A stretch of 64,000 nucleotides of DNA from Stichopus chloronotus. Its lineage: Eukaryota > Echinodermata > Holothuroidea > Aspidochirotida > Stichopodidae. The stretch is from assembly GCA_021234535.1 (NCBI GenBank), contig CM037839.1, positions 11,471,419-11,535,418 on the forward strand. Reading direction: 5' to 3'. The notes under the pieces were generated by a model that saw only the letters and a list, made by a program, of their open reading frames with translations, was not told the DNA's origin and searched no databases. The position numbers were made by a program, and so were the translations under genes. Below, piece by piece: positions 1 to 64,000 of this stretch. Numbering within the stretch: position 1 is the stretch's first letter; the number at the start of each line of letters is the position of its first letter.

Positions 1-241
1 ACCGTTTGCGATGACAGTTGGGATATACGTGACGGACACGTGGTCTGCCACCAGTTGGGATATGGCCGGGCGTTAGCCACCTACGGTGTCGCTCATTATG
101 GTCAAGGGACCGGTGTGATAGCGATGGATGACGTTGAATGCTCTGGAGAAGAAATTAACCTGTTTAGCTGTAGCTACGTTGGCAGTACTGCACATAACTG
201 CCGGCACACTGAAGATGCTGGCGTTGAATGCACAGGATTCG
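1..241 (+). CDS. SRCR domain exon, 5'-truncated by window edge (plus-strand SRCR gene)
   Basis: Frame 1 is open from the first base and reads as an SRCR domain from its first cysteine (TVCDDSWDIRDG) through VVCHQLGYG, the central MDDVEC block, LFSCSY and HNC to the closing DAGVEC. Six cysteines are visible, the set normally paired in three disulphides. Only the N-terminal strand of the domain (about 27 residues) is missing to the left of the window. The exon ends at a canonical donor (GGATTCG|gtgagag) in phase 1, matching the phase-1 acceptor of the terminal exon at 2025. SRCR domains are extracellular ligand-binding modules, so a secreted or membrane receptor is expected. The middle of the domain (HYGQGTG, MDDVEC) is closest in style to the SRCR exon at 18558-18878 on the other strand. 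Confidence 0.9.
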
Positions 242-2024
242 GTGAGAGCTGATTTCAAAACCTTTGTGTTGTCGCATTTATCAGAGATTGTTACAAATTG
301 TAGATATCATACACTTGAGTTACAAGAAAATGGTGGAATGTAGGGAAACTTTGCAAATATTACGGATATGATCAAAATAAGAAGTTGAAATTAAGGCCGG
401 AATTCTTTCATTTCAGCCACACTGGAATAAGACATCAAACAAACGACCTCAACAAAAATAAAATTGTAATTACACCTCTTCAGCTGTCGTTTTTAATTCA
501 AATTTTGTCAAATTAGCTCATATCGACTTATTTAAGGAAGACGATAATCACCAAATATGGAGCTTGTAGTGTGAGACAAAAATGGTGCCTGATCAGGACA
601 AAATACATGAACTGGATAAGGAAGATTTTGGTACTTGAAGCAAGCATACAAAGCATAATGACGATAATGTTGTGTGCCTATGGCAAAAATGGAAGACATA
701 AATAAGTTTAAGGTTGGAGTAAAAATTTTTTATTAATGTCCATAAATTTTCATCTCGACAGGACCTCATGAGAAAACATAAAATGATAATGTAATGTTTA
801 AAAAAGTTTGTCTTCAAAAATCAAATGTAAAAAGAAGATAACATATTGGCATTTTTGATGCATTTGATAGCTTTATTGTGCATTTAATTTGCATCTAGGA
901 ACACTTGTAATAGTAACACGGATATGCACAGTAAAAATGCTCTGGAAGGTTTTGTGTTTCTTCACTTGACCTTCATACACTATATTTTCTTCTCTCTTAA
1001 GCTGCAGAGGAGAGAGAATATTGATGACACTCATGAATAACACTTACATGAATAACACTTACATGAATAACACTTACATGAATAACACTTACATGAATAA
1101 CACTTACATGAATAACACTTACATGAACAACACTTACATGAATAACACTTACCTAAGTTATCATTAAGAGGGTGCACTATTTCCTACGAATGCGCATGGA
1201 AGATTTGAGATTTGGTTGTTCAAATTATTACCACCATCGTTGCCGCAATATAATCTGCGGACTCGTCAAAGCTGTTCTATCGTATTATAACACGAGACTG
1301 TTCGGATATATACCATTAATGGTAAGAACTGCCATTAACGGTAAAACATCATTCGGCCAGGGAAATTGGTGTACTGTGTACGTTGAACAGTCCTCTGTTT
1401 ACACTAAACGGTGGACTAACTTAAGTAGATTGTATAGAAGTTGTGAGTCTCAGTAAAATCTCATCCGGCAGCAAACTGACAAGACAAAAACTAAGAAATT
1501 GTGTGTAAAGAAAAGTATAGATTTTGAAACATTCTTCACACTTTTTTCCATACATTTGTTCAAAAGACTTTTAAGATGGTTACCTGTTCGAATTTTGACA
1601 GCCATTTAGGTGTTTCTCTTTACTCCCTCAGGAGTCTGTACCACTGCTGCACCAAACATTGAAATGAACAGCATTGGCTATTGTCCAAAATGAACTTGCA
1701 CTGACAACTTTAATGTCTCAAATTTTGGTATGTGTGTACACAAACCACAATCCAACACATGGGGGGGGGGGGGGATTTGGTCGATAATGAACAGAGTTGA
1801 GCCATCATTAGTATGGGATCATTTGCATTGGCATGATTCTTCTGAGCTAGCAAATAAATCGTTAAGAGAAAGCAACAAGATCACTTGAAGTATACTATCA
1901 CATTAATAACTGGAAGATGCCTGGAAGTACAATAAAACATAGTACATAAAGAGCAGGACACATGTGAAGCATCAATTCCTGGTCCCATCAGCAACGAATG
2001 TTTCATTTTTGCTCGTCATTTCAG
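242..2024 (+). other. Intron of the plus-strand SRCR gene
   Basis: This stretch lies between the donor at 242 and the acceptor at 2024 (tcatttcag). It is AT-rich with no recognisable coding exon. It contains a 15-bp minisatellite (1033-1152) and a G homopolymer near 1760-1773. Open frames here, such as 1172-1456, have no domain signature. Confidence 0.75.
1033..1152 (+). repeat. 15-bp minisatellite, 8 copies
   Basis: Eight head-to-tail copies of ATGAATAACACTTAC. Seven are identical and the seventh unit has one change (AAT to AAC). The period is a multiple of three, so one frame stays open as (MNNTY)x8. The location inside an intron makes protein coding unlikely. Confidence 0.95.
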
Positions 2025-2350
2025 AGAAGGGAGACCTGCGACTGGTGGATGGGAAAAGTGCAAACCAGGGAAGACTGGAGGTCTACCTAAATGGACAGTG
2101 GGGAAGCGTATGTGATGATGGTTTCAGTGTGGAAGATGGCAACATAGCCTGCCAGCAGCTGGGATTCGGAAACATCGTATCTTTCACTTCTGGGACGCTG
2201 CCAGGAGATGACACGCTACCCATCAACATCGACGACGTCGTCTGCACAGGTCGAGAGCTAAAACTGGCAGATTGCAGTCGTGCCAGTACGCACGACTGTA
2301 GCCATAGTGAAGATGTAAACCTTGTCTGTTCTTCAGTTCAGATGCCATAG
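2025..2350 (+). CDS. Terminal SRCR domain exon with stop codon (plus-strand SRCR gene)
   Basis: The acceptor tcatttcag|AG gives a phase-1 start. 107 codons follow: GDLRLVDG, GRLEVYLNGQWGSVCDD, ACQQLGFG, a central IDDVVCTG, LADCSRASTHDC and VNLVC, then five residues and TAG. All six SRCR cysteines are present. The DDTLP loop and VNLVC ending are shared with the minus-strand terminal exon at 13312-13637, which has the same 326-base length, phase and stop position. By my ungapped alignment 84 of 107 residues agree. There is no transmembrane or GPI-like tail after the domain, so this end of the protein looks secreted. It is the last exon: the stop is conserved in both paralogues and candidate poly(A) signals follow. 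Confidence 0.92.
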
Positions 2351-2677
2351 GTACATTGATAAGTGGAACAGATGGAACAGTGCCCATGCAGTCTCATGTG
2401 AAGGATTAGCTTAAAATATTGTAGATTGATAAGGGGTAAAAAGCACTCGTCTCTTTTTCTTTCTTTTTTTTATTTCTAGACATGAAATGTCACATTCAAT
2501 AACAACACTCACTAGCCTATCGGCCTAACGTGATAGATGAGGTTGGTCTTTGGGATATCACTAAGTGCTTTGATAGCACTAAAGAAGTTATTGCGGTAGC
2601 TTTAAAGAAGCCCTTCGAATGGTTCAGGACAGCTGCACTCTTAGCAAGAAACGCAGTAAAAAATTAAATTTAATTTG

Positions 2678-2683
2678 AATAAA
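2678..2683 (+). terminator. Candidate poly(A) signal AATAAA for the plus-strand gene
   Basis: AATAAA occurs 328 bases after the stop at 2350, on the coding strand. A second candidate AATAAA is at 2995-3000, beyond a 30-bp palindrome. Which is used cannot be told from sequence. Confidence 0.45.
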
Positions 2684-2859
2684 GAATTGTACTAGTTTAA
2701 ACAATAACTAGCAAACGATCCATAGAGGAATGTTGCAGTATCTTTTACTACATAGTTTTCAAAACTTATGATGGTTTATCAGCCGCTTCAAAGTCGTTTT
2801 CTAAGTAGTCGTTTGCAATAGTTCTACAGTAATTTGCTAAAAAGATGTTAGAAATTCAT

Positions 2860-2889
2860 AAAGAACATTACAGTACTGTAATGTTCTTT
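2860..2889. repeat. Perfect 30-bp palindrome
   Basis: AAAGAACATTACAGT is followed at once by its exact reverse complement, giving a zero-loop dyad. It lies between the two candidate poly(A) signals of the plus-strand gene, so it could form a hairpin in a long 3'UTR or be a remnant of a transposon end. Confidence 0.9.
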
Positions 2890-5249
2890 TTAAAGTTCTG
2901 TGTCAGGTTTTTTTGTACAATACTTTGACTTGCGGAAATTGCAGTTGCCAGCTACGGGCGAGGTTTAATTCTTTGTAAGTTTTTATGATTTGTGAATAAA
3001 ATTGTTCATACAGTACAGGCCTCCGACTGCCTGGTTTCGGCTTCAACCCTCGTCATTTGTCACTTTGGTTTCAAAGAGAAGTGTGACCTTTGTGATCACG
3101 ATGGTGCGTGTATTCATGAATGTGTGTTTATGTCGTCACACTGGTAAACACGATTACTGATGAACGCAAAAACGTTTTAATTGGTAACACATTTAGTATG
3201 TACGTCAATCATGCAGTGAGTACAGCATCCCTGTTGTTGTTTGTGGAGGGCAAATGTGAATTGAGGTTAGCAGGGGCCAAACTGTGAAAACCTTGTTGAA
3301 AATGAAAGTGTGTCCAAATAGACGATAAATGAAATGGGAGCGTTTGCGTAAGGTTTCAATTAAATGTAATTTCCCGTTCAGACGTCACATTCCTTTCGAA
3401 TTACGGTGCACATACTATTTCTTGATTTTAAAATGATAAGTTCAGGTTTAGATAAAACTAACGCTTGATGATTGGACTTGAAAATGTAGGTTGGTGCCTG
3501 GTACGCTGGTGAATGGCAACAGTCAGGCCTGCGCCATGTAGTAAGGTAGAAAGCAAGAAGGCACAGTACTTAGAGTCGTATAAGAGTCAGCGGCAAGCAA
3601 TGATGTACAATCTGTAATAAGCAACCGATGGTTGTGCTTCGGACATCAACTTGACAAGCGGTGAAGTATAAACAACGGATAATTACATAAAACAACGGAC
3701 GATGAATTTCAAACATTACTGTTAAAAATTGTCAGAGAATCAAAGACAGACCTACTAGTTACTCTGGTTGGTATGTTGGCGAAACACACCCGGCGAGTCC
3801 GAGCCACTACAAATGTAATCATGTTTTGTTTTTGGGAGGCAGCAACGGACGATATTTGAGCACCTCTAAGATCACCAACAGTAGGTTCGTAATTTTAAAT
3901 GGGGAGGTTTGGGGATAAAATATCTTGTTAGGACGTAACGATACAGGAAATAAGTTCCCAGTGACTCTGAGAAACATGGACGAAGGTCCCGAGAGCGATA
4001 ATTTGATTTTACGATTAGAGCTCCATTTATTGGTTGATTCGACTGACATGCACACAAAAAGTAGGTAGAATCAAGATGGCGTTGATCTTTGAAACCTGAG
4101 TAAAAAAAAATACAAAAACGATGACAAAGAAGAGCAAGAAACGATACGACGACACGGATCTACATAGTGTACAGTCACAGCTCTTTCGTTGAGAGTCGGG
4201 TGTAAATGAGCGTATTAACCAATCAGGAGTATAGAAGTCCGTATGCAAATCAATGTCACCCAAAGTTAACCAATCATGTAATTATTACGAAATACTTCCC
4301 TGTATCGACCTACGCTTAACTCTTGCTAAACGAAGTTTATGTATTTCTTTGTCTGCTCACCGGCAGAAGGAAAATAGAGAAAGAGTTAATAAATTAACTT
4401 GAGAACACCGGAGTTTAACCGATGCGGAAGTTTGTAACGAACCTATATGCAACAAGAGAGTGAGACCTACCGAACGCACCACCGTTTTTGTAAAATAGTC
4501 TTGCTTTAACTTTCCATTCATAGAGCCAAGCAATAGGTATTGGTCTTCCATTCGTCATAATTAAATGATTAGATATGTATAATTATCTGTAATTTATTAT
4601 AAATGGATTGAAGTTTCTTTCATCAACCATGCAAATTAATTTTCACTTGAACATTGCCAATTTGTTATAGCAACAGGTGAAATTTGTATCATTATGTACA
4701 CCTCCCTTAAGATATTTTTCTCTCATTTTCTTCTTACTTCTTTTTTTTCTTTCAAACTTCTTTTGAAATTTGTTTTTCTGTACACAGTTTGGTGTAATTG
4801 TGTGAGTAGTTACATGCAAAAGTGTAACCCAAAGGGTTTATCAAAAAGGGGAAGTAAATGTAATTTTGCTCTGCAAAACCAAAGTGCGCCATCACAATTT
4901 TTTAATATAAAATTATTTTCATTTATTTCTATTGCTTTTTTTAAGTTCGACAACTTATCATCAAACTCCCCCCCCCCCCAAAAAAAAACATGAAGATATT
5001 TGGCCGTAATAATTTACAACATTTTTTATTTCCCAATGTTGCCTTACGAGATATACTACTTTCAAGTCACTTTTTGTGAGTAAGAGACACCCACTTCCCT
5101 CCCTTGAGTTATCGGCGTAGGTGGCGGAGCTAGCAGTTTCAGTCAGAAAGGATGGCACGAAATAGCTTGTGGGCCAGAGGGTCTATGATAGGAACACCCA
5201 TTTCTCTTCAAACTACATGATAGCTGAACGAAAAAGGTACTGGAAGTTC
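2890..5249. other. Intergenic DNA, no gene seen
   Basis: Between the 3' ends of the convergent SRCR genes. Apart from the second AATAAA (2995-3000) there are only short AT-rich open frames without codon-usage or domain signals, and homopolymer runs (C near 4969-4979, A near 4980-4988). I see no exon, RNA gene or mobile-element protein. Confidence 0.6.
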
Positions 5250-5315
5250 CGGTAGGACTATCTAAGCGGAGAGCTACCATCAGTTAACGAGGAACGTACA
5301 AGAAAATTTTGTGAT
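5250..5315 (-). repeat. Dispersed repeat copy (CTATCTAAGCGGAG family), minus orientation
   Basis: The block GGACTATCTAAGCGGAG...CCATC...GGAACGTACA matches the reverse complement of the copies near 9361 and 10000. Only about 65 bases are clearly alignable by eye. Confidence 0.55.
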
Positions 5316-7689
5316 TGTCAAACTTAACAAATGGCCGGAAAGGACACATCCCCGGGTGCTCTAAGCCTCCCTGTGAACACTTTTGAAACATCTCATGTAT
5401 GCAAATTCTCAGGTAATGAGAACGAAAGTAAGCCTACGAAAATGGTAATATGTATCAGGTGGGTTGAGATAAGAATTAGAGTAAATAATATTCACCCCCT
5501 TTCGTTTATTCCTGGGACATTTGGCACATATTGGGGAGAGAACTATTTTTCGTCCCCACCTTTTTATTGGGCAGTGGAGTCACAGGTATTGTTTGCTGTG
5601 GGTCAAGAAACTCTACGTGGGGTGCCAGGGACCTAAATGAAGGGCCATCAACGAGTGTGCTACATCGTCATATGGAAACATAGTGTGACCATCTATTGCA
5701 TTGGCGCACCCAGAATTCTTATTACTGAACGGTGTACCGAGAATTGTGGTAAGAGGAGCTTCCAGCACCGGTTGCAGCAGAGGGTATTAACTACATAAAA
5801 ATACCCCATACATCGTCGGAAATCGAATTTCCCAGACTCAGTGAGCGTGCTTCAGCAAATAGTACTGCCAGCATTTTCTTCGAAAGAAAATCTATCTTTT
5901 TACAATTATGGAAGTCTGGCGCTGTAAAAGTCTGATTTGTACATTTCATGATGAATACTGCACTTGCTTGAATTTTGATGGCTGGATGTCTCAATAATGT
6001 CATTCGCTCTATAATTAATTACCTGTCGATTAAATGGACCATTCCTCATCGTATTGGTGGGTTTTAGCAGTATGCATGAGGTGCAAGGATGTATGGTATC
6101 TTGCAAATTTAAATGGTATGTCGTGAACAATGCAGTCACATAGTGGACATTATACACACTACACAATCACACGTTTGGTTGTTTGTATTGTGTGATGCTG
6201 TAGCAGATGGTTGTTGGTCACTGATGAGTTTTGTGAACGGCAGAGAGTTACTGCTGCTAAAGACCATATGCGAAGGACAGGCCAACTGGAACCTCAGTAT
6301 ACAGACACTGTTATGCGCAAATTGGGACAAGGTGTGGCAATGTACAAGTCACAACAAACCCTGAGTCCTACGTGCCACCAAGACGGGATAGAGGCGGCAT
6401 TGGTTCTGTGAATTCATCAATATAGTGTGAGTTATTTTGTTATATTGGGGATAAGTTTAGGATTCTAACTTAACTGGGTTAATTTTTTCATTCTGACATA
6501 TGTTAGACTAATGGGTGGCATGTGATGTAATCTAAGAGCAGGTATTGGGTATTCGCCACTTTTTCGGACAGCTCGAATAATCTAATTAATATTATAATCC
6601 ATGCCAGAATAATCTAAAATTTAAGGTAAGTTCGTGGGGGTGATGTGCTTAATTAAAGAAATTTCGTGTATTTTTAACAATTAGGCCTACTTTTGTTGAA
6701 AGTGAAACAATTTTCGGTACATCTTTGTTTGGCTCATGCATGTGAGTAAGACACTTAGTGAAAAGCCCTTTCTGCACGTATATATGACTTTAAGGAAGAA
6801 TTTGGCCTTAGCCTAGGTATTGGTGAGAAAAATACACCTTTGCAAAAAGGGGGGCGACTGAGATAGTCGTGCCCAAGTGTTCGTCGAGAGCACTCTATTT
6901 TGAAAAAGAACATTTCAAAGAATTATTTCAATTGCATTTCCAAACCAAGTTTATAAAGAACAGAACATTCATCGGAAAGAATCAGTATAAATTTGAACGA
7001 CTGAAACAGAAGACACTATTTATTGGAACCATTTTATGTCCCCTTTGTTCATATTTAGCACTTTCATTTCCTCGTGTTTCCTTTATATTCACAAATTCAG
7101 ATAATATTAAAAGGATAGTCCAGCCAGAAATTAATCTTTGATATGTTTGAGAGTAAGTAAATGTGACCCTTGTAGTAAAACTTCCATTCAGTTCCCATGC
7201 ATGGTTCTCGCGATTTTATCAGTTCGAGTTACCCCCTTTGCTACCAACAGGGAACCTGAAGCAAACAGGAGTGACATCTCTTCACATTGCTAAAGAATCT
7301 TTTGTTTCCTTCATTTTTTAATTTAATATTTTGACCTTGAAATCAGTAGGTGATCACCCTACATACTGGTTACGTGAAGGTTACAAAACTCTCATACCTT
7401 TCATACATACATTATGATATCACTATATATTGAAGTATTAAATTTGATGTATATTTTAAAGAAAAAACATAAAAATGCTTTATCAATGTGGGGAGATGAC
7501 ATCAATCCTGCTTGCTTCAAGTCAACTGTTGGTAACAAATGCGGCAACTTCAATCGGTTGGGGCGTAACATACAAAAAATATTCGACCAAAATACCTGCT
7601 AGATCGCACGAAATGGCATTTTTCGTATGATTTTGCCAAAGAAGTTCGATTTGGAAGGAAAGACTGGGTAGGGGAAAGATCTAAGTGTT
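5316..7689. other. Intergenic DNA with one weak candidate exon
   Basis: No supported gene. The best candidate is 6207-6411 on the plus strand: a tgctgtagcag acceptor followed by 68 open codons ending in TGA, with a hydrophilic, more GC-balanced composition (DEFCERQRVTAAKDHMRR). I recognise no family, no partner exon is evident, and it may be a relic or chance. Confidence 0.4.
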
Positions 7690-7850
7690 ACCACCAGTAG
7701 TACTATCTAAGGGAAGCGCCACATCGGTTGGTGCGGAGGGTCCTGTAACAAAATTTTCGCTTTACAAATCCCCTAGATTCTCGGAACTTTTAAACGGCAC
7801 TTCCAGGGTGTTCTAAATTACATATACCCAGCCTTGAAATAAGGATCACA
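7690..7850 (-). repeat. Dispersed repeat copy, minus orientation
   Basis: Contains ACTATCTAAGGGAAGC, CATCGGTTGGTGCGGAG and, about 100 bases on, ATACCCAGCCTTGAAATA. These occur in the same order in the reverse complement of 10000-10225, so this is a third roughly full-length copy. A partial piece (GAGCTCCACCATCGG...GGTGCGGAG) recurs near 7989-8015. Confidence 0.6.
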
Positions 7851-8019
7851 TGTCTGAGGATTTGAAATAAGAAAAATGTTAAAATATATTAAATAGGTTT
7901 AAAGGCGCGAATCCAGACAGTAAGGAGAGGGAGATGAGGCTGAAATTAGAGAAAGTGGGGAATGCAGTTGTCACGACAATGTGTAAAGCGGAGCTCCACC
8001 ATCGGACGGTGCGGAGAGA

Positions 8020-9355
8020 ACATTAAGAGACTAAGCGCACTAGTCTCTAATTAATTTTCACTCCTGGAGTGTAAGTGAATTTAACTGTAGTCATTTAGTC
8101 TTAGCCAAGATTAATCCACACGTTATCACATACCAAAGAAGTGTGTGGACATGAGGACACGTCCCCCACATTTTGATAGGAGGGGGGCATAATATCAAAT
8201 GCTCCCTCCCCCCACATTTCGTAAAGAGAAACATTTTGGTAGGGGTACATTGTAACCAATATCGCCCACAGTTTTGTTGAGTGACTGATGTAATCGCTGG
8301 CTGCGTGACCATGCAGTTTAGGTGTTCACGTACCTAAAGTTAGACTCATGTACACATCCCAAAAGCCAACATCCGCGCGCGCAGTGGTTTCGTTGGACAA
8401 AAGGTGAGGGAGTGACGCACGTTCCCTGCCCATATATACACCAACAAAATTTCAAATTACCCCCCAAAAAGAGAACCTAGGTAAAATTCTGTTTGTGAAC
8501 GCGTGTTTGAATGGATTGTCGATATACACTCAGAGGCGTTGAGACCGGAGAAGGTTCCCCCCCCCCCCCCATCAACAAAACAAAAGTTACAGCCACGATA
8601 GTCGGAAAATCAAACAATCCAGTTAGAATTTTCATATTTCAGTCCAGCACATTTTATGAAGTAAAAAGATGCCTAATATTGCACCATATTGTGAGGTTAC
8701 CTGGTAATTGAAACATTTTAATTAAATTTGAAATTTCACATGCACTCTCATATTTCAGTCAGGAGTGAGGATAGTCAGAAAGTCTGACATACCAGTTGGA
8801 ACTTTTCTTCTCTCAATTTAGTACATTTTATGACTTCAAAAGAAGCCAAGTATTGCACTAGATTGCGTCTAAGTTTGGGGTTGGGACACCTCGTCCCTTG
8901 CAACCCTCTCACAGATCTAGATCAACCATCACTCTGCTCATGCTTCCCCATCTATCAAAATGTTATTGTAAGGCATCTTTTTCAATGTGGCTCTCATTTT
9001 CAAAAGTTATCGGTCCAACGACGAGTTCTACTTTGTCATGCAATCATTGACGGTTGCAGCAAACTAATAAATACCTGTAATGAGAGAAAAAATTATTGGA
9101 ATAACTTTTCTGGAACAATAATTTCTCGTTGAAAAAATGACTGTAAGAATGACTGTAAAAATGACAATAGATGTAAAATATCGCACCAGACGGTTACCTG
9201 GAAATTCCTTAAAAAGAAAGTAACCTGTTATCGTTAGAAAGTAAAAACTGTTGAATGAACTTTTCAGAAAATTGCAATAGCATAAAATATTCTAGATAAG
9301 AACAATACAAATTAGTACTAGTTTTTAATAGAATGTTTTTCTTATTAACTGAGAT
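8020..9355. other. Intergenic DNA, no gene seen
   Basis: AT-rich with C homopolymers near 8560. The open frame at 8830-9132 has no recognisable domain. Nothing else supported. Confidence 0.5.
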
Positions 9356-9540
9356 ATTGCAGACATGGGAGCCCTATTTCAAGGCTGGGTACATGAAGCC
9401 CAGATCAGTCCAGGGTTTTCAGGTAGGCCAACCGATGGTGGCACTCCGCTTAGATAGTCCAGTCCAACGTGCGCGCAAAAGGCTTTTACCGTCAGACCAG
9501 GTCCCCACCCCTCCTGAAAACAATGGATAGACGCTTCATA
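9356..9540 (+). repeat. Dispersed repeat copy (about 200 bp), plus orientation
   Basis: Starts with TTGCAGACATGGGAGCCCTA, then TTTCAAGGCTGGGTA, CCAACCGATGGTGGCACTCC and TTAGATAGTCC. The same series recurs at 10000-10225 and inverted at 7690-7850. No coding capacity; it is SINE-sized, but I see no A/B box convincing enough to call tRNA ancestry. Confidence 0.65.
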
Positions 9541-9995
9541 TGTGATGTTGATGACGTATGAGCAAAATATTCCCACAATCATTAGATCCTGGTGGTGCTA
9601 TGGTAATTTCTGTTTACATTCTATTCACATTCATGCCTGACCGACGATTTTTTTTCAATATTTCCCCCAGGGTTTTCAACCACTCTCCATGAGACGTTTT
9701 CTGGAAGTTCCCATAAATGTATTTTTCGTAGATACGTTAACTTATTGTAGCCATTTGCTTGGATAATAATTGGTGAAAAACCATTAGGGCAAAAATCCCC
9801 CCCCCCCCCCAGAAAAAGAAGGCATAAACTAGTTCCTGCGCCTATGTGCTCAGCCCCAAATATCTGCAAAGTACTCAAAGAAAATTAAAGAGGATGAGTC
9901 ATTCATTATACTTCTTGTATTCCCTGAACCCCCATCTGATATGTATTTACCGTACCGGTTTTCATAGATTAATTTATTTTTACATGAATTGAAGA

Positions 9996-10225
9996 ATTGC
10001 AGACATGATATCCCTATTTCAAGGCTGGGTATATGCAGCATAGGATGGTCGAGAAATGCCATTTCGGGTCATCTGGGAGGTTTGGAAAGTCCCCAATTTT
10101 TTTCTGTACGTTCCGCGCCAACCGACGGTGGAGCTCCGATTAGATAGTCCTGTCACACATGCCCTCACAGGCCAGCCTCCGTCCCCGGTTAAAACCCCTG
10201 GACATGCGTCCATGAATTTTCCTTT
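9996..10225 (+). repeat. Dispersed repeat copy (about 220 bp), plus orientation
   Basis: Shares TTGCAGACATG, CCCTATTTCAAGGCTGGGTA, CCAACCGACGGTGGAGCTCC and TTAGATAGTCC with 9356-9540, but has an extra internal segment of roughly 50 bases (CCATTTCGGGTCATC). It is the longest copy in the window. Confidence 0.65.
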
Positions 10226-11385
10226 TATAGACTTTGACCATATAAGCGCCTTTAATCACTAGACCCTAGCGTCCCCGCCTGTCAATCATCAAATTGATCA
10301 TTTGTCTTAACATAGGCCTATGCAATGTCAGGCAAATTTGAGTAGCTAATACACAGCAAGGACGGGGTGTGTTGATTGCCGATGTAGTCCTTGTATACTC
10401 ACCAGGATATGAAGTACTTAAAATCAGGAATGTGTTAAATTTCTAGAGAGTTTTACTGGATACTAGGCTGTGGGAGGGTCTAGAAGTCAGTGGTCGGCAC
10501 TGTTGGCGCTGGCAATTGAAACTGTATGGAACGAAGAGTCTTTACCTTTAAAGTAAAGTTACAGTATAATACCAAAATACAGCTGTATTTGGAATAGTTG
10601 AGAATTGTAGGAAGACTACCTGAGCAGAGCGTTACGAATCTTTTGGCGGGTAGTAACTGCTTAGAACATGAATTCATTACCAATTTCGAGACGCTTTTGC
10701 TTACGAAAACCCATTAGGACCAAACATTTTTTTAATTTGTAATTATTTTTTATTCGTAATTAAGAATTAATTACTTGCAATTACAAAGTAATAATTGGTT
10801 ATGGAATAATTTGTACTAAAATTAATATAGAGGGCAGTATACAAAAAGAAAATTATTACTGAAATATGGGTTGCTAGCTAAAGTGATGTTTGGTGTAGAG
10901 GCACTTCAGCAGTCAAAGTCCTTGGGAAGTAGCTACTGTTAGACAATAATCCATCATTAGAAATTTAAACTTGACATGGGTAGAGTCTCCAATCCCAGAA
11001 CACCCAGGTCTTCAAATCCCATGACAGGATGGTGGGTATAGAATCAAATCCATCATGAAAGAGTATTTCCCTATTTGGCTGGAAATTATAAATTATAAAT
11101 TTGTAATAATGAGTTATTTTATTACTAAGAATTAAAAATACATTTTTGTTTGGCTCTAATGGACTTAAGTAGGAAATTGCACTTTCCATGCATTGAGGTT
11201 ACATTATAAACATCATAACATGCACTTAAAGAATATTCTTCTAGTCACTAGTCAATAATAACTTGATCATAACAGGATGTACCACACCAAATTACGATCC
11301 ATTTCCAAAATGTGCTGCCAGTCAGGTGTACACTTATCGAAGTTATGATGATAAGTCCGTGATAAGTCCATGTTTACCCCAATAT
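10226..11385. other. Intergenic DNA, no gene seen
   Basis: AT-rich sequence with short open frames only. No exon, RNA gene or transposon protein recognised. Confidence 0.5.
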
Positions 11386-11387
11386 TT

Positions 11388-12230
11388 TTTTTTAATCCTT
11401 GCCAAAGGCAGGCAAGGAATCTAGGTGATGGCGTGTGTGTGTGTATGTGACGCCCTGGCTTGTAAACACGATATCTCAAGAAAGGAAAGGTATGTTGATA
11501 GTCCATTGTAAGTAGACATCCCTACTGTTTTTCATCGAGGTCAAAGGTCATTTGAGGTCACCAGAGCGTGAAATATGAAAACCTTTAAAGGGAGATACCT
11601 CAACAATGGAACTTCAACCTCTTATTATCATTAGTAGCACTTGATGAGTAGATAATGTCAGGCATTTTGTATGGAAGACAAAGGTCATGTGAGGTCAATA
11701 GAGGACAGTGTAAGAACCTTGTAAACACGACATCTCAAGAAGGGAAAGATGCTTAAACTTCAAAGCTGGTGTGTTGATGGTCCAATTGCTTTTCATGGGA
11801 GGGGGTCGAAGGTCATTTGAGGTCACCAGACCTTAGAGTATGAAAACCAGTCAAAGGGACATATCTCAGCAATGTAATGTTGCTGGTTGTAATGTTGTTG
11901 GTAACACTTAATACGTAGCTAATGTCTGTCACTTTTTTATGGAGGTCAAACATCATGTGAGGTCAATAGAAGACAGTTTCAAAACCATGTAAACCAGTAT
12001 CTCCAGGAGGGTAAGGTGCCTAAACTTCAAAGGTGTGGTGTTGGTAGTCCACTGTAGATGACCTCTATTATTTTTCAAGGAGGTAAAGGTCATTTGAGGT
12101 CGGAATCAGTACGAAAACATATTAGGAATGACCTCTCAGCAACTGAATGTAACTAGCACTTCAAACTGTCAAAGCTGGTAGCAGTTGATGATTGATGATC
12201 TCTGTTATTTGAACCGCCCCACGGGAGACT
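11388..12230 (+). repeat. TGACC/TTCCTTGC-family dispersed repeat, plus orientation
   Basis: Begins with a short hairpin (TCCTTGCC...GGCAAGGA) and a GT microsatellite, then about six degenerate units of roughly 100-200 bases containing AAGGTCATTTGAGGTCACCAG and CATCTCAAGAAGGGAAAG. The reverse complement of this layout fills parts of the SRCR gene introns (for example 17100-17940 and 25980-26321), so the family is dispersed rather than part of the cassette array. Confidence 0.7.
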
Positions 12231-13110
12231 GGGAAAATTGTTTTCATACTTCGTTAATGATCTTAGACATTTGTACGTATAGCAAAAACCGAAATTTGTG
12301 TAACTTCTTGTAGATACCGATTGTGAAATATTTTGGGGAAGTCATCTAGTCATCACTGTAATGCAATAGAATGGGTCGTTCCCATTCCCCCCCCCCCCCT
12401 CCCTTGCTTCTTGCTTAATGGCAGATAACCCTTTCTTCTCCCTTGGTCGCTTCTAAAGTGATAGTGTGCGCCAGTGAGTGCCAGTGATAATGCCTATCTA
12501 TTTTTATGGGTGGCATTAAACTGTTACAGTGTGAACGTGACAAAGACAGTGTTGCTGTGACTTCGTTATTTCTGCTTATGTGATACCAACAATACATATT
12601 AGAACATGATGACATTACATTTAACGTTTATTAATTCTTCCCCAAAGTCAGATTATGTCAGTGGGCCTAGACCAAACAGGCTGCAGTTTTTATCTTGCCC
12701 TGCCACAATAAACCATTGGCAAAAAATTCACCATTTTGAGTTTGACTATTAGCAGTCAGCCGCATACAATAGTGCTTGTAGTACAAGTTGTAGAATCGAA
12801 GTGTTCTTGCAAGTGCTTTCCACTTACCCCAAAATTGCCTGGAAATCTTGGTGCTCTTCAGAAACTTGCAGAAATTTAAATGAAAACTTTACTTTGAAAT
12901 TCCATTTCAGGTAAAGTAAATTCAGAATGTGGAATCACTAGTCGTTTCAATGTAGGCTGCTTGTCATCGAAAAATGTTTTGGAAAATGGGGGGATTTGGG
13001 GAAAACTAGAGGACTTTCATTCTCTCCTTAGGAATTTGTTGTATGGTTTGACACACACAAGACGAATAGCTCAGATGTAAAACGTTGACATAATTTGCTT
13101 TTATATCTAT
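12231..13110. other. Intergenic DNA upstream of the minus-strand poly(A) region, no gene seen
   Basis: A C homopolymer near 12390 and otherwise ordinary AT-rich DNA. The open frame 12415-12615 on the minus strand has no domain signature. Confidence 0.5.
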
Positions 13111-13181
13111 TTTATTCACATTTGATGCAAAAAGCTACAATGCAACAAATCTCCCATTAGCTGGCATTGTAGGCATTTATT
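13111..13181 (-). terminator. Candidate poly(A) signals for the minus-strand SRCR/hevein-like gene
   Basis: TTTATT at 13176-13181 and at 13111-13116 read as AATAAA on the minus strand, 131 and 196 bases after the stop at 13312. This is a normal distance for a short 3'UTR. Confidence 0.5.
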
Positions 13182-13311
13182 TATATAGAGCACCCTAAAC
13201 TAAACAAATTACTGTAAAGCTATTGCAAATGACTGAAAAAAAAAATTAAATATTCACTGTAACTGACTAATTTTTTAAAAGATGCTGGCAAATGGTTGGA
13301 CTATCATTTCT

Positions 13312-13637
13312 CTATTTCAGCTGAATGGCAGAGCAAACAAGGTTCACATCTTCACTATGGCTACAGTCGTGCGTACTGGCACGACTGCAATCTGCCAGTT
13401 TATCCTCTCGACCTGTGCAGGAGATGTCATCGATGTGGATGGGAAGAGTGTCATCGCCTGGCAGTGTACCAGAAGTGAAAGATACCATGCCATCGTAACC
13501 AAGCTGCTTGCAGGCTGTGTTCCCATCTCCCTCATTGAAACCATCATCACAGACACTTCCCCACTGTCCATTTAGGAAGACCTCCAGTCTTCCCTGGTTT
13601 GGGCTGTCACCACCCATGAGTCGCAAGTCTCCTATCT
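13312..13637 (-). CDS. Terminal SRCR exon with stop (minus-strand SRCR/hevein-like gene, exon 20)
   Basis: The acceptor gtcatttcag|AG lies at 13638-13639 and the start is phase 1. 107 residues run from IGDLRLMGGDS through GQWGSVCDDGFN, ACKQLGYDG, IDDISCTG, LADCSRASTHDC and VNLVC, followed by SAIQLK and TAG. All six SRCR cysteines are present. It is the inverted paralogue of 2025-2350. It differs from every internal SRCR exon of this gene in its loop (TSGTLPGDDTLP) and its VNLVC ending, and it lacks the N-x-T sequon that the internal SRCR exons carry near residue 11. There is no hydrophobic tail, so this isoform would be secreted unless anchored elsewhere. Confidence 0.93.
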
Positions 13638-14915
13638 CTGAAATGACATTTTTGATGGGACAGATCTGTCTAAAATGTCCACACAGAAATCCAGATTGCA
13701 GATGTAAGTTTGTAAATTAAGAAGCAAAATAGAGGCTTAGCAAAAGACATACTGGCACTGTACAACACTTCACATCACACAGTCATTTCAGCAGCTCATT
13801 TGCTATTTCATTATTTCTGCATTGTAAGAATGAATGCCAAAACACTGGGGACACAAAACTAGAATATTAACAATGCACATGACTAGGTGTGACTTCCTTC
13901 ACGGATAATAACGTGCTGTCATGTTCCAAATTGTCTGAATGGTACCTTTTGCCACCTACATCCAAAATACCGCAAATGTCGCTGAAATTTGCTTTCAAGC
14001 CACAAATTTAAAAACAAGAGGGCAATCCACGGAGTTGCGTATCTCATCGCCAACATGCATTGATTTAAATACGCCATGCACATAGGGATTTGTAAATAGT
14101 TTACTGCAACCATATCTCACAGAGACCTAGTTCGGGGAACTGGTATAAAATGGTGGTGAGCATCCCTCTACCAGTAGTGCGCACAAGTCTCCTATTTAGC
14201 TGTGCAGGACCTGGTTCTGCTAAAATTATTGTTTGACGTAAAAAGGTGGTGAATATTGACCCAGATATACCAAATGCTCAAATGCATCTCAAAATATGCT
14301 GGAAATACCAATTTTGGGACAAAATTGGCTTTTTTTCCTCCAAAATCAGTCCTAACAAAAAGTTAATTGGTGTAACAGTTCTCAAGATATGTTGGAAATA
14401 GACTTTTTTTCTATAAAATCAGCAAATTTGACTCAATGCATCTCTTGCATGTATTGGCATCATGCTCATATGCTTTTCAAACTATTCTGGAAAAACCACA
14501 ATTTGCACAGGTCCGGACGCACACACACACACGCACACATATTGGCACGGACACATTTTCATTTATACCACCCAACAGGACCTTCCCGTACCCATGGTCA
14601 CTCTACCATGGGGTACCCCTGGGGTGTCACTACTCATCCACTCCAAGCGTTTCCATGGCAACCATTCTCCCATGGGCACACAGTACAATATATAGCTCCA
14701 CCAGCCAAGTGACCACAATATCTCATCTAGCCCCTATAGGGCGAGGAGATAACAAATGACCACAAGAATATAAAGAACTACTGAGAGCAACTGCTGCACT
14801 GCATACGTGCACACATCATTGACATGTCATGTAGGTGAATAAATGCAGATAAAGAATTGTACATTCACTGATATTCTTAAAATGTTGATCTGTTGTTAAT
14901 AGATAGAATACAAAC
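13638..14915 (-). other. Intron 19, with a duplicated repeat block
   Basis: No exon. The 14285-14700 part contains degenerate copies of CAAGATATGCTGGAAATACC...TTTTGGGACAAAATTGG and a block (GGCACGGACACATTTTCATT to CAATATATAGCT) repeated at about 16315-16480 in the next intron. Confidence 0.65.
14285..14700. repeat. Intronic repeat block, copy 1 of 2
   Basis: The core CACGGACACATTTTCATTTA through CCATGGTCACTCTACCATGG and CATCCACTCCAAGC to TATATAGCT is repeated at 16090-16480 with few changes. Both are preceded by a CA-rich tract and by AAGATATGCTGGAAATACCA. The CCATGG pairs make small internal dyads. Confidence 0.8.
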
Positions 14916-15230
14916 CTCCCAATGGATTACACACAACACCAGCATCTTCATTGTGGTTGCAATTGTGAGACCTTGAGTGGGTGCAGCTCAGCAAGTCTTG
15001 ACTATCGGAAGAGCAGGCAACATCATCCAAGAGTATCTCCCCAGATCCAGCGCCAAAAGCTGCGCTGCTGAGTGCAGAAATGGCCCCAGGGAATCCCAAC
15101 TGACGACACACAACGCTGGCATCCTCGATGCCCCACAAGTCGTCACATACCGTGCCCCACTGTCTATCCAGATAAATCTCGACTCGTCCAGCTGTCTCGT
15201 TACCACCGGCTAAACGGATGGATCCCTCCT
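14916..15230 (-). CDS. SRCR exon 19 of the minus-strand gene
   Basis: Acceptor cttcttcag|AG and donor GGGAG|gtttgt, both phase 1; 315 bases. The reading is [62 protein letters not shown] and DAGVVC: six SRCR cysteines with one NET sequon near the N-terminus. It is the shortest SRCR exon here and its donor (gtttgt) is weaker than the gtaa/gtag donors elsewhere, so it could be skipped. Skipping would keep frame. Confidence 0.92.
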
Positions 15231-16089
15231 CTGAAGAAGAGACACAAATCATATTGGTTCAAACAACAACAAGAGGGCAATCCACAGAGTTGCACATCCC
15301 ATCGCCAACATGCATTGATTTCAATACAGGGCCTGCACATGGGGATTTGTAATAGTTTATTGCAACCACATGTCACAGAGTCTCAAAAATATCTGTGCAT
15401 ATTATGCTACATAACGCAATCGTAAAACTGGGTTATTCCATATAGGTTAGGCTTAATAGTCTCCTATTTAACTGTGCATGGTTCTGCTACAATTATTGAA
15501 TTAAAAATAACGTTCTCATAATTTGCAGGAATGTTCACAGACAGTTGTTTTGACTAAAGTTAAAAGGTGGTGTCTATTGACCCGGATGTCGGCCCTTTTT
15601 ATTTTTTACCAAACAATCATACAATTTCACCAGTTTACTATAAGAGTGATATACTGTATCTTCGTTACTGTGTTCACAGGAGCAGCCTTCGCAAAATTTT
15701 GCATGTAATAGCTCTCAAGATATGCTGGAAATCTTGAGACAAAATTAGCTTTTTCAAATATCAGCACTGAGATTTCACTAGATTTACCATTAATTATGTT
15801 GAACAATGTGTTCTCAGGCAAGTCCTCAAGGTATGCTGGAAATGCAAATTCTGGGGCAAAACTGGATTTTTTTTTCTCAAATCAGCAACTTTCCCTGGAT
15901 TTACCATTACAGTAATATTATGTTAAACAATGTGTTTTCAGGTAAGTCCTTACAAAACTTTAAGGTAATTGGTTTAATAGTTCTCAAGATATGCTGGAAG
16001 TACAAATTTTGGGGTAAAATTGGTTTTTTCTCAAAAATCAGTAAAATTTCACTCCCTTTAATACAAAAGTGATATGCCTTGAATATTAT

Positions 16090-16480
16090 ATTCTCAAGTA
16101 AGTCCTTGCAAAATTTCGCAGTATATGCTCAACACATCTCAAGATATGCTGGAAATACCAATTTTGGGACAAAAGTGACTTTTTTCTCAAACATCCACCA
16201 TACAACTAATACATCTTGGGCATATTGGCATCATGCACAACCTTACCAAACTTAATCACTCGTATACTTTTCAAACTTTTCCACAGGTCCAGACGCATAC
16301 ACACACCCACGCACCCACATGTATTGGCACGGACACGTTTTCATTTATACCTCCCAACAGGACCCTCCTGTACCCATGGTCACTCTACCATGGGGTACCC
16401 CTGGGGTGTCGTTACTCATCCACTCCAAGCATTTCCATGGCAACCATTCTCCCATGGGTGCACAGAACAATATATAGCTT
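16090..16480. repeat. Intronic repeat block, copy 2 of 2
   Basis: Second copy of the 14285-14700 block, with the same order: AAGATATGCTGGAAATACCA, CA-rich tract, GGCACGGACACGTTTTCATT, paired CCATGG sites, TATATAGCT. Confidence 0.8.
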
Positions 16481-17099
16481 GAAGGAGAGGATTCTCAAAG
16501 TTGACATTCCCAAAATCCTTTGTACAAACTTACCAGTTATACTGTACAATTTTAGCAAATTCTACACAAATTTTTTGCTTACCCCTCAAAAATATGGACA
16601 AAGGAATTGCACTGAGCTGCACTGAGCTCATAGCACAGCAAACTCCTGAAAATTGATTGCATTACCCAAAGGCACTTTACTTGCAGAATTTCAATGGAAT
16701 CTGATATCGACCATGCTTGTAATTCCCTTTGCTATCCTTGGTATAAAACTAGTTACAAAATAAATGAAGTCAAGGGTGAGGATGTATGCGGACCAATTGC
16801 AACTATCATCCAAGCTTCCTGTTTTGAGATTCCAAGTGCACATGTATGATTTTTCATAAATTGACCCTTGTTGACCAAATAAGACACATAATTTTGCAAC
16901 ATTTTTTCGCACACAGTGTTGACCCAAAAGGACAAAATCCACCAAATTTCAACAGATCTCTTGCACGCAATGTGGTACACCTACCCACTTTAATTACTAG
17001 ATCCGTCTGAGCTTCCTCTCTTGAGAGACAGTGCTGAAAACATTTTGAACCCAACTGAACTTAATTAAGGCTTGATTCACAGAAAATAAAAGGTTCTTG

Positions 17100-17940
17100 T
17101 ACGGAAGTACACCTGCATGTAATTGCTTTCCTCCTAGAGATATTGTTTTACAAAGATTCCATTATTTAACTCTTACTGACATTTGACCTCCACCAATGCA
17201 CACATAATGAAGTTTGAAAGCGTGCAAACTGCAGCAATTGGCTACTTGTTTACTATACCAGAATTGTAGACCCAACTTCTAGGTATCCCTTAAAAGCTGG
17301 TATATGAATGCAGTAAACTTTCCTGTACCATGCATGCAAGTTTATTTTATTTGATTTCTGATGACCTTTGACCTCTAACAATATCAAAAGTGTCTTTTCT
17401 ACAGGTACTTGACATATCAAAAGAACAAGGTTTTTCAGGGTGTGAACCCTGCTGACCCCAGTGATCTAGATCAACATTAATGTGGTCATTTCTGTCACCA
17501 CAGTGCATCTACATACTAAGCTTCTTCCTATTTGCAAATGTTAATCTGCTAACAAGGTCTTTTGTGTCTGACCTCTGTTGACTGAGTTGACCTTTGTCCT
17601 CCACCAAAACAAAAGAGTTCTTCCTGTCATCAAAATGCATCTACATATTCAGTATAAAATTTATTAAAGCTTCCTAACTTGGGATATCATGTTAAAAATG
17701 TTTTCACAGTTTGACCCGTGGTGATCCCAGATGAGCTTTGACCCCTACCAAAAGCAACAGGGTTCTTTCTCCAATCTATCTACATACTAAATATGACATT
17801 TATCAAAGCTTTGCTGTTGAGACATGGTTTTCAGATTTTGACCTCTGGTGACTCCAGATGATCTTTCACCTCCACCAAAAACAATAGGGTTCTTCCTTTT
17901 GATATAAGGCATCTATGTACCAAGTTTGAAAAGTGTCAGT
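17100..17940 (-). repeat. TGACC-family degenerate tandem repeat
   Basis: About seven imperfect units of roughly 110-130 bases. Each carries TTTGACCTCCACCAAAA...AATAGGGTTCTTCC, then CATCTACATACTAAG...AAGCTTCCT. This is the opposite orientation to 11388-12230. Confidence 0.7.
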
Positions 17941-18557
17941 TTCCCTTCTTGATCCAGTTAATGAGCAGTGTCACAAATACAGCCAAACCAAAGAATTTAA
18001 GCATATATCCCCTGTGTGCAGATATTCAAAAAAAAGTGGAAAGTACAAAGCAGGATTAATGTTCCATTATTTTTGTCCATTTGCTACCAATCTGGAAAAT
18101 AACATCTTTGCTATGTTTCTTTCAAGAGAAATTTCATTGATGAGAGTGCTACTTAGAACAAAGAAGAGTGATTTTGTTTTTACAGCTAAAAAGTAAGCAG
18201 AACTGGACTGTTTGGTAATTGTTCTGCACTTCCGTGTGAAGACATTATCACAACAAAACTCTACTTGGACACACAGACACTGCATGTACGTCTTACGAGT
18301 TTTGTTTTTTCTTTCAAAAAGAAGTTTTACAACTTTTACAACTGTCAGAAGCGTAAGACAGGAACAACAGCACATCCTGCACTAATATGAAAATGAAAAC
18401 ATACCATTATACCTTTTTATCACAAATGATGCATGGTTAAGGAAACAAAGCCAATTAAGGGAGCTGTGTCTGTACTGAGGAACTAGAAAAAAGCAAAGTG
18501 TTTCCCTTCACAATGAATGAAGGTGTTATTGCTTTAAAAGCTTTATTCCACACATAC

Positions 18558-18878
18558 CTTCAAAGGGATCAACAGAGCAGACAACACCAGCATCTTCACT
18601 ATGTCCACAGTTATGGTTGGATGTATAGCCACAGTTCAACAGGCTGGACTCTTTTCCAGTGCATGCTAAGTCATCCATCTTTATATCTCCAGTACCAGCA
18701 CCAAAGTAGGCATTACCTGGGACAGCCGATGCCCCATGGAAGCCCAGCTGACGACAGACGACATCACCATCTGGTATGCCCCAGGAGTCATCGCAGACGG
18801 TTCCCCAGTCTCCGTTCAAGAAAATCTCCACTCGGCCAGCAGTCGAGTTACCTCCTGCTAATCGAACGGAACCTTCCT
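18558..18878 (-). CDS. SRCR exon 18 of the minus-strand gene
   Basis: Acceptor catttgcag|AG and donor GAAG|gtatgt, phase 1 at both ends; 321 bases. Residues: [65 protein letters not shown] and DAGVVC: the six SRCR cysteines and an NST sequon. The GAGTGDIKMDD region resembles exon 19 (GAGSGEILLDD) and the plus-strand exon at 1-241 more than the array SRCRs, so these form a separate 3' sub-group of the family. Confidence 0.93.
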
Positions 18879-19872
18879 CTGCAAATGAGGACATTAAATG
18901 TGCTTTTGATGATTTACAAGGAATGGAATACCTACCACAATTGTTAGTCATTAGTTACCGTCCTTTCAAAAGATTCATAGAAACCTGACGTTTTCCTCCA
19001 TAAACAGCAACCTTTACAGTCAATTAAATTTTGAAGACTGAATGAACCCAAATGCCACTGAAATGTCTACATAACCTAAAGGAATTAATGCTGGTGATGG
19101 TATATGTAAACAAAGAACTTTTTGCTGCTTGTGTTGCAAGAGTGACCGTGACAGCTGTAAAAGGGTTTTGCTAGTGAGTATTATCCGCCTGACCAAGGGG
19201 GGGGGGAGAGTTGTAACCTTAGATACCGGAGTAGATTGTTGGGCTAGCCGTATGATTCACAGTAAAGCTCTGTCATTATCCTAATTACAGTAAGTCTCAT
19301 TTGTACAATCTGTATTTTAACTACACATTTGTGTTCATTTATGTATCAGATTGCAGATGCGCCACAACAACGTCTCAAATGTGCCGCAGTGATTGGCGAT
19401 CTGATCACAGCATCACTTGAATGCAAAGCACTTTTCACAAAATCAACATTTCAGACAGTGCTGTCTTTGAAGCCAGTGTCAGCAAAAAACATAAGAGGGA
19501 ATTCCCATTAGCTAGTCTGTCCCTGACCAGCCAGAAGCAGGTTGAGGATGGAAGATTTTCTCCAATGCACTTGATTAGTTTGTTGTCCACCGATTTTGAT
19601 ACACCCATCAGGATAGATCAAATCAAACGGGCTGGATCCAAGTTTGCAATGTGAACACAATTGGTAGATCAAGTGACCCCCATCTCCAGTGTATTCCTTC
19701 CTACGTGCATTTGCTTTCCAGTAGCCAACCCTAGAAAAAAATTTGCACTCTGAGCTAGCTAGCTAGCTGTGCCTACGTTAAAACTGGCCATGTTTTTTCG
19801 TTAAATGAATTTGGTCTGAACTTGGAATGAACTTGGTCTGTAAAAAGTAAAAAAAAACAGTTTGTCACTTAC
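18879..19872 (-). other. Intron 17
   Basis: No exon or clear repeat. There is a G-run near 19199-19207 and a short GCTAGCTAGCTAGCT stretch near 19754-19767. Short open frames here show no domain. Confidence 0.55.
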
Positions 19873-20046
19873 CTGTTTCAGTGTAATCAATACATTCTTC
19901 ACAATCGCAATGGTCCGGGGTGATTCCACACCAGTTGTAAGGGGAACAACATGGGTAGATACCCTCAGGGTCACATTCTGCTACCTGTCCGTTTGGTGCC
20001 AGCCAGGGACCTCCACAACGATAGTCTTCTCTGAACCTTAATAAAG
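19873..20046 (-). CDS. Hevein-like 8-cysteine domain exon 17 of the minus-strand gene
   Basis: Acceptor gcaaccag|CT and donor AACAG|gtaagt, phase 1 at both ends; 174 bases. The reading is LLRFREDYRCGGPW, LAPNGQVAECDPEG, IYPCCSPYNWCG, ITPDHCDCEECIDYTETG. Eight cysteines are present. The CC-x5-C-x6-C core and the S-x-Y-x-W residues around it match the hevein fold and its sugar-binding aromatics. It is the most diverged of the seven copies (GGPW, NGQVAEC, EEC, TETG, and LLRF in place of LPY at the start) and stands outside the tandem array. A carbohydrate-binding role is inferred from the motif only. Confidence 0.87.
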
Positions 20047-23000
20047 CTGGTTGCACAGTTGTTTGTGTTCATTTTGGTGTGCAAAGATAAAAACACAATA
20101 CCGTGAGCAAAAGTTGCTGCTCGATTGCAACAAAACAAACAATAAGCAAGGCATACCATATACATACGACAGATTCATCATATAATCCACTTTTTTATCT
20201 GGTGAGTCTCCTCAGTTTCATTCATGTGTCCTCAGTTTCCACTCATGTCTGTTCATTTTGTTATTTTGGTAGTATTTGTATTTATTCTGCCAAAGCATAG
20301 TCCCAGTTCAAGATCACAAATAAAGGCTTTACATGCAGGGACTGACTCTGCATCAAATTAATTCGAGAAAAGAACAGAACGAGAGAATAAACTAATACAA
20401 AATATCAATGCGGTTCAAAAGTCCAAATACTTTTGATTGTACATTTAACCTTTGGCTGAGGTATCTTGATTTCTGAAATGATTAGTAATCATGCTATTTT
20501 GAGAGAAGATGTCACACAAACAATATTCTACATCTTTCCTTTTCTTTCAAGATTGAAGGCATCACAAAATGAGTGATGAACAAAAGCTGCTAGACTTATA
20601 ATAAGGCTCATGAAATGATCCTCCATTTAACTGAGACTGACATCATCAAGAAACTGACCAAAACTTGCACTCAAGCACATAGTAAGTTTTTGTACTATGG
20701 ATTACTTACTGCTGGGCAGGATGGAGGCAGAGAGGGAGGGGCAAGAGAGAAACCACAGAACATTAAAATCACTGACAATCAATAATAATGCTCCCCTGAC
20801 ATGTGAGGACCAAATCAGGGAAGAGGGTGGCTTACCGGCATTTTCACAGCATGTTGACTTAAACATAGCTTCATTCATGCATTTACAAGTCCATCATCAG
20901 CAAATCAAACTCTCTATTGAAACTTCTCAACACTAACTTACTTAGGGAATCCTCGCATTCTCGAACGGTGACCGATGTCGACCCGCACAGCAAACGATTG
21001 CTGCCTATTATGCATCCTGTGTATCTAGTGCACGGAAGCCTGGCGCTTAGCATTACTGCTATCGTTCAATCACAAAAGCAATCATCGGATTTGGCGGTGG
21101 TGTGGTTTTAGGTTAGGAAAAGGTTAATTTGTCATAGAAAGACTTGATTGGTAACTGCTGGATGAATTGTGTGACAATAGCTACAGAAGCCAACAGGCAT
21201 ATACAGTTATTACTCCCAGTGCCTCTCAACATAACCTTGATCGAAATATTGACCACATCACTTTAAAATGACTTGAGAAAAAAGAACTGAAATTATTACA
21301 GAGGTAGTTTTCAAAATCTGTAACAACGTATGCGATGTTTTGGACTTCCAGAGGTGTGACATTTCAGTCCTGACAAACTTGTTGCCATCTTACACACTCC
21401 CTTGCTCTCTGTATTATGCATGTTGTAGTAGCTGTGCATGCGGGACAAGGTACTAGTTTATCACTTAGTCTGATGAGCCTTTTGGCAATTTCGATTCATG
21501 CAAGGAATTGTGGGAGTGTGTAAGAACTGAGATGAATAAACTGCGCTTGCCATAAATAGCGTTAAAATGCACACTTGTAAGTGACACATGTACAGAACTG
21601 TAGTTCATTACAATGCTCAGAACGAAACTAACGAGCTACCTACAGCCTAGCCTAACCTTCGTATTGACATCCAGGCACCCATTACATATCGCATCCCTGA
21701 TGGCCGCCGACACATTCGCTCGGCCAATCACCACGGTAGAACGAGGCGATGTTTCAAATGAACTCAACTGTGCCATACCCTATGCCATGGCTCGAATTAA
21801 CTTAAGCTAGTTCTTGAACTAGGTTTTTCATAGACTGATGTAGCCTATAGTTCTAAGCTTAAGCTTCCAACCAGAGTTTCCATTTTGGAGCCTTAGTATG
21901 GACAGACCTCTATTCATAAAACTGAGACAAGCTGTTGACTTCAAGCATCTTTGTGTCCAGATTTGCTCATTTTTTGCCCATAAGAGGCAGTGGACTGTGG
22001 AGGAACTCAGAGGTGTGTATACTCGAGCGTACCACGTGAATTGCTGGTTGCTATACTAATTACAATGGTAAGTTACCACTCGGTAGGGGTGGTCACCTGT
22101 CGAGAATGTGAGGATTCCCTTACGAGAAAACAATAGTTGTTTATTTCAACAATCTACAGAAAGAAAAGATTACTTTCTGAGGAACTATCTGTTCCTAAAT
22201 GAAAGGAACTATCTGTTCCTCTCTGGAAGAAAGACCTTTCTGACAGGTGGTACTATTGTGGGGCAGCAAGAGCATAGTGGCACTAATAGTTATGTGACAC
22301 TACCTCATTTTTGATAGTACTGCACAATCAGTAAGAGAAGAAACAATTGGCGCACTTGCAAAAATTGCGCCCTTTATGCACGTAACTTTTCAGCTAAATA
22401 ACACCAAATTTTGGGACCCTCTAAGGGTGGTGGGGTCTGAGGTCCTGAACAGGAAAAATTGCTGCCGACATCTATTTTGACTATTGGTAAGTCCTGGCAG
22501 ACATTTCTCAGTAACAGTGATCCATGTGCCTCTTCAGCTGAATAAATGCATTTTTGACCCACTTTTTTGGCCCACTATACCAAAAGTACAGGGTGCACTC
22601 TGGCAGCATTCCTTGACTCCTAGGCCCCAACCTACATAATGGGACCAACAAACCTTTTGCAGCTTTTCAGCTGAATAAAAGCTCTGGGTTCCCTAAGTTA
22701 TTTCCTTGCTGTCGATTTTGGAGTCTTATGCAGGGACACCGCCAATTGAGACCTGACTAAAAACATTCGCTGACTGACAAATTTCCAGGAAATATCTGCC
22801 TTGATCTTTAACCTGATCTGAATATGTATGAGTTGTCTTTGCAGTCTGTTTTTTCCAAGTGGTTTACAAAACAAGTTGGGGCAACCTCGGAGGTGTGAAC
22901 TAAATAGTATGGTGGCTGAAAGCATCACAAATAGATGAACTATTAGCTTTAGACATGAGACCAGCATTTATTCAAAGACTGTTGGGTTTGTGAAAGGGCG

Positions 23001-23168
23001 GCTGTCAGGGCTCAATGAAATACTCAGAGATATCATAAAATTATTGATAGAGTATGATAAAATATAAATAGAAGGCACTATACATCACTTTAGATTTAAA
23101 TGGATTGAATAAAACAATTTATTACATCAAGTACGTAGAATACTACCATAAATTGAAAATATCACTAC
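20047..23168 (-). other. Intron 16
   Basis: The part next to the hevein-like exon (20050-20900) is homologous to sequence upstream of the H2 exons. It includes a conserved block at 20690-20860 that on the plus strand reads DYLLLG...RNHRTLKSLTI. From 22300 to 23140 it matches the flank downstream of the B exons in the other units. 20940-22290 is unique: it has two nearby copies of AGGAACTATCTGTTCCT (about 22180-22220) and no exon I can support. Confidence 0.6.
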
Positions 23169-23495
23169 CTGGATCAGGATTAGCTACACAAACTACTCCA
23201 GCATCTTCACCATGGCTACAATCTGAGGTATCAGGATCATAGTAACAGTCAGTAAGTGTGATTTCATCTCCATCACATGCAACATTATCCAGGTGAATGC
23301 TGCCCTCTCCTTGACCAAATGTTGCATATTTTGGAGCAGAAATAGCTCCAGAGAAGCCAAGTTGACGACAGACAACCCCAGCATCAGTAATATCCCACTC
23401 ATCATCACAGACAGTTCCCCATTCACCATTGAGCTTCACCTCAACACGACCAGCTGTCTCATTACCTCCTGCTAGACGAACGGAACCTTGTTGAT
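23169..23495 (-). CDS. SRCR exon 16, type B of tandem unit 1
   Basis: Acceptor cttttcatag|AT and donor TCCAG|gtagtg, phase 1 at both ends; 327 bases. Residues: [77 protein letters not shown] and DAGVVCVANPDPG. Six cysteines and an NET sequon. Unlike the other B exons it has KLNGEW in place of YLNGEW, a CSHGED motif in place of CNHSED (so one sequon fewer) and a VANPDPG tail. Confidence 0.93.
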
Positions 23496-23868
23496 CTATG
23501 AAAAGAATAAAGAATGAAAGAATAAAATATGTTTCTCATTACATCAATTCCCAAATTCTGCCCAATGGTGACATATGTCTTCTGATACCTTTAAAAAGGC
23601 TTCCCACTGACGCGACAATTTACGACGCAAATTTGTATCCCATGGAAAATTCTTGCGTCCACCAAAAACCTAAAAATGCTATGACATATGAGCTTCTGCA
23701 GGGTACACTCAGCCTAAGCTTTATATGCCAAGTGATTAAATTCTTATAATACCATTACACAAAGCACACACACACAAACATTAGTTTACACTGTGACCAG
23801 CCCATATGTCCAAAACTCTTCACACCGTCCATCCTTAATCAAAAACTTTGCAGAATATAATAAATAAC

Positions 23869-25385
23869 CAGAAAGCCAAAAGGCTTTGTGATTCCTTGCT
23901 ACATGGTTCTATTACAACAAACATGAATTATTCACATGACAAGTATAAGATCAAATGAAGTTATTTTTCTTGATACACCCACAAGCCTTTAACCCAAAAT
24001 GACCTTTATTTTGGTGACCTAAAATTACCGCCACATTTGACGTCCACCAAAAGCAATAGGGATCACCTACCCAGGCCATACAACCCACACATCAAGTACA
24101 GTATGAGTATGACATCAGTCAACATTATCTCTGAGCTCCAAGAAACACACAGTAATCAATGCTGCTTCTAGCCTTGCCTGTTGTTAGTTGAATCAAATAA
24201 CTCAACCTTACCTCATCTGAACTCAGCTTGTCTGCCATGTTTACCTCAAAATTCTTCATAAAGGACCAGAATGTTCTTGGGTCTCCATCGTAGGGTGGAA
24301 TTTCTGCCTTAGGTAATTCCAACACTAATTTGAAACTCAATTTCCTCCTTCAACTTTTTCAATGCTTCCTCCCTCTCCTCAGTTTAATGCTTTTGGCATT
24401 CCAACTCCAGCTTTCTGCTTGCTCAAATGCTTCATCAGACAACAACCCAGCCAGATCAGCATGAACCTCTTCCATTGCCTCAAACTGGCGCTCTGCCTTT
24501 TGCAAATTTTCCTTTATCGACTCTGCGATAATTTCTTCCTTGTTACAAGTAGCTTCTAACACACTCAAAGTCCTCGTAAGTTGACCCTTAGTTATGATTC
24601 CTCCGCAATATTTTTGCTTCCCCCATCCTTTCCGACATTGTGAAATATGATTGAAAGCACTCCAATTTGATTGTTAAGAAACCTTGTTCTGCTACCAGGT
24701 GTTCCTCTGGATATTGATATTATCCAAATAAATGACAGAACAGATGGTATTTTATTTTCCTCATTTTTTTTATAAACCCATTAACATTCCATCTATCTGA
24801 CCCCATGACCCCCCATACCAAGACTATCTCTCTGGACAACTTATCCAGGCCCTTCACACTAGAAGTTACTCACTAAGTTACAAATGCAGTACTGTAGGGA
24901 GCAATCCCATTGAGGTAACTCTGTGCGAGGGAACCAATAGTAATTTGGCACAATGTAGACCCATATGAATTTGTACGGTAGTTTATAATAACCACAATAA
25001 TGGTGTTTAGGCTATTATCATTGTTTTATAGTGAAAAATTATCCCTTCCTCTCTATTGATAAGCATTAAATTTCACAGGGCCATGAACCTGTTAATAACA
25101 GACAACCTTATCAAGTTTAAAACAAATCTGACCCACAGATAAGGAACTATGGCAGTTTTAACATTTTTTATGTTTTACCCCATAACCTCATTAATATGCA
25201 AGATTTGGACACCAAAAACAATAGGGATCATCTACTCAATATGGGCAACCTACATGCCAAAAATGAAAATACCCTTCTTGAGAGTGTTTACGAGCAACCG
25301 TCACACACACACGCACACACACATACCCACACACGACATCAGGACTGCATAGATTCCCCTGCCTACGGCAAGGAATCAAAAATGC
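23869..25385. mobile_element. Unit-1-specific insertion (about 1.5 kb) with inverted ends and a retrotransposon gag relic
   Basis: The flanks (CTTTGCAGAAT on the left, CTACTGAAATTTTGT on the right) lie about 20-40 bases apart in the equivalent introns of unit 2 (34300-34350) and unit 5 (56280-56320), so this block is extra to unit 1. Near its ends are GATTCCTTGC (23890-23899) and its exact inverse GCAAGGAATC (25368-25377). Inside are TGACC-family repeat, a degraded gag fragment and a CA microsatellite at about 25302-25345. Confidence 0.65.
24125..24640 (-). pseudogene. BEL/Pao-like LTR retrotransposon gag fragment, degraded
   Basis: Two separate minus-strand frames carry pieces of one gag-like protein. 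24359-24568 is a charged, probably coiled-coil N-terminal part (ENLQKAERQFEAMEEVHADL). 24125-24340 holds the LPKAEIPPYDGDP...FWSFMKNFEV and LSYLIQLTTGKA signature typical of the N-terminal gag region of BEL/Pao elements (the DUF1759 type), as I recall the family. The pieces are in different frames, with at least two frame breaks (near 24590 and 24345) and a stop soon after the second. No protease, reverse transcriptase, integrase or LTR is present nearby. It is a dead fragment. Confidence 0.7.
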
Positions 25386-25508
25386 CTAACTACTGAAATT
25401 TTGTCAGATTTGTATCTTACCCAGCTATTCACCAACTCCCATTCAGTTCTTCATACATACCCTTTGCCAAAATGTATTTCAATAATATAACAAGAGTCCA
25501 ACATCACT

Positions 25509-26321
25509 ATGGTTCCTTGCATAAAGATTATTCTCAACTGCAACCTTATAGAAGATACTAGTATAAGTTTAATCCATTGTTTTCGCATCCCCAAAAGGTT
25601 TGGGTCCCAATTTTGGATGTTGGATCAGTCAAAGGTGCTCCACTTTTGTAATGATCTGAAAAACACTATTCATTGTAAAATATAAACTGTAGGAAGACAA
25701 TCACAATAATTTATGGCTAATATGGCCCATTCTAGAATTGGATCCAGAAATATTAAAATCTGCAAGCAGTTTTTCAACCATAATGCTTATGAAGAAACCT
25801 TCCACACTGCAAATTAAATGCTGCAGACAAAGAAGAATTTTAAATGATTTCATACAATGGACCACATGGCGCATTTGAGACCTCGGACTCCAAAATCCTG
25901 AACAGCCAAAAGGTGCAACTAGAATTGTAGCAATGTGACACAACTTCAGCTTAGTTCTATACAATCTGTGGGAGAATGAGGGGTTGGCATGATTTCATAA
26001 AATGGCCCATGGGGAACTTGGACCCCAAAATCTTGAATGTCCTGAATGCACCACTACCATACTAGTAATGAGACACTTCTTAGCACTGTACAATCTGTAA
26101 GAGAAGAAGCATTCCATGTACTAGCAAGTACTGGCAATTTGGTCCTTAAGTGTCAAGACAATGAATCAATTTAAACCTTGCTCGAGTTAACCTTCTTGAG
26201 ATATCGTGTTTACAAGCAAAGCGTCACATACAAAAGCACATATGCACATACGCACATACGCACACACACACACACGACATCATCATCGCATAGATTCCTT
26301 GCCTGCCTTCGGCAAGGAATC
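25509..26321 (-). repeat. TTCCTTGC/TGACC-family element with terminal hairpin
   Basis: Starts near GGTTCCTTGCATAAAG and ends in a 26293-26321 hairpin, GATTCCTTGCC / GGCAAGGAATC, with an 11-bp stem and 7-base loop, preceded by a CA microsatellite. The same ending in reverse is at 11393-11421, and a degenerate one at 25352-25377. Confidence 0.65.
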
Positions 26322-26627
26322 AAAAACTAATCACTAACACCAAAAGAAGACACTAGAATACATAAGGAAAGAAAAAGAAGAAATGAGCAAAAGGAGGAGA
26401 AAAAAATATATTACGCTGGTACACTCTTTCAGAAAATGATTGATGAGTTTGGACCCTCTGATCACAACACTCCTTTGTTCCTTTTACCTATTTACTAACC
26501 ACATATATGTTGACTGGTAGATTATTTTACGAAACAACGGTGGCAATTTTCACAGTTTTTCTTTTATATCATCTAAGTTTATGGAAATTATGAGCAGCAG
26601 AAGAGTTACCTTCCCTTATATTCTTAC

Positions 26628-26798
26628 CAGATTCCCTGTAATCAATGCAATCTGCACAGTCACAGTGGTCTGCAGTGATTCCACACCAGTTGTAAGGGGA
26701 GCAACACGGGTAAATACCCTCAGGGTCACACTGAGCTACCTCTCCATTTGGTGCCAGCCAGTCACCACCACAACGGTAGTCTTCTCTGTAAGGAAGAG
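26628..26798 (-). CDS. Hevein-like exon 15, type H1 of tandem unit 1
   Basis: Acceptor ggcagcag|CT (a tandem CAGCAG site) and donor ATCTG|gtaaga, phase 1; 171 bases. Reads LPYREDYRCGGDW, LAPNGEVAQCDPEG, IYPCCSPYNWCG, ITADHCDCADCIDYRES. Eight cysteines. H1 differs from H2 by GGDW for GEGW, TADHC for TPDHC and CADC for CEDC. Use of the upstream CAG would add one glutamine. Part of the repeated H2-A-H1-B unit; lies between SRCR exons A (27687) and B (23169). Confidence 0.9.
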
Positions 26799-27686
26799 CT
26801 GCTGCCAGGAATTAAAACAAAGACAACAAAAGAGAAATTGTCTGATTTATTCCAAACCAGCAACTGCAAATTCTTGTCATTGCATCAAAGTAAGTACAGT
26901 CGTTTTAGCTTTTTTATGCTTTTGTAAGTTCATTGCAGAGATTTATTTGTGATAGCTTTGCGAGGGGCAGAGACATAGAGGTATCACCAAATTTACCTGA
27001 AATAGTAATCACCTAACAATTGTAGTAAAAAAGATGAAATCCATTACATCAGTCCCAGACTCATTAACTAAAGTTTTTGTTCTCAGAGAAAACATGTGGA
27101 AAGGAAATTAAATCAACAACAACACTATTAGACCTCTTCACGAGGGACCTCTACAGGGTTTAACCTTCAAGAGGAGTATGGGCCAGTGGGGAAAAAAAAA
27201 AAACAGACGGGAGAGAATTTCTTTTATAATGTGTTTGATGATGGTGCTTAGAGTTAAGGTGACCAGAGAAGCAATGGACATAAAATGCAGATAAGAGACA
27301 GACATGTACAAATTGTCTTAATTTCCAAGATGTTAATATTCATTTTTGTTTTGTACCTAGTACATGGAATACTGTCTAAAAACATGAATTAAGGATTCTT
27401 CCTTCAGAGATCATGATATGGTGGAAATGCAACTATCATGATTCATTACACAAGATATTGAAATTATACAAGAAGTAAAAATATAATTCAAATATAGAAG
27501 ACACTTAAAACTTATTTAGACCCCATAGACACTTAATTAACCAGATTCTAAAGGTATGATATAAAGTAAAGGAGGCGCTCAGTGTGCCAACCTGGTATGA
27601 CATTACCAGAAAGAGGAGATACCCAAACAATTCTAATGAAACAATGATGCAATAAACAGAACTGCTGTAATATGGAATAATATTAC
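26799..27686 (-). other. Intron 14 (A to H1, unit 1)
   Basis: About 0.9 kb, closely matched by 37139-38016, 44244-45128 and 51122-52006. No exon; only conserved non-coding unit sequence. Confidence 0.7.
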
Positions 27687-28007
27687 CTGAACCAGAAACA
27701 CAAACAACTCCAGCATCTTCTCCATGAGAACAATCTGAGGTACCAGAGTCATAGGAGCAATCTACAAGTCTAGACTCTGTCCCGGTGCATGCAACATCAT
27801 CCATGAGAATGCTGCCCTCTCCTTGACCGAATGCTGCGTATTGTGGAGCAGAAAGAGCTGCAGTAAAGCCAAGTTGTTGACAGACAACTCCAGCATCAGT
27901 TAGATCCCAATAATCATCACAGACAGTTCCCCATTCTCTGTTGATGTACACCTCCACACGACCTGCTGTGTCATTACCCCCTGCTAGACGAATGGAACCT
28001 TCCTGAA
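27687..28007 (-). CDS. SRCR exon 14, type A of tandem unit 1
   Basis: Acceptor cttttacag|TT and donor GTTCAG|gtaata, phase 1; 321 bases, 106 full codons. Cysteines fall at exon residues 29, 42, 73, 83, 92 and 102. The sequence has [75 protein letters not shown] and [11 protein letters not shown]. An NDT sequon is at residue 11. This copy has CSHGED, where the other array A exons have CFHGED, and CTGTES, shared with unit 4 only. Confidence 0.94.
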
Positions 28008-31000
28008 CTGTAAAAGAATGAGGTTAACATGCAAAACAACCCTGAAGATGAGAGAATTATACAACAGATTTGCAAAAGACAGGAATTACCTTGCAAGCCA
28101 CAGGAATGAGGATTACATTTTCAACAAGTTTTCTGTAACATCTTCTGTAGTACTTTAGTCGTAAATTTCTCTCTTACAGTCCATCAAGTCATATGAATAC
28201 ATCCTGTAGAGAATGTACTTTTGGAAAAGTTTAGAAAAGTAAAAGGTACTTTTCATTCCCCTAAATAACAGAGGTTGTCTGGATTTAAGGTACATGATCC
28301 ATAGGCTAACTGCTTTGACAGCATTCTGACACGTTTTCAGTCAAAAAAAAAATACAAATTTTCAGTAAAAAAAAAACGAGTCTCTGGTCCAACAAGTATT
28401 TAGACAGAATATAAAACACACGTTTTCAGTCCAAAAAACAACTTTGAACTCTGAAAATAAGATACACATTTTCAGTCCAAAATGCTCTCAGTCTGAACAT
28501 AAGGTACACATTTTCAGTCTGCAAAAACTAGTTTTCAGTCCGAAAATGAAATACATATTTTCAGTAAAAAAAAAAACATGTTTTTAGTCCAACAAGTTTT
28601 CAGACGGAATATAAAATAGATTTTTCTGTACAAAAAAACAAGTTTGAACTCTGAAAATAATATACAAGTTGTCAGTCCGAGACGTTGTCAATCTGAACAT
28701 AAGATACACATATTCAGTCAGCAAAATCAAGTAAAAAAACACCCTTTAATCCCACTGCTATTTTGATTTTCATTGCCTAAGGTGCTTGTCAACATTATGG
28801 TCGCAATTTGAGGGAAATTTAATATACCATCCATCATCACATTTCTTTCTACTGCTACACGGCCAAAAACAACCATTTTGTCAAAGATCTCGATATTCGA
28901 AATAACTTATTTTGATGAATTCTGCTTCTAGAAAAATTCAAATTTGTGGTAGTTAGAGAGAAATGGAGTTGCTTTGTGAAACTGCTTAATTTTCAGAAGC
29001 CCAGCATCAAATTTCCTTAACATGCTATTGACAAATGGTCCAAAAAAGAAGCTTCCCAAGGTGTCAAAAAAATTAGTTCAACAATTCAAGTTGGTTTTTA
29101 GAATTCATAACCAGACATTTAATATTATTCATGTGCACACATCAGTCAGTACAAGAAAGGGCAAAAATTTTCAAATATTTTGACACTCTTCATAAACATT
29201 GGATGTGGAACTGAACTAATCATGCTAATTATGAGTATCGCTATGTGTTTATACCATTTAAAATCATCACAAGCTTATTGACATCAACTTAATGAGCCCA
29301 AAAATGTTGGGTGTATTTGTAAAGTTTTACAAAATTGATAAAAAAAAATCACTGATGGCAAAGTCATAGGTCAGCAACCTGCAAGTATATTCATTTAATG
29401 ATTTAACACGTGTGTTTCACATCAAACTGAAAATGTATATTTTATTTTTGGACTGAAAACATGTCAAATTGAAAAATTTTCAGACTCAAAGCGTGTATGT
29501 CACTTTTGGACTTAAAACTTTTTTGTGACATTCTTTGTGTAAACATGCTCTAGAAGGGCACTATGGTTAATTGCTTCAAGATATACTTCAACTGTAGGAA
29601 TTTATCACATCAACAAAAATTTGGGCCCTTTTTGCACCTACAAATGCTGAGCAGCCAAAGGGACTCAACTGCCATAGTACTAATATTTTGTAAAACCTCA
29701 ACATTGTAAGATGTCATTTGTAGAAACACTATTGATTTGCACGATGTAATCATTCATGGCCCACACGGTCTGTTCTGAAGAACAGACCCAGGAATGCTGA
29801 ACACTGCAAAAGGCTCCACAACCACAATGCTAATTTGACCTTTCAGATTGTACAGCAAAATATATGAAAAAGAAAACATTTTACAAGATTTGATAATGCA
29901 GTCCATATGGCCCATAAGGGACCACTAATCCTGAGATCTTGAACAATCTGAAGGAACCACTAACATAGTAGTAATTCATGTGACACAATTTCAACTTAAT
30001 ACCATACAATCTGTAGGAGAAGAGGCATTTCGCATGATTTCATAAGATGGCCCATATAGCCCATTTGGAACTCGGACCGCAAAATCTTGAACACTCTGAA
30101 GGTACCACTAACATAATGCATCCATATACCAAATATACATTTTGTCCAAGCTTTATAACTTGTGATATCGTGGTTTAAAGTTTTACAGAGTTTTGCCCTT
30201 AGTGCCCCTAAATGACCTTTGACCTCAACCAAAAAGTAGAGCACACCTTCTCAATGTGGTTGACCTACATACCAAATTTTGACTTTCATCTGACTTTCCC
30301 CTATTGAGTTTAGAGCATACTCAAGCTAGTGTCACAAAAACATAAACACACATATACAAACACCTGCACACACGCACACACACAACTTTTTTTCCAATTC
30401 ATTCCGAGGACCTCATTGTGCTTTCTTTTTTTTTTTATTCCTCAACCCTAACCTTAACAATAGACTGTCTATTGTTAATCTCGAGAAGACCGGAGAAACC
30501 TATTGCATTTTCTACAGAGGAGCTAAAATCTATTGTTTCCATCCTCAATCCCACCCGAAAACAAGGGCACATACACACACCAGTTTGACACCATAGGATA
30601 CTTTGCTGACTATGCAAGGAACTAAATAGGTTCTCTGTGCTATCCTTTGTGGCATTTGAAGACCCTTCACTCTTCAACACAATTTGTCCTGAATTCAGTA
30701 TCATCCTCTTTGACCGCAAGCTATCACCCTTCATTCCAAGAATCAGTGTCTCTAAGTTCAAGTGTGGATGGAAGCATTCACTGACATCAGACGCAGAAAT
30801 ATTCAAGGAACTCCTATCTTGAATTGGAATGTATCAGCTATGTGCTACTTAAATTGTCTGCCTACATTCTTAACTTTGCTTGAGGCTTGATAAAATTGTG
30901 AGTGTTTCCTTTCTTGTAATCCCTTATATACTTTTACAATTTACCCACTGTTCACCTCCAAGAAATAATCAATGAAATTCTTCAAAAGAAATATGAAATG

Positions 31001-31154
31001 CCTCTGGCAAATGAAAACTTTCATCTTTTCTGCAAACAATGTATAAATGGATGCAAAGATAGCAGGGACAATTCCACGTTTACACCAGCAAAGGGTAGGT
31101 ACACCATAAACAGTTTACATGACCTTGAGATAACTAATTCAATGTTATCCTTAC
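28008..31154 (-). other. Intron 13 (H2 to A, unit 1)
   Basis: Contains the foldback-like block (28330-29530), then TTCCTTGC/TGACC-family sequence and CA tracts (about 30355-30383). The minus-strand open frame 30435-30806 lies in repeat sequence shared by the units and is not taken as a gene. Confidence 0.6.
28330..29530. mobile_element. Foldback-like element, unit 1
   Basis: The left arm (28330-28735) is a degenerate tandem array of TACACATTTTCAGTCCAAAA-type subrepeats. The right arm (about 29425-29530) carries the inverse motif (GGACTGAAAACATG, TTTTCAGACTCAAAGCGTG). About 0.7 kb of unique sequence lies between. Long inverted ends built from short tandem subrepeats are the hallmark of foldback/TU-type elements. 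No transposase is encoded. Equivalent blocks occur upstream of every array A exon. Confidence 0.6.
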
Positions 31155-31325
31155 CAATGCTCCTGTAATCAACACAATCTTCACAGTCACAGTGGTCCGG
31201 AGTTATTCCACACCAGTTGTAAGGGGAACAACATGGATAAATACCCTCAGGATCACACTGAGCTACCTCTCCATTTGGTGCCAGCCAACCCTCTCCACAA
31301 CGATAGTCTTCTCTGTAAGGAAGAT
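31155..31325 (-). CDS. Hevein-like exon 13, type H2 of tandem unit 1
   Basis: Acceptor gagcag|AT and donor GCATTG|gtaagg, phase 1; 171 bases, 56 full codons. Cysteines at exon residues 9, 23, 31, 32, 38, 45, 47 and 50. Reads LPYREDYRCGEGW, LAPNGEVAQCDPEG, IYPCCSPYNWCG, ITPDHCDCEDCVDYRSIG. Ser33, Tyr35 and Trp37 sit where hevein has its Ser19, Trp21 and Trp23; the position of hevein Tyr30 is His44. Placed between SRCR exons B of unit 2 (33636) and A of unit 1 (27687). Confidence 0.9.
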
Positions 31326-33635
31326 CTGCTCCTCGATTGCAACAAAACACGCAGTATTTAAGTATATGCTACAGATAAAATATTATGAATAAACCTGATG
31401 CAGACACATCATGAATAAACCTGATCCACTTTTCTATCTGGATACAGAGTGTCTTCCCAGTTTGATTTTAAAAATATAGCTTCAACTAAAGTCTATATTT
31501 ATTGCTTGGCCTTTGATTTTTTTAACTATTTTGAAAGGATTTGTATTTATTCCACAAAAGCAAAATCCCACTTCAAGATCACTATTAAAGATTTTATGTG
31601 CAGGGCTTTACGCTGAGTCAAATTAATTAAAAAAAAAAAACAAAATAAAAGAGCCTGATACACAATAACCGCACAAAAGTAATTCATGATATTGACCAAA
31701 CAGTTCAAAACACACATTAATTTTACATTTAATCTTTGGCTGAGCTATCTTGATTTCTGAAATGATTAATCATCATGCTATTTTGAGAGATTATGTCACA
31801 CTAACATTATTCTACATCTTTCCTTTCTTCAAAATTGCATGCAGTACAAAATAGTGGTGTAAAAGAAAAAAACCTGTTAGCTAACAGGATCATGATTTGA
31901 TTCTCCCTTTAGCTGAGACTGAAGGAGTTGAAGGAACTGCCCATAACTCATCTCTTCTGTCAACTCAATCTCAGCTTTAAATCTGCCCTGTGTGTGCTGT
32001 ACACAGCAGAAGGCATTCGTAAGGATTACCTACTGCTGGGAACGGCGAAGGCAGGGAGCAAGAAGCAAGAGAGTAACCGCAGAACGTTTAAGTCACTGAC
32101 CATAATTAACTACACTTCTACGACTTGTGCAGGGCCAAGCCAGAGAAGAGGGCTTTATGGGCAGTTTCACAGCATGTTAACTAAAACATAGCTTCATTTG
32201 AAGAGATGGACTTGTACTTGCGTGAATGACTATCATCGGCAAATCAAAATCTCTTTTCAAACAACCTAATAATAAAAGATTTTCAGAAAAGCAATAGATC
32301 TTCAACAGAAAGGTTTTTCTTGAATTATCTTGCACCGGCCCGGTTAGGAAAGAGACTTCTCTGCCAAGAATTTGAAATGAAATATTGGAGATTGTGGTTC
32401 TTTGTTGGAGTCCATGAGCACTATGGTTCCTAGCACAAAGATTACTACAGGTTTAACATGATTTATCACATCTCAAAAAGTTTGGGCCCCATTTTGTCCC
32501 TTAGAATGCTGATCAGCCAAAGATACTTAACTACCAAAGTACTAATATTAAAAAGCCTTAACATTATAAGTAATAATTTGTTGCATTGCACAGTGTAATT
32601 TATGGCTCACATGGCCCATTCTAAAGTCTAGTTAGAATCACAAACGTTGAACAATGCAATAGGTTAAACCACCACAATGCTTACTTGACAGTCCTTCCAC
32701 ATTGTAAAGGAAAATCTGCAAAAAGAGAAACATTTTGCATGATTTTGTAAAATGGCCTACTTGGACAATGGACCCCAAAATCTTGACACACCACAAAGGC
32801 ACAACTACCATAATAGTAATGTGAAACTACCTTATTTGTAATAGTACTGTGCAATCAGTATTCATTTGTACTCAAATTGGGTCCTTTATGCACGTAATTT
32901 TCCAGCTAAATAACACCAAATTTGGGAGCCTTTACGGCTATTGTCTGAGACCCTGAGCAGGAAAACTTGCTGTTGAAACCCACTTTACCTATAAGTGAGC
33001 CCTAGTGGACATTTCTCAGTTCCAGTTATTCATGTGCCTCTTGAGCTGAATAAATGCACTTTTTACCCCCCTTTTTGACCCTCTTTACCAAAAGTACAGG
33101 TTGTGCCCTAGTGGCTCTTCTTGACTCCTGGGTCCAAACCTACATGATGGGACCATTAAGGCTATTGTTTCTTTTTAGCTGAATAAATGCTCCACGCTCA
33201 ATGACTAATTTATTTTCTAGCTTATGATTTTGGAGTCTTATGCCACAGTGACAGCCAATGTAAGAACTGACTAAAAACATTCGCTGCATGACAAATTTCA
33301 GGAAATGTCTGCCTTGATCTTTAACCTGTTTTATTTTCCCAACGGTTTACAAAACAAGTCAAATTTGGGCAATATCGGAGATGTGAACAAAAGTAGAGCT
33401 GTGGGTGAAAGCATCACAAAAAGATGAACTATTAGCTTTAGAAATGAGACCAGGATTTATTCACAGTTTGTTGGTTTTGTGAAAGGGTGGCTGTAATGGC
33501 TCAATGAAATACTCAGAGATATTATAAAATTATTTATAGAGTATGATAAAATATAAATAGAAGGCACTAAACATCACTTTAGACTTAAATGGATTGAATA
33601 AAACAATATATTACATCAGGAAAGTAGAATTCTAC
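31326..33635 (-). other. Intron 12 (B of unit 2 to H2 of unit 1)
   Basis: Holds a conserved block at about 31900-32190 with an open plus-strand frame (see separate entry) and a TTCCTTGC-family segment (32420-33130). No supported exon. Confidence 0.6.
31905..32191 (+). other. Conserved intronic block with open frame (function unknown), unit 1 copy
   Basis: On the plus strand, antisense to the gene, it reads KDYLLLGTAKAGSKKQESN then RRTFKSLTIINYTST and ends LTKT-stop. Counterparts are at 42031-42282, 48887-49177 and, more diverged, 20697-20870 (DYLLLGRMEAEREGQERNHR). The block is more GC-balanced than its surroundings. It has no start or splice signals I trust and may be a fossil transposon piece or a regulatory element. 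Confidence 0.4.
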
Positions 33636-33959
33636 CTGAATCAGGTGATTTGCAAACAACTCCAGCATCTTCGCTATGGTTACAATCTGATGCATCAGGA
33701 TCATAGTAGCAGTCAGTAAGTGTGATTTCATCTCCATCACATGCAACATTATCCAGGTGAATGCTGCCCTCTCCTTGACCAAATGTTGCATAGAGAAGAG
33801 CAGAAATAGCTCCAGTGAAGCCAAGTTGTTGACAAACAACCCCAGCATCAGCTAGATCCCACTCATCATCACAGACAGTTCCCCATTCACCACTGAGGTA
33901 CACCTCGACACGACCAGCTGTCTCATTACCTCCTGCTAGACGAATGGAACCTTGTTGAT
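33636..33959 (-). CDS. SRCR exon 12, type B of tandem unit 2
   Basis: Acceptor ctttcacag|AT and donor GATTCAG|gtagaa, phase 1; 324 bases. Residues include [79 protein letters not shown] and VVCKSPDSG. Six cysteines; NET and NHS sequons. It has [10 protein letters not shown] like the A exons, where other B exons have VVCRQLGFS. One codon is missing from the KSPSDSG tail seen in units 3-5. Confidence 0.93.
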
Positions 33960-36900
33960 CTGTGAAAGAATTAAGAATATGTCTCTCCTTACATTAGTTC
34001 CCAAATGCTCCCAATGGTGACATATTTCTTCTGACACCTTTAAAATGGTGCCCCACTGACACATCAATCTACAAAAATTTGCATCCAAGGAAAATTCTTG
34101 CATCCACCAAAAACCTAAAAATGCTATGACATATGAGCTTATGCAGGGTACACTCAGCATACACTATATATGCCAAGTGATCAAATTATTCTTATAAAAC
34201 CATAACATAATAGACAAAGCACACACACACACACAATAGTTTATACTGTGACCAGCCCATATGTCCAAAACTCTTCCCAACATCCATCCTTAATCAAAAA
34301 CTTTGCAGAATACAACATATAAAAAAAAGTCCACCAACTAAAATTTTGTTAGTTCTGTATTTTATCCAGCTATTCACCAATTCCCATTTAGTTCTTCAGA
34401 CAAACCCTTAGCCAAAATGTATTTCAATAATATAGCAAGGGCCCAAGAGCACTATGGTTCCTTGCATAAAGATATAATCAACTGTAACCCCTTAAGTCTT
34501 GAAGAAGATACTAGTATAAGGTTAATCCATTGTTTTTGCATCCTCAAAATGTTTGGGTCCCAATTTGTCCATAAGTATGCTAGTAATGAGACATCTTAGT
34601 ACTGTAAATCTGTAAGAGAAGCAGCATTCGGTGTACTAGCATGTACTGGCAACTTGGTCCTTATGTTTCAAGACAATGAATCAAACTTTGCTAGAGAGAG
34701 CAATTGATAGTAATTGATAGTAGCTCACACAAATTATGCATATCATCAACCTATTACCATACAATCTGTGGAAGTTTTCACTTTGCATGATTTCATACAC
34801 CATTTAGACCTTGGACCCAAAAATACTGAACACCACTAAAGTACCTTGACCTTAGTAGTAATGAGATACAACCTCAAGTTAAAGGGAAATAGGGCATTTG
34901 TTCTACAGAAAACATCCATATTTTTAAAACCAATGTTTGTTGATGCAGAATGATAGATTATTCAAAATAAGGAAGGACAGTAGTCTTTTTTTCAAGAAAT
35001 AAGTTTCTCACAGGTAGAAACTCAGTTATTTGTTGCTCAACACTAATTTGTTCACCAAAACTTTTCAAAATTCAAATGATGCATCTTCTGTTACTCATCA
35101 CATGCATAATGTTTTGGGGAGATGAAGCTTTGGCAGACGTTTATTGATGAGACTTGATGGTTTAATCATGAGTAAAGCTATTTCTGTAGTACGTCATGTT
35201 GGTGTATTCTAAACGCCCTATTTCCCTTTAATACTGTGCAATCTCTTGAGAAGAAGTGATTGCCATACTTGCAACCACTGACCCACATGTGAACTCTCAC
35301 ACCCAAATTTTGTACGCTAACCGACAGCTCATTTATACCCAAGAATCATTGTCCCCAAGTTTTAAGAAAAAACATCAAACATTGGTCAAGAGAGCACAAT
35401 GGATAGTGATTGTGAACAGATAAGGTCCACACAGAGAGGGCTGAAAGCCTCATCACAATTACAGCTCGCCCAACGTTGGTAGTATATGTCAAAATACCCC
35501 AACTTTCTTCAATAATGGGGATACTTACTGGGAAACGACTTACCTTCTCAAGATATTACATTTGCATATGTAAAATCTCCAGAAGGTGAGGAGTTCATGC
35601 CATATGTTGTTTAGTAACCTCTTACTTTGTACTACCATATAGTACCCCTGTCGTTTTTACAAAAGCAACATTAAATGATCACATTGATGGATGGTATAAG
35701 CATCCATAGCATGAAAAAAGGGTGAAATTGTCTATTACCTCTATGTATACTGTGTGCAGCTACAGATTTCATTTCCCCTATGTTGCTGATGCACAACGTG
35801 GCATTTAGGAATTTCGGGCAAGTGTATGGTAGCCCATGTTTGCCATAATATTACTGTTCAGGGCTAAAATAAGCCCTTTTTCCTTTGCCTCTGACTTGAC
35901 CTTCATCAAAACAAATCAATCTAAGCATACATATACCGAGTATAAACTGTGTCCAAGCTTTCAAACTTTAGCTATTGTGTGAAAAATGTTTCCAGGTTTT
36001 CCAATGCCCCCAAATGAACTTAGACCCAAACCAAAACAATAGGGCAAACTTTCTGAATATAGCAGACCAACATATCAAGTTTTCACTTTTGTCCGACTTT
36101 CCTTTCTTGAGTTTGTGTGTACCCAAGTAAGTCTCACAGATGCACGCACACACACACTTACCCGTTAAGGGCGTCTATTGGGGACATGGACCTTAACTCA
36201 CGTAAATGGGGATATCCCCACTTTGCACATGATGTCCCCACTTCACTGATGTAAGACTTGTATGTATCCCCGATTCACGCCAAAACGGAATTGTGTGTAT
36301 AATTCTTTTACACACATACACCCCTATACACAGGAATAAATCCATATAACAGATAATTGGGGAAAACATCAGATTGAGCTATAAACTTGAGGGCGCATAT
36401 CTGAAACCCCAATTTGCATTATGTTAAAATATCCAGAAACAGGGATATCCCCGTTGTTTAGTATATCCCTGGTTGCAAGCTCTAATTTCTCATGTGTGTC
36501 CCCAATCGGCGCCCATTACAAACCCACACACACACACCAGTCAACACACACGAGTGAGGACTCCATTGACTTCTGCTATTAAGTTGTTGTTGCTTCCGAC
36601 ATCCTAACCTTAATAATACACTCCTTATTGTTATTGTGAATCCAAAAATAGTGCACTAATGAGACATATCATCAACATTAACTCAAACCTGCGGGAAAAG
36701 AAGCATTTTGCGAAGCTGGTTTACATGTCCTTTTCTAGTTGTTATGTTCTCTTGCCAAACTTTCTCCCACTGAAAATGATAGATGAGTTTTGACCCTCTG
36801 ATCGCAACACTCCTTTGTTCCTTTCACCTATTTACTAACCACATATAAGTTGACTGGTTGATTATTTTACAAAACAACTGTGGCAACTTTCACAGTTTTT

Positions 36901-36967
36901 CTTTTATATTATCTACGTTTACAGAAATTACGAGCTGCAGAAGAGTTACCTTTGCTTATATTCTTAC
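33960..36967 (-). other. Intron 11 (unit 2 H1-B intron)
   Basis: Repeat sequence homologous to intron 15 up to about 34680. Then about 1.9 kb not found in unit 1, including a MITE at 36168-36515 and CA tracts. No exon seen. Confidence 0.6.
36168..36515. mobile_element. MITE, 348 bp, with 18-bp terminal inverted repeats and TTA target duplication
   Basis: Left end GGGCGTCTATTGGGGACA (36169-36186) pairs with the reverse complement of the right end, GGGCGCCGATTGGGGACA (36497-36514), with two mismatches. TTA flanks both sides (36165-36167, 36516-36518). The interior has further GGGGATATCCCC-type dyads and no coding. A TTA duplication is typical of the PIF/Harbinger superfamily. Present in unit 2 only. 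Confidence 0.75.
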
Positions 36968-37138
36968 CAGAATCCCTGTAATCAATGCAATCTGCACAGT
37001 CGCAGTGGTCTGCAGTGATCCCACACCAGTTGTAAGGGGAACAGCACGGGTAGATACCCTCAGGATCACACTCAGCTACCTCTCCATTCGGTGCCAGCCA
37101 GTCACCTCCACAACGATAGTCTTCTCTGTAAGGAAGAG
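36968..37138 (-). CDS. Hevein-like exon 11, type H1 of tandem unit 2
   Basis: Tandem acceptor ggcagcag|CT, donor TTCTG|gtaaga, phase 1; 171 bases. Reads LPYREDYRCGGDW, LAPNGEVAECDPEG, IYPCCSPYNWCG, ITADHCDCADCIDYRDS. Eight cysteines, and the S-x-Y-x-W sugar-site pattern is kept. It differs from the unit 1 H1 at two residues (VAEC for VAQC, RDS for RES). Confidence 0.9.
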
Positions 37139-38016
37139 CTGCTGCCAGAAATTAAAACAAAGACAACAAAAGAGAAATTGTGTGATTTACTTCAAACCAG
37201 CAACTGAAAATTCTGGTCATTGCATCGAAGTAAGCACAGTCTTTCCAGCTTTTGTTTGTAACAGTTCATTGCAGAGAGTTATTTGTGATGGCTTTGCAGA
37301 GGGGCAGAGGTATCCACAAATTTACCTGAAATAGTAAACATTTGTTGTACATATGATACAATCCATTAATTCGTTCCCAGACTCATTAGTTAAAGTTTTT
37401 ATTCTCAAAGAAAACATGTGGAAAGGAAATTAAATCAACACCAACACTATTAGATCTCTTTATGAGTCACGGCTGCAAAGTTTGTTAACCTTCAAGAGGA
37501 GTAATGAGCCAGTAGCAAAAGACAGATGGGAGAAGTTTTCTTTCGTAATGCGTTTCATCTTTGATGATGGTACTTAGAGTTAAGGTGACCAGAGAAGCAA
37601 TGGACGTAAATGCAGATAAGAGACAGACATGTACAGATTGTCTTAATTTCCAAGATGCTAATATTCATTTTTGTTTTGTACCTAGTACAAGAAATACTGT
37701 CTAAAAACATCAATTAAGGATTTTTCCTTCAGAGATCATGATATGGTGGAAATGCAGCTATCATGATTCAAAGCATTACACAAGATATTGAAATTACACA
37801 AGAAGTAAAAATATAATTCAAATATAGAAGACACTTAAAACTTATTTAGACCCCACAGACACTTAATTTACCAGATTCTAAAGGTATCATATAAAGTAAA
37901 GGAGGACCTCAGTGTGCCAACCTGGTATGACATTACCAGAAAGAGGAGATACCCAAACAATTCTAATGAAACAATGATGCAATAAACAGAACTGCTGTAA
38001 TATGGAATAATATTAC

Positions 38017-38337
38017 CTGAACCAGAAACACAAACAACTCCAGCATCTTCTCCATGAAAACAATCTGAGGTACCAGAGTCATAGGAGCAATCTACAAGTC
38101 TAGACTCTGTCCCGGCGCATGCTACATCATCCATGAGAATGCTGCCCTCTCCTTGACCGAATGCTGCGTATTGTGGAGCAGAAAGAGCTGCAGTAAAGCC
38201 AAGTTGTTGACAGACAACTCCAGCATCAGTTAGATCCCAATAATCATCACAGACAGTTCCCCATTCTCTGTTGATGTACACCTCCACACGACCTGCTGTG
38301 TCATTACCCCCTGCTAGACGAATGGAACCTTCCTGAA
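38017..38337 (-). CDS. SRCR exon 10, type A of tandem unit 2
   Basis: Same acceptor, donor and 321-base length as exon 14. Protein nearly identical to it: VACAG for VACTG and SDCFHGED for SDCSHGED, ending VSGSG. All six cysteines and the NDT sequon are kept. The near-identity of A exons compared with diverged introns suggests recent duplication, gene conversion or selection. Confidence 0.94.
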
Positions 38338-41255
38338 CTGTAAAAGAATGAGGTTAACATGCAAAACAACCCTGAAGATGAGAGAATTATACAACAGATT
38401 TGCAAAAGACAAGAATTACCTTGCAAGCCACAGGAATGAGGATTACATTTTTAACAAGTTTTCTGTAACATCTTCTGTACTACTTTAAGGCCTTTAATTG
38501 TAAATTTCTCTGTGACAGTACATCAAGTCATATGAATACATCCTGTAGAGAATGTACTTTTGGAAAAGTTTAGAAAAGTAAAAGGTACTTTTCATTCCCC
38601 TACATAACAGAGGTTGTCTGGATTTAAGGTACATGATCCCATAGACTAAATGCTTTGACAGCATTCTGACACCTTTTCAGTCAAAAAATAAAATACAAAT
38701 TTTCAGTAAAAAAAAACGCGTCTCTAGTCCAACAAGCATTTAGACAGAATATAAAATACACATTTTCAGTCCAAAAAACAACTTTGAACTCTGAAAATAA
38801 GATACACATTTTCAGTCCAAAATGCTTTCAGTCTGCAAAAACTAGTTTTCGGTCCAAAAATGAAGTGCATATTTCATTAAAAAAAAACAAACGTGTTTTT
38901 AGTCCAAAAGGTTTTCAGACAGAATATAAAATAGGTATTTTCAGTACAAAAAAACAAGTTTTAACTCCGAAAATAATATACAAGTTGTCAGTACGAGACG
39001 TTTTCAATCTGAACATAAGATACACATTTTCAGTCAGCAAAATCAAGTAACACCCTTTAATCCCACTGCTATTTTGATTTTCATTGCCTAAAGTGCTTGT
39101 CAACATTACGGTCGCAATTTGAGGGAAATTTAATACCATCCATCAACACATTTCTTTCTCCTGCTACACGGCCAAAAACAACCATTTTGTCAAAGATCTC
39201 GATATTCGAAATAACTTATTTTGATGAATTCTGCTTCTAGAAAAATTCAAATTTGTGGTAGTTAGAGAGAAATGGAGCTGCTTTGTGAAATTGCTTTAAT
39301 AATTTTCCGAAGCCCAGTGTGAAGTTTCCTTAACATGCTATTGACAAGTGGTTCGAAAAAGAAGCTTCCAAAGGTGTCAACAAATTAGTTCAACAATTCA
39401 AGTTGGTTTTTAGATATCATAACCAGACATTTGGTATTATTCATGTGCACACAGCCAGCACAAGAAAGGGTAAAAATTTTCAAATATTTTGACACTCTTC
39501 ATAAACACTGGATGTGGAACTGGACTAATTATGCTAATTATGAGTATCACTATGTGTCTATACCATTTAAAATCATTACAAGCCTATTGACATCACCTTA
39601 ATGAGCCCAAAAATGTTGGGTGTATCTGTAAAGTTTTACAAAATTGATAAAAAAAAAATCATTGACAGCAAAGTCATAGGTCAGCAACCTGCAAGTATAT
39701 TCATTTAATGACTAAACACGTTTGTTTCACATTCAAACTGAAAATGGATATTTTATCTTTGGACTGAAAACATGTCAAATTGAAAAATGTTCAGACTCAA
39801 AGCGTGTATGTCATTTTTGGACTAAAAACTTTTTTGTGACATTCTTTATGTAAACATGCCCTAGAAGGGCACTATGGTTAATTGCTTCAAGATATATTTC
39901 AACTGTAGAAATTTATCACATCAACAAAAATTTGGGCCCTTTTTGCACCTACAAATGCTGATCAACCAAAGGGACTCAACTGCCATAGTACTAATATTTT
40001 GTAAAACCTCAACATTGTAAGATATCATTTGTAGAAACACTATATTGATTCGCACAATGTAATCATTCATGGCCCACACGGTCTATTCTGAAGAACAGAC
40101 CCAGGAATGCTGAACACTGCAAAAGGCTCCACAACCACAATGCTAATTTGACCTTTCAGATTGTACAGCAAAATATATGGAAAAGAAATCATTTTACAAG
40201 ATTTGATAATGCAGTCCATATGACCCATGTGGGACCACTAATCCTGAGATCTTGAACAATCTGAAGGAACCACTAACATAGTAGTAATTCATGTGACACA
40301 ATTTCAACTTAATACCATACAATCTGTAGGAGAAGAGGCATTTCGCATGATTTCATAAGATGGCCCATATAGCCCATTTGGAACTCGGACCGCAAAATCT
40401 TGAACACTCTGAAGGTACCACTAACATAATGCATCCATATACCAAATATGCAAATTGTCCAACCTTTACAACTTGTGGTATCGTGTTAAAAAGGTTTACA
40501 GAATTTTGCCCTGAGTGCCCCAAATGACCTTTGATCTCAACCAAAAAAAAGAGCACACCTTCTCAATGTGATTGACCTATATACCAATTTTGACTTTCGT
40601 CTGACTTTCCCCTATTGAGCTTAGAGCATACTCAAGCAAGCGTCACAGAAACATACACATACATATACAAACACACACACACATAATCAAGTCTGACACC
40701 GTAGGTTACTTTGCTGATGCAAGGAACCAAATGGGTTCTCTGTGCAATACTTTGTGGCATTTGAAGACCCTTCACTCTTCAACACAATTTGTCCTGAATT
40801 CAGTATCCTCTTTGATCACAAGCTGTTACCCTTCATCCAAGTTCAAGTGTGGATGGATGCATTTGCTGACAACATACATAGAAACATTAGATGAACTCTT
40901 ATCTTCCATTGGAATGTATCAGCTATGTGCTACTTAAATTGTCTGCTAACATTCTTAACTTTGCTAACATTCTTAGCTTGAGGTTAGATAAAATTGTGAG
41001 TGTTTCCTTTTTTGTAATCCCTAATATACTTTTAAAATTTGCCCCCTGTTCACTTCCATCCAGAAATGATCACTGTAATTCTTCAAATAAAATATGAAAT
41101 CCCTCCAGCAAATGAAAACTTTCATCTTTTCTGCAAACAATGTATAAATGGATGCAAAGAGAGCTGGGACAATTCCATGTTTACACCAGCAAAGGACAGG
41201 TACACCATAAACAGTTTACATGACCTTCAGATAACTAATTCAATGTTATCCTTAC
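38338..41255 (-). other. Intron 9 (H2 to A, unit 2)
   Basis: Aligned by eye along its length with intron 13: foldback block, TTCCTTGC-family block, CA tract (about 40671-40683). No exon. Confidence 0.65.
38667..39840. mobile_element. Foldback-like element, unit 2
   Basis: Left arm of TTTTCAGTC subrepeats (about 38667-39045). Right arm with inverse motifs (GGACTGAAAACATG, TTCAGACTCAAAGCGTG) ending near TTTTTTGTGAC. Slightly shorter left arm than unit 1. Confidence 0.6.
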
Positions 41256-41426
41256 CAATACTCCTGTAATCAATGCAATCTTCACAGTCACAGTGGTCCG
41301 GAGTTATTCCACACCAGTTGTAAGGGGAACAACAAGGGTAGATACCCTCAGGATCACACTGAGCTACCTCTCCATTTGGTGCCAGCCAACCCTCTCCACA
41401 ACGATAGTCTTCTCTGTAAGGAAGAT
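41256..41426 (-). CDS. Hevein-like exon 9, type H2 of tandem unit 2
   Basis: Acceptor gagcag|AT, donor GTATTG|gtaagg, phase 1; 171 bases. Reads as the unit 1 H2 with CIDYRSIG in place of CVDYRSIG. All eight cysteines are present. Lies between SRCR B of unit 3 (43780) and SRCR A of unit 2 (38017). Confidence 0.9.
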
Positions 41427-43779
41427 CTGCTCCTCGATTGCAACAAAACAAGCAGTATTTAAGTATATGCTACAGATAAAATATTATGAATAAACCTGAT
41501 GCAGACACATCATGAATAAACCTGATCCACTTTTCTATCTGGATACAGAGTGTCTTCCCAGTTTGATTTTAAAAATATAGCTTCAACTAAAGTCTATATT
41601 TATTGCTTGGCCTTTGATTTTTTTTAACTATTTTGAAAGGATTTGTATTTATTCCACAAAAGCAAAGTCCCATTTCAAGATCACTATTAAAGATTTTATG
41701 TGCAGGGCTTTATGCTGAGCCAAATTAATTCAAGAAAAAAAAACAAAATAAAAGAGCCTGATACACAATAACCGCATAAAAGTAGTTCATGATATTGACC
41801 AAACAGTTCAAAACACACATTAATTTTACATTTAATCTTTGGCTGAGGTATCGTGATTTCTGAAATGATTAATCATCATGCTATTTTGAGAGATTGTGTC
41901 ACACTAACATTATTCTACATCTTTTCTTTCTTCAAAATTGAATGCAGTACAAAATGAGTGATGTAAAAGAAAAAAAACCTGTTAGCTTAGGCTCATGATT
42001 TGATTCTCCTTTTAGCTGAGACTGAAGGAGTTGAAGGAACTGCCCATAACTCATCTCTTATGTCAACTCTATCTCAGCTTTAAATCTGCCCTGTGTGTGC
42101 TGAACACAGAAGAAGGCTTTAATAAGGATTACCTACTGCTGGGAACGGCGAAGGCAGGAAGCAAGAGGCGAGAGAGAAACCGCAGAACATTTAAGTCACT
42201 GACCATCACTAACTATACTTCTACGACTTGTGCAGGGCCAAATCAGAGAAGAGGACTTATGGGCAGTTTCACAGCATGTTAACTACAAACGTAGCTTCCT
42301 TTTAAAAGATGGACTTGTGCTTGCGTGAATGACTAGCATTGGCAAATCAAAATCTCTTTTCAAACAACCCAATACTAAAATATTTTCAGAAAAGCAATAG
42401 AACTTCAACAGAAAGGTTTTTCTTGAATTATCTTGTATCAGCCTGGCTAGGAAAGAGACTTCTCTTACAAGAATTTGAAATGAAATATTGGAGATATGAA
42501 GGCTCCTTTTGTGGTTCTTTGTTGGAGAAACAAGAGTCCATGAGCTCTATGGTTCCTAGCACAAAGATTACTACAGGTATAACATGATCTATCACATCTC
42601 AAAAAAGTTTGGGCCCCATTTTGTCCCTTAGAATGCTGATCAGCCGAAGATACTTAACTACCAAAGTACTAATATGAAAAAGCCTTAACATTATAAGTAA
42701 TAATTTGTTGCATTGCACAGTGTAATTTATGGCTCACATGGCCCATTCTAAAGTCTAGTTAGAATCACAAATGTTGAACAATGCAATAGGTTAAACCACC
42801 ACAATGCTTATTTGACAATCCTTCCACATTGTAAAGGAAAATCTGCAAAAAGAGAAACATTTTGCATGATTTTGTAAAATGGCCTACTTGGACAATGGAC
42901 CCCAAAATCTTGACACACCCCAAAGGCACAACTACCATAATAGTAACGTGAAACTACCTTATCTGTAATAGTACTGTACAATCAGTATTCATTTGTATTC
43001 AAATTGGGTCCTTTATGCATGTAATTTTCCAGCTAAATAACACCAAATTTGGGGAGCCTTTATGGCTATTGTCTGAGACCCTGAACAGGAAAACTTGCTG
43101 TTGAAACCCACTTTACCTATAAGTGAGCCCTAATGGACATTTCTCAGTTACAGTTATTCATGTGTCTCTTGAGCTGAATAAATGCATTTTTTACCCCCCT
43201 TTTTGACCCCCTATACCAAAAGTACAGGTTGTGCCCTAGTGGCTCTTCTTGACTCCTGGGTCCAAACCTACATGATGGGACCATTAAGGCTTTTGTATCT
43301 TTTTTTAAGCTGAATAAATGCTCTGGGCTCCATGACTAATTTATTTTCTAGCTTATGATTTTGGAGTCTTATGCCACAGTGACAGCCAATGCAAGAACTG
43401 ACTAAAAACATTCGCTGAATGACAAATTTCAGGAAATGTCTGCCTTGATCTTTAACCTGATCTGTGTACTCTGTTTTTTTTTTCCAAAGGTTTACAAAAC
43501 AGTCGAATTTGGGCAATGTCAGAGATGTGAACAAAAGTAGAGCTGTGGGTGAAAGCATCACAAAAAGATGAACTATTAGCTTTAGACATGACACCAGCAT
43601 TTATTCAAAGTTTGTTGGGTTTGTGAAAGGGTGGCTGTAATGGCTCGATGAAATACTCAGAGATATTATAAAATTATTTATAGAGTATGATAAAATATAA
43701 ATAGAAGGCACTGAACATCACTTTCCACTTAAATGGATTGAATAAAACAACATATTACATCAGGAAAGTAGAATTCTAC
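41427..43779 (-). other. Intron 8 (B of unit 3 to H2 of unit 2)
   Basis: Contains the DYLLLG conserved block at 42031-42282 and, from about 42420, the start of the 3.35-kb segment nearly identical to 49300-52650. No exon. Confidence 0.65.
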
Positions 43780-44106
43780 CTGAATCAGAAGGTGATTTGC
43801 AAACAACTCCAGCATCTTCGCTATGGTTACAATCTGATGCATGAGAATCATGATAGCAATCAGTCAGTCTTGTTTCATCTCCATCACATGCAACATTATC
43901 CAGGTGAATGCTGCCCTCTCCTTGACCAAAGGTTGCATAGAGAAGAGCAGAAATAGCTCTAGAGAAGCCAAGTTGACGACAGACAACCGCAGCATCAGTA
44001 AAATCCCAGTCATCATCACAGACAGTTCCCCATTCACCATTGAGATAAACCTCAACACGACCAGCTGTCTCATTACCTCCTGCTAGACGAATGGAACCTT
44101 GTTGAT
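43780..44106 (-). CDS. SRCR exon 8, type B of tandem unit 3
   Basis: Acceptor cttttcatag|AT, donor GATTCAG|gtagaa, phase 1; 327 bases. [83 protein letters not shown]. Six cysteines, NET and NHS sequons. It differs from the unit 4 B exon at GFSR/GFSG, DSHAS/DSDAS and ETAG/ETTG. The truncated H1 exon lies only 87 bases upstream. Confidence 0.93.
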
Positions 44107-44193
44107 CTATGAAAAGAATAAAGAATATGTTTCTCGTTACATTACTTCCCAAATGCTCCCAATGGTGACATGTTTCTTCTGACACCTTTAAAA

Positions 44194-44243
44194 TGGTGCC
44201 AGCCAGTCACCACCACAACGGTAGTCTTCTCTGTAAGGAAGAG
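44194..44243 (-). pseudogene. Truncated hevein-like exon (H1 of unit 3)
   Basis: The acceptor (ggcagcag|CT) and the first 50 bases of an H1 exon are intact, coding LPYREDYRCGGDWLAP. The sequence then jumps at a TGGTGCC shared by the exon and by the intron near the B exon. Right after the junction the frame meets TTT TAA. The rest of the domain (7 of 8 cysteines), its donor and nearly 3 kb of intron are gone. Inclusion would end the protein early. Confidence 0.88.
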
Positions 44244-45128
44244 CTGCTGCCAGGAATTAAAACAAAGACAACAAAAGAGAAATTGTGTGATTTACTCCAA
44301 ACCAGCAACTGAAAATTCTGGTCATTGCATCGAAGTAAGCACAGTCTTTCTAGCTTTTGTTTGTAATATACGAGTTCATTGCAGAGAGTTATTTGTGATG
44401 GCTTTGCAGAGGGGCAGAGGTTCCCACAAATTTACCTGAAATAGTAAACATTTGTTGTACGTATGATACAATCCATTAATTCGATCCCAGACTCATTAAT
44501 TAAAGTTTTTGTTCTGAAAGAAAACATGTGGAAAGGAAATTAAATCAACACCAACGCTATTACATATCTTTATGAGTCATGGCTACAAAGTTTGTTAACC
44601 TTCAAGAGGAGTAATGAGCCAGTAGCAAAAAACAGATGGGAGAAGATTTCTTTCGTAATGCGGTTCATCTTTGATGATGGTGCTTAGAGTTAAGGTGACC
44701 AGAGAAGCAATGGACGTAAAATGCAGATAAGAGACAGACAAGTACAGATTGTCTTAATTTCCAAGATGCTTATATTCATTTTTGTTTTGTATCTAGTACA
44801 TGGAATACTATCTAAAAACATGAATTAAGGATTCTTCCTTCAGAGATCATGATATGGTGGAAATGCAGCTATCATGATTCAAAGCATTACACAAGATATT
44901 GAAATTATACAAGAAGTAAAAAATATAATTCAAATATAGAAGACACTTAAAACTTATTTAGACCCCATAGACACTTAATTAACCAGATTCTAAAGGTATC
45001 ATATAAAGTAAAGGAAGCACTCAGTGTGCCAACCTGGTATGATATTACCAGAAAGAGGAGATACCCAAACAATTCTAATGAAACAATGATGCAATAAACA
45101 GAACTGCTGTAATATGGAATAATATTAC

Positions 45129-45449
45129 CTGAATCAGAAACACAAACAACTCCAGCATCTTCTCCATGAAAACAATCTGAGGTACCAGAGTCATAGGAGC
45201 AATCTACAAGTCTAGACTCTGTCCCGGCGCATGCAACATCATCCATGAGAATGCTGCCCTCTCCTTGACCGAATGCTGCGTATTGTGGAGCAGAAAGAGC
45301 TGCAGTAAAGCCAAGTTGTTGACAGACAACTCCAGCATCAGTTAGATCCCAATAATCATCACAGACAGTTCCCCATTCTCTGTTGATGTACACCTCCACA
45401 CGACCTGCTGTGTCATTACCCCCTGCTAGACGAATGGAACCTTCCTGAA
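45129..45449 (-). CDS. SRCR exon 7, type A of tandem unit 3
   Basis: Acceptor cttttacag|TT, donor GATTCAG|gtaata, phase 1; 321 bases. Same protein as the unit 2 A exon (VACAG, CFHGED) except for the tail VSDSG in place of VSGSG. Six cysteines and the NDT sequon are present. With H1 lost it joins directly to SRCR B (exon 8). Confidence 0.94.
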
Positions 45450-48220
45450 CTGTAAAAGAATGAGGTTAACATGCAAAACAACCCTGAAGATGAGAGAATT
45501 ATACAACAGATTTGCAAAAGACAAGAATTACCTTGCAAGCCACAGGAATGAGGATTACATTTTCAACAAGTTTTCTGAAACATCTTCTGCAGTACTTTAA
45601 GGCCTTTAATCGTAAATTTCTCTGTGACAGTACATCAAGTCATATGAATACATCCTGTAGAGAATGTTCTTTTGGAAAAGTTTAGAAAAGTAAAAGGTAC
45701 TTTTCATTCCCCTACATAACAGAGGTTGTCTGGATTTAAGGTACATGATCCATAGACTAAATGCTTTGACAGCATTCTGACACCTTTTCAGTCAAAAAAT
45801 AAAATACAAATTTTCAGTAAAAAAAACGCGTCTCTAGTCCAACAAGTATTTAGACAGAATATAAAATACACGTTTTCAGTCCAAAAAACAACTTTTAACT
45901 CAGTCCAAAATGCTTTCAGTCTGAACATAAGATACACATTTTCAGTCTGCAATAACTAGTTTTCAGTTCGAAAATGAAATACATATTTTCAGTAAAAAAA
46001 AAAACATGTTTTTAGTCCAACAAGTTTTCAGACGGAATATAAAATAGATATTTTCAGTACAAAAAAACAAGTTTTAACTCCGAAAATAAGATACAAGTTG
46101 TCAATCCGAGACGTTTTCAATCTGAACGTAAGATACACATTTCCAGTCAGCAAAGTAAAAAAATACCCTTTAATCCCACTGCTATTTTGATTTTCATTGC
46201 CTAAAGTGCTTGTCAACATTACGGTCGCATTTTGAGGGAAATTTAATATACCATCCATCATCACATTTCTTTCTCCTGCTACACGGCCAAAAACAACCAT
46301 TTTGTCAAAGATCTCCATATTCGAAATAACTTACTTTGATGAATTCTGCCACTAGAAAAATTCAAATTTGTGGTAGTTAGAGAGAAATGGAGTTGCTTTG
46401 TGAAATTGCTTTAATAATTTTCCGAAGCCCAGTGTGAAGTTTCCTTAACATGCTATTGACAAATGGTTCGAAAAGAAGCTTCCCAAGGTGTCAACAAATT
46501 AGTTCAACAATTCAAGTTGGTTTTTAGAATTCATAACCAGACATTTGGTATTATTCATGTGCACACATCAGTCAGTACAAGAAAGGGTAAAAATTTTCAA
46601 ATATTTTGACACTCTTCATAAACATTGGATGTGGAACTGGACTAATTATGCTAATTATGAGTATCGCTACGTGTTTATACCATTTAAAATCATCACAAGC
46701 CTATTGACATCACCTTAATGAGCCCAAAAATGTTGGGTGTATCTGTAAAGTTTTACAAAATTGATAAAAAAAAAAAATCATTGACAGCAAAGTCATAGGT
46801 CAGCAACCTGCAAGTATATTCATTTAATGACTAAACACGTGTGTTTCACATTCAAACTGAAAATGGATATTTTATTTTTGGACTGAAAACATGTCAAATT
46901 GAAAAATTTTCAGACTCAAAGCGTGTATGTCATTTTTGGACTAAAAACTTTTTTGTGACATTCTTCATGTAAACATGCCCTAGTAGGGCACTATGGTTAA
47001 TTGCATCAAGATATATTTCAACTGTAGAAATTTATCACATCAACAAAAATTTGGGCCATTTTTACACCTGCAAATGCTGATCAGCCAAAGGGGCTCAACT
47101 GCCATAGTGCTAATATTTTGTAAAACCTCAACATTGTAAGATATCATTTGTAGAAACACTATACTGATTCGCACAATGTAATCATTCATTCATTCTCTGA
47201 AGGCACCACTAACATAATGTATCCATATACCAAATATGCAAATTGTCCAACCTTTACAACTTGTGGTATTGTGTTAAGGTTTACAGATTTTGCCCTGAGT
47301 GCCCCAAATGACCTTTGACCTCAACCAAAAAGTAGAGCACACCTTCTCAATGTGGTTGACCTACATAACAAATTTTGACTTTCATCTGACTTTCCCCTAT
47401 TGAGTTTAGAGCATACTCAAGCTAGTGTCACAAAGACATATACACACATATACAAACACCCTCACACACACACACACACCTTTGTTTTACATTCATTCGG
47501 AGGACCTCATTGTGCTTTCTTTTGTTTTTTCTTCCTCAACCCTAACCTCAACAATAGACTGTCTATTATTAATCTTGAGAGGACTGGAGAAATTTATTGA
47601 ATTTTCTACAGAGGACGTAAACTCTATTGTTTCGGTCCTCAATCCCACCCAAAAACAAGGGCACATACACACACCAGTTTGACACCATACATTACTTTGC
47701 TGACTGTGCAAGGAACCAAATAGGTTCTCTCTGCAATCCTTTGTGGTATTTGAGAACCCTTCACTCTCCCACAATTCCTGAATTCAATATCCTGTTTGAT
47801 CACAAGCTGTCACAATTTATCCAAGAATCATTGTCTCCAAGTTCAAGTGTGGATGGAAGCATTTGCTGACATCAGACACAGAAATATTCAATGTATCAGC
47901 TAGGTGCTACTTAAATTGTCTGCCTACATTCTTTAACTTTGCTTGAGGCTTGATAAAATTGTGAGTGCTTCCTTTCTTGTAATCCCTAATATACTTTTAC
48001 AATTTGCCCCCTGTTCACCTCCATCCAGAAATAACCAATGAAATTCTTCAAATAAAATACGAAATCCCTCTGGCAAATGAAAACTTTCATCTTTGCTGCC
48101 AACAATGTATAAATGGATGCAAAGATGGCAGGGACAATTCCACGTTTACACCAGCAAAGGACAGGTACACCATAAACAGTTTACATGACCTTCAGATAAC
48201 TAATTCAATGTTATCCTTAC
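45450..48220 (-). other. Intron 6 (H2 to A, unit 3)
   Basis: Foldback block, then TTCCTTGC/TGACC repeats. Relative to unit 2 about 340 bases are missing at about 47190, where ATTCATT of two repeats is joined. CA microsatellite at about 47463-47480. Confidence 0.65.
45778..46960. mobile_element. Foldback-like element, unit 3
   Basis: Left arm with TTTTCAGTC subrepeats to about 46160; inverse motifs at about 46855-46960. Same layout as units 1 and 2, with one subrepeat fewer in the left arm near 45900. Confidence 0.6.
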
Positions 48221-48391
48221 CAATACTCCTGTAATCAACACAATCTTCACAGTCACAGTGCTCCGGTGTTATTCCACACCAGTTGTAAGGGGAACAACAA
48301 GGGTAGATACCCTCAGGATCACACTGAGCTACCTCTCCATTTGGTGCCAGCCAACCCTCTCCACAACGATAGTCTTCTCTGTAAGGAAGAT
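48221..48391 (-). CDS. Hevein-like exon 6, type H2 of tandem unit 3
   Basis: Acceptor gagcag|AT, donor GTATTG|gtaagg, phase 1; 171 bases. As the other H2 exons but with TPEHC for TPDHC and CVDYRSIG. Eight cysteines. Upstream of it in the transcript is SRCR B of unit 4 (exon 5), downstream SRCR A (exon 7). Confidence 0.9.
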
Positions 48392-50658
48392 CTGCTCCTC
48401 GATTGAAACAAAACAAGTATATGATACAGATAAAATATTATGAATGAACCTGATGCGCACACATCGTGAATAAACCTGATCCACTTTTCTATCTGGATAC
48501 AGAGAGTCTTCCCAGTTTTTTTCTTAAAATATGTCTTCAACTAAGGTCTATTTTATTACTTGGCCTTCTATTTTTTCAATATTTTGAAAGGATTTGTATT
48601 TATTCTTCCAAAGCAGAGTCCCAGTTCAAGATCACTATTAAAGATTTTATGTGCAGGGTCTTACACTGAGTCAAATCAATCCAAAAAAAAAAAAAGAGCC
48701 TGATACACAATAGCCAAATAAACTAATACAAGATATTGATCAAACAGTTCAAAACACACATTAATTTTACATTTAATCTTTGGCTGAGCTATCTTGATTT
48801 CTGAAATGATTAGTCATCACGCTATTTGAATGCAGTACAAACAAGTGATGTAAAAGAAAAAACCTGTTAGCTAACAGGATCATGATTTGATTCTCCCTTT
48901 AGCTGAGACTGAAGGAGTTGAAGGAACTGCCTGTAACTCATCTCTTATGTCACCAGACAATCTCAGCCCTGCTCTGTGTGCGCTGTACACAGCAGAAGGC
49001 ACTCATAAGGATTACCTACTGCTGGGAACGATGGAGGCAGGGAGCAAGAGCCCAGAGAGAAACCACAGAATGTTTAAGTCACTGACCATCACTACCTACA
49101 CTTCTACGACTTGTGCAGGGCCAAATCAGAGAAGAGGGCTTTATGGGCAGTTTCACAGCATGTTAACTAAAACATAGCTTCATTTGAAGAGATGGAATTG
49201 TACTTGCGTGAATGACTATCACTGGCAAATCAAAATCTCTTTTCAAACAACCCAATAAGAAATATTTTCAGAAAAGCAATAGATCTTCAACAGGAAGGTT
49301 TTTCTTGAATTATCTTGTATCAGCCTGGCTAGGAAAGAGACTTCTCTTACAAGAATTTGAAATGAAATATTGGAGATATGAAGGCTCCTTTGGTGGTTCT
49401 TTGTTGGAGAAACAAGAGTCCATGAGCACTATGGTTCCTAGCACAAAGATTACTACAGGTATAACATGATCTATGACATCTCAAAAAAGTTTGGACCCCA
49501 TTTTGTCCCTTAGAATGCTGATCAGCCGAAGATACTTAACTACCAAAGTACTAATATGAAAAAGCCTTAACATTATAAGTAATAATTTGTTGCATTGCAC
49601 AGTGTAATTTATGGCTCACATGGCCCATTCTAAAGTCTAGTTAGAATCACAAATGTTGAACAATGCAATAGGTTAAACCACCGCAATGCTTATTTGACAA
49701 TCCTTCCACATTGTAAAGGAAAATCTGCAAAAAGAGAAACATTTTGCATGATTTTGTAAAATGGCCTACTTGGACAATGGACCCCAAAATCTTGACACAC
49801 CCCAAAGGCACAACTACCATAATAGTAACGTGAAACTACCTTATCTGTAATAGTACTGTACAATCAGTATTCATTTGTATTCAAATTGGGTCCTTTATGC
49901 ATGTAATTTTCCAGCTAAATAACACCAAATTTGGGGAGCCTTTATGGCTATTGTCTGAGACCCTGAACAGGAAAACTTGCTGTTGAAACCCACTTTACCT
50001 ATAAGTGAGCCCTAATGGACATTTCTCAGTTACAGTTATTCATGTGTCTCTTGAGCTGAATAAATGCATTTTTTACCCCCCTTTTTGACCCCCTATACCA
50101 AAAGTACAGGTTGTGCCCTAGTGGCTCTTCTTGACTCCTGGGTCCAAACCTACATGATGGGACCATTAAGGCTATTGTATCTTTTTAGCTGAATAAATGC
50201 TCTGGGCTCCATGACTAATTTATTTTCTAGCTTATGATTTTGGAGTCTTATGCCACAGTGACAGCCAATGCAAGAACTGACTAAAAACATTTGCTGAATG
50301 ACAAATTTCAGGAAATGTCTGCCTTGATCTTTAACCTGATCTGTGTACTCTGTTTTTTTTTTCCAAAGGTTTACAAAACAGTCAAATTTGGGCAATGTCA
50401 GAGATGTGAACAAAAGTAGAGCTGTGGGTGAAAGCATCACAAAAAGATGAACTATTAGCTTTAGACATGACACCAGCATTTATTCAAAGTTTGTTGGGTT
50501 TGTGAAAGGGTGGCTGTAATGGCTCGATGAAATACTCAGAGATATTATAAAATTATTGATAGAGTATGATAAAATATAAATAGAAGGCACTGAACATCAC
50601 TTTCCACTTAAATGGATTGAATAAAACAACATATTACATCAGGAAAGTAGAATTCTAC
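48392..50658 (-). other. Intron 5 (B of unit 4 to H2 of unit 3)
   Basis: Includes the DYLLLG conserved block (48887-49177). Near 48870 the sequence (CTAACAGGATCATGATT) matches unit 1 rather than unit 2, and past 49300 it becomes almost identical to 42420 onward. Confidence 0.65.
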
Positions 50659-50985
50659 CTGAATCAGAAGGTGATTTGCAAACAACTCCAGCATCTTCGC
50701 TATGGTTACAATCTGATGCATCAGAATCATGATAGCAATCAGTCAGTCTGGTTTCATCTCCATCACATGCAACATTATCCAGGTGAATGCTGCCCTCTCC
50801 TTGACCAAAGGTTGCATAGAGAAGAGCAGAAATAGCTCCAGAGAAGCCAAGTTGACGACAGACAACCGCAGCATCAGTAAAATCCCAGTCATCATCACAG
50901 ACAGTTCCCCATTCACCATTGAGATAAACCTCAACACGACCAGTTGTCTCATTACCTCCTGCTAGACGAATGGAACCTTGTTGAT
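50659..50985 (-). CDS. SRCR exon 5, type B of tandem unit 4
   Basis: Acceptor cttttcatag|AT, donor GATTCAG|gtagaa, phase 1; 327 bases. [83 protein letters not shown]. Six cysteines, NET and NHS sequons. The ETTG (for ETAG) is private to this copy. Confidence 0.93.
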
Positions 50986-51071
50986 CTATGAAAAGAATAA
51001 AGAATATCTTCTAATAACATTACTTCCCAAATGCTCCCAATGGTGACATGTTTCTTCTGACACCTTTAAAA

Positions 51072-51121
51072 TGGTGCCAGCCAGTCACCACCACAACGGT
51101 AGTCTTCTCTGTAAGGAAGAG
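51072..51121 (-). pseudogene. Truncated hevein-like exon (H1 of unit 4)
   Basis: Same 50-base remnant, same TGGTGCC junction and same stop just after it as at 44194-44243. The deletion therefore predates the duplication of this segment. It sits 86 bases upstream of the B exon. Confidence 0.88.
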
Positions 51122-52006
51122 CTGCTGCCAGGAATTAAAACAAAGACAACAAAAGAGAAATTGTGTGATTTACTCCAAACCAGCAACTGAAAATTCTGGT
51201 CATTGCATCGAAGTAAGCACAGTCTTTCTAGCTTTTGTTTGTAATATACGAGTTCATTGCAGAGAGTTATTTGTGATGGCTTTGCAGAGGGGCAGAGGTA
51301 CCCACAAATTTACCTGAAATAGTAAACATTTGTTGTACGTATGATACAATCCATTAATTCGATCCCAGACTCATTAATTAAAGTTTTTGTTCTGAAAGAA
51401 AACTTGTGGAAAGGAAATAAAATCAACACCAACGCTATTACATATCTTTATGAGTCATGGCTACAAAGTTTGTTAACCTTCAAGAGGAGTAATGAGCCAG
51501 TAGCAAAAAACAGATGGGAGAAGTTTTCTTTCGTAATGCGGTTCATCTTTGATGATGGTGCTTAGAGTTAAGGTGACCAGAGAAGCAATGGACGTAAAAT
51601 GCAGATAAGAGACAGACATGTACAGATTGTCTTAATTTCCAAGATGCTTATATTCATTTTTGTTTTGTATCTAGTACATGGAATACTATCTAAAAACATG
51701 AATTAAGGATTCTTCCTTCAGAGATCATGATATGGTGGAAATGCAGCTATCATGATTCAAAGCATTACACAAGATATTGAAATTATACAAGAAGTAAAAA
51801 ATATAATTCAAATATAGAAGACACTTAAAACTTATTTAGACCCCACAGACACTTAATTAACCAGATTCTAAAGGTATCATATAAAGTAAAGGAGGCCCTC
51901 AGTGTGCCAACCTGGTATGACATTACCAGAAAGAGGAGATACCCAAACAATTCTAATGAAACAATGATGCAATAAACAGAACTGCTGTAATATGGAATAA
52001 TATTAC

Positions 52007-52327
52007 CTGAACCAGAAACACAAACAACTCCAGCATCTTCTCCATGAAAACAATCTGAGGTACCAGAGTCATAGGAGCAATCTACAAGTCTAGACTCTGT
52101 CCCGGTGCATGCTACATCATCCATGAGAATGCTACCTTCTCCTTGACCGAATGCTGCGTATTGTGGAGCAGAAAGAGCTGCAGTAAAGCCAAGTTGTTGA
52201 CAGACAACTCCAGCATCAGTTAGATCCCAATAATCATCACAGACAGTTCCCCATTCTCTGTTGATGTACACCTCCACACGACCTGCTGTGTCATTACCCC
52301 CTGCTAGACGAATGGAACCTTCCTGAA
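52007..52327 (-). CDS. SRCR exon 4, type A of tandem unit 4
   Basis: Acceptor cttttacag|TT, donor GTTCAG|gtaata, phase 1; 321 bases. Protein as the other array A exons, with VACTG (as unit 1) and CFHGED (as units 2 and 3), ending VSGSG. Six cysteines and the NDT sequon are kept. The mix of unit 1 and unit 2/3 variants is what exchange between copies would leave. Confidence 0.94.
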
Positions 52328-52655
52328 CTGTAAAAGAATGAGGTTAACATGCAAAACAACCCTGAAGATGAGAGAATTATACAACAAATTTGCAAAAGAC
52401 AGGAATTACCTTGCAAGCCACAGGAATGAGGATTACATTTTCAACAAGTTTTCTGAAACATCTTCTGCAGTACTTTAAGGCCTTTAATCGTAAATTTCTC
52501 TGTGACAGTACATCAAGTCATATGAATACATCCTGTAGAGAATGTTCTTTTGGAAAAGTTTAGAAAAGTAAAAGGTACTTTTCATTCCCCTACATAACAG
52601 AGGTTGTCTGGATTTTAGGTATATGATCCATAGACTAAATGCTTTGACAGCATTG

Positions 52656-53520
52656 CGACACGTTTTCAGTCAAAAAATAAAATACAAATTTTCAGTAAGA
52701 AAAAAAAAAAAAAACACATCTTTGGTCCAACAAATTTTCAGACAGAATATAAAATAGTCCAAATACAGTTTTCAGTCCAAAAAAACAAGTTTTACGTCTG
52801 ACAATAAGATACAAGTTTTCAGTCTGAAGCTCTTTCAATCTGAACATAAGAAACACATGTTCAGTCCATAAAACAAGTTTTCAGTCTGAAAATAAAATAC
52901 ACATTTTCAGTCAAAAAAAAAAACAAACAAGTACTAAGTCCAACAAGTTTTCAGACAGAATGTAAAATACACATTTTCAGTACAAAAAACAAGTTTTAAA
53001 GCAGAAAATACGATGCAAGTTATCAGTCCTAACCTTTTCTAGTCTGAACATATGATACACATTATCAGTTTGCGAAAACAAGTTTTCTGCACGAAAATAA
53101 CATGAAGTAAAAAGCACAATTAAATCCCACTGCCATTTTGATTTTCATCGCATGAGGTGCTTCATCATATTCCTTTCTTCTGCTACATGGACAAAAACAA
53201 CCATTTTGTCAAAGATCTCCATATTCAAAATCATTGAGAGCAAAGTCAAAGATCATCAACCTGCAAGTATATTCATTTCCTGACAAAAATGTGTATTTCA
53301 CATTCAGACTGAAAATGTACATTTCAGTTTTGGACTGAAAACATGTCAGATTGAAAAATTCTCAGACTGAAAGCATGTATGTCATTTTCGGACTGAAAAA
53401 TTGTTTCTTTTTTTTGACTGACAATGTCTATTGTTTTCAGGCTGAAAACGTGTATTTTATTTTTGGACTGCAATCTTGTCAGGCTGAAAACTAGTCAGAT
53501 TGAAAACATGTCAGATGTAG
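52656..53520. mobile_element. Foldback-like element, unit 4, with long arms and short centre
   Basis: Left arm of TTTTCAGTC subrepeats at 52656-53100. Right arm of GACTGAAAA subrepeats at about 53290-53520, longer here than in the other units. Only about 190 bases between them. This copy shows the inverted-arm structure most clearly. Confidence 0.65.
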
Positions 53521-54639
53521 ACCTCCAGCTTACCTTAGAGCACAAATTCTTTTTTAGTGACATTCTTCATGTAAACATGCCCTAGAAGGGCACTATGGTT
53601 AATTGCATCAAGATATATTTCAACTGTAGAAATTAATCACATCAACAAAAATTTGGGCCCTATTTTGTACCTACAAATGCTGATCAGCCAAAGGGACTCA
53701 ACTGCCATAGTACTAATATTTTGTAAAACCTCAACATTGTAAGATATCATTTGTAGAAACACTATTGATTTGCACAATGTAATAATTTTGGGCCCAAATG
53801 GTCTATTCTGAAGAACAGACCCAGGAATGCTGAACACTGCAAAAGGGTTCCACTACCGCAATGCTATTTTGACCTTTCAGATTGTATGGCAAAACATAGA
53901 AAAGAAGGCATTTTACTTGATTTGATAATGCAGTCCATATGGCCCATGTGGGACCAATAATCCTGAGATCTTGAACAATCTGACGGAACCACTAACATAG
54001 TAGTAATTCATATGACACAATTTCAACATAACACCATACAATCTGTAGAAGAGGCATTTCGCATGATTTCATAAGATGGCCCATACAGCCCATTTGGACC
54101 TTGGCCCCCAATATCTTGAACACTCTGAAGGCACCACTGTTTTACATTCATTCCGAGGACCTCATTGTGCTTTCTTTTGTTTTTTCTTCCTCAACCCTAA
54201 CCTTAACAATAGACTGTCTATTGTTAATCTTGAGATGATTGGAGAAATTTATTGAATTTTCTACAGAGGACGTAAAATCTATTGTTTCGGTCCTCAATCC
54301 CACCCGAAAACAAGGGCACATACACACACCAGTTTGACACCATAGGATACTTTACTGACTATGCAAGGAACCAAATAGGTTCTCTCTGCAATCCTTTGTG
54401 GCATTTGACGACCCTTCACTCTCCCACAATTCCTGAATTCAATATCCTATTTGATCACAAGCTGTCACACTTCATCCAAGAATCAGTGTCTCCAAGTTCA
54501 AGTGTGGATGGAAGCATTTGCTGACATCAAACACAGAAATATTCAATGAACTCTTATCTTCGATTGGAATGTATCAGCTAGGGGTTACTTAAATTGTCTG
54601 CCTACATTCTTCACTTTGCTTGAGGCTTGATAAAATTGT

Positions 54640-54645
54640 GAGGCT
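54640..54645. other. Deletion junction removing the H2 exon from unit 4
   Basis: TTGATAAAATTGTGAG (as near 47950-47966) runs straight into GCTCACATGGCCCATTC (as near 49613-49630). In unit 3 about 1.65 kb, including the H2 exon at 48221-48391, lies between these points. Confidence 0.8.
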
Positions 54646-55664
54646 CACATGGCCCATTCTAAAGTCTAATTAGAACAACATATGTTGATCAGTGCTTAAT
54701 TTGACAAATCTTCCACATTTTAAAGGAAAATCTGCAAAAAGAGAAACATTCTGCATGATTTTTTAAAATGGCCTACTTGGACAATGAACCCCAAAATCTT
54801 GACACACCCCAAAGGCACAACTACCATAATAGTAATGTGACACTACCTTATTTGTAATAGTACTGTACAATCAGTATTCATTTGCTGTACTTGCAAAAAT
54901 TGGGTCCTTTACGCATGTAATTATTCAGCTAAATAACACCAAATTTTGGGAGCCGTTTGAACCAATGAACAGGAAAACTTGTTGCTGAAACCCACTTTAC
55001 CTATAAGTGAGCCCTAGTGGACATTTCTCAGTTACAGTTATCCATGTGCCTCTTCAGGTAAATAAATTCCTTTTTGCCCCCCCTCTTCCCATTTGACCCC
55101 CTACACCAAAAGTACAGGTTGCCCTGGCGGGCCTGCTTGACTCCTGGGTCCAACCTACATGATGGTACCATCAAGTCTTTTGAATCTTTTTAGCTGAATA
55201 AATACTCTGGGATCAATGACTAATTTATTTTCTAGCTTCTGATTTTGGAGTCTTATGCCACGGTCACAGTCAATGTAAGAACTGACAAAAAAAACATTCA
55301 CTGAATGACAAATTTGAGGAAATGTCTGCCTTGATCTTTAACCTGATCTGTGTACTCTCTGTACTCTGTTTTTTTCCCCCAATGGTTTACAAAACAAGTC
55401 AAGTTTGGGCAATCTCGGCAGTGTGAACAAAAGTAGAGCTGTGGCTGAGCATAAGACCAGCAGTGATTCAAAGTCTATTGGGTTTGTGACAGCAAGGCTG
55501 TAATGACTCGATGGAATACTCAGAGATATTAAAAAATTATTGACAGAGTATCATAAAATAAATATAGAAGGCACTGTACATCACTTTCCACTTAAATGGA
55601 TTGGATAAAACAATATATCATTTTAACTAAGTAGAATTCTACCATAAATTGAAATTATCACTAC

Positions 55665-55991
55665 CTGAATCAGAAGGTGATTTGCAAACAACTCCAGCAT
55701 CTTCACTATGGTTACAATCTGATGCATCAGAATCATGATAGCAATCAGTCAGTCTGGTTTCATCTCCATCACATGCAACATTATCCAGGTGAATGCTGCC
55801 CTCTCCTTGACCAAATGTTGCATAGAGAGGAGCAGAAACAGCTCCAGAGAAGCCAAGTTGACGACAGGCAACCCCAGCATCAGTAATATCCCAATCATCA
55901 TCACAGACAGTTCCCCATTCACCATTGAGATACACCTCAACACGACCAGCTGTCTCATTACCTCCTGCTAGACGAATGGAAACTTGTTGAT
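55665..55991 (-). CDS. SRCR exon 3, type B of unit 5
   Basis: Acceptor cttttcacag|AT, donor GATTCAG|gtagtg, phase 1; 327 bases. [36 protein letters not shown], then [10 protein letters not shown] where other copies have [31 protein letters not shown] and [10 protein letters not shown]. Six cysteines. QQVSIRL replaces the QQGSIRL shared by most copies. It joins in frame to exon 4 now that H2 is gone from unit 4. Confidence 0.93.
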
Positions 55992-58900
55992 CTGTGAAAA
56001 GAATAAAGAATATGTTTCTCACTTCATCAGTTCCCAAAAGCTTCCGATGGTGACATGTTTCCTCTGGTACCTTCAAAATGGCAGCCCACCTACGCAACAT
56101 CCTACCACATGATTGGCATCCCATGGAAAAGTCTTGCATCCACCATACACCTAAAAATGCTTTGAGCTTATGCAGGGTACATTAAGCCTACCATGTATAT
56201 GAAAAGTGATTTCACTCTTATACCATAACACCTTGGGCAAAGTACACACACACAAACAGAAGTTTACACTGTGACCAGACCCAGCAACAAACAAAAAAAA
56301 AAGCCCACCTACTGAAATTTTGTCAGTTTTATATTTTATCCAGCTCTTCACCAACTCCCATTCATTTCTTCAGACATACCCTTTGCTGAACCGATTCCAA
56401 TAACAAAACAAGGGCCCAAGAGCACTATGGTTCCTTGCATAAAGATGTTATCAACTGTAACCCTTTAGTCTTAAAGAAGATACTAGTATAAGGTTAATCC
56501 ATTGTTTTTGCATCCCAAAAGGTTTGGGTCCAAATTTGTTCATAAGTATGCTGATCAGCCAAAGGTACTCGACTACTGTAATAATCTGAAAAACACTATT
56601 CATTGTAAAATATAACCTGTAGGAAGACAATCACAATAATTTAGGGCAAATATGACCCATTCTGGAGTTGGTTGGACCCACAACTATTACAAACTGCAAG
56701 CAGTTCTTCAACCGTAATACTAATAAAGAAACCTTCCACATTGCAAATTAAATTCTGCAGACAAAGATGCATTTTGAATGATTTCATAAAATGGACCATA
56801 TGGTGCATTTGGGACCTTGGACCCAAAAATCCTGAACAACCAGAAGGTGCAATTAGAATAGTGGCAATGTGACACAATATGGCACCACTATCATATTAGT
56901 AACGAGACACTTCTCAGTACTGTAAAATCTGTAAGAGAAGAAGCATTCAGTGTACTTGCAAATACTGGGAACTTGGTCCCCAAGTTTCAAGACAATGAAT
57001 CAAACTTTGCTAGAGAGAGAGAGAGCAATTGATAGCAATTGTGTACAGCTAGATCGAGTGCTAGAGTGACTTATCACAATAGCTCACGCAAGTTACACAA
57101 TGTGATCTAAAGTGATTAGTTATCCATAACTTTATAATACTAGACCACCCACTGTACTTGTGTTGCAGGGGATAGTGTCTGTGACCTTTGGGACACATTT
57201 TCCCCACAAAAGCCTGTCCTAGTCAAGGAGAATGTGTTCTGCAGACACTTTCTCCAACCCTTTACGTCAAAGTAGGTTGTGTCCTGGATCTGGAAGATTG
57301 CCGAAGGTTTTTGCCTGAATGATGGTTGGCTGCATTTGTAAGACCAAGAGTACGAAGTTAGAAAAGCCAGATGCACGGACACCAGCTTCGAAGGTTACTA
57401 GCGTTAAAAACCCCTGATGTTGTTTGCCAGCAGTCTCTCTTACAGATCAATCATTGCCACCATTCACTCTTTATTACCCTTGATGGCTGATGAGGCAAAA
57501 AAACTATCAAGAGGGAAGTCAGCTGAGTCAGCTATTGTGTGACTGCTACTGTTTGCAGTGTACTTGTCACTGACCCTGATTTGTCCCATAATCATGACGT
57601 AATTCAAATTTAGGGAGGAGGTTTCCAGACAAAGGGTCTATGTGAGTGCTTAAAGTCTCTTAAAAGAAACCTTGAAGAAAAACTTCTCGACAACTGTTAT
57701 TAGTTTCCTTCATATACAATCTATGTTCCCAACATTGAACCTTCTTCATTTTTGCTTCATTGTAATGTTCTTTGTGTTTTGTAAGAGGGGGGTATTTCTA
57801 ATTTCCATATTGTTGCAAGCTGTGATACAGTTTCCTCTGTTTATCTAGTGCCCTCCATATGTTTGTATACATCACAGCATTATTTGATTGTGCTTTGTGT
57901 AATATATGTAAAATAAATTTTAAGTTGAAACATATTTGTCATCAGTATGTTTATACGTCAGGACCATGACCATCAACTAGATGAGGTTGCAGAAGACATG
58001 ATGCTTTGAAGATTCTGCCTTAAAATGATACTTCCATGAATGTGTGTGGTGTTCCAATTGTCATCACCTCAAACTTGATGCACTGAAAATTTGCGTCCAA
58101 GGAGACTAAGCTACGAAACTGTACCAACAGCAGTGAGGTTGGAAGTAAAATGTCCACTATGTTAGGGACAAATTTCCATCCGAACAGATAGTATTGTTTT
58201 AAGAAGAAATGCAATTTTTAAAACAAATCAAGATTGAGTAGAAATGTAGAGCTCCACTTGCTCCAAAGTATCTGGGAGTATGTGGCCTAATATTAAGATA
58301 GGACATCAGCATGACTTGCATTATCAGCAAGCTCAATACTTTAATCCAGTATTGCTGTATGAAAGCAACACATAAAGACATGAAATCATGTTCATGTAGT
58401 TAATGAAGTGGCTTGCAAATGGCAACTGAAATTAAGAAGAGGTAGCATTGTCCAATTTTATAAGGTAATGTAATATTTTCTTGTTATTTGTTGCTTTTTG
58501 ACGGTGCCAATGTGGTATCATAATCTAGGACAGCTACTTGAAATTATTCAAATAAATTAATGTCAAGTAAACAAGGAAATTTCTATATGGATATTTATAT
58601 ATGCATTCTTTTTTTATTTTCATGTTAATTTTGTTGGTTTATCATTCTCATTCTGTGGTCAGTGAAGACCAAAAGGGTGCTCATCCTCCACATGATCATA
58701 AAGACCTCAGTCATTGAGTGATCCAGTGACATATTATGTACTATGCATAATTCTCTTTAAGACTACAAATACCAGTTTATTGCACTGGTATAAGAATACA
58801 ATTGATAATTGTATACCGATTGAATACCGATTGAGATTGAGCTTGTATGAAAAATCAGGTGAATTGTTGGAGACAAGACAAATTGGAACCTTTATATTTT

Positions 58901-61900
58901 ACAAAACTGATCATGCAATTAACATTCTTGTGCTCAGTACACTGTACTATGCCATGCTTGATTTTGGATAGTGATAATTCAATGCAAAAAAAAAAAAACC
59001 CTCCTTTGTAAAAAGAGATTTATTCCAACGTATTACAATACACACTCATAGATTATTGAGTGCCCAATCGTGAGTGTTAACTTAAATGATACTATCCAAT
59101 CCAAATGTTATTATATGTAATCAAATAAGGGATGGGGGCTTCACAAAAATAGCAATTTGGTTGCAAAATCACAACCACTTGGCTATGAGGTTACATTTGT
59201 TCTCTGTGTATACTGTCTGGTGAGATAGGGTCGGGGATCTTACACTACTAGACTATGGGCCTCTTGTCTGCAAGAGTTTTTCGACTTTTGGTAGAGTTTA
59301 AAAACCAGGTATATGCATGGAAGAACTAAGACTTCCATTAGTCCATACAAAACAGGTAGAAATACAGTTCCTATTCAAATATAGCATGATGAAAAGCGGC
59401 ATAAAATAATCAAGAAAAAAAACAACAAAAATTATGTAAATCGGTAAACGGACGACTGAGATATGATTTTTTTTTGGTGCAACATTATTTTCCAACTGTT
59501 CAGGCAACATTGAGCATTCCACATTATCACCGAACAGAGCACAATGAAATTGTACGTAGTAAGCGATCTAGTACCATGTTAGGCAACTATTTTCATGACA
59601 GCTGTGTTCATGCGCCATTTTAGATTCTCAGCCAGTCACAGTCTATGTTTCTCAAACACCCCCATCTTCATCTTAAACATGTATTACGTTATTTTTTCAC
59701 AAAATGCTCTTGGATCTTTCCAAACCAAAACTACACATTCAGAATGGTCTGGGTAGTTTTCAGTTAAACGTTTAATACCGTAGCAATTTAAGGATTAATC
59801 AACCTTGCTTCATTTGAATGAAGCAATGTGGGTTCCTTCAACAATGCAAAATCTTCAGGAAAAAGAAATACCACCTGACAGTCTTCTCGATGGTGCAACA
59901 CGAAAACTAAACTAGTAGTGTAGGTGCCACCTATACAGATGTACAAAATGTATAACTTCTGAAACTAGGCTATAACTAATCACTGTTTTTGGGATGAGCT
60001 ATAAGTTTGATATAAGTTGAAAGGTAATGAAACAAAGGTTCTTATTCTGTGTGAATGGAAACGTTTACTTTAAAAGATGATTATGAACAAGTTACTGTGT
60101 ACTAACATTTAAAGCCATTCAAAATCCCTTAAAAGTAAGTACTGCTAAAAAGACTATCAACATTTAAATTGTTAGGAGAAACTGGTATTGTTTTTCTACC
60201 ACATTGTTATGTTGGAAACATAGAAATATATCTATATTTTCGTTTGGGAACCATTTATCAATTAACCATTATTCTAACAGTACCCACACTGTAGCATATC
60301 TAAGAATTTAGCTAGTTGAGTGAGCTGATGACGGGCATGCTCAATGGCATTTTATCCAGTGTGTTTTTCCCTCAGCAACAACGTAGCTTAAGGTCATCTC
60401 CCAAAGGTACGATTGCGGAAGGAGAACCCTACAGATTGACAGATTGGGCATGATATATGATTTTTCGTGTTTACAGTAGTCAGTGTATCTGAGCTGCATT
60501 TGCAACCCTGAGCAAAAGGGGTAGGGGTGAGGTTTTGAAAGATTTCTGTGAATAAAATTGTCCGTGGTAGTCTGCTGTCCCTCTGTTATTGCACGTGTGG
60601 ACAAGCTATCCAAGATACATTATTGTATCCCGGTAGTGTTAATAGCACTGCTGAACATTCAAAGCTGCTACATAGGCTAGCACTGGTAAGGCATTTGTGA
60701 GCGTCGAAGGTTTCCTAGTTGTGAACGATAACTTACACAGGGAAGTAAAACTAATTCGAAAACTTTCTTGCTTGTATTACTTCCAAATGTCTTAATCCAA
60801 TGTCATTTTCGTCTTCATAATTTTCGTGAACAATGAACTTAAAACTGGCACTGAAGTTTACACAGGGGGTTCTATTTTGCACGACAAAGATATCAATGAC
60901 GTCACTTTTAGCACAAATGTGAAAGCTACCAACATCAATACTGACTATGACTTAACTCATAGCTGGTTTTTTTTTTTTTTAATTTTTCTAGCACAACTCT
61001 TGTAACCCACAATGGAAGGCTTTTAACTCTTCTATTAGGAAGCTGCCACATGGACAAGGCAGCTCCATGCTACTGCAATAATAGAGACAGTAAGTATCGA
61101 TGAAAATTATCATTAAAAACACTTTGCTTAGCCGTGAGTTCAGCAGTGAATCAATGCTTATGTAAACGTTTCCAACAGACGTTTGCATCCAACGTGAGTA
61201 TATTTACGGATATCGATGAAGGTCACAATGCCTATTCATGTCAATTTGTTCTCTTCAGACGTATATAAAACGAGCATCTTCTCTGTATTATGAAAGCAGT
61301 TGAACATGACATTCAAACCGTGTAATAAGAAACATTGAAAGAGCTGAAGATAAAAGCTTTTCAATTTTTCCGTGAGCAACGACAATTACTTCATGATAAT
61401 GAGAGGAAAATGATTGCCTTCAGTGACATCAGTTTTTAGCGTCATGGTACAATGTGTAGAAGCCCAACAGTGGAGAATGGGGGAGGGAAATGCATATAGA
61501 GGGCAATGGGTGTGTCTTTAAGTAAAATTATACTGCAGATATTTCGCTGTTGCTCTTCTCGCTACTGTTTGATATAGATACTTGTACACCAAATTTAGAT
61601 CAATGTTTTCACGCGAATCCTTCAGATAGAAAAAACTCTCACAAAATGTGCGAATTCAGTGCACCCTCCCTGTCTCCCCCCCCCCACCACAAAAAAAAAA
61701 ATCCTGGATATGTTGGTGGAAGGGGTGAACTGTGAAAAGAAGAAAATAACTGTAAAAAAATTAAATGGTCATCTGTAACATGATTTTGTAGGAAAAGAAA
61801 GAAATGTGATTTTGTTTATGCTTGAATGACCTGGTACGGGTGACAACCTGGTATGAAATTACCTGAAGGAGGTGTACCCAAACGATTCTAGTGACACAAG

Positions 61901-61923
61901 AATTTAATATGGTATATCATTAC
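55992..61923 (-). other. Intron 2, with about 4.8 kb not related to the array
   Basis: 55992-57100 continues the array-type H1-B intron, but no H1 exon or remnant follows. From about 57120 to 61800 the sequence has no match in the other units. It has AT-rich composition, poly-A and poly-T runs and a CCCCCCCC run near 61677. Short open frames (58714-58971, 60341-60613 minus, 60988-61188 minus) show no domain I recognise. Confidence 0.6.
57169..57917 (+). other. Possible 3'-terminal exon of an unrelated plus-strand transcript
   Basis: A cttgtgttgcag acceptor is followed by 34 open codons (phase 1; DSVCDLWDTFSPQKP start), a TAG at 57273-57275, and an AATAAA at 57912-57917 about 640 bases on. 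I recognise no family and find no upstream plus-strand exon. This is weak. Confidence 0.2.
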
Positions 61924-62244
61924 CTGAACTGGAAACACAAACTACTCCAGCATCATCTCCATGAGAACAAGATGAGGTAGTAGAGTCATAGTAGCAATCT
62001 ATAAGTCTAGGCTCTGACCCGGTGCATGATACATAGTCCATAAGAATGCTGCCTACTCCTTGACCAAAAGTTGCATGTTTTGGAGCAGAAAGAGCTCCAC
62101 TGAAGCCAAGTTGCTGGCAAACAACCCTGGCATTAGGTAGATCCCATAAATCATCACAAACAGTCCCCCATTCTCCATTCAGATACACCTCAACACGACC
62201 AGCTGTGTCATTACCTCCTGCTAGACGAATGGAACCTTCTTCCT
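61924..62244 (-). CDS. SRCR exon 2, A-like, unit 5
   Basis: Acceptor gttttcacag|AG, donor GTTCAG|gtaatg, phase 1; 321 bases. [90 protein letters not shown]. Six cysteines and an NDT sequon. It mixes B-like (YLNGEWG, LGFSG) and A-like (GSILMD, GTES/GSEP) features and is the most diverged array SRCR, probably the oldest copy or one that escaped homogenisation. Confidence 0.93.
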
Positions 62245-63196
62245 CTGTGAAAACAATGAGGGAAGCAAACAAAACAATAGTAAAGAAGAGAGCTTTTCCA
62301 TTTAAAACAACAGATTTGAAAGAAACAGACATTACCTTGCGTGTCACAGCAGTCACGACTAAATTTTCAACAAGAATTTCAATAACAACTTTTGTGGTAC
62401 TTGCAGACTATGTGACAGTACATCTAAACACAAGTCCTGTGAATCCTCCCAGTATGTGTATCAGAGAATGAACTTTTGCAACAGTTTAGAAAAAAGAAAC
62501 TAAGGTACATTTTCCCCATCCTAAGTAACAGATGTTGTTTGGATGTTAGAAAATGATCCATAGACTATTGTTTTCACAGCTTATCTTAGATGACAAATTT
62601 CTTTTTTCTTCACAGAGAAATTCTTCACATAAAAAAGTTATCTGTGCAATCTTTTGTGGTACTTGAATTTTGAAGTATTTTCAAACTTTACAATTTATCC
62701 TGAATTCAATATCCTATTTGACGACAAGCTGTCACACTTCATCTAAGAATCAGTGTCTCCAAGTTCAAATGTGGATGGATGCATTTAATGACATCAAACA
62801 TAGAAACATCCAACAAACTCATATCTCAGATTGAAATGTATCAGCTATATGATAATTAAATTGACCATCAACATTCTGAAACATACTTGAAGTTTGATCA
62901 CATTGTAACAGTTTGACTTCTTGTGATTCCTATTGTTTACAATTTAACATGTAATTTACCATCAAGTAATAATGGATTTCCTGTAACACAGGAATATCAT
63001 GTTCAAATGACATATGTGGTATCTCTCTGTGTTACCACGAATGAGCAAACGAAAACTATCATCTTTTCTGTACACAATGCAATGGAAGTATAGATACCTG
63101 GGACGTTTCCATGTTTACACTGGCAAAGGACATGTACACCAAAAACACTATATCTCACCCTGAGATTATTCATCAATTAGGTGTTATGATCCTTAC
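62245..63196 (-). other. Intron 1 (H2 to A-like, unit 5)
   Basis: About 0.95 kb without a foldback block, unlike the array units. Parts near 62640-63000 match sequence flanking the H2 exons at 30650-30970. No exon. Confidence 0.6.
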
Positions 63197-63373
63197 CAAT
63201 ACTCCTGTAGTCAATGCAATCTTCACAGTCACAGTGGTCCGGAGTAATTCCACACCAGTTGTAAGGGGAACAACAAGGGTAGATACCCTCGGGATCGCAC
63301 TGAGCAACCTCTCCATTCGGTGCCAACCAGCCTTCTCCACAACGATAGTCTTCTCTGTAAGGAAGACCTTCAG
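63197..63373 (-). CDS. Hevein-like exon 1 (most 5' exon visible), H2 type, unit 5
   Basis: Acceptor aactcccag|CT, donor GTATTG|gtaagg, phase 1; 177 bases. It has two extra codons (EG) before LPYREDYRCGEGW, then LAPNGEVAQCDPEG, IYPCCSPYNWCG, ITPDHCDCEDCIDYRSIG. Eight cysteines. It begins in phase 1, so at least one further exon lies upstream beyond the window; no signal peptide is visible here. Confidence 0.9.
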
Positions 63374-64000
63374 CTGGGAGTTGAAACAGAGCCACAAAAG
63401 GGAAATTGTGTGATTCATTCTAAATCACCATCACTGTAAATGGTGTTCATTTCATTATTGAAAATAAATTTCATCTTTTTTATCTTTTAAATTACACGCT
63501 AAGGTTATCCATGATAGCTATCTAATAATCTTAAAATTTGCAGAGGAGCAGACGCAGATGTAACCACAAAATGTAGCCAAAATAGTATTAAAACTACCAA
63601 CATTTTCTTGTATGTATGATGCAGTCAATCAAATTAGTAACCAGGTAACAAAAGCTGCTATTTGTGGTAAAAACATGTGGGAAGGAAAGTCAGTCAACAG
63701 TACCATCCTAGCCCTCTTCACAAGGCATGGTTAAAGACCTTTTTGGTGTACTTTGTCTAATAATAAATTCATTCTTCAAGTTGAGTACAGGCTATCAGAA
63801 GAAAACAGACTTAAAGATTTCTTCAAAGGCGGGGCCACGCGTAGATTACAGGCTATCAGAAGAAAACAGACTCAAAGGTTTCTTAAACAGCAGGGCCGCA
63901 TGTAGATTACCCCCTGCCAAACCATTACGTTTACTGGTTTTCAGAACACTGCCCTCCGGTACATCTGTAATGATGGCACTTGGGGCTGAGATAACCAGTT
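63374..64000 (-). other. Intron upstream of the first visible exon
   Basis: No exon seen to the window edge. Contains a 61-bp tandem duplication. Confidence 0.6.
63787..63909. repeat. Two-copy tandem duplication, about 61-bp unit
   Basis: ACAGGCTATCAGAAGAAAAC...GTAGATT occurs at 63787-63847 and again at 63848-63909 with several substitutions. Confidence 0.85.

What the first reader, a model, noticed from the sequence alone, without database searches (positions are those of the whole stretch)
13312..63373. A giant SRCR/hevein-like mosaic gene built entirely from symmetric phase-1 cassette exons
Twenty intact minus-strand exons (13 SRCR, 7 hevein-like) each carry one domain and have phase-1 borders on both sides. 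Together they give an open frame of about 1,800 codons ending at 13312. Any subset of exons stays in frame, so alternative splicing or exon loss could yield many receptor variants from one locus. SRCR gene expansions are known in echinoderms and amphioxus, but I do not recall this regular interleaving with a hevein-like domain being described.
Basis: partly seen in the sequence, partly recalled or inferred. Interest (0 to 1): 0.85.

Follow-up and report, generated by a model that had tools for sequence, protein, structure and literature searches.

The report
Giant SRCR–chitin-binding mosaic immune-type gene
This stretch of an animal chromosome, probably a sea cucumber's, holds part of a very long row of interchangeable exons for two kinds of microbe-binding domain; the parts are familiar and similar predicted proteins exist in sea cucumber databases, but I found no paper describing the mixed gene, and it would make a good test of whether one gene yields many receptor variants.

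Summary
Confirmed: 20 minus-strand exons (13 SRCR, 7 hevein-like), the 19 internal ones all 1-1 phase, join into 1,801 codons ending at 13312. Best-scoring splice sites favour phase 1 (acceptors 16 of 20, donors 19 of 19; domain-free control ORFs show no bias). The window shows only the 3' third: the run continues on the same strand to window coordinate 198,764, 66 full domain exons (53 SRCR, 13 hevein-like) over 185 kb. Whether that is one gene is unproven. Symmetric 1-1 exons are the textbook rule for mobile domains. The hevein-like domain is closest to the chitin-binding domain of amphioxus BbtPGRP3. SRCR plus this domain already exists in predicted proteins of the sea cucumbers Apostichopus japonicus and Holothuria leucospilota; two A. 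japonicus models differ by one clean 457-residue block of whole domains, as the cassette idea predicts. The array grew by tandem duplication, exon decay and probably gene conversion. Best reading: a secreted, DMBT1-like, multivalent microbe-binding protein. Exon gain and loss are visible; alternative splicing is plausible but untested here. Eight literature searches found no description of the mosaic.

The parts
63197..63373 (-). hevein-like (H) exon, 177 nt, 1-1 phase
61924..62244 (-). SRCR exon, type A, 321 nt, 1-1
55665..55991 (-). SRCR exon, type B, 327 nt, 1-1
52007..52327 (-). SRCR exon, type A, 1-1
51072..51116 (-). decayed H exon: 15 homologous codons and the acceptor kept, rest lost, in-frame stop follows
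50659..50985 (-). SRCR exon, type B, 1-1
48221..48391 (-). H exon, 171 nt, 1-1 (weak acceptor)
45129..45449 (-). SRCR exon, type A, 1-1
44194..44238 (-). decayed H exon, same lesion as at 51072-51116
43780..44106 (-). SRCR exon, type B, 1-1
41256..41426 (-). H exon, 1-1 (weak acceptor)
38017..38337 (-). SRCR exon, type A, 1-1
36968..37138 (-). H exon, 1-1
33636..33959 (-). SRCR exon, type B, 324 nt, 1-1; patchwork, gene-conversion-like
31155..31325 (-). H exon, 1-1 (weak acceptor)
27687..28007 (-). SRCR exon, type A, 1-1
26628..26798 (-). H exon, 1-1
23169..23495 (-). SRCR exon, type B, 1-1
19873..20046 (-). H exon, 174 nt, 1-1 (weakest acceptor)
18558..18878 (-). SRCR exon, 1-1
14916..15230 (-). 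SRCR exon, 1-1 (weak donor GTTTGT)
13312..13637 (-). last coding exon: SRCR type C, ends in TAG a few codons after the domain

Best explanation
The window holds the 3' end of a very large secreted mosaic gene of the DMBT1-like SRCR kind, most likely from a sea cucumber. SRCR and hevein-like (animal chitin-binding) domains, one per 1-1 phase exon, are strung into a multivalent protein that binds microbial surfaces: polyanionic and bacterial ligands through SRCR, N-acetylglucosamine polymers (chitin, perhaps peptidoglycan) through the hevein-like domain. Such a protein would agglutinate or opsonise microbes in coelomic fluid or mucus. Because the cassettes are 1-1 phase, the array can gain or lose domains by unequal crossing-over and may vary them by exon skipping without breaking the frame. 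Shown: exons, phases, frame, tandem duplication, exon decay, conserved residues. Inferred: one transcript, secretion, microbe binding, splicing variation, the animal group.
For: Exons, phases and frame. The run continues to 66 full exons on the same strand, best acceptor phase 1 in 61 of 66 and best donor in 62 of 65. Pfam SRCR in 13 of 13 exons; relatives by sequence include CD163 (M130), CD5L and DMBT1 structures. All 13 window SRCRs have 6 Cys; 13 of 13 match WG[TSV][VI]C[DHN]D and 12 of 13 the distal acidic pattern near the last Cys; 13 of 13 match a relaxed and 10 of 13 the strict form GRVEVxxxxxW; GRVEVLYRGSW is the bacteria-binding 11-mer of human DMBT1 (PMC3100851, passages). H domain: best solved relative is the chitin-binding domain of amphioxus BbtPGRP3, E 1.4e-9, whose chitin-binding residues are Ser51, Trp53, Trp55, His62 (PMC4610682, passages); the 7 window H domains have Ser, Tyr, Trp, His there and 8 Cys. 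Constraint between copies: pooled pN/pS 0.19 for H, 0.38 for A, 0.57 for B exons. Similar architecture: A. japonicus P0121-P0123 and H. leucospilota P0124. Among the 129 proteins fetched, the best match of all 7 H exons and of 12 of 13 SRCR exons is a sea cucumber protein (with the names). Literature, by name only: an 'SRCR type 12 precursor' rises 22-, 39- and 6-fold at 4, 24 and 72 h in A. japonicus coelomocytes after LPS (PMC4264123, passages), and a DMBT1-named protein is in H. tubulosa coelomic fluid (PMC12119288, passages).
Against: No transcript or protein evidence for this locus. No signal-peptide exon was identified: a loose scan of the window gave 8 candidates on the minus strand (three nested at one site) and 2 on the plus strand, none convincing, and the conserved stretch upstream of the array's first SRCR exon gave none either. 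Four window H exons have weak acceptors. The H exons score 23.4-24.5 bits against Pfam PF00187's cut-off of 27.8, 7 of 7 under it, and an AlphaFold2 model of H from 6 sequences was uninformative (mean pLDDT 45). The best match of the last SRCR exon is not from a sea cucumber (44% to a fish protein). The LPS-induced sea cucumber gene is linked to these only by a name. CUB and ZP domains, typical of DMBT1, could not be searched for.
Confidence: 0.7

Rival explanations
1. The 185-kb run is two or more head-to-tail genes, each with its own first and last exon, and the window shows the end of one of them.
For: No first exon identified. Three of the last four exons of the window gene (H-SRCR-SRCR, without C) have a copy upstream at 64,941-69,635 (blocks 90.6, 83.7 and 84.0% identical), as if a second gene end had once stood there. 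Exon 127942-128244 has no good phase-1 donor and its frame runs into a hydrophobic tail and a stop; five other full exons upstream of the window have phase-1 donors scoring below 0. H exons occur only downstream of about 85 kb; the first 34 full exons are all SRCR.
Against: No C-type terminal exon between 13638 and 141 kb nor near 60-68 kb in a relaxed search; every full exon but the last has some phase-1 donor candidate. Sea cucumber proteins of up to about 5,981 aa and 51 SRCR domains are reported for H. glaberrima (PMC13228809, passages), and A. japonicus models reach 2,925 aa.
Confidence: 0.45
2. A splicing-based repertoire: one locus makes many receptor variants by choosing cassettes, in the manner of Dscam.
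For: All 190 forward joins of the window's exons keep frame. Two A. japonicus models on contigs of the same length, named isoform X3 and isoform X12 (with different name stems), differ only by a 457-residue block of whole domains, and the X3 cluster has 10 member sequences.
Against: No transcript here. That the two models are one gene is inferred from their identity. Near-identical cassettes can fool short-read assembly, so predicted isoforms may be artefacts. 1-1 phase alone is the general rule for mobile domains and does not imply regulated splicing. No test for docking or selector pairing was run.
Confidence: 0.25
3. The near-identical tandem units are an assembly artefact (unmerged haplotypes).
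For: Units at 40,672-46,327 and 47,662-53,231 have 98.4% exon and 94.5% intron identity, a level that allelic copies in a heterozygous marine animal might show.
Against: Identity along that pair is patchy, from 74 to 100% in 250-bp steps; units differ by large deletions; other unit pairs are down to 90.7 and 87.4% in introns; no N in the 304 kb read, all within one 31-Mb contig.
Confidence: 0.08
4. The product is structural or adhesive (mucus, cuticle, body wall) rather than immune.
For: SRCR and chitin-binding terms occur together in two papers on animal adhesion (search listing only: PMC6626399, PMC7333891).
Against: Retained DMBT1 bacteria-binding motif and chitin-binding residues; immune induction of a similarly named sea cucumber SRCR gene.
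Confidence: 0.15

Closest known systems
Apostichopus japonicus predicted proteins P0121 (2,925 aa, isoform X3), P0122 (2,468 aa, isoform X12) and P0123 (2,403 aa, 'putative SRCR protein type 12 isoform X1')
   Same: SRCR and the same H domain in one protein (window H exons 78-87% identical to their best P0123 copy): 12 S + 22 H, 11 S + 16 H and 18 S + 7 H.
   Different: P0121 and P0122 also have two Fz domains and long runs of H. The window's SRCRs match other sea cucumber proteins best (P0019, P0048, P0039; 63-65% for 12 exons). Order of domains differs; orthology not shown.
Holothuria leucospilota 'Neurotrypsin' P0124 (1,957 aa)
   Same: 8 SRCR + 6 H in one protein.
   Different: Also carries LDL-receptor class B repeats.
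Vertebrate DMBT1 (gp-340)
   Same: Tandem SRCR domains, one exon each, GRVEVxxxxxW motif, SRCR exon-number variation in people (PMC3100851, PMC5435793, passages).
   Different: DMBT1 SRCRs are group B, usually with 8 Cys, separated by SIDs, with CUB domains and (recalled) ZP; here 6 Cys and H domains between. CUB and ZP were not searched for over the array.
Amphioxus BbtPGRP1-3
   Same: Same type of hevein-like chitin-binding domain (PDB 4z8i).
   Different: There it is fused to a PGRP amidase domain (PMC4610682, passages), here to SRCR.
Sea urchin SRCR genes
   Same: Large expansion, tandem clusters, one exon per SRCR domain in the cluster shown (PMC10855680, passages).
   Different: The main text of that paper has no occurrence of 'chitin' or 'hevein'; my two H searches returned no sea urchin protein.

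Membership tests
SRCR superfamily | Match to Pfam SRCR (PF00530) over the cut-off | tested here: met
   13 of 13 window exons, 93-110 bits against 26.1.
SRCR group A | Six cysteines | tested here: met
   13 of 13 in the window, 53 of 53 in the array.
SRCR group A | Domain encoded by two exons (as defined in PMC3100851) | tested here: not met
   One exon per domain, 13 of 13.
SRCR group B | Usually eight cysteines | tested here: not met
   Six in all 53.
SRCR group B | Single exon per domain | tested here: met
   13 of 13.
Hevein-like domain as Pfam Chitin_bind_1 (PF00187) | Score over the Pfam cut-off | tested here: not met
   7 of 7 window H exons match at E 3e-5 to 7e-5 but 23.4-24.5 bits against 27.8; the sea cucumber relatives pass as whole proteins.
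Hevein-like chitin-binding domain, BbtPGRP3 type | Eight cysteines and the Ser/aromatic/Trp/His ligand residues | tested here: met
   7 of 7 window H domains; Tyr in place of Trp53.
Hevein-like chitin-binding domain, BbtPGRP3 type | Fold | tested here: inconclusive
   AlphaFold2 from 6 sequences, mean pLDDT 45.
Hevein-like chitin-binding domain, BbtPGRP3 type | Binds chitin | not testable with these tools
   Needs recombinant protein.
DMBT1 proper | CUB and ZP domains beside the SRCRs | not tested
   Whole-genome searches for CUB and ZP did not complete; ten other ORFs of the window had no Pfam match.
Class 1-1 mobile modules | Phase-1 introns on both sides | tested here: met
   19 of 19 internal window exons; unbiased best site phase 1 in 61 of 66 acceptors and 62 of 65 donors over the array.
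Holothurian SRCR + H mosaic proteins | Both domain types in one open frame, interleaved | tested here: met
   At gene-model level only. No transcript seen.
Dscam-like splicing repertoire | Many isoforms from regulated cassette choice | not testable with these tools
   No RNA data for this genome.

The most novel reading that the evidence does not exclude
A single invertebrate immune locus of 66 cassettes of two microbe-binding folds (53 SRCR, 13 chitin-binding), nearly all 1-1 phase and so mutually compatible, about 6,400 residues if all are used, that creates a repertoire both by splicing choice in the soma and by unequal crossing-over and conversion between near-identical cassettes in the germ line.
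Probability: 0.2. Interest if true: 0.85.

Novelty: new variant of a known kind. Interest (0 to 1): 0.5.

Why it matters
SRCR expansions in echinoderms are known, but how one array makes diversity is open. Here the array is continuous within one 31-Mb contig, its units have different degrees of divergence, and the cassettes are frame-compatible, so splicing, unequal crossing-over and gene conversion can be told apart by long-read cDNA and by comparing individuals. The mix of a bacteria-binding fold with a chitin-binding fold suggests a dual-specificity pattern-recognition protein that the searches I made did not find described.

Tried and rejected
AlphaFold2 of the H domain from six window sequences: mean pLDDT 45, so no fold search was made. 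Search for signal-peptide exons in the window: 8 minus and 2 plus strand candidates, none convincing. Head-to-head comparison with the plus-strand array at 271 kb: a 72% identical 0.3-kb stretch about 1.1 kb upstream of the first SRCR exon, without a clear signal peptide. Search for a hidden C-type last exon at 60-68 kb: none. Pfam on ten other ORFs of the window: nothing. Gene conversion: in the A+B exon alignment the pair B33959/B23495 has p = 1e-4 (x45 pairs = 0.0045), but with B exons only the same pair gives 0.037, while B50985/B33959 and B44106/B33959 give 0.0004 (10 pairs); so B33959 is probably mosaic, the donor less sure. Palindrome as misassembly: the inverted pair 2015-2350 / 13312-13647 is 85% identical and covers one exon only, so a paralogue. 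Species: not named; sea cucumber is inferred from protein similarity alone. CUB and ZP in the array: not answered; Fz likewise.
Full report
OBSERVATION. Six-frame reading and tblastn find 13 SRCR and 7 hevein-like (H) exons, all intact and all on the minus strand, between 63373 and 13312. Pfam agrees for each: SRCR at E 1.3e-26 to 5.7e-32 in 13 of 13, Chitin_bind_1 at E 3e-5 to 7e-5 in 7 of 7, the latter under the curated cut-off. With borders chosen by eye at fitting AG and GT, all 19 non-terminal exons are multiples of three with phase-1 borders on both sides, and the last one ends in TAG at 13312; the joined frame is 1,801 codons with one stop. All 190 forward joins avoid a junction stop, because the last base of all 19 exons is G. 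Scored without regard to phase, the best acceptor is phase 1 in 16 of 20 and the best donor in 19 of 19 exons; control ORFs of 100 aa or more in the same 304 kb without a domain show no bias (phases 1/0/2: 49/47/40 and 50/47/38). The site-scoring tables were written from general knowledge, not from a call.

The window is C11:11,471,419-11,535,418 of a 719-Mb assembly in 267 contigs. The minus-strand run goes on in the same orientation to window coordinate 198,764: 69 domain hits, 66 of them full (53 SRCR, 13 H) and 3 partial (models built from the window's own exons). Over the 66, the best acceptor is phase 1 in 61 and the best donor in 62 of 65 (binomial against one third, 1e-23 and 3e-26; the exons are related, so these are not independent). 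Order from the 5' end: 34 SRCR, then mixed H and SRCR to the end. The 65 exons with both sites add up to 19,092 nt, 6,364 codons. One gene is not shown: exon 127942-128244 lacks a good phase-1 donor and five more full exons have phase-1 donors scoring below 0; no first exon was found; and the final H-S-S trio has a second copy at 64.9-69.6 kb (83.7-90.6% identical), without a C-type last exon. Plus-strand SRCR arrays flank the run on both sides.

GENOME CONTEXT. The genome has at least 88 H matches at E 1e-3 or better among 93 candidates, and 727 and 704 first-look SRCR candidates in two searches, of which 150 were scored each time. Of the 88 H matches 60 lie on C11: 40 at 10.58-10.68 Mb, 13 in this locus and 7 at 11.84-12.00 Mb (my count). 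In two 10-kb samples of the first group there are 11 H and 1 SRCR exons, with a phase-1 best donor in 12 of 12 and a phase-1 best acceptor in 9 of 12. So H exons of this kind are a family, not a single freak.

HOW IT GREW. Blocks carrying A, H, B, H repeat at offsets of 7.0, 7.1, 10.1 and 10.3 kb. In the nine long block pairs measured, intron identity is 93.5-95.9% in seven and 90.7 and 87.4% in the other two; exon identity is 92.9-99.2%, and in one pair lower than in introns (93.9 against 94.7%). Two units share a deletion, seen by comparison with the intact units, that removed most of one H exon and nearly all of the intron after it, leaving an intact acceptor, 15 codons and a stop: exon loss followed by duplication. 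Exon B33959 is a patchwork. Pooled pN/pS is 0.19 for H (21 pairs), 0.38 for A (10) and 0.57 for B exons (10), so H is the most constrained.

WHAT THE PARTS ARE. SRCR: all 53 have six cysteines, the count of group A, but sit in single exons, the layout of group B as defined in PMC3100851 (passages); PMC13228809 says most if not all H. glaberrima SRCRs are group A by cysteines (passages), and PMC10855680 says sea urchin SRCRs have one exon each (passages). The DMBT1 bacteria-binding 11-mer is kept in relaxed form in 50 of 53 and strictly in 40 of 53; WG[TSV][VI]C[DHN]D in 50 of 53; the distal acidic pattern in 45 of 53. H: 23.4-24.5 bits to PF00187, under the cut-off; best solved relative 4z8i, amphioxus BbtPGRP3, whose CBD binds chitin, lost in the W53A/W55A mutant (PMC4610682, passages). 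All 13 H domains keep eight cysteines and a Ser-x-[Tyr/His]-x-Trp-Cys...His pattern; 12 have Tyr and one His at the Trp53 place. The last exon ends a few codons after its SRCR, with no anchor, so the product is probably secreted (inference; no signal peptide found).

RELATIVES. With the H domain as query, the protein collection gave 6 proteins among those of about 990-3150 aa and 3 among those of about 300-950 aa: four sea cucumber proteins with SRCR + H (P0121-P0124), one sea cucumber GPCR-named protein with H (P0128) and four Branchiostoma proteins with H but no SRCR. The search needs shared 5-residue words, so distant relatives could be missed. Of the 129 proteins fetched, these 9 have H; none of the 120 listed from the SRCR-rich query does (5,729 passed that search, only 120 were listed). 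Best matches among the 129: P0123 for 7 of 7 H exons (78-87%), A. japonicus or H. leucospilota proteins for 12 of 13 SRCR exons (63-65%), a fish protein at 44% for the last exon. P0121 (named isoform X3) and P0122 (named isoform X12, with another name stem) are identical but for one 457-residue block that begins and ends between domains. This is the only isoform evidence I have, and it is from gene models of another species.

LITERATURE. Eight searches gave no paper on SRCR joined to hevein-like domains; I read passages of nine papers, not whole texts, and the library holds open-licence papers only. PMC13228809 reports 37 SRCR loci in H. glaberrima, 1 to 51 SRCR domains, up to about 5,981 aa, with diverse other domains, and has no occurrence of 'chitin' in its main text (passages). 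PMC3927616 and PMC4284660 give class 1-1 modules as the general rule, SRCR named in the former (passages). PMC5435793 reports SRCR exon-number variation in human DMBT1 (passages).

VERDICT. Combinatorial use remains a good, untested idea.

Noticed in passing
window 51072-51116 and 44194-44238 (-): The decayed H exons keep an intact acceptor and soon run into an in-frame stop; if spliced in they would act as poison exons.
   Followed up: no
window 1-234 and 2015-2350 (+), and C11:11451419-11471418 (L018, L017): A second SRCR array on the opposite strand ends tail to tail with this one; both last exons are the same C-type SRCR (85% identical).
   Followed up: partly
C11:10.58-10.68 Mb (L033, L034): Another minus-strand group of 40 H matches; in L033 all 9 domain hits are H, recalling the H runs of A. 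japonicus P0121.
   Followed up: partly
window coordinates 198,447-198,764 (L024) and 271,714-272,031 (L031), outside the window: Head-to-head SRCR arrays whose first SRCR exons are 84% identical, about 73 kb apart.
   Followed up: partly
C16:13.347-13.369 Mb: A cluster of 10 H matches on the plus strand; none of the 150 best-scored SRCR matches lies there, so H may have other partners.
   Followed up: no
window 28333-28726 and 52769-52919: Short tandem repeats with units like TTTTCAGTC... in introns near type-A exons of two units; whether they correspond was not checked.
   Followed up: no
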